Below, one piece after another: positions 1 to 64,000 of a DNA stretch of 64,000 nucleotides (position 1 is its first letter; every line of letters begins with the position of its first letter). The DNA is from Craspedostauros australis (taxonomy: Eukaryota > Bacillariophyta > Bacillariophyceae > Mastogloiales > Achnanthaceae), in contig JAMXDE010000006.1 of NCBI GenBank assembly GCA_026770025.1, positions 310,001 through 374,000 on the forward strand, in the 5' to 3' direction. The notes beneath the pieces were generated by a model. The model was given only the letters and a program-made list of their open reading frames with translations. It had not been told where the DNA came from and did no database searches. Made by a program: the position numbers and the translations under genes.

Positions 1-886
1 CCACGCCTCTGCATCCGGCACGCTGCGTCAATGGTCCCATGACGAAGGCGCCAAACAGCGCCGTCGCCGCCCGGTCCATGGCCATGTAGTGCGTCATTTC
101 TGAGAACAGATAGGCCTGCTTCCAAATCAACGGAAGCGTCGTGGAATAGATGGAAGACGACAGTGAATTGCATGCATGGAGCAGAAGGAATGGAAGGACC
201 TTGGACTGCATCGCGGTTCGGATGGAATTTGAAATGCGTTGAAAGAGTGTGATATCTGTGCGTGGATGCAATGACGTACCGCCGCTGCTGTTGTTGTCGT
301 ATGCTTGCTGTTGATTGGGCAAGAACAGATAGGAGAATACTACGGACGCCATAGATAGGTACATGGAGTAACGCGCCCCGGTGTATAAATCATCGCCCTG
401 TGATATCCGCGAGAAGGCAACGCCAACGAGCGGACCAATCACTGCCCCAACGGCATACGCCATGTTCATGAGGCGCAATACGACATGGGCATCGTCGTGC
501 GTGAGCGCTTGTGCTGTCGCATTGGCCACCAGAAATGTCGCCTGAAAGAGTGCCGGGATCTTGCTCCATAGCAGCATATCCAAGTGCGTCGCGTTGGACA
601 CGATTGCGTATGAGATAGCGCACGACCCGAAGACGATGATGTTGGTGGTGCGAACCCCAACTGTGCGCAGGAGCCACCGCACGATGGGCATCCCGATGAT
701 TTGGATCAGCACGAAGATTGTCTGCAGTTTGCCATAGACCAAGGTCGCGTCATCGCCATCGCGGGACAGCGCCTCCACTTGGAACGGTTCGAGACATCGC
801 TGCAATTGGGAGCATGCCGCGTGCAGCGCGATGTTGATGCAAGTGATCCAGATCGCACGTCGGCGTTGTCGCGTTTCTCGTGTCAT
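1..886 (-). CDS. MFS transporter, SLC22A18-like (N-terminal part)
   Basis: This is the first 295 codons of a major facilitator superfamily transporter; the C-terminal half runs off the left edge of the window. I read it on the minus strand from ATG at 886, and the frame stays open to base 2. After a basic start (TRETRQRRR) comes a hydrophobic span near residues 11-22, then LVYGKLQTIFVLIQIIG, a loop with RTVGVRTTN, and further alternating hydrophobic spans including VVFSYLFL and VLPFLLLHAC. The TLVYGKLQT stretch and the loop pattern recall the SLC22A18/ORCTL2 branch, in which a drug or organic-cation antiport role has been proposed. The substrate here is unknown. No targeting peptide is obvious. 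It is transcribed away from the repeat protein that starts at 1571. Confidence 0.7.
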   Translation of the reverse strand, partial: MTRETRQRRRAIWITCINIALHAACSQLQRCLEPFQVEALSRDGDDATLVYGKLQTIFVLIQIIGMPIVRWLLRTVGVRTTNIIVFGSCAISYAIVSNATHLDMLLWSKIPALFQATFLVANATAQALTHDDAHVVLRLMNMAYAVGAVIGPLVGVAFSRISQGDDLYTGARYSMYLSMASVVFSYLFLPNQQQAYDNNSSGGTSLHPRTDITLFQRISNSIRTAMQSKVLPFLLLHACNSLSSSIYSTTLPLIWKQAYLFSEMTHYMAMDRAATALFGAFVMGPLTQRAGCRGV

Positions 887-1570
887 AGCGATAGAGTGCG
901 TGCAAGTAGAGTCCCATGCGACTATGAATCCGTATCATCTTCAAGGTCGTCTGCGTTCTGCTATGTGTGGGCAGTGTTGCGATCAAAGTCGTTCTGCCGT
1001 GCAACGAAGGCGACGGTACCAACGGCTATGATGACAAGCTCACGCTGACTTCGCTCACAGGAGAGCAACTGCTCTGGCTGCAGCGACGGATGTGGTCAGA
1101 GAGAGAGAGAGAGCGTATGCACGAGTGTGATCGTCGTTGTCTGCTTGCTGCTGGTATCCTCTTGCGTGCCGTTTGTGTGTGTGGCTTTGTTGTGAGGCAG
1201 TGTGCACATCCTTCCACGTCTCAGTTGGCCGTGGTGTGTTTCGGAATACATCCCGAAGAGCTATTCGAATTGGGATCCAAAAAGGGTGCTTGCGAATCAG
1301 TACCGAATTGAACGTGACTTCTCCATTTTCTCCGAAATTTGGCCTCATTTTGAGTTAGCTCTTCAGATTTACGACAAAGATCTGTTTCGATCTTCTTCTT
1401 TGAGGTGTCAACACGAACGATGCTGACGAGAACACACAACGCACACACGTGCACAACTGCACGCAGAGGCGCTCACAACGATCACAAACCAGGATATCGT
1501 AGATCATCGAACGCATTCTATTGCCACAGCAGATAGCACAAAACATACAAGCACCAGTACAATACTCACC
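887..1570. other. Divergent intergenic region
   Basis: This stretch separates two divergently transcribed genes and should hold both promoters. A short GA run sits near 1097-1113. Translations in all frames are short and show no family resemblance. No TATA box or other element could be assigned with confidence. Confidence 0.5.
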
Positions 1571-3698
1571 ATGAAGATTTCATTCACAGCAGTTGCGTTG
1601 CTCGCCTGCCTCAGCACCAGCAGTCAGATGGCCGCCGATGCGTTCACTGTGATGCCATGCACCAGTGTCCGATCATCCACAGTCGTCGCCGCACCATTCC
1701 GGCTCGCTGCAGCGCAACCGGACAGCCCCGATCCAGCGGCAGAATCAGGAGAACCCAGCAAGGAAGAGAAGGACGAAGCGGTTGGAAACTTGCTGGCAAA
1801 TGATGAATGGGACGGATTGGGAATGGAATTGTCCGAGATCGTCAAGGTCGCCGTCGTGGAAGACTTGAAGAAGAATGCCAGAGACTTTTTGGGCAAGGAC
1901 GAATACAAGGTGCGTCGTATTGCCTTGCGTTGAGTAATCACTGCGTCCTTGCTTCATTGCTCCATTGCTCCATTGATTGCACACAAGCAAAGATCATCTG
2001 ATGAATCTTCATCTCACTTCAACCTCCGTCGATCTCAATTCTTTCTGCCGTCCGATCCCGTCCATCACCGCCGTTGCCATTGCCGTCCTCGTCGGGGTGC
2101 GCCATTGCCGTTATTGCATTACCATGCATCAACTTGCATACAACAATCAGGTTGGAGATATTTGCAAGGAAGTCGACACTCGTGTAAAAGGTGAAGTGGC
2201 AAAGTGAGTCAATGAGAATGATTCTGTACTGTACTGTGCCGTTCTGTGCTGAACTGAAGTCGCGAATCATTCACGTTCGATGATGCCAATGGCTGACTGG
2301 AGGTATTTTAATTGATATCACACGAATCTTCGTGGATACGGACAGGTTTCACATGCATAGTTGTACCACTTGATCATGGACTCACCCACTTCCATAATTC
2401 ATGCCGTGACTCGTCCTTTCCTCTTGGATGACCTTTCGCCATGGCACCATGCATTGTAGAATGAGAGGCAAAGATGAATACGAACTGGGTGACTTTGTAC
2501 TGGCGATGGATGACATGTCCAAGTCGGTGACGGAAGATGTGAGTACCATCGTGAAGCTTATCCGTCCCTGATACGATATCCTCGTTTGCTCTTCTGTGCA
2601 ACACCTGTGCGCATTCGCCTTTATTGCCACCGATGCCAGCATGCGAGATTTCTCACACATTTCTACTCCGCTGCTACTGCGATGACAGCTGACGGGCAAA
2701 CCATACGAGGCAGGTGATCTGTCAAGGGAGATCGATAGTCGGGTGAAGGACAAGGTCAGGTAAGTCTCAAGGCGTGATCGCATATTCTGCAAATACCACT
2801 GTGCGCAAAAGGGGGTACCTTGGCGCTATGGCGATGAAACATGAGCGTGTTGATGAACAATCATTTGCACACCAACCGCTTGCTAACCAGCACACTCTTT
2901 CCACCATTCAATGCTTCTTCAATCAATGATGACGACAACGCTGATGACAACTTACGCCCACGCTATTGACGATCATGACTGCAGCGATTTCACTGGCAAG
3001 CCATACGAGGCCGGTGACTTGTCGAAGGAGATTGATCGACGCGTGAAGAACAGAGTCAATGAGTTCACAGGAAAGGACGAGTACGAATTTGGTGATATCG
3101 CGAAAGGTACGTGAAGCAAACACGTGTAGTCTGGGTTGCGCATGGTATGGAGATGCCGCAGAATGATACACTGAACAAATTGATGTTCCTGTGACGCACA
3201 GCATGCAGCGGGTCTCACTTACGCCATGTTATTCATCACGCTTACCAACGGTAATCTCTGTCATATTCTTTCACGGTTTGTATGGCTTGAACACAACAGA
3301 AGTCGAAGAGAGACGCAAGGTGTGGGTGAAGGACTTTTTGGGAGAAGAGGCAGCGGCCAACTATCAATTTGGCGACGTCACCAAAGAGGCCATCTCCAGA
3401 GTAAGTGGGTTTGTCGCGATTGCGTGCCAACGAATATTCATGCCAATTCATCCAAAGAACGTGCCTCGTTTACCAATGTCTTGGCTTCACGTGGTTTCTC
3501 ACCGAGCTGACGCCCGTGCTTTTGCGTGGCGATCGTCCACGCCATGCTCCCTTTGCTACTCATACAATCTTTTCATCGCAAACATTATCCTACCATGCGT
3601 ACTCGCAGTTCACGGGGAAGGACAAGTACGAATTCGGAGACGTGACGAAGAAGATCATGGGCAACCTGTTCGGTACCAAGAAGAAGGACGGCAAATAG
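1571..3698 (+). CDS. Plastid-targeted tandem GKDEY-repeat protein, seven exons
   Basis: The function is unknown. The reconstructed exons are 1571-1909, 2151-2203, 2460-2538, 2689-2759, 2985-3106, 3300-3400 and 3609-3698, giving 284 aa with all phases consistent and GT-AG at every junction. The start has a signal peptide (MKISFTAVALLACLSTSS) and an ADA-FTVMP junction, so plastid import is expected. After an acidic Ala/Pro-rich linker the mature part consists of about seven degenerate units of the type F-T-G-K-D-E-Y-E-F-G-D-I-x-K followed by a basic/acidic helix such as EIDRRVKNRV. Unit spacing is about 25-40 residues. Exons 2 to 7 each carry roughly one repeat module, although intron phases are not uniform. 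The protein ends in a Lys-rich tail (GTKKKDGK). I recall similar repeats in diatom hypothetical proteins but can assign no role. Confidence 0.8.
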
Positions 3699-3931
3699 TG
3701 GATGTATGACACGCGTATACTTGATCTTAGTTGGTATTGCATGTGACGACGCTGGATGGCATCGATGTCGTCGAAACGCCGCCCAATCTCCACCATGCCG
3801 ACTGAGGCATTGCCTTCTACTCCGCGAAGAAAACGGGCTTGTGCCATGAGGAATGGGAATGACACCGACGTCCCCACCCGTGATGTGCATCAGCATCCCA
3901 ACCCAACTGATCAACCATGCGGATCTGCCAG

Positions 3932-4261
3932 CTAATAGCCTTTATATTTGTGCCTCATGCACCGCGCCAAATCGCGTGCCACACCTCGACAATGATTCTT
4001 GATCTCCTTCGACGACGCCATGTCCTGTCTCAACAGCATTTCGTTTTCCGGAAACGCGAATCGTTCCAACAGCGTGGAACACGACGCCGACGACGAACCT
4101 CCGATCCTGTCGTTGTAGAAGTGCGCGGCTTCTCTGCTGCAGACCACTTGCGCATGGCATTTCTTGTGTCCTAGTTCCTCCTGAACGCACTCTTCTCCCG
4201 ATTTGCCATATTGCTGATGGCATTGGTTCACCGCCAAATCGATCTCTGCGCAGCGGCTCAT
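3932..4261 (-). CDS. CX9C-motif (CHCH-like) protein, probably mitochondrial intermembrane space
   Basis: This 109-residue protein carries three C-x9-C pairs: Cys4/Cys14, Cys25/Cys35 and Cys91/Cys101. The first two are 10 residues apart, as in the twin CX9C helical hairpin of proteins oxidised by Mia40 in the mitochondrial intermembrane space, many of which assist respiratory-chain assembly. Extra cysteines lie at 41 and 61. I chose ATG 4261 because the first CX9C pair begins at residue 4, and short N-termini without a presequence are usual for the family. The frame stays open upstream to 4456, but that part is Ser/His-rich and looks non-coding. The closest family (Cmc1, Cox19, Pet191 or NDUFA8-like) cannot be settled by eye. 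The duplicated NTPase unit begins 302 bp upstream. Confidence 0.65.
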   Translation of the reverse strand: MSRCAEIDLAVNQCHQQYGKSGEECVQEELGHKKCHAQVVCSREAAHFYNDRIGGSSSASCSTLLERFAFPENEMLLRQDMASSKEIKNHCRGVARDLARCMRHKYKGY

Positions 4262-4563
4262 GGTGTGGTATTGAGTACAAGAGATTGCTATGTCGGGGCA
4301 GAGATGTGATGTCGGCTCCGATGGGGTTCTTTGCGCGTTGCAAACTGATTCAGCACTCGCGACTAAGTGTGTCGAAGATGAATGATGGACGATGAAGGAA
4401 GATGAATTGAGGAAATGGAGAGATTGGTGAGGCGGATGGGTTTGTTGCTTCCGCACACGCTTTGGATCTTTGAATTAGCTCTTTGCTATGTGACAATGAC
4501 TGACAGGAACTCCAAACACGCAACCTTGGAGAAATAGAAAAGCGCTAATCCAAACAGAATCTG
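4262..4563. other. Intergenic, 5' side of CX9C gene up to edge of duplicated unit
   Basis: This is a unique sequence between the CX9C gene start and the left edge of the duplicated NTPase unit. It has no counterpart beside the second copy, which helps place the duplication boundary. No coding signal is seen. Confidence 0.5.
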
Positions 4564-7500
4564 CGACGAAAAGATCGAAAACGGATCCAAAACCATCACC
4601 ACAATCACAATGACGACAACGCAAACAGTTGATCAACGGACACAAATGAGGCAATCCATTGACGCAAACCCACAAGACACCATCCAACTGAGAGGCTCCC
4701 ACTGGCCCAGAGACATGAAGCACAGACGATCTGATGGATTTTAATCATGATCAAGATGCTTCAACTCCACTTCATGATCTCACTTGTATTCATTGTGCAA
4801 TACGATATAATATAATATAATATGTTGTTGGAGACCAAACGTACGATCGACTGGTATCATGAAAACCTCAATCTGAGCCAGAGATCATACATACTGCGAG
4901 TACAAGTACGAGTACGAGTACGAGAACGAGTAGGAGTGCGATCGTATTGTGACAGTCATACAAGGATGTATTTGTATGAAACAGAGTCGTCAACCCAAAC
5001 AACGAAGTATGTGCGTGAGATCAACCAAGCCACACACAAGCCTTCCACTTGTGCTTGCGCTTGCGCTTGTGCCTCTCTCCACTCATAAAAAACAATCAAG
5101 ACCATACTCACAATCACAATCACAGCCAATACCACAAAGGCTCAACCATCGGAACCAACCACACCCTCGCAACGACAACAGCAGGTGAGAAGTCCCGGAG
5201 AAAGCACACGCCGCTGCACCTGCAGGTACCAAATGCTGACAACACTGCATAACACCAACACTTCGTCAATTCATCTCAAGCCAAAGCAAGTCAAACCAAA
5301 ACAAGTCAAGTCAAAGCGATCGCAATCAGATACATCATCGTTGCTTCCGCCAACACCAACATCAATACCAACGTCAACGTCAACACCGGGACTCTGCTGC
5401 CTCCTGCCGGTACCGTTCCGTTGCCTCCAACAGTTTCATTGAACAACCATCAACAGAAACATGTCAGAGCCAGAGTCGATGGACGTCCACGTTCCAGCGC
5501 CAATGGTGGAGGATGAAGAAACACTTGCCACCCTTAATCCGATTCTCGATAGCGTAGACTTCTGGTCTGGCATGTGGAATCTCGAAACACCTGAAATGCA
5601 AACGCTGATAAAGGCAGACATCGAGGAACGCCGACGAAAACAAGGTGCGAACGAACCAACGCAGATTCCTGATAGTTGGCTCCAAAGGAGAACTCGCGCC
5701 GAGACATCTCACAGACAGTCCATTCTAAATCTGATCAGCAAGTGTGGTGGCGACTTCTCGGATTTGGAGGATGATCTCTTGGTATACACAATGTGGTATG
5801 GCCACCTCATGGCCGGCCGATGGCTCCTGGCTTGGCTTCGTGTCCACGGAACAGTCCATCATGGTGTCCTCTCCGTTGCGCGTCAACTCAACGAAGATCG
5901 CAAGCTCATCGACCCCGCCAAGCCCCGAGAATCGGTTCTCAAACTGTTGAACAAGATCCACGATAACAACAACACCAAAGGTTTTCAAGGTCTAAGGTAC
6001 GAGTCCTACCGGCACGTGTTAGATTGTGACGGTTGTGTCTACTACATCGGCAGCCCCGACTTTCGACATGAAGGAAGGCCCAACACATCTCCAACACAGA
6101 TCTTCATCAGTTGCCATAACCGAGACCGTTATGGCAAAACTATAGTCCATGTGTACAATCAGGAGAGAGGTAGTGGGAAGACTGTGGAGCTCGCGGCGAG
6201 CAGCTACACAAGAGAGGCTCTCTTCACCATCATGTTGACTGATGTGGAAGATGTGCCGTTGATTCCTGATGGTCACAGCGCTCTAAGTCGCGGCAATGGG
6301 ATGTCGACGTATACCCAGTGTGAATACAGAGAAAGAGATTCTCTGCTTTTCCTTGCATCGAAAATCAAATCAACTTTGATGCAGGATGAATCCAACTTCA
6401 AGAGGTTTCGCAGCTTCTTACTGGATCTGGACGAGAAGCGTGAGTCACAGCGTGCAGCGCAGAGTGAGGCACAACGTGAGGCACAGCGTGAGGCACAACG
6501 TGGGCGTGACAGGGAGACCCTCCAGATCGTCGTTGCGATCGATGAAGCAAACAATTGCCCAAACCTCATCACAGCTATCATCGCAAAATACTCCTGGTTT
6601 GGGGAATTATTAGGACTGTTCATCATGCATGGATGCCCCGATGATGCATTGCAATTCGAAAGTCATCCAGCGGATGTCCATTCTCCAACACCTCTCAAGC
6701 TCAGATCTCTCAAAAGTCCATTGAAAACGCTGCATGTCAGAGTCCTGTTCTCCATTGCTGCAGCTGATGTGGCGCAATATATCACGGGAGAAGCGATCCA
6801 CAGGTATAAATGCTACAGCACTTCAGCAAAAGAAGAACCCAGAGGAGTCTACGGAGTCCTCAACAGAATGGAATGGGGCTCGGTGGACTCGTACAGAGAG
6901 ATGTATGAATTCCCTCTCGTCAATGCCATCATTTCTACAAACGCACGCATGGCCTCCATCTTCGTGGCTGTACTCAAGCGCAAGCGCTCCAACAACAAGA
7001 AACCAAACAAAAACCCACAAGAGCAGAATGATATCATCTCGGAGGTCTTTGCCACATTCATGCGGGACGCTGCCTTGAAGGATCTCATGAACGATCCCAG
7101 TCGTCGAGTGCTCGTGGCATCGCGTGTACTCGCAACTCTTCTCTTCCAATCGACAAGAAGGCCAGCAGAGAATTCAGAGTTCATCGCCAGAACATACCAG
7201 ATGGAGTATGCGATCAAGTTCGAACGCTTCGATACTGACACGGCTCAGTTCCTCATGCGTGAGCTGGTCGTTGACTATGGATTGATGGGTACCACTCGGT
7301 GGAACGGGTGCCCGTTCCCGGTCAGTGATGCCATGCAACTGATGTGCCTTTGGTTGCTTCAAGGCGGTTCACATGTCACATCCTCCAGCACATCCTCCAG
7401 CTCGTTGTTGGGAGCCTCACCACGCAATTTTGGGACGTTGACGACCTTGATGGTCGGCGCTGCTGTTGCTGCATGGATGGCGGTCGCTGAAGATCGACGA

Positions 7501-8623
7501 AAGGACATCAGGTGTGCTCTGGCCAAGGTGGGAATAGGGTTTTTCAATCGGACTGTGAGGACGAGCGTAATAGCTAGCTGCAGAGAGACACATTCTGCGA
7601 GCGAAGGTGCATCGAATCAAGGTGCATCGAACACACGCAAGGCATGGGACGAGTGGGCGGCATGGGCCGGTGTGCAACCAGTGACACTGTCCTCCGACCT
7701 CAACATCACCAACACATACTTCCACGAGTCCAAGACGAGTCTCCACAAGCTGGCCGGGGTCGATGGAGAACGCATCCACACCATGACTGGGAGTTCCGGA
7801 GTGTGGCGTCACGTTCCCGACTTGGTGTCTCACCGAGATGCTCAAACCCAGCACCTTTCGATGAACGATGACACCAAACCACTGTCCTCTCAAATGTTGC
7901 GCGAAGAACACACCGCGCTTCTGATGGACACCGATCTTCGGAAACATCTCGCGGATTTGAGCAATGGACAAGCAGGTGATACGAAGATCTTCAACATGCC
8001 CATCATCAGCGTTGCGCAAAGCGATGGCCATTTCGCCGATGGCTACGTCACCTTCCTTGGACGCAGAATGGACAAAGGAGGGATGTCCAGTGGTCCGCAC
8101 GAGCTGTTCACTATCTGTATCCAGAACAGAAACTACTTTGAGAATGAGATGGATGCTGAGAGCATCCGAAAGACTGCGAGCAACGAGGGGTTGAGCAACA
8201 AGGAGCTTGATCGCCCGCTTGGCATGAATCGACTGTACTGTGTGGCACGTCGAGAAAGTGACGTTGCTCGAGACTGTGAGCAAGTCCCTCCTGGTATGTA
8301 CACTCCGTATGTTGCTGACAAGTCGTGCATTCTGAGGAGCCCGGAGGAGTCACTGTTCTCGTATGATTGCTACAGTGAACACACGAGGCCTCAGCGCGAC
8401 GCGTGGGGACCAATTGTGTCCAGATGGTGAGCTGTGTGGTTGTCCCGCAGCGATTGGGGATTGGAAGCTGGAATAGTATGTACTAGTATGTACTCTAGTA
8501 TGTACGAGTGATGGAAGACGAAAGGCGCAGTTGTTGGTGTGCGTGGCACTGCCGCATCGAGATGGCTGATGATTGGTGGTGATGGTGGAATGGAGACGGA
8601 GGCGGAGAATGAATGACGAAGCG
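4564..8623 (+). repeat. Duplicated 4.06 kb unit, copy A (direct orientation)
   Basis: This segment matches 43916-47933 in inverted orientation. Similarity starts abruptly at CGACGAAAAGATCG and stops abruptly after GAATGACGAAGCG. It covers about 900 bp upstream of the NTPase gene, the whole CDS and about 190 bp downstream, so it is a complete transcription unit. Non-coding parts are nearly identical by eye, differing mainly by small indels: a TATAA run near 4806-4823, GTACGA-type hexamers near 4893-4935, and a 12-base difference in the GTATGTACT repeats near 8477-8507. No terminal inverted repeats, poly(A) tail or target-site duplication were found. The hexamer GACGAA lies close to both ends in both copies. 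It may be a segmental duplication or an unrecognised mobile unit. Confidence 0.9.
5461..8430 (+). CDS. Large P-loop NTPase-like protein, copy A (989 aa), possible Crinkler/RHS-like NTPase
   Basis: This single-exon protein has no close family I can name. A Walker A-like segment, RGSGKT, sits at 236-241; the classical first glycine of GxxxxGKT is replaced by Gln234. A Walker B-like stretch, IVVAIDEA, lies at 356-363. This order and about 115-residue spacing resemble the NTPase module of Crinkler/RHS-type proteins of oomycetes, fungi and other protists, where SGKT is followed by a DEA(H) box; that link is inference. Between them are RESQR/REAQR repeats (about 327-348), probably a charged helix. 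A short hydrophobic stretch near residue 670 (TLMVGAAVAAWMAVA) could be a buried helix. No signal peptide or nuclease motif is evident. A conserved C-terminal block includes MPIISVAQSDGHFADGY. The paralogue at 44097-47051 is also intact. Replacements cluster at about 181-193, 217-229, 277-288 and 376-500. Confidence 0.85.
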   Translation: MSEPESMDVHVPAPMVEDEETLATLNPILDSVDFWSGMWNLETPEMQTLIKADIEERRRKQGANEPTQIPDSWLQRRTRAETSHRQSILNLISKCGGDFSDLEDDLLVYTMWYGHLMAGRWLLAWLRVHGTVHHGVLSVARQLNEDRKLIDPAKPRESVLKLLNKIHDNNNTKGFQGLRYESYRHVLDCDGCVYYIGSPDFRHEGRPNTSPTQIFISCHNRDRYGKTIVHVYNQERGSGKTVELAASSYTREALFTIMLTDVEDVPLIPDGHSALSRGNGMSTYTQCEYRERDSLLFLASKIKSTLMQDESNFKRFRSFLLDLDEKRESQRAAQSEAQREAQREAQRGRDRETLQIVVAIDEANNCPNLITAIIAKYSWFGELLGLFIMHGCPDDALQFESHPADVHSPTPLKLRSLKSPLKTLHVRVLFSIAAADVAQYITGEAIHRYKCYSTSAKEEPRGVYGVLNRMEWGSVDSYREMYEFPLVNAIISTNARMASIFVAVLKRKRSNNKKPNKNPQEQNDIISEVFATFMRDAALKDLMNDPSRRVLVASRVLATLLFQSTRRPAENSEFIARTYQMEYAIKFERFDTDTAQFLMRELVVDYGLMGTTRWNGCPFPVSDAMQLMCLWLLQGGSHVTSSSTSSSSLLGASPRNFGTLTTLMVGAAVAAWMAVAEDRRKDIRCALAKVGIGFFNRTVRTSVIASCRETHSASEGASNQGASNTRKAWDEWAAWAGVQPVTLSSDLNITNTYFHESKTSLHKLAGVDGERIHTMTGSSGVWRHVPDLVSHRDAQTQHLSMNDDTKPLSSQMLREEHTALLMDTDLRKHLADLSNGQAGDTKIFNMPIISVAQSDGHFADGYVTFLGRRMDKGGMSSGPHELFTICIQNRNYFENEMDAESIRKTASNEGLSNKELDRPLGMNRLYCVARRESDVARDCEQVPPGMYTPYVADKSCILRSPEESLFSYDCYSEHTRPQRDAWGPIVSRW

Positions 8624-9025
8624 GACTATTATGACGACGTAAACGCAATTCGATATGCATAGGATAACATTTAACACTTGGGTGCAAATATCAACAATGA
8701 TCCGGTTGTTGTAAACCATCGTTGTCTCGTTCGAGTCTGGTACGAGTTAGAGTATGTCGTCACCTTCTCGCTCTCGTGGAGTATCGCGATCTCTATCTTT
8801 CATCGCGTAGACTTTGGGATGAAGTTCCACCACAACCACACAAACGCCATGGCCAAGATTTGTCCTTTCCATTTTTGCCCCCCATCGCTCCCTTCCGTCA
8901 CTCACGCAATTTGTGAGCAATCCCATACCCATCCTTCCCCAACATTTCACTTCACTTCACTCCATCTCACATCAATTCCACACAAGATCAACCAATCGCA
9001 AACCAACTGCAAAGCAAAATTGACC
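8624..9025. other. Intergenic, upstream of SDR gene
   Basis: This is a unique sequence from the right edge of the duplicated unit to the SDR start. The SDR frame happens to stay open back to 8678, but the translation lacks family similarity and precedes the signal peptide, so it is taken as promoter and 5' leader. ACTTCACTTCACT-like repeats occur near 8949-8962. Confidence 0.5.
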
Positions 9026-10225
9026 ATGGTGTACCGAGTCACCAGAGCCGCACTCAGTGGCATCATTATCGTGCAAATACTACTGGGCGTAGCATGCCTC
9101 CCATCAGCACAATCGTTGGCATTCAATGCGAAGCAGAAGACGGTGTCTGTGGTCACCGGTGCCAACGGCTACGTCGGACGTGCGGTGGTGGAGTCCCTTC
9201 TCGAGACAGACAGGGAAGATCTCGAGGGAAGCAACGACAGCGAAGATGGACACCACACCATCTACTGCCTGGTGCGAGAGCGGCGAATTGCGGAAGAGGC
9301 CGAGTATTGGAGCACCAGATCGAGCTCCATCCACGTCCTGCCATACGACATGTTGGATGGCGGCGCCTCCATCCAAAAGGCGCTGGAACAGGTGTATGCT
9401 GCAAAAACAAACAATGATGGTGATGGTGATGGTGAGGAGGACGCCACCGACATTTGTGTGTATCACATCGCATCCTCGTTCGGACCGACCAAGGATCATG
9501 TGCAAACAGCCAACGAGAATGTGAAAGGTACGGAAGACTTGGTCCGAACGGTCGGCCAATTCCCAAACTGCAAGCTCGTTCTCACATCCTCCATGGCAGC
9601 TGTGCGGGGATCTGGCCAGATCCCGCTCAACGGCAAATGCTACACGAACAAGGACTGGAACACGATTTCCAACTTGGGCGACAACTGGGGATCCAGCTAC
9701 CAATGGTCCAAGGCGCAATCGGAACAGCGTGCTTGGGACATCGCCAAGGAACTGGGCGTTGCCATGACCACCATCTGCCCGGCCTTCGTGTTCGGGCCAC
9801 CGCCGGGTGGACTGTCGACCAGTTCCTATTCCATCACGTTGGTGCGACAATGGTCCAAGGGTGAATCGCAGGTGCAGAGCCGGCTGTGCGTGGATGTTCG
9901 CGATGTGGCACTGGCGCATGTGCGTGCGGGACGGCAACAGATCCTGGGGCAGCGGTACATCGTATCGCGCGATGCTCGCGTCACGTCCCAAGCGACGGCG
10001 GAAGCCTTGAGACGCGTTTGTGTGGAACAGGGCGTGGGCAATGCCGACAGTATCACGTTCGATGCGGAATTCGCGGGTGGTTCCATTCCTATTGGAGAGC
10101 AGGAGGTGGATGCTGAGCAGCGTCTGAAGGAAGAGCTTGGCGTAGAATTGCGGTCAGTGGAAGATACCATGTCGGACATGTGCCGTGCTTTGTTGGACAT
10201 GGAGCAGAATAAAAGTATGATCTGA
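9026..10225 (+). CDS. Plastid-targeted NAD(P)-dependent epimerase/reductase (extended SDR, DFR-like)
   Basis: This 399-residue protein belongs to the extended short-chain dehydrogenase/reductase group. After a signal peptide (MVYRVTRAALSGIIIVQILL) and a SLAFNAK junction typical of plastid import, the Rossmann fold begins with VSVVTGANGYVGRAV (TGxxGxxG at about 44-51). A catalytic Ser is likely in LVLTSSMAAV, and YQWSK provides the YxxxK pair. The best match by eye is to dihydroflavonol reductase/cinnamoyl-CoA reductase-like enzymes, which reduce a carbonyl with NADPH; the real substrate is unknown. An Asp/Gly-rich insert (GDGDGEED) interrupts the fold after the second strand. ATG 9026 is preferred over in-frame upstream ATGs because it starts the signal peptide. 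It converges with the PUS7 gene, whose stop is about 200 bp away. Confidence 0.85.
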   Translation: MVYRVTRAALSGIIIVQILLGVACLPSAQSLAFNAKQKTVSVVTGANGYVGRAVVESLLETDREDLEGSNDSEDGHHTIYCLVRERRIAEEAEYWSTRSSSIHVLPYDMLDGGASIQKALEQVYAAKTNNDGDGDGEEDATDICVYHIASSFGPTKDHVQTANENVKGTEDLVRTVGQFPNCKLVLTSSMAAVRGSGQIPLNGKCYTNKDWNTISNLGDNWGSSYQWSKAQSEQRAWDIAKELGVAMTTICPAFVFGPPPGGLSTSSYSITLVRQWSKGESQVQSRLCVDVRDVALAHVRAGRQQILGQRYIVSRDARVTSQATAEALRRVCVEQGVGNADSITFDAEFAGGSIPIGEQEVDAEQRLKEELGVELRSVEDTMSDMCRALLDMEQNKSMI

Positions 10226-10426
10226 TCAAAGTAATGCTCGACTGTTATTCGAAGAGACGCAACGAGATGAAAACGATCGAGGTTAGCTTTACCGGAGTGG
10301 CAAGGTAACGATTCAGAGCAGGACAAGGAGGAACCATGTCATCCTTTGGAACAGCTGGCTCTCTTCCATCCCGACTCCTCCGTCCTTGTGGAACTGCACT
10401 ACCAGCGATCCCTCTCTGGAGAGAGC

Positions 10427-13084
10427 CTATGCTGCATCTTTCGACTCTCTTTCGTCCTTCGTTGGCAAGGTTCGCGTTGCGGTCTTGACCATGAATTCGC
10501 GCAGCATCATGGTCGCGTAGGATCCTTTCTGCAATTCAAAGCTGAGTTTCACTGCATCTACTCCCGCAGCAGCATCGTCATCATTCACAGCAGCTCCTGT
10601 CATCGATTTCAAGCATTCCACTTCCATATTCGTCGGCATGCAAATGAGGGACCGATAGCCACCCTTGGCTGTGGATTCGGCTGGTTTATCCTTGACGAAT
10701 TCTACCCCATCCTTTTCGAGGATCTCTTTGTAGACATCGCCGATTTCGTTCCGGGGATACTGGACGTTGAATCCAGGTACAGGTAGAATGATTTGGGGAA
10801 ATGCGACCTCGCTTTTGGGCGTGTCTTGCCCCACCACTTTCACCTGCCGGACAGAATCGTAATACAGATCACCTTCCATCACCGCCGTTCCAAACCGTTG
10901 GATCCGCTGCGTCGCGACGCGGTTCCAAACGAAGGATTGGTAGGCATGGATCCAGAGCATCCGCATGCCGTAGTTGACGCACCGGATTACTTCCAACGGC
11001 CGGTCCTTACCGTACCGCTGCAGCCCTTTCAAGATGGCGCGTTCACGAGGAAAACTGTGACCACGCGATCGCGGCATGGCGCGCAATGTGGCATGCCAGT
11101 CACCTTGCGTGTGAATCCAGATCTGACGGAATTTGGGGATATCGGTGCTGCCGTTTGAAGACACCGTCCGACCACGAAGGACGCAATCCATGGCCTCGTT
11201 GAATTTGCCTTGCAACATGAGTCGCCCAATATCGCAACCGCGGAATCCGGTCGGACCTGGTGTGCCGACACGTTGATCTCCGAAGAAATTGATGAATCCG
11301 TGCTTGACTATGCGCTGGTGCATGCTGCACAGATGCGATTCAGAACAAGGTCGGTAGGTTTCGTTGTGAGAAGAGTCCACATGAATGCGCCGCAGATTGC
11401 GGACGGTAATTTCGAATGCATTGCCGTGCAACTCGCCATTATTCAATGCCCAGGGTACCTTGTACAAGGGCTTGACTTGGATGTTGGAATGCAACGCATT
11501 GCGGTTGTTGTGTATTCGGATGGGACTCTTCCTCTGAAATGTGCAAAATTGATACGTGATGGCCTGCATGTCCTTGATGCCCGCCAAGCCAATGTCAGAT
11601 GGACGGCATTTAAATGCTTGGGACATTGCTTGAATTGCGGTCAGGTGCTCCGTTTGGCGCTTTTTCATGACGCAGAGGCAATTCGGATTCGCGTCGCTCG
11701 GTTGCTGTGAATGGTTCTGTGGTCCATTCTTCCTCGCCTTTTTGCGTGCCTTTTGGACGGCCTGTCTCGACCATTGCACGGTGATCGCTGTGGTCGTTGC
11801 CTGAGTTTGTGTTTTCCCGTTGGGATTGGTTGATGCGACAGATGGAATGGGGTAGTTGGTGTCGGTGCCCGTGTGAAAGTCACGGCAGATATCTGAGATG
11901 ATTGAATGGATCTGACGGCGCTCACCTTTATCCAAGTTGGGCCTCAGCCTCAGAATCGCGGTGTTTCGCGAGTTTCCCTTTCCTCCTCCCTTCATTCTGC
12001 CATCGCGATGTCGTTTGCCTTCTTTTTGTGGTGTGGGCGTTGGCAAGGGCGATGCCTGCGGAGGCTCTTGAGGTGCCGTTGTGGCCTGCGCCAAAGGTGG
12101 GACATAATTGGCACCTCGTAATCGGAAGATTGCGAATTGCTGCAAGTCTTCGCTGCAGAACAGTAAGAATGGAACGAGCTGATCGTAGTCGCCATCGATC
12201 GTGATATTGATGATCTGCTGCTTGCTTCCATCTGGACCATCGGTTTCGCCTGTTTTGGATTTGAGAAGCGGGAACTCTTCCTTGAGATACTTGTGGATCT
12301 GCCTTCTCCAATCTCGAATGGCGCTGTTGCTGGCCTTGTCGGCATCTTTTGAATTTGGCAGAGACGGGATGCTGATTGGTGCGGTATGAGACAGATCTTT
12401 GGATTCTTCAACTTCCATGTTCTGCGTACTCGACGAAGATGAGAGTTGATCGAGCTTCCTTTGGTGCAGCACCTGCAATTGCTGCAGGATCTCATCCACG
12501 CGTGACATTGTGGTGGGTTTATCCTCTGCAGTATCGCCCCCATCTTCTGCAGAAACGCTGTTCGTAGTGCTACTCGCAGCGTGTGCATCACTATTCGAAA
12601 TAATGGTTGGAGAGAACACCTCAGTCAAACACTCTCGCAAGGATGAAAATTGCTTGGTCTCCTCTGCTTTCACGTCATGCTCCGCCTTCGTCGGCGCTTG
12701 TTCACCATCTGCCTTCGCTCCTCGCGATGTCGATGCATCTGAATCGAATGATTGTTCCACCAATTCGGTCAATTCAAATGCCTCCCTCGCACGTGCCACC
12801 AGACGACAGCTCTCTGTGCTCAATCCCGGAATCGTTCGGTCCGCTGCTGCAACTTCCGAGACGATGAAATCCTCGGGCGTTGTCTTCATCACGCCGTGAA
12901 CCTCCCACGAGTCGAAGCTTGGATCTGAAGCTGCGGCTGAGTCGGCATCTCCCGCCTTGACTAGGTATTGGCCCAACAACGGATGATCGGGTGGATCCAG
13001 GAACACATCGCCAATCCCGATGGTCGAAAAGTGATGGGTCAAGAGAAAGTCAGGACTGTCGATCACGTCTTGTTCGTTCGTCAT
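10427..13084 (-). CDS. PUS7: tRNA/mRNA pseudouridine synthase PUS7 (TruD family)
   Basis: This 885-residue single-exon protein converts uridine to pseudouridine in tRNA and other RNAs. TruD/PUS7 hallmarks are in order: PEDFIVSEV near 70-78, LRPNLDKGERRQIH near 380-393, the catalytic motif GLAGIKDMQAIT with Asp505, and INFFGDQRVGT. The TRUD insertion domain (RTVSSNGSTDIPKFRQIW to the EFVKDKPAE region) is present. Low-complexity stretches at about 112-260 and 336-372 make it longer than yeast Pus7 (676 aa); the first separates PEDFIV from the core. The N-terminus has no obvious targeting sequence, so nucleus or cytosol is expected. A TGACGTCA palindrome lies 232 bp upstream. Confidence 0.93.
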   Translation of the reverse strand: MTNEQDVIDSPDFLLTHHFSTIGIGDVFLDPPDHPLLGQYLVKAGDADSAAASDPSFDSWEVHGVMKTTPEDFIVSEVAAADRTIPGLSTESCRLVARAREAFELTELVEQSFDSDASTSRGAKADGEQAPTKAEHDVKAEETKQFSSLRECLTEVFSPTIISNSDAHAASSTTNSVSAEDGGDTAEDKPTTMSRVDEILQQLQVLHQRKLDQLSSSSSTQNMEVEESKDLSHTAPISIPSLPNSKDADKASNSAIRDWRRQIHKYLKEEFPLLKSKTGETDGPDGSKQQIINITIDGDYDQLVPFLLFCSEDLQQFAIFRLRGANYVPPLAQATTAPQEPPQASPLPTPTPQKEGKRHRDGRMKGGGKGNSRNTAILRLRPNLDKGERRQIHSIISDICRDFHTGTDTNYPIPSVASTNPNGKTQTQATTTAITVQWSRQAVQKARKKARKNGPQNHSQQPSDANPNCLCVMKKRQTEHLTAIQAMSQAFKCRPSDIGLAGIKDMQAITYQFCTFQRKSPIRIHNNRNALHSNIQVKPLYKVPWALNNGELHGNAFEITVRNLRRIHVDSSHNETYRPCSESHLCSMHQRIVKHGFINFFGDQRVGTPGPTGFRGCDIGRLMLQGKFNEAMDCVLRGRTVSSNGSTDIPKFRQIWIHTQGDWHATLRAMPRSRGHSFPRERAILKGLQRYGKDRPLEVIRCVNYGMRMLWIHAYQSFVWNRVATQRIQRFGTAVMEGDLYYDSVRQVKVVGQDTPKSEVAFPQIILPVPGFNVQYPRNEIGDVYKEILEKDGVEFVKDKPAESTAKGGYRSLICMPTNMEVECLKSMTGAAVNDDDAAAGVDAVKLSFELQKGSYATMMLREFMVKTATRTLPTKDERESKDAA

Positions 13085-13152
13085 TGTGCGTGTCGATGCA
13101 GTGTGATGGTTGACTTTGTCACAGGATAGATATTCTGCGATTGCTTGCAGTG

Positions 13153-13200
13153 TGATGATGGTGATGATGATGATGGTGATGATGATAATGGTGATGATGG
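13153..13200. repeat. GAT-rich trinucleotide microsatellite
   Basis: An imperfect run of GATGAT and GGTGAT units lies 70-115 bp upstream of the PUS7 ATG, probably in the 5' leader or core promoter. Confidence 0.85.
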
Positions 13201-13315
13201 CGGGAGTGGATGCTGTGGTCGTATTTTGTGTTCACAAAGATACGAAATTGGTGGTGTCTTTGGTGGGACACGACGATTTCGCGCCATTTTTGGTTGGTTG
13301 CGCGAGCCACTTTGG

Positions 13316-13323
13316 TGACGTCA
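13316..13323. promoter_or_regulatory. CRE-like palindrome TGACGTCA upstream of PUS7
   Basis: The octamer sits 232 bp upstream of the PUS7 ATG within the 10-bp palindrome GTGACGTCAC, followed by AAACC. TGACGTCA is the classical CREB/bZIP site, and TGACGT is also the core bound by stramenopile aureochromes and by diatom CO2-response bZIPs. Binding here is inference. Confidence 0.4.
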
Positions 13324-13642
13324 CAAACCAACAAAGTGTGCACGCTTCAGAGCCCGCGCAGGGTGATTGTGAACGGCAGGCAGTGGCGAGTTGGTGTCGA
13401 CCAGAGCTGCACATCACAGCAGCAGAATGTGATGGATACTCTTGGCTCTTGCACTACATTCGATGGTAGAGGCGAGAAACGGACTTGCATCGAGTTCCAC
13501 CTCTGTACCGTTCGAGTATGTTTGCTAGTTTTGAACTTGACATCTATCGTATTTCCAGAAGAGACATCGTGGTTACATCCAACCACACCAACGCAAGTGA
13601 ATTCACTTCCAACCGATTCCATCGAACACAGTTTCTCTCACT

Positions 13643-14656
13643 TTAGTTCAACTGCTCCAGGACCTTCCCGTACACTGCTGAGTTCATACACCATTGCGTG
13701 TCGGGACGATCGGCCGTTTTTAGGTTGTCGGCAAGCTCGCCGTCGCTGTGGACATCCAAACACCGACTCTGCGTCCAGTCCAAGGAGATCAGCGATTGCA
13801 CCATCATCGCAGACAGATCTTCACGGTAAATGGACTGCGTTGACCCTGCGGTGTTCGCCGAGAAATCCGACTTGCTCACTGTCATATGTTGCTGGATTCC
13901 CTTGATGTAGGTGTGATCTCGGAAATTCTTCAATTCACCTTGTGGTCGGACGTAGGTGTATGCAATACCTGCAGCGTTCAATTTGTCGATGTTGCTTGCC
14001 GTCACCTCGGCGGCGCGGTCGAACTGAGAGTCCGTCTCCACCACGACGACGTGCTGGATGCCGACCATTTTGCAAGCCTCCAAGGTATTGTCGACCAGCA
14101 TATGGGAGTACTCCATGCTGTCTTCCATCGCGATCGATGACCGCGCCGGTTTGTCCATGTAAAACTCTTTGGTCTTGTCGTTAGGCGTCTTTTCGTAGGT
14201 GTTGGCCGTGACGGGTCGATTTTCCAATCCGAACCGCGTGCACATTATGACGGCATCCATGCCCTGCAATCGCGTTGCGATGGATTCGCACGAGGTCATA
14301 TCCGTCAGCTTGACGAAGGATTCATCGGCCTGCGCCAGCACGAAGTGCTTGCCCAGGACTGAGTTGAGATTCATCGATCCGATCGCCGTGGCCGTGATGG
14401 AACGCGGGGACTTGAGACCCGCAATGCCCGTGCCGTACAAGGATCCGGCACGTTGGAGGTATCCGTACGCCATGGCACCGAGATAGCCACCGCAACCCAG
14501 GATTGCGACGTTCTTCTTTTCGTAGGGCTTGGCGCCGCATCCTTTCGGGTTGGAAAATGAGGGTGTCGACATGGAGAATGCAGCGCACAGCTGGCTTGTG
14601 AGGCACAGCAGAATGTGAGCCTGCAGCAGTGTCTTGCCCATGGTGGATGCCTTCAT
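13643..14656 (-). CDS. Plastid-targeted Rossmann-fold NAD(P)-binding protein
   Basis: This 337-residue protein starts with MKASTMGKTLLQAHILLCL and a CAAFSMS junction, so it should be imported into the plastid. The mature part opens with KKNVAILGCGGYLGAMAY, a G-x-G-x-x-G nucleotide-binding turn at about 53-60. Later features are MDAVIMCTRFGLE and HVVVVETDSQFD, consistent with alternating beta/alpha units, then AYTYVRPQGELKNF, which recalls atypical SDR/NmrA-like proteins. No YxxxK pair is evident, so it may be a regulator or a reductase of divergent type. Substrate and pathway are not recognisable. ATG 14656 begins the signal peptide; the frame is open further upstream but that part is Ser/Arg-rich. 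A TGACGTCA palindrome lies 229 bp upstream. Confidence 0.75.
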   Translation of the reverse strand: MKASTMGKTLLQAHILLCLTSQLCAAFSMSTPSFSNPKGCGAKPYEKKNVAILGCGGYLGAMAYGYLQRAGSLYGTGIAGLKSPRSITATAIGSMNLNSVLGKHFVLAQADESFVKLTDMTSCESIATRLQGMDAVIMCTRFGLENRPVTANTYEKTPNDKTKEFYMDKPARSSIAMEDSMEYSHMLVDNTLEACKMVGIQHVVVVETDSQFDRAAEVTASNIDKLNAAGIAYTYVRPQGELKNFRDHTYIKGIQQHMTVSKSDFSANTAGSTQSIYREDLSAMMVQSLISLDWTQSRCLDVHSDGELADNLKTADRPDTQWCMNSAVYGKVLEQLN

Positions 14657-15178
14657 CTTTCGAGCGGTGCTGTGCTTGACTCTAGAGACCTGTATATTTT
14701 GTGATCGTGATTGTAATTGCGACTCTGTGATTGTGATTGTGTAACTGTGGCTGTTGCGCAGAGACATGAAGAAGGAGACTAGCAACAACGATGGCGAAGA
14801 CGACGAAGGAAGGAGCAGATGCCGACGATCTTTTGTCGGATCTTCCATGTTCAAAAACACGCGTTCAACATGTTTCCGCATCTGTGACGTCACAAATCGA
14901 ACTCTTTTGGTCGGCAGAGCAGTCTACGAATCTCATTTCTGAACTACTCGTAGCATAGTGGCGTTGAACAAACCACAAAAGCAGAAACAGCGCATGTACG
15001 GTACTAGTAGAGAGAGAGCGCAAGATTGATGCCACCATGAGTCGAACAGGGGAAAACTCCCGCCTCTTTCACTAAACTCAATTCATGCACTCATCCATCC
15101 ATTCATTTTAATCTTTGATTTAGAGTGTCATCAATCGACGAGCACTCATGCAGAAGCATACAACAAGTATGGCAGTGC
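14657..15178. other. Intergenic, 5' region of Rossmann-fold gene
   Basis: This contains the promoter side of the plastid Rossmann-fold gene, including a TGACGTCA palindrome and a short GA run near 15010-15018, then the 3' flank of PRP17. No gene is seen. Confidence 0.5.
14885..14892. promoter_or_regulatory. CRE-like palindrome TGACGTCA upstream of Rossmann-fold gene
   Basis: The octamer lies 229 bp upstream of the ATG at 14656. It shares the 13-mer GTGACGTCACAAA with the site upstream of PUS7, in the same orientation. It is a candidate bZIP/aureochrome site by sequence only. Confidence 0.4.
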
Positions 15179-17227
15179 TTACTGCCACATCTTGATGACT
15201 CCATCCCAGCCACATGAAAACACCATGGACGGTTCAAGCGGATGCCACACGCAACCAATCGCTGGTCCCTTTTCGTGTGCTCGGTACTTTTGCAAGACTC
15301 TGTTTTTGCCATTGTGCATGAGTTCAAATCCAAAACCAAGGTGTGCGTGTGAGATCAAAGTTTGCGATTGCGACAAGCCCCCATTCAGCCCCTCATCTCT
15401 TTGTGCGTAGAGAGTACCATCATTTCATTTCGTTGCATTCTGGCTCATCCAGTCAACAACAGCATCAAACGGAGAAGCCAGCACATACCCACATAACAAC
15501 AAGACAAAGACGAAACAACTGGCCAAGCACAACGCCACATACCTCGACTTCTTCCAATCCCAAAAGAACAGCTTGCCGTTGCCATCCCCGCTGGCCATGA
15601 ATCGTCCATCTGGACTGAAGGAGATGTTGCAAGCGTATCCCGCGACGTTGTGACCATTGAACTTCTTCTTCTTTTGGACGGCGAACTTGTTGCCTGCCTG
15701 CAGCACCGCGATGTGGTTGTCCAACGATTGCGCTGCGATATAACTGCCGGAAGGATGCAACGTCATGCTGGGCATCGAATGCATCGTGGGATCGGAGATG
15801 TACTTGATGGGGACGCCAATGTCCCACTCCCACACCAGCACCTTCTTGTCGTCGCTGCTGGTGACCATCTTGGTGCCGTGATCCTCGACGAACACAATGG
15901 CATTGACGGGCGCGAGATGGTGGTTGTACTCTTGCGTGACCTCGCCCGTGGTGCAGTCGTACGTCACGATGGTGTTGTCGCTGTTGCCGCAGACAAAGAA
16001 GTTGTCATCCTCGGGGTAGAACTCCACCACGTACGGAACCTGGCCGTTGGTGAAGGTGTTGAGGACCTTTCCGCTTTCGGTGCTCCACAGTCGCAGGTAG
16101 CGATCGAAGGATGCCGAGACGAAGCGGCTACCATCGTGGTTGAACTGAACATCGCGCACGGCAGCAGTGTGGCCTTCGTAGGTGCGCATCAGCTGCTTGG
16201 TCTGGACGGAGTACACGTTGCACTTTCCATCCAGTCCACCGCTCAGCAAGAGATGGCCCGTCTTCGGAGACAGACGAAGCCTCTGCACACCTTTCTCCTG
16301 CTTGGCGAATCGGTGCACGCACTTCTTCGGAACGAAACACTGATGATCGTCCATGTCCGGTCCATCACCGGCCAGCACTGATGCAAGGCCGGAAGGCGGA
16401 GCGATCCAGGACTGTCCCTTGTAGTTGACCTCTTCCTTGCCGAAGAACTGCGTCTTCGGTTCCATGGGTCCCTTTCCGTCTATCTTCGGTGGCAGCAGAT
16501 GCGCCATCTTGCGCTCCATGAGACGTTCGAAGGCGGATCCGGCCTCCCTCTCTTCCCGTTCGACGCCCTTCTGACGATCGCGCTCCTTGAGGAAAGCACG
16601 TTCCGCCTGCTGCTCCTCCGACAGACCTTCTGCTCCAAATCGAGCAACGTCCGAGATAGAATCGTTGGCGACCAACCGCTCCTCCTTCGACGGTGGACCC
16701 CAAACCCCGTACTCGACCTCATCATCGGAGCCTTGCACGAGCGCTTCCTTCTCCGCCTTGTCCACCTTGGCGCGTTTCCTTCTCTCCTCAGCGTCCTGGA
16801 ACTTCTCCAAACGCTTCGCCGTGTACCCCAACGTCGTTCTGCTGATGGCGCTGTCGTCCGGTCCGAGAGCTTGCCCCGAGTTCTGGAATCCCACCCGCTG
16901 TTTGGCGAAATTTCCCTGGTTGAACTGGAGGTTGGCCTGCAGCTTGCCCGGCTTCTTCGATGCCTTCGATGGGTCCATCGCCTGCGGTCCCTGGATGGGC
17001 TCCTCCAGCAGGGACGGATCGGACGGATCCGGACGCACGATGAGCTCGTTCATGTGCTTCCTGCGCGTCATGATGGAGACGGATGGCGCAGCATTCAACG
17101 CTCTGCGCGATGATCGCGAACCGGCGGCATTAGCATTGCTGATGCTTGTGACTGCGGTTGGATTCGTCTTTGCGTTGGCATCAGCCTTGTCGCTGGCGTC
17201 CGAGTCGTAGTCTCCCATCAAGTCCAT
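15179..17227 (-). CDS. CDC40: Pre-mRNA splicing factor PRP17/CDC40
   Basis: This WD40 protein of 601 aa acts at the second step of splicing. Exons are 17227-15543 and 15299-15179, with an intron of 243 nt close to the 3' end. The split codon (AG|A) restores KKSRVLQKYRAHEKG and the family-typical ending GCVWHPLEPSMVFSCGWDG. The N-terminal third is the disordered PRP17 leader (NELIVRPDPSDPSLLEEPIQG) with a charged helix (KERDRQKGVEREERE). The WD propeller starts near QCFVPKKCVHRF and includes GGLDGKCNVYSV, YEGHTAAVRDVQFNHDGSRF and SFDRYLRLW. If unspliced, the frame reads on into a hydrophobic intron translation, so the intron is needed for the real C-terminus. A decayed partial copy lies at about 49590-49860. 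Confidence 0.95.
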
Positions 17228-17952
17228 GATTGCGTTTGTCTTCTTCGGTATCGTTGTGATTGGTTGTGGAGGGAACCGAGTTGATGCTGATAGTGCGTGG
17301 TGTGTTCTGTTGTATCGAGCACTGTGACGGTGCTGTTGTATTGAGCTGTCGTATCGAATGTTGTGCTGTTGTTCGGAGGTGAAGACGAAGAGAGATGTGT
17401 GTTTCGTGTTGCGTTTTTCTCGTTTTGGCATTTTGTTTTTGGTTGGTGTTGTCGTTAGCTGCGGTGGGCAAATGCAGATAATCGAATAAAGCCGTCATTT
17501 CTGGTAATTCGTCGCACATCCCTGCGCGTTTGAGAAATGGATACAGTCTGACCATCTGCACGTGTCAACACCTTTTTGAGATCCATAATGTCATTTCATA
17601 TTTTGGCCTGACACTATGTATCATCCCATGACACCAAGGAGAAAGTGCGCGAGTGGATCCGTCGTGACGGAACGGCGCAACCTTTGGTGTGGATCCCTTG
17701 TGGAGGATCGAAGGTGGGGCAACGTATCTCGGCGCCTGTCTCTTTAGATAGTTGGAATGGCTCAAGATTGACAGCAGCAGCAGCAGCAACATCAGCAGAG
17801 CATGGGATTGGAGTATTTTACATGGTTTGATTTCGTTGTTGATTACTTGTGGTGCGCGTTTTGACAGCGACTTCATCGTACGAGTACGAGCATCCAGCGG
17901 CTACTATTATTCTCCACCATGTATGATGCCATCCCGTGTTTCATTCGAGGCT
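17228..17952. other. Intergenic, PRP17 5' region
   Basis: This lies between the PRP17 start and the 3' end of the next minus-strand gene. It includes a CAG/CAA-type run near 17772-17794. Frames are open in places, but translations are Gln/Thr/Asn-rich and look like leader sequence. No gene is supported. Confidence 0.5.
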
Positions 17953-19569
17953 TTACTCGAAGTAGCATTCCTCTGTCTCGGCTCCATGCCATATGCAACT
18001 GAAGGTGTCACCGAGGAGATCCTCCTCAATGGTCTCCGTGGTCTTCTCGAGGCAGCTGGCGACGTAGTCCTTCAAGATGTTGACATCGTCGTCCATGGAC
18101 GGTGGCTCTTCCCACGTCTTGTCCTTGACGGAGCTGGCCCCGCCTTCCCGCAGCATCTTGAGAACGAGCTCGGGAGATGGACGCCCGAAGAAGATCTGAT
18201 GCTCGATGGGCACCCAGGCGAAGCTGAAGTACTGTTCTCCGATGATAATGAGCTGCCCTTCCATCCATTGGTTGTTCTGGAAGCCCTTCTCGGCGACCTG
18301 GCCCAATCCCTTGTGTCGTGGCAGCTCGTTGGTGCCCCACTTCTTGGCGGCGTTCTCGGTGAGGATGATGGGATCGAGCTCGTCATCCTCGGGCAATTCG
18401 CCGTTGACATTGATCATGCGCGGCTGGAACGGGGAGAGGTTGGCCTGGAAGGAGATCTCGCCGCGCGGCACGCTGGCATCTCCTGTAACCTTGAAGGCCA
18501 TCATGGTGTCGCCGACGTACGTGATGTTGATGAGCTCGTAGCCATGATTGCCGTACCTGTCAGTCGATAATTGTGTTTGGTATTGATAGTGTTGGTGTAG
18601 GTGTGATGATGTCGATGTTGGGTTGCGCGACATAGCGTTCCATCAGGGTGTGTTGCAACAAGGTGACATTCGATGACAGTGAAATCGTTGGATCGGCAGG
18701 TTGGGTGAGCAAAAGACCGTGGATCTGAATGAAACTGCTGCGAATGTGTGTGGATCATGCAGGAACACTGCGTTGCTGGAGGAAGTGCAGGCAGGGATGG
18801 ACTTCACAAATGACATGGACACGTGCGGATGCAAAAGAACGCCGCGCGTGTCACTCTCGGTTCAACATCAATCAGCAACACCGACAACAGCAACAACAGC
18901 AGTAGCAACAACAGTGGCGTGCACTTACTTGCCGACCCACAGACCATCCAAATTGAAGTGCGGCAGGCAATTCCTTGCCGCCATGGCACGATCGTAGTGC
19001 ATCTTGGCATCGTCGACCTGCTCCGCTTGCGATGCGGCCTGGAAGTTCTCCATCTCCACCTTGTAAACGACTTCCGGATCGCTGTCTTCCAGCTCCCGCA
19101 ATCGTTTGCGGATGTGATGCACGGACACGGAGTCGTCTTCGCTGATGGCTTCCATCAATTCTTCGCTCAGGGCCTTCATCTCCCTGCGCATCTGCCACAG
19201 TTCGTTGCCGAAGGGACAGAATTCTTCGCGAGCCTGATCGTCACGTCTGAGCCGCTGCTTGCGTACTTCCGGCGTGTCGATGGGTTCGAGGTCCATGAAT
19301 TCCAACCGGCGGATGGTCTCGTCAGTGGGTCCCGGGGATGATGACGACGATGATGGCGACGAAGACGATTCATCACCAAACATGGAAACCCGCAAGGCGG
19401 AAGACCGTCTGTTGGCTTGCGGCAGCATGGGACGAGACGATTGTCGCGATGCCACGGATCCGCGGACGTTGTTGCCGACGTGGAAGGCATCGATTCCATT
19501 GTCGTGGCCGAGGAGAATGCAGGAATGCAGGGCGACCGCCATGGTCAGCACGGATAGTGACTTGCTCAT
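17953..19569 (-). CDS. Plastid-targeted protein of unknown function with GLWxGxYGxHGxE motif
   Basis: Exons 19569-18929 and 18556-17953 join to 414 aa across a 372-nt intron; the split codon AA|G gives GLWVGKYGNHGYELINI. The start has a signal peptide and a GIDAFHV junction, so plastid import is likely. A Ser/Pro-rich linker is followed by charged helices (QMRREMKALSEELMEAI and HHIRKRLRELEDSD) that recall UVR-type hairpins. Then comes a probable beta domain beginning LDGLWVGKYGNHGYE, with a potential ligand or protein-binding role. Plant proteins with a GLWKGTYGxHGxE motif, including some F-box proteins, look related in this part; that is from memory and weak. The C-terminus is acidic and ends in EECYFE. 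No catalytic residues can be named. Confidence 0.7.
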
Positions 19570-21216
19570 CTTGTTGATCGATTGGATTGATGTTCGATTG
19601 AGGTAGATTGATTTGTGAGTTGTTTGGCGTTGTGCGGCGTGCGGTGTGCTTGTGGAGGGCAGTGATGTGGAGAGGATGGTACTATCCTCCGGTGATGTTT
19701 CAAGAGTTGTTCGGTTAGCGTGAATGTGTGACGGATGAGCTGATGGGTGGATTGACTAGTTGACCGATTGACTGGTTGACCGATTGAGAACTGATGTAAG
19801 TGCGTACTTGTCTTGTTATTGTCTTGTTGCCTTGTGTAGTGTAGTGTTGTTGTAATTCTGATGCCAATGCAAGAGTGAGACAAACGAACGTCGTTCTTCT
19901 TCTGTCGGGACCTTGTTGTGAATTGTGAGTGGCCCGTTTCTGTTTTTTGTTCTGTTCTGAGTGATGCTCTGTTGTGTGTTGCCAGTTCCGTGCTTCTTGT
20001 TGTGTTCGAGAGATGTTGAGGTGAATCGCCTCGCGGTCTTCCTGTTCTTGTTCTGTTGCTGTTGGCAGTATCCACAATTCGCACGTACTCGTGTCACATG
20101 CGGTGATGGCTGCTTCGGTGACAACCAAAAAGGGTAACAGAAACGTGGACGAGCGAAGGTGGTTTTGTGCCAGTCGCTGACCTCACACACCTCCATCACA
20201 CGTGTGACCATTATTTACGCATGATGCTTGTACGAGGACAACGTGGGAGGAAGGGAGAGGGAGAACATCATTTCCTCTTCCTTCCGTCTTTCCTGCATCC
20301 GCTCGCGGCTTTTGCACTTTGCTTCGTTGACACCTCGTGCCATCAGAACAACGCACGTCATCGCGCCGTCCACATCATTGCGGATTTCGCGATGACGTCG
20401 TTGTCGACGCATTAAGTGCGTTGTGTCCACAAGACTTCTGCCTCCCATTCGTGTTCAAGATGACGTGTATCAATCTTGCTCCACGTGTGTCGCACGCACT
20501 TAACGCTGCGACATCACAACGGATGGCCCCTTTGTTGTTCTTGCTCAGTTCGTATTTTTCAATAATCGGAACTGTCAACACCAAAGCACCACACATCATC
20601 CTCGGATGCGTTCCGACAGTTCCTTCTTCTTCTTCTTCTGATGCTCGTTCGTACTCGACGAGGACTCACGCGACACTTGACCTTGTGTGGTGGACAGCGA
20701 CCGGACCATTTGCCATCACCATTGCCATCACCGTTGGCCATCACCGTTGGCCATCACTATTGGCAACACTGTCATGGATTTCAGGTGTCAGCATGGCTAT
20801 TCATCTCGTGGAGAGACGGATGGAGTGAGTGATTGAGTTGAAGCTGTTGAAAGTCTCGAGTGCCTCTTGAATGGGGGACTTTCTTCTTCTGCAATTGACT
20901 TGCACAGCTCGTGGATGCAGGAACAGTGACGACCAAGGGATCTTGAAGAGAGCGCTCGACTATGCTCTCGACAAGGATGATGCACTCATGTGATCACCAT
21001 GGTAGAGTCTGATACGCAATACTCAACAGGTAGAGTACTCTAATTGGGAGACCTCTGTTGGCGCGGCGTGTCTGCTTCTTTGCTACAAGCGTTACTGTTG
21101 TCGCTGTTAAAGTCATGGCTGCCATGATCTGTATACTCATGAGTATCCCTACTCGAACTGCGCGCAAGTACATCCATCTTCGCCCCCAACTCGTTTGGAC
21201 CCGATCATCGTTGTGT
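19570..21216. other. Long intergenic region
   Basis: About 1.6 kb has no convincing gene apart from a possible short spliced frame at 20793-20993. A tandem GGCCATCACCGTT-type repeat lies near 20709-20765. The part next to 19569 is rich in TTG/TGT and is probably 5' leader and promoter of the gene there. A TGACGTCG near-palindrome is at 20393-20400. Confidence 0.45.
20793..20993 (+). CDS. Possible short spliced gene or terminal exons (34 aa)
   Basis: Joining 20793-20824 to 20921-20993 removes a 97-nt GTGAGT...CAG intron (20825-20920) and gives MAIHLVERRM followed by ENSDDQGILKRALDYALDKD, ending ALM. The last exon reads as a charged amphipathic helix. A second acceptor at 20907 (TTGCACAG, better pyrimidine tract) reaches the same downstream frame if an upstream exon in another phase is used. 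This could be the tail of a longer gene whose first exons I cannot place. No family is recognised and it may be chance. Confidence 0.2.
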
Positions 21217-22792
21217 TCATTCGTCGTCTCCTGATGTGTACTTCGACAAACGGGAGATCAGCAGCGAACCCAGCGTCAGCTGCAACGGATGCACGAACAT
21301 GATAGGTGCGCAGTAGGCCGCCAGGTTCGGGTTGCCTTCGAACACCGTGTTGATCAATGGCAGACCAAATGCCAATGTCTTTTGGGAGGCGCAGAACATG
21401 GCTGCCACGACTTCCGACGGTGTGAAGTTGAGGAGTTTGGATGAAAATAATTGAAAGGAGAGCGCCATTGATCCAAGATGAAGCGTCGGCAGCAGCCCCA
21501 GCAACAGCAGCGCGTGATTGGCCGCCAGACCGAGCCCTTTCGTGAAGGTGTTGCAAAATGCATTGTACACGATGCCCAACAATATGAGCTCTTGCAGTCG
21601 CTTGAACTTCTTCGATCGCTTCACGTAAGCATCCTTGATCGGGGTTGTGCGCAATGCTTGTCCGATGGCGACCGGCAACAGCACCTGCCGACAAAGCTTG
21701 CTGATCATGGCCAGCAACGGCAGCTGGATCGATGCCCCGAAGAAGTACAGCAGCAACGCCGGTGTGAGGAAGACGCCTGCCACATTGCTAATGACGGCGT
21801 TGCACAGCGCACTGGCGGTGCTGCCACCGGCCGAGTTGGACAGGATGACGCACATGTTGACTGTCGTCGGGAGGCAGGAAAGGATGAGAAGACCTTCCGC
21901 CAGCGCGGTCGGCATCAGGCGCGGTAGTTGCGTCGTGAACAACCAATGCAACGGCACCCCAATGCAGAATGGCCATGCCAAGAAGGTGATCAATTGCACC
22001 AGCACGTTGAGTTTGACGTTGGAGAATGCCCGTTGGAGTTCGGAGACGTCCATGGAAAGTCCGGAGAGCAAGAAGATCAGCGAGACTCCGAGCTTTCCGA
22101 TCACCAGCTCTGGTCGCAGCACTCCTCCGCTCTTGCCGATCTGTTGCAGGTTCGATTTCGGCGTGCGAGATTTGAAGTTTGAAGTTGTGCCATTGTAGTC
22201 GTTCAGTGTGTGTCGATGATGATGATGATGATGATGACAATGATGATGATTGGGGTGAGCGAAGGTGGGAACATGCCACGATGCTTTGAAAACCCAACGA
22301 TCTGCTTGGTTCCGAGGAATGTAATGCTTCCGAGTATCGGCACAGGTGCACAAAACCGATCTTTCATATTCCTCACAGCAGCACAATCAACTATAGTAGC
22401 GCAGAGCCATGTGCATCAAGCCAACCATTCGATCAACGCACCGAAGGAAAAGCCTTGGCCAATGCCACAGCCACGAACATCCCGCAAAGGAAGAAGTTCT
22501 TGTTGACGAACTGCTTGATCCGTTCCATGAGGGATGGCGGTGTTGCTGCTTGAGCATCTGCGCCACCGTGCAACCTGGTTGCAGCACCTCCTGCGACAAT
22601 CGCACTGTTCTGTGATGGATTTCCATTCGTCTTGCTGGTGCCGATGCGTGTCAGATGCGGATGACGATAATCCAGCCGCGCGACAGCGTTGGTGGGAGCC
22701 GATGGTCGGAATGTGAACGCCGTTGCATCATTGGAGAAGCACATGAATGCAACCGCACCCAGCGATACGAGCTTCAATTTCATCCGAATCAT
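21217..22792 (-). CDS. Plastid SLC10A7/BASS4-like membrane carrier
   Basis: Exons 22792-22442 and 22140-21217 join in phase 0 to 424 aa; the 301-nt intron contains an ATG-rich microsatellite near 22217-22253. The first exon encodes a signal peptide ([19 protein letters not shown]) and a [10 protein letters not shown] junction. It continues through a linker to [19 protein letters not shown], the first membrane span, which the intron separates from [16 protein letters not shown]. The remainder has the SLC10A7 pattern: [33 protein letters not shown] and [16 protein letters not shown]. Plant BASS4 is the plastid member of this group. Animal SLC10A7 affects calcium and glycan homeostasis; the transported solute in plastids is not established. 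The protein should lie in an inner plastid membrane. Confidence 0.88.
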
Positions 22793-23685
22793 GGTTTGGT
22801 GTTGCAGCCTTGGTGATGGTCGATGATCCGGAATGCCTTGAGACCTTGTGAGCTGCGAGCGCGAGTGCGGGTGTTGACAACAACAACAACAACCTCCGGC
22901 ATCGTGAAGTTGTCCCGTCGGCATCACAAGACATGTCGTCTTTGATGTTGTGGTTGTCAGCGTTTACGCTCACGACAAAAACGACGTTGGAATTCGTGAC
23001 TGGGCCTCATTCGGGAATGGTGAAACCGAAACCAGGCGTTTGGGGGGAATGGCGCAAACCGCATGGAATGCATCTGGACCTCTCCGATTTACTCATGACC
23101 GCTGCTCATTGTATCATCCTCGATATAATATGTAATAATTCATAAGAGAAGAGATGGGATGAGACCTTCGAGAAATTTATAACTGATTCAGTGTTGTAGG
23201 ATCGCAAGTGCAGAACGAAATAGCAACAAATCTGAACGACAAACGAGAACAACAGAAGTTCAGCTTGTTTCTGCTGCCTCCTTCTTATTGTGACTGTATT
23301 TATGCATTACAGGTACGCAACAACAGTGAATGGAAGACGATGTGCCTGGACGATCTCCCTGTTCTGGGTCATCCATCTTGAGAGAACGAAAGTGATTCAT
23401 CAGCGTTCATCTGGGATGGTCGAACTGCCATGGTGTTGCATTGATCGCAAGAATCTACTCTCCGTTTCTGTAGACTCGTCTTTGAGTCTGGCGTGTGTCC
23501 GTGTTTCGTTGAGCGCCATGCGTGATCACCAACCAAACGAAATGACACCAACAACCACGATCTTTGTTCGGATGTCGCTCCAGCGATCGCGATCCCAACA
23601 GGAAGATCGCCATCCATCCGATGTCAACGCAAAGCACATGTGATGGCTTCATGTGACCATCGCTCAGCACACGCAAAAGGACACA
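22793..23685. other. Divergent intergenic region between BASS-like carrier and ELP4
   Basis: About 0.9 kb lies between two genes transcribed away from each other, so it must contain both promoters. A CAACAACAAC run is near 22875-22893, and AT-rich DNA (CGATATAATATGTAATAATT) lies near 23122-23141. No coding signal is seen. Confidence 0.5.
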
Positions 23686-25405
23686 ATGCCATCCGCATTC
23701 CGACGCAAAGGCAGCGCCAAGAAGGCATCGGCCGCGACAAGAAACAATGACAATGTGTTGAGCAACGATGAGGCGAGTGCCGTTCGCCGCGGCGGCGCCA
23801 CCCCGAAGCCCATCTCGATGATGGCTGGCGTCAAGCCATGGACGGGTGGCATTCATCTCACGTCGACCGGACTGCGTGATCTAGATGCCATCGCCGGTGG
23901 TGGTCAGCCCTTGGGCACCTGCACGTATCTGCAGCAGGATCGATGGACGCACGATTTGGCGCATTGCCTCGTGCGGTATTGGTGTGCTGAGGTACGACGA
24001 TGATAGCGATGAGGGCAATGATGGCGAGGCTCTTGTGTCTATTCCAGTGTTTCGTGCATCCCTTTCGTTGAGCGCTTGGTGGATGCTCGCTGCTCTGCAA
24101 CAGTATCATATTGCGTCAACTCCATCAACTCACTATTGTGCATGGTACCATCCTCATTGCTTCATCGTGCTGAACCTCTTTCAACAGGCCTTGTCGCATG
24201 GTCAGCATCTGATTGCCCCCATCTTCGAGGAAGCCAGCCCATCATCCAATTCATCTCTGATCACAAGCACTGGTGATAGCGAGGACGACGACGAGAACAT
24301 CCCGCAATCACTGTGGAACGACGCCGCATCCAAACATTCACAGATGGAACTGATCTTGCAATCGCTGCCGCGCAACTTGCACTGGGATAAATGGGACCAA
24401 CGCAGCAAGAAACAGGACCAACAGCAGCAACAATCGCAATCGGTTGCTTCTGTCGGCACCAACCTCTCTTCCCTTCAGATACTTGAAGAGGACGAAGAGG
24501 GCGGTGACGATTTTAACAACGACATCGATGAGAATGAAAGCAAGACCGATGAGGGCCTTTCCATTGCGTGGCAGTACAAGGCATCGGTGCAGAAGCAGCG
24601 GACGGGCGGCATCACGCCATCACCGTCATCCCCTTCCAGCGGTGGCGGATCTAAAAGCGACGTTTTCTGCTTCTCGTACGATCTCTCAGGCCGCCTCCAA
24701 GAGCAGCTGCAATCCGCTGGCAGGTCCAACATTGCACCGACCGACACAATCAAGAAGTGCCTCATCGATGCAACGCTGGACCCAGCGCAGAAGACCATGT
24801 CAGCATTTCGATCGTTGCTAGTGCTACTTCATCAGCATCAGCAGCATCATGGGGACCGGATACTCCGGATCCTCTTCTTCCAACCGAACTTGGACATTCT
24901 GTCGCACGTCTTGCCACTGCTCTTGTCACACATCCGAACCAAATCACTTCCCGTCGTTGTCATGGTCTGCACACCGCCTGCCACAACCAACGGTCAGATG
25001 AAAGCCACGCAGACCCTCCAACGCACTAGCGACCTGGTGTTGTCCACGGAAGGATTTGCATCCCGCAAGGAATATCCTCCTCCGCCCGAATTCCGTCATC
25101 TGCAGGGGCTGCTGTCCATCCACAAGGCCTCCACCGTCACTGCTGCAACGGCATTGGAAAGCGGCCACTTTGCCGACCTCACCATGAGCAAACGCCCAGC
25201 ATCCAATCTCTACGGCCTCAAACGCGATCGACGCAAGCTCAATATCCCACTGTTGCACATCCCACCGGAAGACTACGCGGCAGGCGGCAGCAGCGTCGGA
25301 TCTGGTGTGCGATCTGGTGGTGGCAAACCGGACACCAAAAAGACGTCCAGCGGCGGCGGCATGGGATGCTCATCAAATCTGGAAGGCTCCGCGCTTGATT
25401 TTTGA
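23686..25405 (+). CDS. ELP4: Elongator complex subunit ELP4 (PAXNEB)
   Basis: Exons 23686-23991 and 24188-25405 join in phase 0 to 507 aa. ELP4 forms a RecA-like hexamer with ELP5/ELP6 in Elongator, which is needed for wobble-uridine modification of tRNA. The family start is clear in GIHLTSTGLRDLDAIAGGG followed by GTCTYLQQDRW and the ALSHGQHLIA strand, split by the intron after WCAE. The middle has a long acidic and Gln-rich insert (about 125-200) not found in yeast. Conserved core resumes at FCFSYDLSGRL, with LRILFFQPNLDIL and VVVMVCTPPA, then a C-terminal strand LNIPLLHIPPED. As in other ELP4 proteins, the P-loop position lacks a canonical GKT. The Gly/Ser-rich tail is likely disordered. 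Confidence 0.9.
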
Positions 25406-26262
25406 GCATGTCCCACGGATATTCATCATATCATGGTGCATCCACAGGTATGTTGACAAATTGACGCGGTCGGCATTGGTTGCTTGCTTTTTGCTGTGTC
25501 CCTCGTTGCAAGAGTTTGAACCAATCTTCTGTATTTCACACACAACTTATCTACGAGTTGTTCATGCAAGAACAACAATTGAGGATGATATCAGCCATCA
25601 TTCCACTGGAAGTGCCATAGGCGTTGCCCGAGGCTCCATGCGGCACAGGAAGGATCGGCAAAATGTCGATCCAAGATCGTGCTGCCCCATGAGCTTGTGC
25701 GAAAAAAGCACGTTGGGTGTCAAGGCTTTCCTAGAACGAATCCACGAATATCAACGTTTTAACCCAGCGATACCCTCTCCCATGGGTTGTTGACTGGACC
25801 TGTCTGTTGACACAGTTCCATTGCCATCCATTATCCAATGATGTCATGTCTGCGTTTTTGCCATCAGCGTCCACCTGCTCGTGCTTCCACGTAACGATCC
25901 GCTCACATTTCGGTACTGTCTCTTCGCACTGCTGTCGTCGTTTTCTCTTTCATTTTGCTCATGTGTGCAAAGACACAGACATATGGGTGGCCCAAAGAGC
26001 TGCCGACAGTCACTGTAATGGTTGCCTGAGTTGAGTAGAGTAACACATCCGTAATAGACCATCGCAAATCGTCACACGACTCTAGATTTTCGCGACATGC
26101 AGTTACTCGTACATGCAAGTGGATGATCCAAACGCCGACCCAGTTTCCGTCTCAATGCACCATCCGTGGTCAATTGCGCACATTGTACTCGCATGGTATC
26201 AGTATGAAGTGAGAGTCCTGCTGTTCCTACTTTGCCCATACAAACTATTCGCAATGCTCTGA
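25406..26262. other. Convergent intergenic region
   Basis: This region lies between the stops of ELP4 and the J-like gene. It holds both 3' flanks. I see no gene, repeat array or RNA-like fold; open frames are short and shared by neither strand. Confidence 0.5.
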
Positions 26263-27396
26263 TTATTTGGACCGCAAGTTGCGTGTGACGAAGGACTGCA
26301 CCAGATCTCTGTCCACACCAATGACGGCGCTGTCAATTCCCATCTTCTCGAGCATGGCCTTGGACTCTGCGATGTTGGCCAACTCGATGGGCCCCAAAAA
26401 GCTGTTGCGCGCACGTCCGCCCAACGAGGCGTACCACGATTTGCCTTCCTCGCGCACTCCGGACGACAGCGTCTCGTAGGCCGTCTTGACCTTGCCGAAA
26501 CGCTCCGCAGCCGCGGCACATTCCTCCTCCGTCCCCTCGAACCGATCGCTGTGCAATTCGAATGCCAGCTTGCGATACGCCGACTTGACCTCGGACTTGT
26601 CAGGCGATTCGGACTCGAGACCCAACACCTCACGAGCTTGCGTTTTCGTCATGCAGTCGTCGGAAGCATCGTCGTCGGCCGCACCTTCGATGACGGCGCC
26701 GTAGACGTACTTGTGAAACTCCTCGATCGGCTCGATGCTGTACTGAATATCGTTGCGCGGGATGGTCTTGAAGATGGGCGCGCCTAACGTGGCGACGTGA
26801 TACAGCTCGCGACAGTACGTTGACACGGCGGCCGTTTTGAATGCCGCGCTTTCTTCCAGATCGGTGCGACGTGCCAGGCAGATCTGGGCGATCGGAATCC
26901 AGTCGGACACAGCGGCCTTGCTCGATTTGGCGGCCACGACGTACTCGGAGGCATGGAATTCCCCGATCTCGGTTGGCGTTGCTGTCGCCGTGGTTGTCGC
27001 TGTGTTGCCTACAACCTCCTCATCCCAGATAGATTCGGATGCAGTGGTTTCCTTATCTTCACGCGCGACCTGTTTGGCGAAATCCAGCAGGAGGGTGTCG
27101 TACTTCTTCTCCAACCGGCTGACGGAGGCACCGACATCGAAGGATTGCGCGGATTTGGCGGCGCCTGAGTTGTTGCCAAAGGCCGACGTCGCCTTCTTCT
27201 TGCCCTTCTTCTTCTTCTTTTTGGATGGTGCGGCCGCTGCCATGCCACGTCCTGCGAACAGATTCGATGTGGATTGGCGTGAGGCGGCATTACTGTTGCG
27301 GTTGGCCGTGAAAGCCTCAGTGGAGGACAGCGCCAATGCCCACACCATCAGGATGGCGGGCATTGACGCGACGAATCTGTTCGTTGATGGACTCAT
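26263..27396 (-). CDS. Plastid J-like protein with HSD in place of HPD
   Basis: This 377-residue protein begins with a signal peptide and a TEAFTANRN junction, so plastid import is expected. A Lys-rich stretch (SKKKKKKGKKKA, 58-69) follows, then a helical middle part (DWIPIAQICLARRTDLEE; HKYVYGAVIEGAA). The C-terminal third contains a J-domain-like unit: AREVLGLESESPDKSEVKSA, then YRKLAFELHSDRFEGTEEEC and FGKVKTAYETL. The diagnostic HPD tripeptide that stimulates Hsp70 ATPase reads His282-Ser283-Asp284, so it may be a J-like rather than active J protein. A conserved tail (ESKAMLEKMGIDSAVIGVD) follows. A role at the plastid import motor or in a scaffold is possible but inferred. ATG 27396 starts the signal peptide. 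Confidence 0.75.
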   Translation of the reverse strand: MSPSTNRFVASMPAILMVWALALSSTEAFTANRNSNAASRQSTSNLFAGRGMAAAAPSKKKKKKGKKKATSAFGNNSGAAKSAQSFDVGASVSRLEKKYDTLLLDFAKQVAREDKETTASESIWDEEVVGNTATTTATATPTEIGEFHASEYVVAAKSSKAAVSDWIPIAQICLARRTDLEESAAFKTAAVSTYCRELYHVATLGAPIFKTIPRNDIQYSIEPIEEFHKYVYGAVIEGAADDDASDDCMTKTQAREVLGLESESPDKSEVKSAYRKLAFELHSDRFEGTEEECAAAAERFGKVKTAYETLSSGVREEGKSWYASLGGRARNSFLGPIELANIAESKAMLEKMGIDSAVIGVDRDLVQSFVTRNLRSK

Positions 27397-28325
27397 GATG
27401 TCGTGCGGGTTCTGTGGATTCTGTGGCGTTGAAGGGGGTGGAATAGACACTCGTCAACTTTGGTCAAGGAATGGAAGAACTGCAAACAAGAGAACGAAAG
27501 GTGTTTTCGTTTGTGCCTGTGCCTGTGTCTTGGTCTGTGTTGTGTGCTTGGCTGTGGATGGTGGCGATAAGAGCGCTGCTATTGCTATTGCTGCTGATGG
27601 TTGTAATTGTGGAGCATTGAATCTCTGCTCCTCGGATGCTCTGCAGGTACGCGATCTCTACGAGTATTCCACAGGAGTTCTCACCCATCAACGCTGACGA
27701 TGGTCATCGCCACCACGTCTGCCTCTCCACACATGCCAACAAACAGGAAGGAACCTGAAACGGAAGAACAAACAAAAGACGAAAAGAAAAGTGATGTGCA
27801 AAAAGGAATGGACGATATCGATGTTCCATCACCAACTTGAATCCATCGAGTCGATCGTCGACAACAAGTTTGAGGAGCGCGCGCAACCACAAAATAACGT
27901 CTTCGTCGGAAAAGGTCACACCACATGCAACTCAGCCGTGTGCAAGACCGTTGAACAATCCAAACTCACCGAAAAGGCCAACAAAAAAGGAAGTGGAAGC
28001 AAATTAACACGAATGGGCTCATCTTCGAAATCAATCAACCGTGGCGGCTGTCTTTGTTGCTCTGTGGCAATGATCTGGGAGGTGGTCTCTCTCTTGTGCG
28101 TGGGAGGTGGTTGCACTCTGTTCGGATGCCACAAGCAAGAACAGAAGCAACGGAGCAGTCCCCATTGTCTTGTTTGCATTCGTGATCGTCTTCCGTACGA
28201 GCATACCGGCAACCTCCATCGTTATCTCCATCACTCCGCAGACGCCACTACTGACACCACTGTTGCCAGTATCATTGCTGCTATTCTGAGCAACGGCTTC
28301 CGAGAAACCAAATCCCACAGCCAAG
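27397..28325. other. Divergent intergenic region
   Basis: The genes at 27396 and 28326 are transcribed away from each other, so this should hold both promoters. A frame is open on the plus strand over 27791-28693, but its first part is low-complexity and its 3' half overlaps the glycosyltransferase gene in another frame. I treat it as non-coding. Confidence 0.5.
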
Positions 28326-30353
28326 ATGGCGACAATGCGGCAGATAGGATCATCACAAAAGCCATCGCCTCGTTCGAAATCGAGGCCGTTGTCACCATCG
28401 TCAACGCCTTCTCTGTCGGTATCGACGTCCGCGACTTCGCCTGCTTCGTCTTCGGCATCGTCGCATCACCACTCGCCGTGTTACTCGCCAGTAGGCTCAC
28501 CATCGTCGTCGCCCCACAAGCAATCGCACAGACGACTCACGATGCCGCGTGGAAGCCCGCGCAACCGATCCACGGACACGTGTGCCAGATCCATCAAGCC
28601 GTTCCTCGTCGTCGCGATATTCGCGGTTCTCATCTTTCAGACCGTGTACCGGGCCAACGAAACATGGGGCGATGTGCAGCAGGCGCGATTTGAGGCTGCC
28701 AATATGGTGGCCATCCACAATCGATTGGAGAAAGGGTTCTCGCAGAAGCTGGAGTTGGACGGCGTGGTGCCTTCGATTCAGGGTGATGCGGGTTTGTCGG
28801 CGGTGAATGTTGATGTTGAGGCTGATGTTAATGCTGAGGTCGATCGGTCGAACCCGGTTGAGAATCAAGATATCAACGCGGAACAGGGTGATGTCCAACA
28901 ACTTCCAGCAGAACAGGTTTCAGCAGAGGAAGAAGCAGATTCTGCACAAGATGCTGCAGAACAGAAAGAAGATTCAGACGAGGAGGAGGAGGACTCGGGA
29001 GAACAAGAACAAGACGAAGAAGCTGTCTCTTCCCGAACACAGAACGCCGAGGATGACGAGGAAACGGCGGCGGTGGTGGCCAAATCAGCATCGCAGACGC
29101 GTGCTTCAACTGCAACTTCACCAAATTCAAAGATCAAGCGGGGAACTTACGATAGCTATCAGGCGTCGAACCACCCAGTCATCAATCCTGATAAGTTTGA
29201 GCCAAGCACGGAGGACCCAGTCTACGTTCACTTCTTGGTGGATGGTTCGGCCACAATTCAACCGCATTCGAAGATGATCATGGCTGGTATACGCCGATCG
29301 CAATATATGCAGCTGGCCAGCATCCTGTACGCGCAATGGGGTCATATCAACACGGTCTCTTTGGTTGACAATGCTGATAACAGCAAGGCGCCTTCTGTCC
29401 TGCTCGTCGACTGGTCCAGCATCAAGAGAGATTGCAACGTGCTGGAGCGTGTCATCTCCCAGAATGGCAGTGCCTTCTTGCACATCGTCCTCATGGACTA
29501 CAGCGGCAGCGCCAGCCAAGATACCTGCGCATCCACGAATCCATCGATGCCCCACGACAGAATACGCTTGGCGAAACGCAACATCGTCACGGACCGTTCT
29601 TTCGACGTCGCTGCCGATTGGATCCATGTTGGACATATTGCTCCCAACGCAGGTGCCGAACTCTCCGCAGGACCGACGCTCCAGCTGCCGTACGTCGTCC
29701 GGGACGTCTTTGTCGATGCGGTTCGCAACATGACGCATCATTCCTCCAAGTACGTATCCAAGTCCATACGATCCACCGACGTCGCGTACTTTTGGGACAA
29801 CGGCGATTACTCCCATTACGCCTTCTTCCGCAACGCCGTCGCCAAGCTCATGCGCACACGGCAGCACACGAAGGCCGGAAAGCACCACCTCACCACCTGG
29901 CTGGGCGAGACCAAGGTCGTGCGCGATTTCGAACAAACGGGCAACGTCCAAGAAACGTACGTGCAGCGGCTGCTGAAATCCAAGGTCGTCGTCGTGGCGC
30001 AGCGCGATACGGCCGAAGATCATTTCCGATTGATGGATTCGCTGGCCAGCGGCGCCTTGGTGATGACGGACGTCATGCTCGCCTTGCCAACGGGATTGCA
30101 CAACGGCACCAACATCATCGTCTACGATGGCAAGGCCTCTCTCAAGAGTTTGATTCGTTACTATCTCAATCCCACTCATAGAAAGGAACGGCAACGCATC
30201 GCGAAGAAGGGATGGGAGCTGGCCATGGGGCACCACCGATCGTGGCATCGTCTCGAGGAGCTGCTGTTCGGCAAGCCCTTGACACAAGTGGGGCAGCCGC
30301 ACGCAGATCCGCCGGTGGTTCGCACGGATGTTGATCCGTTTGAAGATGGATAG
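28326..30353 (+). CDS. Type II membrane glycosyltransferase, CgeB-like GT domain
   Basis: This 675-residue protein has a Ser/Pro-rich cytosolic head, one membrane anchor (SIKPFLVVAIFAVLIFQTVY, about 89-108) and a long acidic stem (Glu/Asp/Gln-rich, about 165-260), the layout of a Golgi type II enzyme. The lumenal part begins near VYVHFLVDGSATI. Near the C-terminus, AEDHFRLMDSLASGALVMTD, then LHNGTNIIVYDGKASLKSLI and MGHHRSWHRLEELLF, match the GT-B C-terminal half seen in CgeB/YkvP-like and related GT families, in which the R/H-x-x-E/D-S-L-A-S-G segment binds the nucleotide sugar. Donor and acceptor are unknown. N-glycosylation sequons such as NMTH and NGTN are present. It may instead be an exostosin-type GT47 relative. 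Confidence 0.75.
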   Translation: MATMRQIGSSQKPSPRSKSRPLSPSSTPSLSVSTSATSPASSSASSHHHSPCYSPVGSPSSSPHKQSHRRLTMPRGSPRNRSTDTCARSIKPFLVVAIFAVLIFQTVYRANETWGDVQQARFEAANMVAIHNRLEKGFSQKLELDGVVPSIQGDAGLSAVNVDVEADVNAEVDRSNPVENQDINAEQGDVQQLPAEQVSAEEEADSAQDAAEQKEDSDEEEEDSGEQEQDEEAVSSRTQNAEDDEETAAVVAKSASQTRASTATSPNSKIKRGTYDSYQASNHPVINPDKFEPSTEDPVYVHFLVDGSATIQPHSKMIMAGIRRSQYMQLASILYAQWGHINTVSLVDNADNSKAPSVLLVDWSSIKRDCNVLERVISQNGSAFLHIVLMDYSGSASQDTCASTNPSMPHDRIRLAKRNIVTDRSFDVAADWIHVGHIAPNAGAELSAGPTLQLPYVVRDVFVDAVRNMTHHSSKYVSKSIRSTDVAYFWDNGDYSHYAFFRNAVAKLMRTRQHTKAGKHHLTTWLGETKVVRDFEQTGNVQETYVQRLLKSKVVVVAQRDTAEDHFRLMDSLASGALVMTDVMLALPTGLHNGTNIIVYDGKASLKSLIRYYLNPTHRKERQRIAKKGWELAMGHHRSWHRLEELLFGKPLTQVGQPHADPPVVRTDVDPFEDG

Positions 30354-30472
30354 ATTTGAGTGGCTGTCAATAATCATGCGTAGTGCATTACCATTCTATT
30401 ATATTTGAGTACTCGCACTATGCAAAGATACTGACCAACTTACAAAATGACATGCTCTACTCTTGCATGCGT

Positions 30473-32812
30473 TTAACTGGGCACACGGATGCCTCCAGTC
30501 GCCATCCCATGCAGCTTGTTGAAGATCGCTGCACCACCATCCCGCAAGCCCGAATGTTGGTACTCGTTCGTGATGTACAACTTGCAATCCTTCAACGATC
30601 GTTTCGCAACTTCCATAGAACAATCGAAATCGACGTACAGATCATCGTAGTACACCGCCGCTGCAGCCTTAGATGGCGACACAAATGTCTCTTCGTTTTC
30701 CGCACGACGACGGCGCCCGTCCAGCACGTGCTGCATATGTTCCTCGTCGTACAAGGGCGTCCAGTCTGACTTTGTGGCCAATGCATTGGCCATGGCGGTT
30801 AGACCAAGACCAGAACACTCGGCGTAGTCCTGCGACATCCATGGAAAGACCATTTCACCGAAGAACAGGGTCGGTTGATCGTCGTCGTCTTCCAACAGAG
30901 AGGTCGCACGATAGTCAAATTCGGAGGATTGCTGCAGCAATGCGCGATGAGCAGCCCAATTGGTGGGTGGGTGCATCTTGGCTTCTCCGTAGATAGTCTC
31001 ATGCATCCAGTAGTAGATGGGATGATCGTCAAAGGGTTGGGCGTTGTCGACTTGTTTGAGGAAGGCACGTGAGAATTCGTCCTGGGCTGTGAATGCCGAT
31101 TGGAACATGCTGTGCATGGATGCGAAGCTGGTGGGTGACCCACCCAACGAAATGCCCAGCTGGAGGAATCTGCGTGCCGTCAACCGTCCACCCGATGGCA
31201 GCCGTTGGGGTTTATCGAGCAATCGACGCACGATGCGTTTGATCAACGGGATATCACCTGGGTACATGTCGTAGTAGAGCAAGCTGCGCGTCTTGACACG
31301 TTGCCAGAGCTTGCTGTAGGCGTCGTAGGCTGGTGTGTACATGGGCGCGATACCGCCGGTGAGGAGGCAGATCTTGGGCGGTCGTTGCACCAGCGAGAGG
31401 TACGTCATCATGCAGAATCCACCGAAGGATTGTCCCAAAGCGCATCCCCATGGTTGCGGATCGCGTTCGACACCCAGCTCTGGTGGCACGAGCAAGGCCT
31501 CCTTGATCTCTTCGGCATCGAAGACGATGTTGTCCGCACGGAATTGCGTCATGAATTGGACTGCATCGTTGAGAGCTTGTTCGTACTTGCCGTAGTCGCT
31601 GGGACGCTGGTCCTTGATTTCCTTCATGGTTGCCTCGAAGTCGTCTGTGGCATCCAGATCGCCGTCGTTGCTGTCGAACAGGAACAGATCAGGGAACCGA
31701 TGTTCCATAGTCTGCTTCGTGATGGGTGTGGAACGGCCCGTTCCGCGTTGATCCATGAGCACAACGCGTGAGTACTTGGCCAGTGCTGCGCCAGCCCAAC
31801 TGCCTTCCTTCGCCAAGGAGATCCCAGAGATAGGTGCCGGGGCACCGAATCCTGGCCCGCCTTGCAGATAAACGATCATTTCATCCGCATTGAGCATGTC
31901 GGCCTTCTGAATGTACTGCTGGGCTCGCTTGCGTGGGTTCATGACTGTGAGATCCTGGAACCACTGACGCATTTCCTCGGTCTTGACCTGCTCGCAAATG
32001 GTGAAGGCGACGTCGATACGATCTGACTTGGCTGGCGCTGCATCGTTGCCATCGGCGCCAATATCGTTGTTGGAATCTGCACGATAGATGGGAACCGAGA
32101 TGCGATGATCCGTCACGACGATCTGCGTGCCATCGCCGCTCGCATGGAATGTGGGAGGTTCCACGATGCGATGGTTGCGTCGATCTTCCATCATGGCGCG
32201 TTCCAAGCGAAGTCTGGCCAAATTCTCGACCGGAGCCTGTGACTGCTGCGATTGCTGTGACTGTTGCGACTGTTGCGACTGTTGGCCACCGTCCATCCCT
32301 GTTTCACGTTGGTACTGCAGCTGCCGTTGGATCTGTTCCTCCAATTCAATCTCAGCTCGTGGCTGTGTGTTGTGCAACCAACCTGTGCGTGGCGGATCCT
32401 TGCTGCTGCGGCTACTGCTGCTCTTGGATGGAGATGGTTGATCCAGATCAAATATATCGTCGTCTTGATTGAAGTCTTCTGATCCATTCACCGATGAATC
32501 CAAGGCAGAGGACGAAGAATATGATGATGCCGAGGTCAGCGTTCGACCAAAGCCCTTCCTTCCGAAGCGGATCGCCGCGAGGGTGGATCGTTGGATACCT
32601 CCGTGAAGCTTTGCCACAGTCGGCGCCGCAATAGGAGCAGACACTGACACAAGCGACGAACTCGAGGCTCGCGAAGACGATGCAAGCACTGATGGGAAGA
32701 TCGAGCGGCCTGAGGTTGCCAGAGCAAGCGTTTGCCGGCCAGCACAGAGGAGCATGCCCAAGCACAGCGTCGCAAGGACTCTCGGAACGGAAGCACGTCG
32801 AGGTGGCTGCAT
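30473..32812 (-). CDS. Proline iminopeptidase-like alpha/beta hydrolase (S33) with long N-terminal extension
   Basis: This protein of about 779 aa shows the peptidase S33 signature in order: YLQGGPGFG (oxyanion loop, 316-323), VLMDQRGTGRSTP, and the nucleophile elbow GQSFGGF with Ser462. A C-terminal NEYQHSGLRDGG likely carries the catalytic His. Such enzymes release N-terminal proline or related residues from peptides. Bacterial and plant forms are 300-430 aa; here about 310 residues precede the core. They include a signal-like start (MQPPRRASVPRVLATLCLG), a Ser-rich linker, and a five-unit SQQ repeat (about 179-192, CTGTTGCGA-type DNA repeat near 32248-32284). The leader suggests an organelle or the secretory route. 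The frame is open upstream to 32974, but ATG 32812 fits the signal peptide. Confidence 0.85.
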   Translation of the reverse strand: MQPPRRASVPRVLATLCLGMLLCAGRQTLALATSGRSIFPSVLASSSRASSSSLVSVSAPIAAPTVAKLHGGIQRSTLAAIRFGRKGFGRTLTSASSYSSSSALDSSVNGSEDFNQDDDIFDLDQPSPSKSSSSRSSKDPPRTGWLHNTQPRAEIELEEQIQRQLQYQRETGMDGGQQSQQSQQSQQSQQSQAPVENLARLRLERAMMEDRRNHRIVEPPTFHASGDGTQIVVTDHRISVPIYRADSNNDIGADGNDAAPAKSDRIDVAFTICEQVKTEEMRQWFQDLTVMNPRKRAQQYIQKADMLNADEMIVYLQGGPGFGAPAPISGISLAKEGSWAGAALAKYSRVVLMDQRGTGRSTPITKQTMEHRFPDLFLFDSNDGDLDATDDFEATMKEIKDQRPSDYGKYEQALNDAVQFMTQFRADNIVFDAEEIKEALLVPPELGVERDPQPWGCALGQSFGGFCMMTYLSLVQRPPKICLLTGGIAPMYTPAYDAYSKLWQRVKTRSLLYYDMYPGDIPLIKRIVRRLLDKPQRLPSGGRLTARRFLQLGISLGGSPTSFASMHSMFQSAFTAQDEFSRAFLKQVDNAQPFDDHPIYYWMHETIYGEAKMHPPTNWAAHRALLQQSSEFDYRATSLLEDDDDQPTLFFGEMVFPWMSQDYAECSGLGLTAMANALATKSDWTPLYDEEHMQHVLDGRRRRAENEETFVSPSKAAAAVYYDDLYVDFDCSMEVAKRSLKDCKLYITNEYQHSGLRDGGAAIFNKLHGMATGGIRVPS

Positions 32813-33735
32813 GTGTGCGTGGATGCGATTGCGATTGCGACTACAAGTGCAGGTGTGTGTGTGTGTGCGTGATACTGGTATTGTACGAGCTATGAGAAGA
32901 GTGGGAAGCGTGGAAGCGTGGAACATTCCGTTTGTAGATGGCAAAGCACGAGAGCTTCGCGATCTTTGGCTCATCGGGAGGCGTTCGGTGACACATCACT
33001 GCGAAGAGAGATGAGTCGTTTCGTGTTGGATCCTCTGTTTCTTGATTCTTCGTTGTTTGTTGTCGAATAGCTCATTTGGTAGCTTTGTATTTCTTCTTTC
33101 GACCTAAATTTAGAATTCGAAGTAGTCCAAACACAAAACAAATTTTCAGGACCAAAACAGAAAGTTATCAATAGCCAAGAAGGTAAGGTGTCACGCAAAG
33201 AACAACACAGGAGGCAACAGAAATTTTCCCGCAACGAAGCTTGGAAACCGTGTCGGCGAACGGCATTCGCCATGTTTTCAATGTTCATCTCAATCTCAGC
33301 GAAAACTAGCGAAACTCCTACTCCCACGCTTCAAACCGTGAACAAGGTAGGATTACTTGTACCAATACCAATACTATACTCGTGGAACACATGTGTATCA
33401 TCCGCAAGGGGGCGCAATGCGTTTGGTGATCCATTTTGACGTGTGCGGGTTTGGGAATCTCCACGGTTTGTGATGTGGATTGTTGCACGTCGCTGACCAC
33501 TTCATGTGCTGATCTCTTCCAACGTCCATCGTTTCTCCCTCGGGTGCCCCCTCTTGACCCATCTGTTAGGAGGCATTGATCTTTGGTGTTGCATTCCTGC
33601 AATGTTCCACTCTTCCGATTCCAACCATACTCCTGCACCATCGTACCTACTCCACCGTTCACTCCACAACTAATCGTACCATACCAACCCACACCAAACC
33701 ACATCACATTGTGCCATACCCTGTTCATGCCTGAC
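32813..33735. other. Divergent intergenic region
   Basis: This is the promoter region between the S33 hydrolase and the lipase, which are transcribed away from each other. A short GT run is near 32855-32870. Around 33480-33720 there are ACC/CCA-rich stretches. No gene is supported. Confidence 0.5.
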
Positions 33736-35906
33736 ATGAACTTCCTTCATAGCAGCAGCCAAACGATGAGGACCAACACGATGAAAGTGATGTCATGGGT
33801 GGTGGTGTACTCGTATGCCACAAATTCATCATTCTTGTCATCATCATCATCATCACCAGCATCCTGCCATGCCTTCGATCGGACACGATTGCAAACAGAT
33901 GCACCGACATCACGGTTGTCGCAACCAACGAAAACATCGGCAAAGGATCCCCTCGTCGGTCGGCGGCTCACATCCAGAACTGCCTTGGCGCAACATTCAA
34001 CCAGCATAGAACAACATCATCAACAACAACAACAACGGCCATGGCTGCAGGACATGTTGCGACGCGGCGTGCGGCGCAGCGTGACGATGGCAGAAGGGGT
34101 AAGCAGCACAAGCATGCGCGGCGGCAGCTCTTCTAATGATGGCAATGGCAGATTTCATCTCAACGGTGCCGACAGACTGGCGAGGAATCTCTGCATCGCA
34201 TGTGGATGGGTCGTGTCTGTGCAAGCAGTCCTGCAGGCGGCCGACACCTACCGACAGCAGATGTGGGAGGTGTGTTCGTGACATTCGTGGTGTATCGCTG
34301 TGACTATCTACCGATCTACCCATCCGGTTGCTTGCTCAGTTCTTGCCTTATTGTTGATCGATCATGCTAATATGGTACCGTCGAGACGTGCCGAGCTACG
34401 AGTGCACTGTTGTTTTGCTTCGCTGCTGCTTCGAACACCTGGCTCACTCATTCCGTCCTCGTTTCATCCCAACCAACCCATCCCACCTCATCCCATTGGA
34501 TTCCGCTTCCTCTTCGTGGGCATTGGTATGTGCGCTCACAACGAGTACCAAATGTTCTGATCCTCACCACTTAATCCGCCGCAATACTATTCTCATCCTA
34601 ACATCAAATATCAAACATCATACAGTTCGCAACCAAATGGCTCAGCCGAGACAGCATCGAAGCCATGAAATCGGTGCGCCGGATAGTCACAACTTTGCCA
34701 GATTACGGCGTCGAGAGCGATCTGCTACGAAATTATACACCGCAGGACATCATCGCTTCCATGTACGCCCTTTCCAAGCTGCAAAAGGCCGCCCAGCGCT
34801 ACGAACGGCAGCAATTGCAACGCGCGCCATGTCACGACAAAGACCTCGTCCGCGACCTGGCACGGTACTCGAGGTTCGCAGCCGCCGCGTATGGCTGGAC
34901 GATGGATTTGGCCACCAGCGGTCGTCTGCATCGTGGGGACATGCGGGCGCTGACGAAGATGACGGGCATCGAAGAATCGGACTTTGTCAAGGTCAACCTG
35001 GATGCCACCGTATCTGTGCCTGCCCATTTCCTTGCCAGAGACCATGCCAACAAATCCATCGTCCTCTCGATTCGCGGCACGTACTCCGCGCACGATGTTC
35101 TGACGGATCTGTGCTGCAGGACGGTGGATTTTTGTGTGGGGACGAAACTGTACAGCGCCCACGAGGGCATGCTGGAAGGTGCTCGCGGAATACAAGAAGA
35201 GACCGAGTACCTCGTCAAGAGCGAACTGGCGGCACACCCGGACTACAAATTGAAGATCGTGGGGCATTCTCTCGGTGGCGGCGTCGCGGCGATCTTGGCA
35301 CGGCTGCTGTCGCATTCGTTGTCGGTGCCTGCTTCTGTGTACACCTTCGGTGCACCGTGCGTTTCACCCACGCAGCAATCGCCACCGCATGATGCTGTTG
35401 GCAAGCAGCCTGATGACGACGACAACGGTGATCACCGCAACGACACGGATGGCAATGACAGTGCGGAGGATGTCCGCATATACTCCGTCCTCAACGAGGG
35501 CGACCCATTCTGCTGCATCAGTCTCGGTCACTTCGCGGACGTCACGGCGGCTCTGTCTGAGCTGTGCGAGAAACCAGATTTGCGAGCCATGATTCTGATG
35601 CGCACGGATGGCCGTGTGGAGGACATGGATGATTGCGACTTGCGCTGGTGCCTGCAGACCATGAATCAGATGCGCAGACGGATGAAGGGAGAAAAGTTGC
35701 ATCCACCCGGCAACCTGCTCTATTTGTCCAAAGATCAGCAACGATCGCAGGAGTTCCAGTTGGAGTACGTCCCACCCGAGTTCTTTGATGAACTCGTGAT
35801 CGGTCCCAAGATGTTTGATTTCGCGCAGCACATTCCTCGGCTGTACGAATCAAGGCTGCGCAACTGCTTGGAGTCGTTGGATGAGTATGAGGACGAGTAC
35901 GAGTAG
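33736..35906 (+). CDS. Class 3 lipase (sn-1 diacylglycerol lipase-like)
   Basis: Exons 33736-34269 and 34626-35906 join in phase 0 to about 604 aa, bridging QAADTYRQQMWE to FATKWLSRDSIEAMKS. Lipase_3 features are SIVLSIRGTYSAHDVLTD, the nucleophile elbow IVGHSLGGG (Ser about 393), VYTFGAPCVSP and later NEGDPFCCISLGHF. A catalytic Asp is probably in this last block and a His further down. The domain order resembles plant and animal sn-1 DAG lipases that cut diacylglycerol or galactolipids. An Asp/Asn-rich insert (PDDDDNGDHRNDTDGND) lies after the elbow. The N-terminus is Ser/Gln-rich with a moderately hydrophobic start; several ATGs (33727, 33736, 33766, 33781) are possible, so the exact start and targeting are uncertain. 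The protein ends in an acidic tail. Confidence 0.85.
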
Positions 35907-37503
35907 GGAGATCCATTCACTCTGGAATGGAAGGGAGGTAATGCAGCCACAGAACGAGCGACAGGGTGAGGTACATTGCGGAATGAGCACGCATTCGACT
36001 CCTAATGGATGGATGGGATTGTTATATATAGAGATCCAAACTGTTATTCATGGTATTCCACACCTCATCATGTCAAGTCGAGTGCGAATGTCGAAGACAT
36101 TCACAGCAAATTGAAGTGGAAGTCAAACGTCTAGTCTCATCCTTGCATTTACGATAGTTGCTGTCTCGGTCGAAGGACAGTCATTGGACTGCTGCATTGC
36201 CCCACACAGCGGATTCTGCGTAGAACTTGGTAGGGAAAGTACGAAGATGTCAATATTTCGGGGGTGACAAGAAGTGGTTCTTTTCCCCGAAATATTTCGT
36301 TGTGCCCCCTTCTGGTAGAACCCCGTTTTGTCCGACTGCTTGTTCCAACGCGTGTCGATCACATGACGACAGACGCAACGGGGGACGATCTTTTGTTGTC
36401 GTTGGTGACAGCAAAGGAAGGCGACGCCAAGTTAAGAAAGTCTTGTGTTGGTGCTCTCTGTGTGTGTGCAGCGATTGCTCGACAAGAAATCTGTGCAACA
36501 GGCCATCGACGAGACAGATCCTCCAACTAGTTGCAAGAGAGAGACAGCGAGAGAGGAGCCACGACAAGCACAAGACTGTAGCCAAAGTTTCACCATCATC
36601 ACCACTATCATCACCATCAACAGAGCAGCAACACCAGTCGCAACATAACCAAGACAACATCACTAACACAGGAGGATCCAATTGAATTCAGGTTCTTCCA
36701 TTCCTTCGTCATCGATTGAACCAAGAGCATCGTTCCTTGCGTCGGTGGTCATTTTCGCGCATCCACGCGTAGAGCGGCTTGTGAAGAATAGAGGCACACA
36801 GAGACAGCAACAGCGACAACAGCAGCAACAGTAGCAACAGTAACGACAGTGACAACTGTTATAACAGAGCCGCCTGGGCAAAGCAAAGTAGAGGCGAGGT
36901 CCATTGGCATCAGCCCGCCACCACCACCACCATTGCCTTGCGCACTCAAAGCAAAGCACAAACTCTTGTTTCATTGAGGACATCACGACACAGCCTCGCG
37001 CGACAACAGTCGAACAAGAACGACGAATCGAAAGCCCAAAGCGGCCAAAAATCCGAACCAAGAAACGACTTTGCCGTCAACAGCCAAGAGATCAAGCGCA
37101 CTGCAATCCAACACATCCTCGACGCAACGCATTGAAGCCAACGAGCCAGCAAGCAAGCCATCGGTCCTTGCCCATTCGCCGTACCCCGTGAAACGCGACC
37201 TGGGATCTACGTATCCATCCACCCATCCATCAATCAATCACTTGAGATTAGACAAGGAGACGAAGGACCGCACTCTACCCACGCCCTCCGAGTACCAATA
37301 GCCACACTCACAGCACACAAGTTGCGCTACGACCACCAGCAAGCACAGCAGCCGCACAGACATATCGCACAGGCACGCATTCATACGCATACACTCAGGC
37401 CTCACACTGTCATAAACCGCATCAGGAACAACAGGAACAGCAAGAACAGGAACAACCACACGACAACGACAACGACAACAACAACCACAGGAAAATCAAT
37501 ACC
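35907..37503. other. Long intergenic region upstream of DHH1
   Basis: About 1.6 kb without a supported gene. A TATATATAG motif is at 36023-36031, a hairpin with 12-bp arms at 36252-36296, and CAG/CAA runs near 36803-36842 and ACGACAACGACAAC near 37459-37484. The last 700 bp is CA-rich and probably a long DHH1 5' leader. Confidence 0.45.
36252..36296. repeat. Perfect 12-bp inverted repeat (hairpin)
   Basis: AATATTTCGGGG at 36252-36263 is the exact reverse complement of CCCCGAAATATT at 36285-36296, with a 21-nt loop. It could be a hairpin in a transcript or a divergent protein-binding site. It lies 345 bp after the lipase stop and about 1.2 kb before DHH1. Confidence 0.6.
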
Positions 37504-39219
37504 ATGACATCAGTACAGAATCAGAACAAACAGCAAGGGCAAGCCGGATCCACCGACGTGGTTGCCGGCACTGGAACTTGGAGAGACGGCCTCACCGCCC
37601 CAAAGGAAGACACCAGATACAAGACAGAGGATGTCACCGACACGAAGGGCAGAGAGTTCGAGGACTTCTTCCTCAAGCGGGAGCTCCTCATGGGAATTTT
37701 TGAAAAGGGATTCGAAAAGCCAAGTCCGATCCAGGAAGAGGCCATCCCCATCATCCTGCAAGACAGAAACGTCCTCGCCAGAGCAAAGAACGGAACCGGA
37801 AAGACAGCAGCGTACATCATCCCTTGCTTGGAGAAGACTGATGTCGAGAAGAAGGAGATTCAAGGTGCGTTTCTCTTCCTCCGTCCTGCCTTCCTACCAT
37901 CGTTTGAGTAGAAGCACCGATGCCATGTTCATTACTCGACATGATCCATTCGGCACACTCGATACTTCCTCCATTGATTGAGACTTCGTCCATGCTCACG
38001 CTCACACTTGCACTCTCCATGCTCATGTCTAAACCCCATCCAACCAACCAATCGACCAACTACAACACACACACGCACACGCACATACATATACACAATC
38101 ATTTCGTCACACAGTGCTCATGCTCATACCGACTCGCGAACTCGCGCTGCAAACTTCGGCCATCGTGAAAGAGATCGGCAAGCACATGGGTGTGCAATGC
38201 ATGGTCACGACAGGAGGAACCTCGCTCAAGGACGACATCATGCGTCTGTACAACACCATCCACATCATCGTCGCGACTCCAGGACGCATCCTCGACCTAT
38301 CCACCAAGAAGGTCGCCGATCTCACCAAGGTCCAAACCATCATCATGGACGAGGCAGACAAGCTCCTATCCCCAGAGTTCCAGCCCGTGCTCGAACAGAT
38401 CATCGGCATGTGCCACAGCGAACATCAAATCTGCTTGTTCAGTGCCACCTTCCCCGTCACCGTCAAGGGATTCTGCAAAAAGTTCGTCCCCAATCCCTAC
38501 AGCATCAATCTCATGGACGAGCTGACGCTGCGCGGTATCTCGCAGTTCTATGCCTACGTCGAGGAGAGACAAAAGGTGCACTGTCTCAACACGCTCTTTT
38601 CCAAGCTGGAAATCAACCAAAGTATCATCTTCTGCAACTCTGTCAACCGCGTGGAGCTCTTGGCAAAGAAGATCACCGAACTCGGATACTCCTGCTACTA
38701 CATCCACGCCAAGATGCAGCAAGCCAACCGCAACCGTGTCTTTCACGAGTTCCGCAATGGCGCAACACGACACTTGGTCACATCAGGTACGTTTGCTCTT
38801 TTTTCAAATGCCAGATAGACTGACGCAACTATGCGATTAAGTCGTGCGATAAGTCATGCGGCGGGCCATGCACACGCTCGCACAGGCGCATCGCAATCTT
38901 CACCCCACTCACCACCATCCCTTTTGCACTTCCACCAATTTGTATCCACTCCATTTTCGTCGCCTCTTCCTGATCAGACTTGTTCACCCGTGGTATCGAC
39001 ATCCAATCGGTGAATGTGGTCATCAACTTCGACTTCCCCAAGAACGCCGAGACCTACCTTCACCGCATCGGTCGTTCTGGACGTTTCGGACATCTCGGAC
39101 TTGCCGTCAATCTCATCACCTACGACGACCGCCATGGACTGCGTCGCGTGGAGCAGGAGCTTGGTACCGAGATCCGCCCCATCCCATCAGCCATCGAACG
39201 TAACCTCTACGTTGGATAG
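37504..39219 (+). CDS. DHH1: DEAD-box RNA helicase DHH1/DDX6
   Basis: Exons 37504-37864, 38115-38786 and 38978-39219 join (phase 1 at both introns) to 424 aa. DHH1/DDX6/Me31B represses translation and promotes decapping in P-bodies. All helicase motifs are visible: Q motif ([12 protein letters not shown]), I (AKNGTGKT), Ia (PTRELALQ), Ib (TPGR), II (MDEADKLL), III (SATFP), IV ([10 protein letters not shown]), V ([20 protein letters not shown]) and VI ([10 protein letters not shown]). [20 protein letters not shown] is distinctive for DHH1 against eIF4A. The first intron falls just before Ia and the second inside motif V ([12 protein letters not shown]). The N-terminal leader is short and Gln-rich, and there is no long C-terminal tail. 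Confidence 0.97.
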
Positions 39220-40023
39220 GTAGCTGAGATGGATGGGTTGGGCTCCATCATTCGATTCGATGGATGCGGGCTCATGCAAAAGCGCTGCGAAGATCCGATA
39301 CTGTGTTTCGCCTTCGGCATTACATGGCATAGTGTCCCATATCTGAATCAGCATGCATTCTTGCGCGTACGCCCGCCGCCCCCTTTTGCCTGCAAACATT
39401 CCTTGCAGCATCCACAAATATACGGAGGAGTGACTGATTGGTGGTGGGGTTTGACCTGCACAGGACCATCTTACCTGATGTGTCTTGCGAAGGTGTTCCC
39501 CTCCACCAAGGACTCTCCTGCCCTTTTTCGTTCCCGACACCGTGATCGATCCCATGCCACCAAACACAACCAACCATCTCATCTCTTGGTCTCTCAGCAA
39601 CATCATCAGCAGCCAGCGACACCATTCGATGAAGCACTCTGCAAGCACACGAAAAGAAAAGACAATGTACAATACACCACAACACAGCACAACATGAACA
39701 GAATAAGCAACGAGTAGGATGGACGGTAGAGTAAGATGGCAAACGATAGCATTACGGTTTACGGATCTGAAACTTTCGCTTCTTTCTGCCATGTTGCATT
39801 TTTGCTTCAGTTCTGCTTATTCCAGTTTCGCTTGCCTTGATTTTTGTTTCCTTTCGTTGGTCGAACCATCCACGCTCTCCTTGGTGATGGATGCTAAATG
39901 CCTTCACTATGAGATGGGATGGAAGAGGATGGGTGGTGGTGATTGGCAACTTCCAACAATGCGGAGAGCAGCGGATCAACAATTGCTGACAATGTCATGA
40001 TCATACTATACTCGCGTGTTTGC
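39220..40023. other. Convergent intergenic region
   Basis: This lies between the stops of DHH1 and the GST-HIT gene. It contains both 3' flanks. No gene or repeat stands out; frames on both strands are short. Confidence 0.5.
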
Positions 40024-41412
40024 TCAACCAGGTGGCCAGGTGAAATCGCGTCCACCCAGAACATGCAAATGGAGGTGGAAAACTTCCTGCCCGGCGTCTT
40101 TGCCGTCGTTGATGACGACGCGCGAACCATCACCAAAGCCCAACGATTCGTCGTTTGAGATTTGTCCTGCCGTCAATAGGAGGCGGCCCAACAGCTCAAC
40201 ATGCTCCAGCGTGGCCTTGCGCAACCGCGTCAATCCATCCCGATCCTTCGGAATCACCAGAACATGAGCAGGTGCAGCCGGGTTGATATCCCTGAAGGCC
40301 AGCACTTTGTCATCTTCATGCACGACATTTGCAGGAATTTCACCTGCGACGATCTTGTCGAACAATGTGCCTGGCTCTTCGTCGCGTTGACCAGCACGCC
40401 AGATGGGATCCCAGCGCCCATTGTCTTCCCACTTCTGGATGCCGGCCATAATCTGCGGAAAGAATGGCCAGGAGCATGACAGTTTGAAGAGACATGGTGG
40501 TTTGGTCGCGAGGGACCAAGGCAGCGGAGATTTGCGTTAGCATGATGGCGTTGATCAAGTAAGAGAGCAATGGGAGGAAATGACCCGGAACACAATCAAT
40601 CGCACAAACATGAAGCGTAGCATAGAACTAGCTTCCACGCTGTCTCTCAGACTTCGAGTAGTACGCACCTCATTATAAACCTTGCGGAATACTTCGTCTT
40701 GCTCGATCACTGCATCGAACCAGGTTCGAATCTCGGCAGGAATCGCATCTTCAATCCCAAAATCGAACTTGGGGTACATGCGGACTGCAAACACAACGGT
40801 CGGAAAGAGCGTGGCATCGGCCAGCGAAACCTCCGATCCGCACAGATATGGCCCATCATCTTCCGTGATAAGGCCGGCAATGATGTGCAGTTGCTTCGAG
40901 AACTCCAGCTGCGCATCCTCGCGCGTACCGTAGATTCCGTAAGGTGGCGATGGTTTGTAGAGGCAGTTTTGAATGGTCGTGAGGTACATGTCATGGTACC
41001 GTGCGATCATGTTGGATTTCGGATTGTCCGGTTGGAAGGAGGGGCCGCGATCGGCGTACTGCGACATGAGGTACCGACAGATGCTGTCGCTTTCGGCGAC
41101 TGCGGTGTTGTCGTCGTGGCTCACCAAGGCCGGCATCTTGCCTTGCGGTGAGATCTTGAGGTACTCTTCCGATTTCAATCCACCAATGTCGGTGGGTGGC
41201 AGAATGGTGAGCTCGGTGTCCGGAAGGTCTTTCTTGTAGGCGACGATGCGGCATCTCGCGCCATTGTTGGACACGGGGACGTCGTACAGAACATGCTTAC
41301 TGCTTGCTGGCGTTGACATGGACAACGAGAATGCATGACATGCGGTTGCCATCAATGTTGAGACCACAGCAAGTGCCAACATCGGCCATTCACGACGGAA
41401 ACGGCACAGCAT
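40024..41412 (-). CDS. Plastid-targeted GST-HIT fusion protein (spliced)
   Basis: Two exons, 41412-40669 and 40452-40024, join in phase 0 (GAG|ATT) across a 216-nt GTGCGT...CCGCAG intron to 390 aa. Exon 1 gives a signal peptide and a CHAFSLS junction, then a glutathione S-transferase: thioredoxin-like half with ISPQGKMPALVSHDD and AVAESDSICRYL, and a helical half with LCGSEVSLADATLFP. Exon 2 gives EIMAGIQKWEDNGRWD, then a HIT domain with GEIPANVVHEDDKVLAFRDI and the nucleotide-binding triad HLHLH, ending GGRDFTWPPG as in HINT1 nucleoside phosphoramidases. Without splicing the GST would run 38 codons into unrelated sequence and stop, and the HIT part could start only at ATG 40449 without its own targeting peptide. 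Two separate genes remain the alternative. Confidence 0.75.
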
Positions 41413-41502
41413 CGCTATGGATGGAATAAAACGAGAGTAGAGTATGATAGTTGGGTTATTGGGGCTGAACCTTTGTATTATATTTGCTTCGATGTGCAGA
41501 TG

Positions 41503-41503
<1 letters not shown>

Positions 41504-41532
<29 letters not shown>
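41504..41532. repeat. (TC)n microsatellite
   Basis: An uninterrupted CT dinucleotide tract lies about 90-120 bp upstream of the GST-HIT start codon, reading as (GA)n on the coding strand. Confidence 0.9.
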
Positions 41533-41535
<3 letters not shown>

Positions 41536-41846
41536 GAATGAACGAGTGATGGGCGTGATGCGCACAGGATTGATGCGTTGATGGCTTCATTGGTGGCAGA
41601 TCTTCCATCCTGGAATGCCAATGATGTCACGGAGAGTACATAGGGTTGTGAAAATATGGTTTTGCACACGCCAGACAATTAATTGCGTTCAATCGCAGAA
41701 CCAGATTTTGGAAAGACCTATCTCGTGCCGAAAACGTGTCCACCCATCCACAAGATCGTTTGTCATCACAAAGTGAGTTGGAGCGTTCTGTCGTCATCAG
41801 CAATCCAACACAGAACAGAAGAAGCCACAAGAGGAATCGATGTTTC

Positions 41847-41882
41847 CTTTCTCTCTCTCTCTCTCTCGCTCTCTCTCGCTCG
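41847..41882. repeat. (TC)n microsatellite
   Basis: A CT dinucleotide tract broken by two CG steps lies about 100-135 bp upstream of the HAD hydrolase start codon. Its position mirrors the tract near the GST-HIT gene. Confidence 0.85.
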
Positions 41883-41983
41883 CTTGCAATCATAATCGCA
41901 CAAATCGACCGCAGCCACCGTTGACTTGAGGACTTTGATCACTAGGGATCTGTCACATTGTGATACAACGACGCTGAGAGACG

Positions 41984-43876
41984 ATGAATACAGCCAGGAT
42001 CCTTCCATCGGCATTCTGTATGATCCTCCCGCAAACGTTCGCTGTTGCGCTCAGATCAGGTGCATCCGTCCCATTCCTCGCAAGCCAAGCTGCCCCTGCT
42101 ACCCATAGTGGAATCGCAAGATCTTGTCTCGCACACCAGCGCATCCCACGCAACAGCCGGCTTCATTCTCGTCTGTTCGCATCTTTGGGACAAGGTTTCA
42201 ACGAACCACCATCCGAGACGCAGGACGAAGATCTGCAACGTTGGGAACGCATGTATGCCGAAGGCGAGATCAAGGAGATGATGTACGACCCCGATGCCGT
42301 GACGTCCGCCGAAGACGATAACATCGCATTTCAACCCAGCGAAGTACGTGTGATCTCCTTCGATTTGGATAATACCCTGTGGAACACGCCGGCATGCATC
42401 AACGCAGCCAACGACAAGCTCAACGCCAAATTGCAGGAAGATGGATTCGAATTGCCGAGGCGCGTGGAGCAAGTCATGGGAGATCTCTTCAAGGTGTCCA
42501 AATTGACGTACTGTCCGTTGCAGAAGGAAGAATCCGAAATCAAGGGGCCGGTATTGCTGACGCAGCTGCGCAAGGATGCCATTATGCACCTGGCCACTGA
42601 GCACAACGGCTATTCCATGGAACAGGCCATGCAGTACGCCGACACCACCTTTCAGGTCTGGACGGATGCCCGGCACGAAGCGATTCCTCAAAACTTTGCC
42701 GAATCCGTGGCGACGACCTTGCAGGCTCTCAAGGACAAGACGACTAAATCCGGAGCGAACATCGTCATTGGCGCCATCACGGACGGCAACTCGGATCCAA
42801 CCCGCATCGCAGAGATCGGCCATGTCTTTGATTTCACCGTCAACGCAGAAGAGGTGGGCATTGCCAAGCCCAGCAAGACGATCTATCTCGAAGCGATGCG
42901 ACGTGCCGCGCAGCTTCCGTCCCTCTGTGATATATTCGAGGCCGTCGATCTGGACGACATCAATGCGGTGGAGGCATCCTGCGGCAACTACTGGGTCCAT
43001 GTGGGTGACGACTTCACCAAGGACATTGTGGCAGGAAAGAGCATGCAGATGAGAACGATATGGGCGTTGGAATTGATCCGTGATAAGGTTGCACCTGATC
43101 CTGCCAACGAGAAGAAGAAGCTGACGTCATCGGATGTTGTCGATGAAGAAGCTCGATTGAAGGAGTTCATACAGACTGTTTCCGAAAAGACCAAGACGGA
43201 ACTGGCGATAGGCCCCAGCGACTACTTGTCCAGCTCCATCGAGGACGAATTTGTTGATGTTCGGCTGAACAAGTTCTCCGATATCGTCGACGTGATCGAC
43301 GGATGGATGATTGCTCCAGCCATCGCAAAGGCCTCAGCGCCCTCACCAGCGGACAACCCGTTGTCGATTGTGGATACAGAGTCCAAGGAACCGAGAATTG
43401 CCCCTGCCATTGCGTCCGAAGTCAAGAGAGAAAGTGATCAGCCAGCGGGTTCCGAGAAAATCACGACAGCATCGGCGGGAACAGCAGCACAAGGAGCAAC
43501 GAAAGGTCCGAACGGGGGCAAGGCAGCACCAAAGATCATTCGGTTGGTCCGCGATGCATACAGCATGGACGTCCCCGTTTTGTTCGGGGACCCTTCTTCC
43601 GTTCTCGTGAAAGAATTGATGGACATTGCGCAGAGCGACAAGTCCTCGGGTGTCTTCTCCTTCCCACAAGCCGACGTCGAAGGGCTGAGAATCGGCACCA
43701 CAGCGCTGTTCATCAAACTGGAAGGCACCGACTACGAATTTACGCGGGAGATCTTTCTGCGCATGACCATCGCGGATCTTTTGACTCTGTGGAGCGATGA
43801 CACGACGCAGATCCCGACACTTTCTCTGTCCATACGACCAGCGCCAGCTGCACCGGATGTTGGTAACATTTTCTAA
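41984..43876 (+). CDS. HAD-superfamily hydrolase with C-terminal extension, probably organellar
   Basis: This 630-residue single-exon protein contains a complete HAD phosphatase core. Motif I is VISFDLDNTLWNT (Asp127 nucleophile, Asp129), motif II is GAITDGNSD, motif III Lys is in EEVGIAKPSKTIY, and motif IV is WVHVGDDFTKDIVAG. The cap between motifs I and II is helical, as in C1-cap phosphoglycolate phosphatase/epoxide-hydrolase-like HADs. The N-terminus (MNTARILPSAFCMILPQTFA) is hydrophobic and followed by an Arg/Ser-rich stretch with RLFASLG, so an organelle presequence is likely. About 240 residues follow the core, with an Ala/Ser-rich linker and a second domain beginning IIRLVRDAYSMDVPVLFGDP and ending TLSLSIRPAP. 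The second domain is not recognised. The stop lies 39 bp from copy B of the duplicated unit. Confidence 0.88.
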   Translation: MNTARILPSAFCMILPQTFAVALRSGASVPFLASQAAPATHSGIARSCLAHQRIPRNSRLHSRLFASLGQGFNEPPSETQDEDLQRWERMYAEGEIKEMMYDPDAVTSAEDDNIAFQPSEVRVISFDLDNTLWNTPACINAANDKLNAKLQEDGFELPRRVEQVMGDLFKVSKLTYCPLQKEESEIKGPVLLTQLRKDAIMHLATEHNGYSMEQAMQYADTTFQVWTDARHEAIPQNFAESVATTLQALKDKTTKSGANIVIGAITDGNSDPTRIAEIGHVFDFTVNAEEVGIAKPSKTIYLEAMRRAAQLPSLCDIFEAVDLDDINAVEASCGNYWVHVGDDFTKDIVAGKSMQMRTIWALELIRDKVAPDPANEKKKLTSSDVVDEEARLKEFIQTVSEKTKTELAIGPSDYLSSSIEDEFVDVRLNKFSDIVDVIDGWMIAPAIAKASAPSPADNPLSIVDTESKEPRIAPAIASEVKRESDQPAGSEKITTASAGTAAQGATKGPNGGKAAPKIIRLVRDAYSMDVPVLFGDPSSVLVKELMDIAQSDKSSGVFSFPQADVEGLRIGTTALFIKLEGTDYEFTREIFLRMTIADLLTLWSDDTTQIPTLSLSIRPAPAAPDVGNIF

Positions 43877-43915
43877 GAGTAAAACACAATGCCAGAAAAG
43901 GCACGAATAGCGATG

Positions 43916-46900
43916 CGCTTCGTCATTCAATCTCCGTCTCCATCTCCATTCCACCATCACCACCAAGCATCAGCCATCTCGATGCGGCAGTGCCGCGCAC
44001 ACCAACAACTGCGCCTTTCGTCTTCCATCACTCGTACATACTAGTACATACTATTCCAGCTTCCAATCCCCAATCGCTGCGGGACAACCACACAGCTCAC
44101 CATCTGGGCACAATTGGTCCCCACGCGTCGCGCTGAAGCCTCAAGCGTTCACTGTAGCGAACATACGGGTACGGTGGCTCCTCCGGGCTCCTCAGAATGC
44201 ACGACTTGTCAGCAACATACGGAGTGTACAAACCAGGAGGGACTTGCTCACAGTCTCGAGCAACGTCACTTTCTCGACGTGCCACACAGTACAGTCGATT
44301 CATGCCAAGCGGGCGATCGAGCTCCTTGTTGCTCAACCTCTCGTTGCTCGCAGTCTTTCGGATGCTCTCAGCATCCATCTCATTCTCAAAGTAGTTTCTG
44401 TTCTGGATGCAGATGGTGAACAGCTCGTGCGGACCACTGGACACCCCTCCTTTGTCCATTCTGCGTCCAAGGAAGGTGACGTAGCCATCGGCGAAATGGC
44501 CATCGCTTTGCGCAACACTGATGATGGGCATGTTGAAGATCTTTGTATCGCCTGCTTGACCATTGCTCAAATCCGCGAGATGTTTCCGAAGATCGGTGTC
44601 CATCAGAAGCGCGGCGTGTTCTTCGCGCAACATTTGAGAGGACAGTGGTTTGGTGTCATCGTTCATCGAAAGGTGCTGGGTTTGATCATCTCCGTGAGAC
44701 ACCAAGTCGGGCACGTGGCGCCACACTCCGGAACTCCCAGTCATGCTGTGGATGTGTTCTCCATCGACCCCGGCCAGCTTGTGGAGACTCGTCTTGGACT
44801 CGTGGAAGTATGTATTGGTGATGTTGAGGTCGGAGGACAGTGTCACTGGTTGCACACCGGCCCATGCCGCCCACTCATCCCGCGCCTTGCGTGTGTTCGA
44901 TGCACCTTGATTCGATGCACCTTCGCTCGCAGGGTGTGTGTCTCTGCAGCTAGCTATTACGCTCGTCCTCACAGTCTGATTGAAAAACCCTATTCCTACC
45001 TTGGCCAGAGCACACCTGATGTCCATTCGTTGATCTTCAGCGACCGCCATCCACGCAGCAACAGCAGCGCCGACCATCAAGGTCGTCAACGTCCCAAAAT
45101 TGCGTGGCGAGGCTCCCAACAACGAGCTGGAGGATGCGCTGGAGGATGTGACATGTGAACCGCCTTGAAGCAACCAAAGGCACAACAGTTGCATGGCATC
45201 ACTGACCGGGAACAGGCACCCGTCCCACCGAGTGGTACCCATCAATCCATAGTCAACGACCAGCTCACGCATGAGGAACTGAGCCGTGTCAGTATCGAAG
45301 CGTTCGAACTTGATTGCAGACTCCATCTGGTATGGTCGGGCGATGAACTCTGACTTATGTGCTGGCCTTCTTGTCGATTGGAAGAGAAGAGTTGCGAGTA
45401 CACGCGATGCCACGAGCACTCGACGACTGGGATCGTCCATGAGATCCTTCAAGGCAGCGTCCCGCATGAATGTGGCAAAGACCTCCGAGATGATATCGTT
45501 CTGCTCTTGTGGGTTCTCGTGTGGGTTCTTATGTGGCTTCTTGTTGGCGAAGTGCTTGCGCTTGAGTACAGCCACGAAGATGGAGGCCATGCGTGCGTTG
45601 GTATAAATGATGGCCTTGACGAGAGGAAAATTGTAGATCTCTCTGTACGAGTCCAACGAGCCCCATTCCATTTTGCTGAGGAGTTTGTAGACTACTCCGG
45701 GTTCTTCTTTTGCTGACGTCTTGCGGCATTCATAGTTGTCGGACATTCTTCCCGTGGGATATTGCGTCACATCAGCTGCAGCTATGGAGAACAGGACTCT
45801 GACATCCAGCATTTTCAATGGATTTTCGAGATATCTGAGCTTGAGCGGCGTTGGAGAATGGACATCCGCTGGATGACTTTCGAATTGCAATGCATCATCG
45901 GGGCATCCATGCATGATGAAGCATCCTAACGTATACCCAAAGGAGGAGTATTCTTCGATGATAGCTGTGATGAGGTTTGGGCAATTGTTTGCTTCGTCGA
46001 TCGCAACGACGATCTGGAGGGTCTCCCTGTCACGCCCACGTTGTGCCTCACGCTGTGCCTCACTCTGCGCTGCACGCTGTGCCTCGCGCTTCTCGTCCAG
46101 ATCCAGTACGAAGCTGCGAAGCCTCTTGAAGTTGGATTCATCCTGCATCAAAGTTGATTTGATTTTCGATGCAAGGAAAAGCAGAGAATCTCTTTCTCTG
46201 TAGCTACGCTGGGTATACGTCGGCCTACTATCGCCGGGACTTAGAGCGCTGTGGCCATCAGGAATCAACGGCACATCTTCCACATCAGTCAGCATGATGG
46301 TGAAGAGAGCCTCTCTTGTGTAGCTGCTCGCCGCGAGCTCTACAGTCTTCCCACTACCTCTCTCCTGATTGTACACGTGGACTCCACCTTCGCAATAAGA
46401 GTCTCGCTCTTGCCGTTTGATGAAGACCTGTGTTGGAGATGTGTTGGGCCTTCCTTCATGTCGAAAGTCGGGGCTGCCGATGTAGTATGCACAATCGCCA
46501 CGATATGGCTGGTACGAGCTCGAGTTGTACCGTAGACCTTGAAAACCTTTGGTGTTGTTGTCATCGTGGATCTTGTTCAACAGTTTGAGAACCGATTTTC
46601 GGGGCTTGGCGGGGTCGATGAGCTTGCGATCTTCGTTGAGTTGACGCGCAACGGAGAGGACACCCTGAGGGACTGCTCCATGGACACGAAGCCAAGCCAG
46701 GAGCCATCGGCCGGCCATGAGGCGGTCATACCCCATTATGTACACCAAGAGATTATCCTCCAAATCCGAGAAGTCGTCATCACACTTGCTGATCAGATTT
46801 AGAATGGACTGTCTGAGAGATGACTCGGCGTGAGTTCTCCTTTGGAGCCAACTATCAGGAATCTGCGTTTGTTTTCGTCGGCGTTCCTCGATGTCTGCCT

Positions 46901-47933
46901 TTATCAGCGTTTGCATTTCAGGTGTTTCGAGATTCCACATGCCAGACCAGAAGTCCACACTATCGAGAATCGGATTAAGGGTGGCAAGCGTTTCTTCATC
47001 CTCCACCATTGGCACTGGAACGTGGACGCCCATCGACTCTGGCTCTGACATGTTTCTGTTGATGGTTGTTCAATGAAACTGCTGGAGGCGACGGAACGGT
47101 ACCGGCAGGAGGCAGCAGAGTCGTGGTGTTGACGTTGACGTTGGTATTGATGTTGGTGTCGATGTTGGCAGCAGCAACGACGATGTGTCTGATCGCGATC
47201 GCTTTGACTTGGTTTGGTTTGAGGTGAATTGACGAAGTGTTGGTGTTGTGCAGTGTTGTCAGCGGTTGGTACCTGCAGATGCAGCGGCGTGTGCTTTTTC
47301 CGGGACTTCTCACCTGCTGTTGGCGTTGCGAGGGTGTGGTTGGTTCCGATGGTTGAGCCTTTGTGGTATTGGCTGTGATTGTGATTGTGAGTATGGTCTT
47401 GATTGTTTTTATGAGTGGAGAGAGGCACAAGCGCAAGCGCAATCACAAGTGGAGGACTTATGTGTGGCTTGGTTGATCTCACGCACATACTTCGTTGTTT
47501 GGGTTGACGACTCTGTTTCATGAAATACATCCTTGTATGACTGTCACAATACGATCGTGCTTGTGCTCGCACTCCGACTCGTACTCGTACTCGTACTCGT
47601 ACTTGTACTCGCAGTATGTATGATCTCTGGCTCAGATTGAGGTTTTCATGATACCAGTCGATCGTACGTTTGTTCTCCAACAACATATTATATTACATCG
47701 TATTGCACAATGAATACAAGTGAGATCATGAAGTGGAGTTGAAGCATCTTGATCATGATTAAAATCCATCAGATCGTCTGTGATTCATGTCTCTGGGCCA
47801 GCGGGGGCCTCTCAGTTGGATGGTGTCTTGTGGGTTTGCGTCAATGGATTGCCTCATTTGTTTCCGTTGATCAACTGTTTGCGTTGTTGTGGTTGTGGTG
47901 GCAGTTTTGGATCCGTTTTCGATCTTTTCGTCG
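43916..47933 (-). repeat. Duplicated 4.02 kb unit, copy B (inverted orientation)
   Basis: This is the inverted counterpart of 4564-8623 and has the same end sequences. It starts (in its own orientation) at 47933 and ends at 43916, only 39 bp from the HAD stop codon, so the two genes are tail to tail. It carries the full upstream region (TATAA run, GTACGA-type hexamers near 47575-47615), the CDS and the 3' region. Flanking DNA differs from that of copy A on both sides. Confidence 0.9.
44097..47051 (-). CDS. Large P-loop NTPase-like protein, copy B (984 aa)
   Basis: This is the paralogue of the protein at 5461-8430, also intact in one exon. It keeps the Walker A-like RGSGKT and Walker B-like IVVAIDEA. 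Length differences are a five-residue GANEP gap near residue 61, one fewer QREA unit in the charged repeat, and an extra PHEN-type unit in the Lys/Asn/Pro-rich loop. By eye about 80 replacements fall in the first ~520 residues and about 30 in the last ~470. In the loop before Walker A, copy A reads ESYRHVLDCDGCV and copy B NSSSYQPYRGDCA, while the next 22 codons are identical even at silent sites. Function is unknown. Both copies seem able to be expressed since they share the same upstream DNA. Confidence 0.85.
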   Translation of the reverse strand: MSEPESMGVHVPVPMVEDEETLATLNPILDSVDFWSGMWNLETPEMQTLIKADIEERRRKQTQIPDSWLQRRTHAESSLRQSILNLISKCDDDFSDLEDNLLVYIMGYDRLMAGRWLLAWLRVHGAVPQGVLSVARQLNEDRKLIDPAKPRKSVLKLLNKIHDDNNTKGFQGLRYNSSSYQPYRGDCAYYIGSPDFRHEGRPNTSPTQVFIKRQERDSYCEGGVHVYNQERGSGKTVELAASSYTREALFTIMLTDVEDVPLIPDGHSALSPGDSRPTYTQRSYRERDSLLFLASKIKSTLMQDESNFKRLRSFVLDLDEKREAQRAAQSEAQREAQRGRDRETLQIVVAIDEANNCPNLITAIIEEYSSFGYTLGCFIMHGCPDDALQFESHPADVHSPTPLKLRYLENPLKMLDVRVLFSIAAADVTQYPTGRMSDNYECRKTSAKEEPGVVYKLLSKMEWGSLDSYREIYNFPLVKAIIYTNARMASIFVAVLKRKHFANKKPHKNPHENPQEQNDIISEVFATFMRDAALKDLMDDPSRRVLVASRVLATLLFQSTRRPAHKSEFIARPYQMESAIKFERFDTDTAQFLMRELVVDYGLMGTTRWDGCLFPVSDAMQLLCLWLLQGGSHVTSSSASSSSLLGASPRNFGTLTTLMVGAAVAAWMAVAEDQRMDIRCALAKVGIGFFNQTVRTSVIASCRDTHPASEGASNQGASNTRKARDEWAAWAGVQPVTLSSDLNITNTYFHESKTSLHKLAGVDGEHIHSMTGSSGVWRHVPDLVSHGDDQTQHLSMNDDTKPLSSQMLREEHAALLMDTDLRKHLADLSNGQAGDTKIFNMPIISVAQSDGHFADGYVTFLGRRMDKGGVSSGPHELFTICIQNRNYFENEMDAESIRKTASNERLSNKELDRPLGMNRLYCVARRESDVARDCEQVPPGLYTPYVADKSCILRSPEEPPYPYVRYSERLRLQRDAWGPIVPRW

Positions 47934-48710
47934 AGAACAAGCCAAACGACGGAATCAGAGAACATCAACAGCAGCGTTACCAAGCCTATCGCGGATAGAC
48001 TCTCCCCGAACATCCGATTAGGTTCAACGCATCAACCCATCAACACCAATCTATCGATGACTGATGTTCAACCGTTGCTCAGGTTCTACCACATCACAAT
48101 GGCGACTAGTCTGGGCTCCATGGCTGTACGTACTCTCTTTTGCACTTCAGTTGCAGAAATCGATTCAAACATCTGTTAGTGGAGCATTCGCTGCGGAGCG
48201 CGCTCGGTGGTATCGGTCCTCGTCGGGAAGATCTTTGCATGGTCGTCCACGCGCCATGGAGAGAGGACTATTCTGTTCTGATACTCTACGAATAGGCACG
48301 ATACTCAAATCGAATCTCTTCATGTGTTGATGATGAGGCCACCCCCTATCTTGGGAGCAAGAGCACTTGCACATACTGATGGAATATGTTGCTCTGCTCC
48401 GATGTCGCGGCATTCGTGGTGGTGTTTTGCTCTACAAATCCAGGTCATAGTCTACGTGATGCAAACTAGTCCAAGCTGAGGCACGCGTCTGACCGTCTGT
48501 CAGATGCCAACAGCAACAAGAAAGCAAAAAAGACACCAGCACAACAACACCAAAGAGAGCGAAACAGAAACGACCATGACGAACACCCCACCCTGCCGCA
48601 TCACAGTTGTTGTTGCCCCACCAGTACCAGCACAAGTCTCACCGTCGCTGAAGTGCGAGCGTCAGACATCGGCACAACGATAGACACAGCAACAACAGCG
48701 TATCACCACC
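47934..48710. other. Intergenic between copy B and NDUFA13
   Basis: This is a unique sequence between the outer edge of copy B and NDUFA13. A plus-strand frame at 48064-48330 reads WLYVLSFALQLQKSIQTSV and then a basic stretch; I cannot tie it to a family and do not call it. The last 250 bp is the likely NDUFA13 leader. Confidence 0.45.
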
Positions 48711-49407
48711 ATGAGCGTCCGTCCAGACCCAAACTTCATCCCCAAGCAGGATGCTGCTCCAGTGGGTGGCTTCATCAAGGTGCGTGAAGTGGAACTGGAA
48801 TGATGCTTGCGCAGGTCACGGCAGAGATGGTTTTGGCGGAAGGATACGACATCAGCCTGACCTTGACCAATGGCTTGTGGAGTCGAACTCGTGGTTGTTG
48901 ACAACGGCACACTCACCGACTTCTATCGTCATGTTGTCCTCTCTGTTTTCCTTTCCGCGCTGCGTTCATGCTCGCTTCGATCATGTGTTTTGCACCCGTT
49001 TCCCCTGATCAATTGATCAACTAATCATCCATCGCGCAATCCACGGACGGCTGCTGTCTTCACAGACCGCTCTGGAGAAAACCTCCCCAGCCCGCGGTTT
49101 CAAGGGATGGCAGCTGTTCCTTGGCAGCAGCGCCCTGATCTTCTGGGGATTCTCAAGAGTCGGCGCTGGCAACAAGAAGCGCAGCGAACAGCATCTGTTC
49201 GAACGTCAACAGAAGTACACCTTGGCGCCATTGCTGCAATCCGAGGCAGACCGCGAGTACTTGATGCGGGAGAAGCTCCTGCTGGAGAGAGAGTCGAAGA
49301 TCATGGAGGAGGTTCCAGGATGGAAGATTGGTGGATCCACCTACCACGGTACTCGATGGACTCCAGCGCATGTCTGCGACACCGATAAGGCGTACCAAAA
49401 GAAGTAG
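48711..49407 (+). CDS. NDUFA13: Complex I accessory subunit NDUFA13 (B16.6/GRIM-19)
   Basis: Exons 48711-48779 and 49066-49407 join in phase 0 to 136 aa, close to the 144 aa of the human subunit. NDUFA13 is a single-span accessory subunit of mitochondrial NADH:ubiquinone oxidoreductase. The start MSVRPDPNFIPKQDAAPVGG and the junction FIK-TALEKTSPARGFKGWQLF are typical. A membrane span follows (LFLGSSALIFWGFSRVG), then the charged matrix helix (KRSEQHLFERQQKYTLAPLL, DREYLMREKLLLERE) and the ending PGWKIGGSTYHGTRWTPAH. The first intron falls just before the membrane span. No presequence is expected for this subunit. Confidence 0.95.
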
Positions 49408-49589
49408 GGTGCGGCAGCGCACAAGCATGGTAGGCACGGAATTTCATTTACTCTCTGCTCCGTTTTTGTGCATTGCACGTCCTCCAGAGTGTGGGGTGCC
49501 AGTATCCCGATCGAACAGCAACAACGTTACTACGCCCGTATTGCCGCTACAACAAGACATCGAGCAGGAACAAGAGGAGGGACAGAAGG

Positions 49590-49860
49590 ATGCGCACTCA
49601 CATGTCTTCCGGAACGCAAGATAACTCGTTTTGCCGCCTTACCACAAGTACCAATGGAGCAACGACAAATGCAAGGCTCCTCAACACTTTCATCAACGGC
49701 CGACCCAAGTACGTCGTGGAGTCCTACATACCCCGAGGATGATAGCATCTTCATCTGCGGCAGGAACGCCAACAGTACCGTGGCATGCTCCTACTCCTCC
49801 GTCTGCAGCACAGAAGAGCATGAACACCAGCATGCACTACAATAGCAGGTTTGGGACATG
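49590..49860 (+). pseudogene. Decayed fragment of PRP17/CDC40 WD40 region
   Basis: A short stretch matches the coding strand of the PRP17 gene at 15179-17227. Over 49640-49850 the DNA lines up with PRP17 around its LWSTESGKVLNTFTNG and VVEFYPEDDNFFVCG segments. The fragment still reads NTFINGRPKYVVES in one frame and PEDDSIFICGRNANSTV in another, with shared blocks such as CTCAACAC, TCAACGGCC and CCCCGAGGATGA. At least two frame changes and loss of upstream and downstream parts make it non-functional. The left limit is uncertain. Because PRP17 has a single intron outside this part, I cannot tell a DNA-level from an RNA-mediated copy. It sits 3' of NDUFA13. Confidence 0.6.
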
Positions 49861-50225
49861 ACAATGTCATATCCCATGAACCGAGAGTACTTGCCACGAA
49901 GCCAGTATTAGCTTGTTTCATTGTTGACAACAGTGTTGCTTCTCACTTCGTGCAACCGCATGTCAGTGGTCGCCTGTCTATCCTCAGTCTTCAGATCTGA
50001 TGCCTGGCTGTCACGCTCGACTGCCTAATTAGTTTGCCTCCATTGAGCGAGCACCCGGACGACCATGTCTCGCACGATCGTAACGAAGGCCATCCAATTG
50101 TATCGCTAAATACTCGAAGGTAGAATACGTCTTGGCCGAGAGCAGATTACTTCACTCCACTGGACTCGATCCCAACTCGCCGGCATTCGGCCTGAACGCA
50201 ACTGCACAACCGGATGTCCGTGTCT
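49861..50225. other. Intergenic, 3' flank of RRP8
   Basis: No gene is seen. The sequence lies between the PRP17 remnant and the RRP8 stop. I looked for more PRP17 similarity here and found none convincing. Confidence 0.45.
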
Positions 50226-51407
50226 TCACCGACGCTTGTAGATACATGGTTTGGCAGTATATTTCAAATTGCCATCCGGATCGTTGCCATTCTTCTTCAA
50301 TTCCATCGTGAGAAACATCTTGTTGGATCGATCCGTCGTGATACAGGCAAAGCCGAGCTTGTCCAGCATCTCTTTGAACTCTTGCAATGACCCGTTGGCA
50401 TCGATGCGCGAACGCACTTCGGCGATCTTGACGCGACCATCCGGTTTGAGAACACGGTGAGCTTCTCGAATGAAATCGGCAAGGTTGGTGCCCATCAAGG
50501 ACAGGCAGAAGATGCAGGCATCGACGGATTGATCCGGCAACGGGACGTTGGCCATGTCGCAGGGTGTGATGTACGGATTGCCATTGGCCACCAAATCGAA
50601 GGAATGGACCTTGTACTTTGCAGGTTTGCTGTCGTTGCCGCTCTCATCTTGCGTCTTGAGATCCTTTGCCAGTTGAGCATCGCCGCAACCAAAATCAGCA
50701 ATCACGCAGCGTTTGCGTGTTTTGTACTTTTTGTGGATCCACTGCACCAAAACGTCGACCGGGTTGATGGGCCAATTCTCCACTTGATGGCGGAACCCAT
50801 CGTGATACTGCTGAAAAAGATCGGGGTTGTTTTGAAACCGTGCGAAGGAATCCTGCGATGTGGTGGTGTACAGTTCTTCGTTGAGGATGCGGAACCGAGA
50901 ACCTGACAGCCTCGATTTGAATTCTTCCTGCAGCGAGCTTCTGGATTTCCTGGAGGATGCTGCGCTTGCTTTTGCTTGCATGGGTGATTGGTTGGAATCG
51001 GAGGGAGCTGCGTTGTCTTGCGTATCGGTACCTTTCCGTGACGACTTTTGCCTCGTTTGATTGCGCTGCGCGGTCATGATGGCAGCATTCTCCGCACTTT
51101 GTCTCCTCTGCTTTGCCAGCAAATTGCGCATGCGCTTCTTCTTGCTCTTGCTCCATTTTGCTTCGCCATTCCCTTCTGAGCTGCCATCTGCGGTATCGGG
51201 CTGCTTCTTCGGCGTTGAATCGTTCTGATTGGATTTCGATTTCGATTGGCGTGATTTGGACGGTGAATGCTTGGCCTTCTTCGATGCGCTGTCGTTGCCT
51301 TTGGTCTCGTCTTCCTTTGGCTTGTTGGATTTCTCGCTCGACGGATCTTGGCTCGTCTTGCCTCCTGCCTTCAGCAGCTCATTCCGAGATCGCTTGCGTT
51401 TTGCCAT
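50226..51407 (-). CDS. RRP8: 25S rRNA adenine-N1 methyltransferase RRP8
   Basis: This 393-residue protein has the RRP8/nucleomethylin layout. RRP8 makes m1A in the large-subunit rRNA in the nucleolus. A Lys/Ser/Arg-rich N-terminal half (AKRKRSRNELL; KWSKSKKKRMRNLLAKQRRQ) should give nucleolar localisation. The family block SGSRFRILNEELYTTTSQD and NPDLFQQYHDGFRHQVENWP follows. The methyltransferase fold then shows motif I IADFGCGDAQLA, the VHSFDLVA strand, DMANVPLPDQSVDACIFCLS and the LMGTNLADFIREAHRVLKPD block. It ends LKYTAKPCIYKRR. ATG 51407 was chosen because the sequence before it does not match the family. A TGACGTCA palindrome lies 273 bp upstream. Confidence 0.94.
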   Translation of the reverse strand: MAKRKRSRNELLKAGGKTSQDPSSEKSNKPKEDETKGNDSASKKAKHSPSKSRQSKSKSNQNDSTPKKQPDTADGSSEGNGEAKWSKSKKKRMRNLLAKQRRQSAENAAIMTAQRNQTRQKSSRKGTDTQDNAAPSDSNQSPMQAKASAASSRKSRSSLQEEFKSRLSGSRFRILNEELYTTTSQDSFARFQNNPDLFQQYHDGFRHQVENWPINPVDVLVQWIHKKYKTRKRCVIADFGCGDAQLAKDLKTQDESGNDSKPAKYKVHSFDLVANGNPYITPCDMANVPLPDQSVDACIFCLSLMGTNLADFIREAHRVLKPDGRVKIAEVRSRIDANGSLQEFKEMLDKLGFACITTDRSNKMFLTMELKKNGNDPDGNLKYTAKPCIYKRR

Positions 51408-52261
51408 CCTTGCGAAGATCCTGATCGTGATAGTTCGGAGTGGCTGTGGCTGTGACTGTAGACTTGGATGTATGAGAGTGACGAGTGTGAAGTATAGCAC
51501 GAGTATGTACCCATGATACTTGTCGTGGTGCCAACCTCCTCTTGATGCTGGATGTGATGGTCAGAGGGTTGCTGAGAGAAGGAGCCGACTCCATTTCAGA
51601 TCGTCGTCACAGAAGCGGCGCAAAAAATGAGAACGGGATTTTGTTGGTTGTGGCGCTATTTTCGATCAGATCGAATGCTTGACGTCATCATGACATGTGA
51701 TTGGATGATGAAAGTGATGTCACCAATTGCGATTTTTAGTCTTGCTTGTGCAACAACAGAAGAATCGGACGAATTCGCCGAACCGTTCTTGTTCTGTTGA
51801 TGTCGTCGTCATCATTGCGATCGTCGCCACCAACATGATGCCAAGAGTGTCTGACATCTGGTTCGTTTCGGCTTCTTGTGTGTTCTGCTTGAGCAGCTTG
51901 TCGCCCTTGGGAATTCTTTCTTCTCTCTTGCGTTGGATTGCTCTTGTTTGGTCACTATTGCTGACACCTCTCCTCCCACACACCGCATCGAACACGCTCC
52001 GCCCCGTTCGCAAGCAGAGACGCGCCATTGCCGCAAACCGCAATAACAGCAACAAACCAACTCACACCCACCATACCCCGCAGCGAACTGCCCCGCTCTT
52101 CATAGTACCATGCGTCGATACATTCTCGCAGCTGCACTCCGTCAACTCCTCCACCAGTCTTCACTCCTCCCGGACATAAAACGCTCCTGCCACAGAATTG
52201 CCAAGAACATCTGAATAGCACCATCGCAACACTCGAACTGAATCCAACAGCAACCATCACA
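51408..52261. other. Divergent intergenic region
   Basis: This is the promoter region between RRP8 and the small gene at 52262. It includes TGACGTCA at 51680-51687 and the related TGATGTCA nearby at 51714-51721. No gene is supported; a long minus-strand frame over 51955-52641 is judged a shadow. Confidence 0.5.
51680..51687. promoter_or_regulatory. CRE-like palindrome TGACGTCA upstream of RRP8
   Basis: The octamer lies 273 bp upstream of the RRP8 ATG, with a variant TGATGTCA about 30 bp further out. It is a candidate bZIP/aureochrome site by sequence only. Confidence 0.35.
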
Positions 52262-52678
52262 ATGACCAAATCAATCAGCACCCAGCCAAGATTTACAATC
52301 ACGTTTATCGCTACGTTTGCGCTGATCTTCACCACAACGATGCCATCATTCTCGTCCGCGCTGTCGCCACCCAACATGGACCCGAGCAGCGTGCTGCATT
52401 CTGGCAGCGCCGATCCGTCGCTCCTGGCCGGATACTCGTACGGCGAATCCTGCCTGTTTGGAGGGCAGTTTACGGGCGGCTTCAACCCGTTTCTTGACGA
52501 GGATACCGCCTCTGCACATTCGGGCGTCGGCAGTCCATCGGCTGGTCCATCAACGATGACCATGCCGCCGCAGCAACCCAAGGCGCATCGCCGCAGCGTT
52601 GGGATGTCGGCAAACTCAAAGACGTTTTCGTCCGAATACATGTCGCCTGCAGCCTTCGTTCCAAAGAGTTCATTTTGA
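52262..52678 (+). CDS. Small protein of unknown function (138 aa) with hydrophobic start
   Basis: The frame encodes 138 residues. The start MTKSISTQPRFTITFIATFA continues LIFTTTMPSFSSALSPP, which looks like a signal peptide with cleavage near SSA. The rest is Ser/Pro/Gly-rich without clear structure (GGQFTGGFNPF; HSGVGSPSAGPSTMTMPPQQ). The end, YMSPAAFVPKSSF, faintly recalls a PAM2-type poly(A)-binding-protein motif, which would only make sense if translation began at the internal ATG in TTTMPSF. No homologous family is recognised. Expression cannot be judged, but base composition and Ser/Pro codons are like those of the neighbours. Confidence 0.45.
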   Translation: MTKSISTQPRFTITFIATFALIFTTTMPSFSSALSPPNMDPSSVLHSGSADPSLLAGYSYGESCLFGGQFTGGFNPFLDEDTASAHSGVGSPSAGPSTMTMPPQQPKAHRRSVGMSANSKTFSSEYMSPAAFVPKSSF

Positions 52679-53290
52679 TGCTTGTTGGCAAGGACTCACC
52701 GCTCCCATTCATCGATGCTCATCAGCACAAACAATCTTTCATTCACAACAGCTGCACCATAGAAACAAATAAATATAAACCAACTCAGCAACACCAGCGC
52801 AACGACACATGGACACATAGATAATCAATCTGCGAGCTTTCTTGTTCCAACGATGAATCCACATAGCCAAACAACAAGATGATGACATGAACCCAAAATA
52901 AGAATTCCGAATGGTTTTGGCAAAATTGAAATAGGTCTTTGCTAAAGACGTTTCGAGTCAAATTTATTGAACAATGACCCATTCGAGACGACAAGTCGAA
53001 ATGTTCGATTCGACAATCATATTTTTCGCATCTCCTAAATCCAATACAATGACCGCCGCAACCAAGCCCAATCATAGCTTCTGCCGCAACTCGCATCGCC
53101 TGCATCATTTCTGGCACAAACTGACTCTGTGTTCAACTCACCAAGGTGGAAGACCTTGCACGTACGCAACGTCGACCAACCAAGCACATCAACGATGGAT
53201 GCCGACATCGTTCAAACAGAAGCATCATACCTCGAGAGGTAGTCGTACCACCATTCGCTCAGGGCTCGTACTACAACCACCGGCTTCCAA
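52679..53290. other. Intergenic between small gene and sulfotransferase
   Basis: This holds the 3' flank of the small gene and the 5' flank of the sulfotransferase. It is AT-richer in 52740-53050. No gene or array is seen. Confidence 0.45.
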
Positions 53291-54433
53291 ATGATGTGGG
53301 CTTGCACAAATGGAAGGAACAAGCGACGCGTGGCGGTGTTGATTTGCATCGCACTCGGTCTCGTTACCTTTGTGCTCTTGCAATTGACACTGCATCAATG
53401 GCTTGCACATCAGACCCATCCATCGCCAGGCACAATCCAAGATCAGAAGGAGGCAACACTCCTCATGCCATCATCGTCATCATCCTCATCGTCAGCAGCA
53501 GCAGTGACATCAACTGCTGGGGTCGGTCGACCTTCCGCGTCCAACGCGAAGATCCCTGCATTGCCCATCCAGGGTTGGAACATCACGGATGATATCAGCT
53601 GGATCCTGGATTTCGCAATCGTCGGATTCCCCAAAACGGGTACCTCCACGTTGATGCTGTACCTCAAACAGTACACCGACTCCATCTTCATCTTCAGCCA
53701 GGAGCGTTGCGAAATGGGATACAACCAGCACGTCGTCGTCTTCAAAGATTTGTACAAGCAGTTCCGGCAGTCGCAACAAAGCCGCCGCCTCATGGGATTG
53801 AAGTGTCCGCGCGATTTGGAAGTCGATCTGGCGTTGCACAACTACAATCAGTTCTTGCCGCGCACCAAATTCATCGTGGGCATACGGCATCCCGTCCTCT
53901 GGTTCCAATCCTTCTACAACTTTCGCATTCACAATGAATTCGAACTACCACCGCCATCGCGATTGATTGGAAGATGCAAGACAGCCAACAAGGGGGTCTG
54001 TACTCAGCGTGCCAACTTTGCCAAGCATCTGCAAAAGATTGAACAGTGGCGACCGGTCTTTCTGTACGATGTCACGCAATTGCAACAGCGCACGGGTTCG
54101 TCCGGCAGATTTCGAAACAATTTGCAGCAATTTCTGGGTCTGGAGCAGCCCATGACGAAGGAGATGATATGGATCAAACCAGGCCGGACGTTGTTGGCAG
54201 ATGCCAATGGAACTGACACCAATGCGATCGCTGCTATTGCAGAGAAGAAGATCAACATTTGTGATGCGCAGCACGATAGCGTGCGAGAAGTCTTGCAGCG
54301 GCATGCGCAAGAGTCGGCCGAGTGGATTTTGCATCATTTCTTGGAGGAGTGGAATGTGCAAGTTCCCTGCGTCGATCAATTTCGCGCCATCATGGACACA
54401 TGGAAACAGGATCCTTGCCCAACTCGATCGTGA
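53291..54433 (+). CDS. Type II membrane sulfotransferase
   Basis: This 380-residue protein should transfer sulfate from PAPS to a glycan or protein in the Golgi. After a short basic head, RRVAVLICIALGLVTFVLLQ is the signal anchor, followed by a Ser/Ala-rich stem. The 5'-phosphosulfate loop is visible in FAIVGFPKTGTSTLMLYL (about 108-125). The 3'-phosphate site is in KFIVGIRHPVLWFQSFYNF. Cysteines at QERCEMGY, CKTANKGVC and the end (VPCVDQ, DPCPTRS) may form disulfides. One NIT sequon is near residue 97 and an NGT near 308. It resembles algal and fungal sulfotransferase-domain proteins rather than cytosolic SULTs. ATG 53291 and 53294 are equally possible starts. Confidence 0.85.
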   Translation: MMWACTNGRNKRRVAVLICIALGLVTFVLLQLTLHQWLAHQTHPSPGTIQDQKEATLLMPSSSSSSSSAAAVTSTAGVGRPSASNAKIPALPIQGWNITDDISWILDFAIVGFPKTGTSTLMLYLKQYTDSIFIFSQERCEMGYNQHVVVFKDLYKQFRQSQQSRRLMGLKCPRDLEVDLALHNYNQFLPRTKFIVGIRHPVLWFQSFYNFRIHNEFELPPPSRLIGRCKTANKGVCTQRANFAKHLQKIEQWRPVFLYDVTQLQQRTGSSGRFRNNLQQFLGLEQPMTKEMIWIKPGRTLLADANGTDTNAIAAIAEKKINICDAQHDSVREVLQRHAQESAEWILHHFLEEWNVQVPCVDQFRAIMDTWKQDPCPTRS

Positions 54434-54607
54434 TCTCTTTGTGCCTCGACGTGCATCTATTCTTTGGAAAGCTACGGTATCGCGGAGAGATTCTGAAAGA
54501 CTTGTTGACAAGCGTAGTGTACGAGCATGATAGTACTCTTCTCTATTCGACAATCACGTAGATTCGACCCTTGCACAGTCAACGCTCGTCGAACACCCTC
54601 TTCTGCG

Positions 54608-57556
54608 TTACTTTACCACCGTTTTGCCTCTGAACATCAAACTGGCATCCGTGATCAGCATCTCCCCGCTTTTCATTGCTGTGACGGTTGTGCCTGCGCC
54701 GATCTCCGCTATCCTCTTGTCCATCATGCTGCGCAGCCGCGTTCGTTCCTTCTCGCTGATCTGATTGTTGTTGTCGTCATGGGTCGGCACGCCTTGCTCG
54801 TCAAATTTGGTGTACTTCGGATGGCGATTCTGGCGCCTGTGCCGTGTTTCGACAGGATCGAAGCCTTCCTCCGCGGCACCGAACAATGCCCAAGATGGCG
54901 TGACCTCAGCGTAGTCTTTGACGGAGAAGGTGAAGGTGGGATCGGCCGCGTGTTTCGCGACGAGTTTTTGAAATTTGGGATAGTTGATCCACGTCTTCCA
55001 GATCCGGCTGCCATCGGCGGCGGTGTCTGTGAATTGATCGACGCGAGCCAGCAGAACGCTGACAGAGTGCTTGTGCTCGCACGCAAAGTCGTACTCTGGC
55101 GGGGCATCCGGCCCTCCCGCCTCGCGGAGCTTGTCTAGCTCCACCTTGAGCTCCTTGACCAGGTTGATGACCTCGTGATGCCACGGAGTGTTGGACATGT
55201 TGAGATTGGATGCATCAGACTTGCCGCAGAATGTGACGCCCTTGACCTCTACCAGAGAGACCTTCCCGAGCGCAATCAACTTGGCGTATCCCGATACTTC
55301 GTCTGAGTTCCAACCCTTCACAACAGTGAGGCGTGCTACAGTCCGCTGTCCCCTGTCCTTGAGCAGGACCAGAGACTGCTGCAGCCGTTCCCATGCATCG
55401 GAGAACAATGGGCGATCCACCGCGATGAGGCTCTCTGGTGTGGGTGCATCCACGCTGACGTACAGCTGCGTCACTGGGATGAGGTCTCCGATTGCCTTGG
55501 GATGCTGACCGTTGGTGACGAGGAAGGTGGAGATATCGCGTTCGTGCAGATCGGCGAGGAACTCGTTGATTCGCGGGTACATGATGGGCTCTCCCACAAG
55601 CGACAAAGCGCAATGACGCACGGTGTGCGCCTCCTTCCAACGTGACATGTTAACGCCTGGAATACCTTTGGCCTCCTTGATCATGCGGACATGCTCCTTG
55701 ACGGCCTCATCAACGATGTAATTGGGATCGTCCGTCTTCCACTTCCATTCTTTGCCCACGGGATTCTTGTGGTGTCGCCAGCAGAAGACGCACTTGTTGG
55801 CGCATGCCAGACTCGGCGTAGCCTCCATGCATTGGTATGATGTAATCTGTCATTCCAACACAGTGTGGAATCGCATAGACCAGATCAGACCAGATTGGCA
55901 CAATGCGTTGAGTTGCAGTGTGAGGCGATGGCGCAAAGTTTAAACATGCCATCAGTGAAATCAATTAAATGATGTAACGGGCAATGGAGTGAGTGAAATG
56001 GAATGACGCAGAAGGACGGTATGGCAGTTGATCGAGTTGGTACTCCACACCTGCTGGTCACAAAAGACAGCTTCCATATCAGTCAGAAATCAATGAATGA
56101 ACGGACGAAGCCACCGAGCTCTTTGCAATACAAAACTCACCCCATAGAATGTGTGCTTGTAGCACCCGCCTCTGTACCGATGTGGATTTCAACACGAGAT
56201 ACCATCAGATGCCCGCGAGAAATGGGTCGATTGATTGACAAGAAGCAGCGAACTGGTGAGAAGAAGTGTTTGGTGAAGTAGAGCATGTGCGTTTGAAGAC
56301 CATCCAGCTCAATGCCCGAGGCAATGTTGCAGCACCAGTGCCTGTCATGTACGAAACACCACCACAGCATGCAACAGCCAGCAACCAGCAACGAACATCA
56401 ACAAGCGTAGAGCATGAACAACATACCTGCCACGCAGCTGATGCTTCGTCCATCGACAAAGCTTGACGGCGCTGTGCGTGCCAATGATGCGGTATCCTTC
56501 CTTCTTTAAAGCGACTGCCTGGGTTTTGGTGACCATCTCTCGTCGCTCCGACTTGCCGTTGATGACGACAGTGCCTTCGTCTCCATCATCGTCGTCATCG
56601 CCGCCATTTTCACCATTCTCTTCCTCTTTCGCCTTTTTCATGGAGGTGCCCATATCTTCCACATCCACCACATCCGGTTCCTTCTTTTCTTCCTCTTCTT
56701 CGGCTTCGTAATCCACGATGAGTTGCGGAAGGATGTCGTGATGCAACCACGATTGCAGCACCCGGTCCTCATTGCCCACCGCGTCATCTCCGACTCGCAC
56801 CTTCCGCCCGAAGGTGGTCGCACCCAATGATCGCAATTTTTGAAAGGCCTCCTTGGCCGGCATGCCCATGGTGTTGTCATCGTAATCCGAGCATCCCATG
56901 CCAAGCACACCGATGCGCAGCTTGCGTTTCAGCGGGAATTTCTGGATGCGCCAATCGCTCTTGAGATCGTCCAGCGCTGTTTGCAGACAAGTCGACGAAG
57001 ATGGCCAGGAGCCGCCGTGATGTGTGGGGATAAGGATGAGGAGGACGGGATGGCTGTCGGCATCCTTGGGTACGATCTCTCCGTCGTCCTCGTTGAGCAA
57101 TTCATCCCACCAATCCCAGCTCTCCAACCGGCCGAGGTGGATGGTCTTGTCGGTGATCTTTTCCAATTCGAATTTGAGCTTGGCAGCCAGCTTGGCGCAC
57201 GTTCCAGTGACGGAGCCGTGTGCGATGGTGATCTGATTCGAGACCAGGACGCGTGGCATGTCCTCCGCATCCAGATTGCTGCCTCCGTTGTTGTTGTTGT
57301 TGTTATTGTTGTTGGGAGAGTTCTCATCATTTGGACTGATAATCAATCCTTTGCCAACCACCTGCACAGGTGCATCGAATCCGTCCATGCCAATGTCCTC
57401 ATCGCCTTGTGATGCGCTGTGCTTCGTATCATCCGCACTCTTGCTTCCACCATTGCCTTTGCTGGTCTTGCGTTGCATGTACCATGCCACGGCTGCACCT
57501 CCAATTGCCAGAGAGATGACGGAAAGCAACGGCATCTGCGCGCTTCTGCTGGTCAT
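54608..57556 (-). CDS. TYW1: tRNA 4-demethylwyosine synthase TYW1
   Basis: Exons 57556-56427, 56171-56141 and 55846-54608 join to 799 aa. TYW1 condenses pyruvate with m1G37 of tRNA-Phe on the way to wybutosine. The N-terminus has a membrane anchor (MPLLSVISLAIGGAAVAWYM) and an Asn-rich linker. The flavodoxin-like domain follows (ITIAHGSVTGTCAKLA, LILIPTHHGGSW, IGVLGMGCSDYDDN). An acidic linker, then RGRGGCYKHTFYGI, leads to the radical SAM domain with CANKCVFC (CxxxCxxC), WRHHKNPVGKEW, CALSLVGEPIMYP and VSVDAPT. Exon 2 is only 31 nt and encodes RGGCYKHTFYG, strongly conserved in the family, so it must be included. It ends with a Wyosine_form-type region (GVTFCGKSD, NTPWHHEV). Confidence 0.95.
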
Positions 57557-58182
57557 GGTTGATGTTGTCGTTGCCGGCAACAGCTGTCGCTCGTTCGCTT
57601 GTCCAACTCAATCTCGACCTCAAAGGGAGGGTCGGTTTGTTCTCGATGGTCAACGCAACAGAAAGAGAGAGAGAGAGAGAGTGGATGTTGGTGTTGGTGT
57701 CAATGCTTCTCGTGTGGTGCGCTGTTGATGACAGTGTTGATGATGTCGATGTTGGCGATGTTGTTTGTGCGATCAACCGATTCTCTTGTGTTCAATTTGT
57801 GGTGGTTGCACTGCAATTTTGTGCGATAGCGGTGGTTTCGCAGAAGTGAGCGTTTTGTGTTTCGTTTCTTGTTGTTGAGTGGTTGGGTTTGAGTCGATTG
57901 GATCGATCGAAACGTGCGAAACTGTGGAGAAGTCTAAAACTAAACATAGAGATGATGAAGTACACGTCTGAATTTATGATTGTGCACTCTCGGCAAGTTG
58001 CCGTTCTAGCCTGTTTGAATGGACACGATCGTCAGACAGGGCAGGAGAGTGTTGATACAGTGTCTGTAATTACCAGAGAAGGAAGTCCTGCATGATACTC
58101 TCCTGTATTTGCTGATGCCATCAACATGGTCGGTACTCTCTGTTGCAATCATATTAAAAAAGGTCTTGCCGCGAGTACTGCA
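57557..58182. other. Intergenic, TYW1 5' region
   Basis: This lies between the TYW1 start and the cyclophilin-like stop, both genes on the minus strand. It includes a GA dinucleotide tract at about 57660-57682 about 105-125 bp upstream of the TYW1 ATG. A TTG codon at 57580 lies in frame upstream but is not taken as the start. No other gene is seen. Confidence 0.5.
57660..57682. repeat. (GA)n microsatellite
   Basis: A GA dinucleotide tract about 105-125 bp upstream of the TYW1 start codon. Similar tracts sit about 100 bp upstream of the GST-HIT and HAD genes. Confidence 0.85.
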
Positions 58183-59121
58183 TCACAATATCCCAACCCG
58201 CGTGACTTCCATCCGCCGCAACAGCTTTCCTTCGTACAGCTTATCGACGCGCGAGTCGCCGAAACTCTTGGCGACGCCGCGAAAGACTTCGCGTTGCGAA
58301 TTGAAGACGGCCGTGGCCACGACGCCGGTATCGTCGTATCTGGGACGTTCCATCTTGTAGGTGGGCAGATCCTGCAGGAGATCCAAGAATTGCGCCGTTT
58401 CGGGCGTCCATATCAGCTGTCCAAAGACGCCGTGCGTCGCATCGAGGGCCGGCGCGGCGCGTGTCGTGATGGCGAAGGAGGGTGCGAGATCCAGGTTGCG
58501 ATGCGTCAGCAATCCCTTCGTCGTGTGCGATAGGTGCGTGCGCGGGTCGACCCAGAGCTTGGCCGGCAGGATGCGCGTGCCGTACTTGAGGGCCGAGCTG
58601 CCGCTGACGTCGGCGACGCGCAAGGATGGGATGTAGCCGCCATTGAGGAGGCCGTACTCTTGGTCCAAGCTGGAGAAGGTCGATCGGCTGTACGACGGCA
58701 TGGGATTGTCAATGACGTCCATGGGGGCCATGTTTGGGTCCGTGACGTAGGAGAGGAACTGTTTGACCGCGTTGGGCGCGACGTCTCCGTAGAGACCGAA
58801 GGTCAATCGCGTCTTGAGGACCCGGTTTTCGAAGGTGTCTGGCAGATCGTCGCGGTCGTAGAAGGAGCCATCCTGCCTTGCCACCCGAACGTCCATGAAG
58901 ACGCGGTCCGTGATTCTGACGTCCGGGAAGCTGGGCGATTGCAGGGCTGTGGCTTGGGCAGGGGCGGTGGCAGCTGAGGCACTGGGGACATCCAGGAGCT
59001 GCAGGGTTTGCAGGATCTGCAGCTGGACGGCGCTTCTGCGGTCCAGCATCAAGGCATTGGTCTGCGCCGTGAAGCACAGTGTCACAGCCAGCGATGCCAC
59101 AATGACTGCACTGCCTTTCAT
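58183..59121 (-). CDS. Cyclophilin-like peptidyl-prolyl isomerase, probably thylakoid lumen
   Basis: This 312-residue protein has a signal peptide (MKGSAVIVASLAVTLCFTAQ) and TNALMLDRRSA. A twin-arginine pair before a mildly hydrophobic stretch (RRSAVQLQILQTLQLLDV) and an SASA cleavage-like site suggest plastid import followed by Tat transfer to the thylakoid lumen. The mature part opens with ITDRVFMDVRVARQDGSFYD, then RLTFGLYGDVAPNAVKQFLS, the cyclophilin strand-helix signature. Later come YGTRILPAKLWVD, LAPSFAITTRAAPALDATHG and VFGQLIWTPETAQFLDLLQ, the latter matching the VFG-x-V core. Typical active-site residues (R-x-x-x-x-F-M-Q) are not evident, so it may be a non-catalytic cyclophilin. 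A TGACGTCA palindrome lies 292 bp upstream. Confidence 0.78.
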   Translation of the reverse strand: MKGSAVIVASLAVTLCFTAQTNALMLDRRSAVQLQILQTLQLLDVPSASAATAPAQATALQSPSFPDVRITDRVFMDVRVARQDGSFYDRDDLPDTFENRVLKTRLTFGLYGDVAPNAVKQFLSYVTDPNMAPMDVIDNPMPSYSRSTFSSLDQEYGLLNGGYIPSLRVADVSGSSALKYGTRILPAKLWVDPRTHLSHTTKGLLTHRNLDLAPSFAITTRAAPALDATHGVFGQLIWTPETAQFLDLLQDLPTYKMERPRYDDTGVVATAVFNSQREVFRGVAKSFGDSRVDKLYEGKLLRRMEVTRVGIL

Positions 59122-59137
59122 TGTTGATGCTGTTGGT

Positions 59138-59222
59138 GTTGATGCTTGCTGAACGTGGATGTTGGTGTTGATGCTGTTGATGCTGTTGATGCTATTGGTG
59201 TTGATGCTGTTGGTGTTGATAG
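59138..59222. repeat. Minisatellite, 9-base TTGATGCTG-type units
   Basis: Units of TTGATGCTG and TTGGTGTTGATG are repeated about eight times, starting some 17 bp upstream of the cyclophilin-like ATG, so they lie in its 5' leader. On the coding strand they read CAGCATCAA and would translate as Asn/Ser/Ile repeats if the leader were coding. Confidence 0.8.
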
Positions 59223-59412
59223 CAGAATCCTTTGTTCTTGTCATGTCGTGTGTTGTCTCCAGTTGTTTGGCCTGTCGCTTGACAACCCAGGCGCAGCGAA
59301 ACACGTTTGCTTTGTTGATGATGAAGGCGAAAGATCGGCATTCTCCACCATCGTCATCTCGCCCTTCGCCGCCACCGAAATTGAAGAGAAAGAATGCAAG
59401 GTAACGTTTGCA

Positions 59413-59420
59413 TGACGTCA
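59413..59420. promoter_or_regulatory. CRE-like palindrome TGACGTCA upstream of cyclophilin-like gene
   Basis: The octamer lies 292 bp upstream of the ATG at 59121 and is followed by a second TGACG (CGATGACGAC). It is a candidate bZIP/aureochrome site by sequence only. Confidence 0.35.
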
Positions 59421-60147
59421 CGATGACGACTCCACCGCTCACTTTCGCCTTGGCCGTGAATGAAAAATGAATCACGTCCGAACGTTTGGTTTCGCCGAAA
59501 ATGGTGAAAAGACATTCGCGAACACGACACACACACACGAAGGAGTTTCGGAATCAAAAAGCACTCCGCAAATTCAGCACATCTCCGAGCGCAATTTTTG
59601 GTGGCAGCGAGGGCGGGAAAGTACACACACGCGCGATGGGCGCAAGCGCAAGAGGAGAGAACACGGGAAAGAGAAGTGTCGAGTGTCGAGTGTTGAGTCA
59701 CCCCATCGGCATCGCTGCTCTGTGGTCGCCGTCATTGTCATCATTGTCGCCATTGTCGCCTCTGCCATCATCAACGCCGTGCATCTGTCAGCGGAAGAGG
59801 CATCGAAGACACAGCGTGACATCGACACATCAATGCCAATAGAGTGGTGCACACAATAGTCGTGCCGTGCCATCACTGTCGCCTGCAGCCATTGAGAAAC
59901 AAGAGCGCGCGCAGAAGTGGAGGTAAACGAGAAAAGAGATTCCCACGAAGTTCACACGACCAACAGAGTCCGCGGAGGAACACACCAAACAGCGATCAGA
60001 ACAGACCAACCCATCACACTATTATTCGATCTACCTCCAGCATTCCTGTCACACTGCGGCATCACACATTATCACATCGTTGGATATCGTTGGATATCGG
60101 TGGACACCAACAACGCTTGAATACAATACTGTACGAACAGACACACC

Positions 60148-61731
60148 ATGACAGACCAGGACGAACATCAGCATCAGCAGGACGCAGAAGCAGAAGCAGA
60201 GACACGCAGCATGCCCAGATCGCCATCATCCCCGAATGTGACCATGAGGTTGGAAATGCCAGTGATTTCAAGCAGCAGAGTGCGGAAGTTCTCGTCGTGC
60301 GGCTCCTTTGCGTCCGATCTAGACCTGTCAGGCAGAGGAGCAGCTGATGTGCTCAACGTCGCATCGACGGAGGAGAGTCAGGATGCAGACCGTGACCATA
60401 GTGTTGACCAAAGTCTTGGCAATGGTGTCAGCAGCGACACTGGCATCAACAGCGACGACGATGAAAATGACGCGTCCTTCCTGGCGCTGTGCGACGACAA
60501 CGAAAGGTTACGCAACGAGGTGTCGAGGCTCAAAGTGCACATAGCCCTGCTGCAGAGCAAGTTGAAGAAGCAGCGGTTCACTGGCAGTTCGGCTCAGCTG
60601 ACGCATGATCAGACGACAAACCGATACGCACACTCGCCACTATCCAAGTTCGCATCATCGCCAGCACGGACAGCATCGCCGTTGCCGCCACCACCAGTTC
60701 CGCAACGTACCACAGTTTCCATCCTCATCGATCTGCCTGCCTCCTTGCGTCAGGCCGCGGCCAGATTCACCGCGTACCGCCGGGAAACGTCCGTCACCAA
60801 CAAGTCGCATCAGAGCTTCCCCACGGATGACGACGTCGACACGCTGGAGCCCGAAGTGGATATCGAAATGTTCGAAAGTGCAAACGGATTGCACCATCGC
60901 AGCAACAGCCATCCCAACCCGCAGCCTCGCATGCCAGTGGCGTTGCCAAAGGGGAATGCCACGACGCTAAGCCAACATCCACTCAAACAGGAATCCTTCC
61001 CAGACGACAATGGCGATGATTCCGACAACATGTCCATGGGCGCCAGCGAATTCGCAGGTCTCATCAAACCTGCCGACGCCGACACCACGCTAACGACGGC
61101 CAACGACATCCGGCGCACGCAGTCTCGCAGCGACGATCCTTCTGCCGGAGACTCGTCCTACGGCGATGTCCAGGAACGCGCCGGTTGGTTGGTCGGACTC
61201 CTCGTCCTGCAATCCATGTCCTCCTTCATCATCGCGCGCAACGAATCCATGCTCAAGCGACATGCCGTCATCGTCCAGTTCCTCACCATGCTCGTGGGCG
61301 CCGGCGGCAATGCCGGCAACCAGGCCAGCGTGCGCGTCATCCGTGGTCTCGCCATCGGCACGGTCCACGACGGCAACGCGCGCACCTTCCTCGGAAAGGA
61401 ACTCATCATGGGCATCAGCCTCAGCTGCCTCCTGGCCGTTGCCGGTTTCATCCGCGCCACGGTCTTCAACGTCCCGCTTCTCGAAACGACGGCCATCACC
61501 TCCAGCCTCTTCATGATCGTCTTCATGTCCGTGGCGATCGGTGCCACGTTGCCGTTGGCCATGAAATTCGTCGGCATCGATCCGGCGCATTCCAGCACGA
61601 CGATTCAGGTCATCATGGATATTCTAGGCGTCACCATCACGGTCATCAGCTGCCGCGTCGTGCTGGGTTCGCAATTCGAGCCATTGGACGCTGCTCTCAA
61701 CAGCACGTTGGTGGCGTGTGTCGACGGGTAG
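60148..61731 (+). CDS. MgtE/SLC41-like divalent-cation transporter
   Basis: This 527-residue protein ends in an MgtE-type membrane domain. The first span, ERAGWLVGLLVLQSMSSFII, leads to a cytosolic RNESMLKRH loop. Then comes the hallmark FLTMLVGAGGNAGNQASVRV followed by RGLAIGTV. Further spans are LIMGISLSCLLAVAGFI, ITSSLFMIVFMSVAIGATLP and VIMDILGVTITVISCRVVLG. MgtE and SLC41 proteins carry Mg2+. About 345 residues precede the first span: disordered acidic and Ser-rich sequence with a leucine-zipper-like coiled coil (NERLRNEVSRLKVHIALLQS, about 118-137). No CBS pair or MgtE N-domain was seen, so Mg2+ sensing would have to differ. One MgtE domain per chain suggests a dimer. The sub-cellular location is unclear. 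Confidence 0.85.
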   Translation: MTDQDEHQHQQDAEAEAETRSMPRSPSSPNVTMRLEMPVISSSRVRKFSSCGSFASDLDLSGRGAADVLNVASTEESQDADRDHSVDQSLGNGVSSDTGINSDDDENDASFLALCDDNERLRNEVSRLKVHIALLQSKLKKQRFTGSSAQLTHDQTTNRYAHSPLSKFASSPARTASPLPPPPVPQRTTVSILIDLPASLRQAAARFTAYRRETSVTNKSHQSFPTDDDVDTLEPEVDIEMFESANGLHHRSNSHPNPQPRMPVALPKGNATTLSQHPLKQESFPDDNGDDSDNMSMGASEFAGLIKPADADTTLTTANDIRRTQSRSDDPSAGDSSYGDVQERAGWLVGLLVLQSMSSFIIARNESMLKRHAVIVQFLTMLVGAGGNAGNQASVRVIRGLAIGTVHDGNARTFLGKELIMGISLSCLLAVAGFIRATVFNVPLLETTAITSSLFMIVFMSVAIGATLPLAMKFVGIDPAHSSTTIQVIMDILGVTITVISCRVVLGSQFEPLDAALNSTLVACVDG

Positions 61732-62099
61732 CGCGGTGTGCTGCGGAGTGGACTTCACATTGAAACTAAAGAATAGAGCACACAGGCAATGCAAGCTCAC
61801 TTCGTCGATGGTCCCTCATTCGACTAGATAGCCTCGAGGCTGATGTACCAAACGTTGTTGCAACTGAAGAGGGAGTGCGTACAAAAGCAGAGCAGTGTGC
61901 TAGTTTGCATGCATGAGGGCGAACTGGTGGCATACACGCTGAATGTTGTCCAAACCATGTTTACGGCGTTGCTGAGGACAACAAGTATTCATGCCGTTTA
62001 TTCTCCTGCACTGCAAAGCACTGCATTGCACTGTAAAGCTGTGCAGGTTTACTTGTGTTTCTTTTCCAAGACAACTCCATGGCTGGCGCTTTCATTGCT
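61732..62099. other. Convergent intergenic region
   Basis: This short gap lies between the stops of the MgtE-like gene and the TOM70 gene. A CTGCACTGCAAAGCACTGCA-type repeat occurs near 62008-62034. No gene is seen. Confidence 0.45.
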
Positions 62100-64000
62100 C
62101 TAGGACATGTTGAAGGTCTCCATGTTAAGGGCACGGGCGGCATCCACCTGGGCCTGCGTCAGGGTGCGCATGGAACACAGCTCCTTCATCTCCTCCTTGG
62201 TTCGGCAATTCTCCAATCCCGTCTCATACAATCCAACCACCTCTTCGGCGGCGCTGAGATCCTTGGACATTCCCAGCTTCAGCTGACCCAGCTGCACGTA
62301 CGCCGCATTGAACTGCGGATCCACCTCCAAGGCTTTTTCAAGAAGATCGATGGCCTTCTGGGCCATTAGCATTTGCTCACCAGCCTGCGGCGGAGTGTTG
62401 AGCTCCGCGAGGGCAGCATTGACGTACGGGGTTGGGTTCTTCGGTTCCAGCTTCATGGCCTTCTCGAAGTGACCCTTGGCGCCATCGAAATCGTTCTCAG
62501 TGAACAACAACTCTCCGCGATACGACTGGACTTCGGAACTGTTGGGGTTGATCGCCTCGGCCTTCTCCAGATGCTTCTTGGCACCGGCTTGGTCATTCTT
62601 GGACGACAGGACCGCAGCCAATCGCAAGTGCGCCAACACGTGATCCGGTCTCAATTCCACGCATCGTTTCAGGTCCTCCTCCGCCTTTGGCAAATTCTGT
62701 TGGAGCATTCTCAGGTTGGCACGGTGCAGCAATGCATCAACAGCATCGGGATCGATGGACAGGGCCTTCTCAAACAGCTTCACGGCCTTTTCGTGGTTCA
62801 CCGCATCCATCGCAACTCCTGCTTGCTTCACCAGAACCTCGGCCTGCAATTACCACGATCATTGTCACGTTACAATTGTCATGTATTTGTCGTCATTGTT
62901 GCCGTCGTTTATTTGTCGAAAGTGCGCATCGTGAACCATAAAAGGAATCGTCGCCACCGTCGCAATTGTCACCATCCATTCAATTTGAACATCGGTATGA
63001 GTATGCACAGTTGATGTGAGTGTGTGTGAGCTGAGTGTTAGCAGACAAGTCAGATGTTCACTTCGAACATGAAGTCAGAGCGATGGGTCCGAATAGATTA
63101 TCGCAATGCATGGATAGCTGATTGCAAATAATCCATCATGCTGTTCTCTTCAAATGAAACATTCCAGTTTTGTTCCATTGCGTCCAATACAAAAGATTGA
63201 TCAATTGCTGCATGCCATGTGTTACAGCACTCTCCAAAAAGAAAAACAAGCAAAACCACATGAAACGATTTGAGCACATGACAGAATGCCTCCACTCACA
63301 TTCAATGGTTCCAACACGACGCATTTCTCGTAACAGCTGTTGGCACCATCCAAATCGAAAGCCCAATGCTTGATCATGCCGGTCCATTCCAGCAGGCGAG
63401 CGTAGTCGTCCTTGTCCATGGCATCAGAGACCTCCGGCTTGCCCTTGACGAGCTTGTAGGCCTCCAGGAGTGTTTGGCGGGCCTTGTCGTAATGTCCATC
63501 GTACACATGGCGTCGTCCCTTCTTCATCATGAGGCTGGCACGATCTGGGAGGTTTTCCGCTGGTGTTTTGGAAAGCTTGTCGTCGAGGGACTGCGCGGAT
63601 CCGTCCTTGGCGGCCTTGGCCATCCATGCATTGTAGCCCGTGTAGCTCTTGAGGAGTTGCAAGACGGTGTAATCCGACGGCAAGGGAGTCGTTTCGGCAT
63701 CCTGCTTATCAAGCTTGGTGGCCCATTCCTCGAGAACCTCCGGAACACACTTTCCGATCAAATCTTCGAGCTTCGTCTGTGGCACAGGCGGCGGCGAGGA
63801 TGGCGGGATGCCCATTCGCAGCTTGTCCCTGTTCTGCTGCATGTAGAGCAGCTGCATGGCGCAGACCTCGACGAGGGCGTTGTAGTACTGTTTGAGATCC
63901 TCCAGTATTCTCAATTTGCGGGTGCGCGCCTTGACGTGGTTGACATCGTACTCGTCCAGAACACGTTTGCAATCCTCCAGGGCCAGCTCCGGAAGATTTC
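62100..64000 (-). CDS. TOM70: Mitochondrial import receptor TOM70-like TPR protein (C-terminal part)
   Basis: Exons >64000-63300 and 62843-62100 join in phase 0 across a 456-nt intron; the 5' end is outside the window. TOM70 is the outer-membrane receptor that takes preproteins from Hsp70/Hsp90. The visible part starts inside the first TPR cluster (ALEDCKRVLDEYDVNHVKAR), then MGIPPSSPPPVPQTKLEDLI and the conserved linker. TPRs of the core follow: MKKGRRHVYDGHYDKARQTL, then HWAFDLDGANSCYEKCVVLE. Exon 2 carries AVKLFEKALSIDPDAVDALL, AEEDLKRCVELRPDHVLAHL and AKKHLEKAEAINPNSSEVQS. It also has ALEVDPQFNAAYVQLGQLKL and the usual ending VDAARALNMETFNMS. The order and ending fit TOM70 better than STI1. 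Confidence 0.88.

What the first reader, a model, noticed from the sequence alone, without database searches (positions are those of the whole stretch)
4564..47933. Two intact 4 kb transcription units encoding a giant P-loop NTPase, inverted, 35 kb apart
The unit at 4564-8623 recurs at 43916-47933 in opposite orientation with its promoter-side DNA (about 0.9 kb), its one-exon gene (989 and 984 aa) and its 3' region. Both reading frames are open. The unit sits among housekeeping genes with unrelated flanks at each site, so it moved or was copied as a block. I cannot name a matching family end to end. It is the best candidate in the window for an undescribed gene system or mobile unit.
Basis: partly seen in the sequence, partly recalled or inferred. 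Interest (0 to 1): 0.82.

Follow-up and report, generated by a model that had tools for sequence, protein, structure and literature searches.

The report
Duplicated member of shuffling algal NTPase family
The two matching 4 kb blocks are an inverted copy of one gene from a large, otherwise unclassified family of giant proteins with ATP-binding motifs in a silica-using alga, whose members appear to swap protein segments with one another; the blocks themselves do not look like a mobile element.

Summary
Observation confirmed: 4564-8623 (+) and 43916-47933 (-) align end to end at 91.9%, with unrelated flanks and open frames of 989 and 984 aa. The full unit was found twice in the 74.8 Mb genome. 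No terminal repeat or target-site duplication is visible, so I read it as an inverted segmental duplication, not a mobile unit. The gene is not a loner: protein searches find 63 loci as a lower bound, mostly huge single open frames; GxGKT and DEA are invariant in the 26 aligned. No convincing match in Pfam, NCBIfam, PADLOC, PHROGs or PDB. What is unusual is how the family evolves: almost identical paralogs differ in sharply bounded blocks (52 of 61 differences between L035 and L036 lie in 139 of 3222 bp), and different parts of a gene have different nearest relatives. In the window pair the flanks are better conserved (2.8-4.1% divergence) than the coding sequence (6.5%), dN/dS 0.89; this is not so in all pairs. 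Architecture and evolution resemble Crinkler/RHS-type families, but membership tests failed or were inconclusive. A conflict role is my best inference, unproven. The AlphaFold model was uninformative.

The parts
4564..5460 (+). 5' non-coding part of the duplicated block, copy A (897 bp)
   Evidence: 95.9% identical to copy B over 864 aligned bases; block edge
5461..8430 (+). Copy A gene, 989 aa, single open frame
   Evidence: dN 0.066, dS 0.075 against copy B; member of a family of at least 63 loci
6169..6183 (+). Walker A motif GSGKT (residues 237-241), copy A
   Evidence: G237, G239, K240, T241 invariant in 26 aligned members; alignment
6526..6549 (+). Walker B-like motif IVVAIDEA (residues 356-363), copy A
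   Evidence: D361, E362, A363 invariant in 26 aligned members
8038..8130 (+). C-terminal region from D860 to R890; D...QxK-like pattern in the family, but the lysine is R in both window copies
   Evidence: nuclease assignment is inference
8431..8623 (+). 3' non-coding part of the block, copy A (193 bp)
   Evidence: 97.2% identical to copy B over 181 aligned bases
43916..44096 (-). 3' non-coding part of the block, copy B (181 bp)
44097..47051 (-). Copy B gene, 984 aa, single open frame
47052..47933 (-). 5' non-coding part of the block, copy B (882 bp)

Best explanation
The two units are an inverted, intrachromosomal segmental duplication of one member of a large family of giant single-frame P-loop NTPase genes in a silicon-transporter-bearing stramenopile, probably a diatom. 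The family grows by block duplication of gene plus flanks, and diversifies by segment exchange between dispersed paralogs plus fast amino-acid change, mainly outside the NTPase motifs. Shown: duplication, family size (lower bound), mosaic relationships, fast evolution. Inferred: that recombination or gene conversion makes the mosaics; that the NTPase switches or drives a variable N-terminal head and a C-terminal domain with a D...QxK pattern (possible PD-(D/E)xK nuclease, with the K lost in the window copies); and that the family serves a biological conflict, such as action against invading nucleic acid or rivals, in the manner of Crinkler/RHS-type NTPase-nuclease proteins. I put the duplication/family/mosaic part at about 0.9 and the conflict-effector function at about 0.3.
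For: Two full copies found. 63 loci: 46 and 17 more (merged); none of the 89 match rows contains a stop. Invariant G-x-GKT, DEA and N-x-RM residues in the 26 aligned members. Window pair: dS 0.075, dN 0.066; flanks 4.1% and 2.8% diverged; changes clustered (19 of 117 amino-acid changes in 45 of 980 codons, reached by 0 of 2000 shuffles). L035/L036: 52 of 61 differences in nt 265-403 of 3222, no gaps; sequence further upstream and downstream is unrelated, so these are distinct loci. Four-way scans: over the first 450 columns L018 is 89-91% like L024 but 41-72% like L017, afterwards 91-100% like L017; L025 is 96-100% like L024 over columns 150-1050, but from column 2550 it is nearer L020/L021 (55-71%, 35-37% in the last bin) than L024 (36-50%). 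In one subfamily the 3' flank is in places better conserved than the coding sequence. Median omegas in 10 members of that subfamily: NTPase 0.58, head 0.93, pre-NTPase 1.38.
Against: No convincing profile match to any NTPase, nuclease, Crinkler or RHS family. The excess of nonsynonymous change in the hot patches is not significant by Fisher test (p 0.088 window pair, 0.055 L035/L036). 2 of 7 pairs tested show no clustering (L011/L013 186 of 2000 and L028/L033 549 of 2000 shuffles reach the value). Conserved flanks are not general: in L029/L030, L028/L033, L032/L034, L016/L017 and L011/L013 the 400 bp upstream differ more than dS. The C-terminal lysine is absent in 5 of 24 members, both window copies among them. 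No formal recombination test was run. The donor of the L036 block was not found; its best other match is 86%. No expression, localisation or activity data.
Confidence: 0.6

Rival explanations
1. A transposon-like mobile unit that carries the NTPase gene and moves as a 4 kb block.
For: Block copied with flanks to an unrelated site; one subfamily of about 15 shares about 750 bp of 5' and about 350 bp of 3' flank; NTPase plus REase pairs are said to be linked with prokaryotic transposable elements (PMC5289972, passages read).
Against: No terminal inverted repeat or target-site duplication seen; two copies of the unit found; duplication ends vary between pairs, from 112 bp to at least 1.4 kb upstream; subfamily flanks continue into alternative upstream types rather than one sharp end (output cut before its end).
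Confidence: 0.08
2. A cell-autonomous recognition (NLR/STAND-like) family: a variable head senses, the NTPase switches, the C-terminus acts.
For: Head region 30-130 is the most variable (29% median identity within a subfamily, against 51% for the NTPase); in 8 of 13 close pairs the 60-codon bin with most nonsynonymous change starts at reference residue 50-106.
Against: No NACHT, NB-ARC, LRR, WD40 or TPR family among the 10 Pfam families that any of 26 members match at E 0.1. The pairs were chosen for close identity and share members; 5 of 13 have their peak elsewhere (window pair 430, L024/L025 762, L011/L013 844, L033/L034 894, L028/L033 942).
Confidence: 0.2
3. A neutral, birth-and-death gene family under relaxed constraint with frequent gene conversion; no conflict role.
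For: omega near 1 in many pairs (0.45-1.52 in 13 pairs); some members broken: 4 of 72 match rows contain stops (C17, C75, C48, C78), and the C78 member is split by about 7.5 kb.
Against: Most members keep about 1000-codon open frames and the 26 aligned keep invariant NTPase motifs; the NTPase region has median omega 0.58 in one subfamily.
Confidence: 0.2
4. Assembly artefact: one copy is a misplaced duplicate of the other, or an allele.
For: Cannot be excluded from the assembly alone; C59:345359 and C70:19921 give identical scores near contig ends, so some family counts may be doubled.
Against: Both window copies on one contig, different flanks, 8% overall divergence with frame-preserving indels.
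Confidence: 0.03

Closest known systems
Crinkler-RHS-type (CR) NTPase-nuclease families of oomycetes, trypanosomes and others
   Same: Large dispersed families, P-loop NTPase, possible REase-like C-terminal motif, gene duplication with fragment recombination and omega near or above 1 as reported for P. sojae CRNs (PMC3726527, passages read)
   Different: No Crinkler header or RHSP profile match in 26 members; catalytic-type lysine not universal (19 of 24); no direct sequence comparison and no functional data
AAA_14 ATPase family (PF13173)
   Same: Weak match over the Walker B region, best E 0.0091 in the NTPase part, 0.056 in whole proteins
   Different: 13-16 bits against a cut-off of 27; 2 of 22 members match; unrelated DUF2529 (0.006) and DUF1989 (0.0078) score as well in the same call, so it carries little weight
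Variant gene families with segmental gene conversion (trypanosome VSG, Babesia ves1)
   Same: Segment exchange between family members (listing and abstract starts only)
   Different: Those are surface antigens; an expression site was not looked for here

Membership tests
Crinkler/RHS-type (CR) proteins | N-terminal Crinkler header (PF20147) | tested here: not met
   Not among the families matched by any of 26 members at E 0.1. A whole-genome search also found none, but its control genomes were silent too
Crinkler/RHS-type (CR) proteins | RHSP profile (PF07999) | tested here: not met
   Not among the families matched by any of 26 members at E 0.1; genome search 0, controls silent
Crinkler/RHS-type (CR) proteins | P-loop NTPase domain | tested here: met
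   Motif level only: GxGKT and DEA invariant in the 26 aligned members; no profile or fold confirmation
Crinkler/RHS-type (CR) proteins | REase (PD-(D/E)xK) nuclease domain | tested here: inconclusive
   D invariant, lysine kept in 19 of 24 members that reach it; R or E in the window copies, L023, L028, L033; Q replaced by K in L011 and L013. No PDB or Pfam match; AlphaFold pLDDT 28
STAND/NLR | NACHT or NB-ARC domain | tested here: not met
   No match in 26 members at E 0.1
DNA transposon or other mobile unit | terminal inverted repeats and target-site duplication | tested here: not met
   Sequence at all four window junctions read by eye; junctions of other members not checked
DNA transposon or other mobile unit | many near-identical copies | tested here: not met
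   Two full copies of the unit found (20 of 20 candidates scored)
DNA transposon or other mobile unit | empty sites in other strains | not testable with these tools
   No other strain or relative of this genome is held

The most novel reading that the evidence does not exclude
An undescribed, diatom-type cell-autonomous conflict system: at least 60 giant single-frame NTPases whose N-terminal heads and C-termini are reshuffled as cassettes between dispersed loci, giving a single-celled alga a recombining recognition or effector repertoire.
Probability: 0.2. Interest if true: 0.78.

Novelty: new variant of a known kind. Interest (0 to 1): 0.5.

Why it matters
How unicellular algae recognise or fight viruses, bacteria, parasites and mobile DNA is, to my knowledge, poorly known. 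A large, mostly intact, motif-conserved NTPase family that swaps segments between loci is a concrete candidate for such a repertoire and is testable in culture. If it proves neutral or housekeeping, it is still a clear example of apparent ectopic segment exchange between dispersed algal genes.

Tried and rejected
Mobile unit: rejected for lack of termini and copies. RNA families: none at gathering score in the window. Prokaryotic or viral relatives: none by the degenerate-pattern search in IMG/VR (11 pattern hits, 0 confirmed) or GTDB contigs (35 pattern hits, 0 confirmed). Profile searches of whole proteins and of the NTPase and C-terminal parts: nothing convincing. The one hit below 0.001, GerPC in 2 of 26 members (best E 0.00013), was not followed; the output does not name the members. 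Weak PADLOC hits (NsnC 0.0054, RtcR 0.01, PDC-M01B 0.018, Avs2 0.054; 1-2 members each) were taken as chance. AlphaFold on the two window proteins: mean pLDDT 28, no use made of it; no fold search was run. Diversifying selection in the hot patches: suggestive, not significant. Enrichment near contig ends: 9 of 30 loci within 60 kb against 14.4% expected, binomial 0.022; weak, and contig ends may themselves lie in repeats. Foreign origin: GC3 0.58-0.63 in the 26 members against 0.59-0.72 in five neighbours, no sign.

Literature: eight searches; no paper among those listed describes this family in a diatom, but most listings were partial (for example 15 of 38, 12 of 101, 8 of 38) and one search found none. 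Listings with abstract starts were seen; for five papers passages were seen; none was read whole. Zhang et al. 2016 on CR proteins is not held, so its content is taken from the review PMC5289972. No Crinkler or other effector sequence was fetched or typed as a yardstick, so homology to them was tested only through the Pfam profiles.

Rows dropped: of the 30 family loci fetched, four (L012, L022, L025, L031) were left out of the 26-member alignment A2, because their open frame was short, late-starting or cut by the end of the locus. L020 and L021 are cut before the C-terminus, leaving 24 there. A4 holds 22 of the 26 members and A5 21 of the 24; near-identical ones were left out. The 13 pairs were chosen for close identity and share members; clustering was tested in 7 of them. 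The medians use 10 members of one subfamily. The pair list shows only matches of 75% or more over 300 bases.

Full report
What is there. The window self-comparison gives one full-length repeat pair: 4564-8623 against 47933-43916, 91.9% identity, inverted, 35.3 kb apart. Each block holds one large open frame, 989 and 984 aa, 88% identical, with 897 and 882 bp of shared upstream and 193 and 181 bp of shared downstream DNA. The sequence beyond the ends looks unrelated; no terminal inverted repeat or target-site duplication is visible in the 150 bases read on each side. Of 10 neighbouring ORFs, 8 reach a Pfam cut-off and look ordinary.

How the copies differ. The non-coding flanks differ by 4.1% (5') and 2.8% (3'), while the coding sequence differs at 192 of 2940 aligned bases (6.5%); dS is 0.075 and dN 0.066, omega 0.89. 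The changes are not spread evenly: the densest 45-codon stretch has 19 of the 117 amino-acid changes, reached by 0 of 2000 shuffles; the densest 60-codon bins start at codons 186 and 430. The excess of nonsynonymous change there is not significant on its own (Fisher 0.088).

Copy number. The whole unit was found twice in the 74.8 Mb, 90-contig genome; the other DNA matches are partial. At protein level the gene belongs to a large family: 46 loci in the search with the window protein and 17 more in the search with a distant member, L035, taking the two C78 pieces as one locus (merged); two more short DNA matches turned up at C13:472 and C48:364443. These are lower bounds, since only the best candidates are scored (46 of 121 and 43 of 141); on the other hand C59:345359 and C70:19921 may be one locus. 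None of the 89 rows contains a stop. In one search, 4 of 72 rows do (C17, C75, C48, C78), and the C78 gene is split by about 7.5 kb. Some open frames are short, for example L031 with 493 codons. The genome also carries many silicon-transporter genes, so the organism is a silicifying stramenopile, most likely a diatom (Parmales, the sister group, have genomes of 31.0-43.6 Mb and 1-2 such genes; passages of PMC10328945). This placement is inference; no marker gene was compared.

The protein. In 26 aligned members the invariant residues include G237, G239, K240, T241 (Walker A), D361, E362, A363 (Walker B) and N494, R496, M497. The C-terminal part has A-D and, 20-30 residues on, Q-x-K in most members: of 24, the D is kept in all, the lysine in 19; the window copies and L023 have R, L028 and L033 E; L011 and L013 have K for Q. 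The spacing recalls PD-(D/E)xK nucleases (recalled, not borne out by any hit). No library gives a convincing family. The weak AAA_14 match (best E 0.0091) would fit a P-loop fold, but it is far below the cut-off and unrelated families score as well in the same call. The structure model is unusable (pLDDT 28). Four members (L028, L032-L034) begin with a hydrophobic stretch followed by A-A-F, which by recall looks like a diatom plastid or secretory signal; several others end in lysine/arginine-rich tails.

Mosaic evolution. L035 and L036, on different contigs with unrelated sequence further upstream and downstream, differ at 61 of 3222 coding bases, 52 of them between nt 265 and 403, without gaps. 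The L036 block is 86% like a fragment at C13:472, its best other match. Four-way scans show different relationships along the gene: L018 is 89-91% like L024 over the first 450 columns, where it is only 41-72% like L017, yet 91-100% like L017 afterwards; L025 is 96-100% like L024 over columns 150-1050, but its C-terminal part is nearer L020/L021; around column 2700 L032/L034 and L028/L033 pair up at 97%, while cross pairs are 60-64%. L024 and L025 lie on one contig, and so do L032, L033 and L034, so these are not alleles. Five of seven pairs tested show clustered amino-acid change (0 of 2000 shuffles); L011/L013 and L028/L033 do not. In 8 of 13 close pairs the 60-codon bin with most nonsynonymous change starts at reference residue 50-106, in 5 elsewhere. 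One subfamily (within L011-L027) shares about 750 bp of upstream and 350 bp of downstream sequence, in places better conserved than the coding part. But conserved flanks are not a rule: in five of the 13 pairs the 400 bp upstream differ more than dS. Median identity within ten members of that subfamily is 29% for the head, 51% for the NTPase and 66% for the following helical part; omega is lowest in the NTPase, 0.58.

Interpretation. Duplication ends differ between pairs, which speaks against a fixed mobile unit. The same habits, large dispersed families, duplication, fragment recombination and omega near or above 1, are reported for P. [quoted passage not shown] On that ground, and not by homology, I think a Crinkler/RHS-like conflict protein the most likely function, at about 0.3. 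An NLR-like receptor or a neutrally evolving family remain open.

Limits.

Noticed in passing
genome G000, e.g. L039, L040: Silicon transporter (PF03842) matches are very numerous: 88 matches, 32 of them near full length (at least 480 of 513 positions) and 28 of these without stops, where diatom genomes are said to have 3-8 genes (PMC10328945 passage) or typically 3-5 (PMC10700740 passage).
   Followed up: partly
L043 (G000:C49:376000-378500): A 2.5 kb stretch 4-6 kb upstream of family member L020 has 25 near-full-length copies (itself included) at 94-100% identity and further relatives at 70-71%, 40 of 307 candidates scored; a high-copy dispersed repeat, probably a transposable element.
   Followed up: partly
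G000:C78:42771-53471: A family member seems split by about 7.5 kb between query residues 441 and 445, with one stop: perhaps a member interrupted by an insertion.
   Followed up: no
G000:C59:345359-348052 and C70:19921-22614: Identical scores near contig ends; possibly one locus assembled twice.
   Followed up: no
L028, L032, L033, L034 N-termini: A hydrophobic methionine-rich start followed by VRSVAAF; may be a targeting signal.
   Followed up: no
L044 1-239 and L036 3786-4024: A 239-base stretch near L021 is 92% like DNA upstream of the L036 gene; a shared repeat outside the coding sequence.
   Followed up: no
window 15965-16087 and 49655-49782: A second, short inverted repeat pair in the window, 74.6% over 130 columns.
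   Followed up: no
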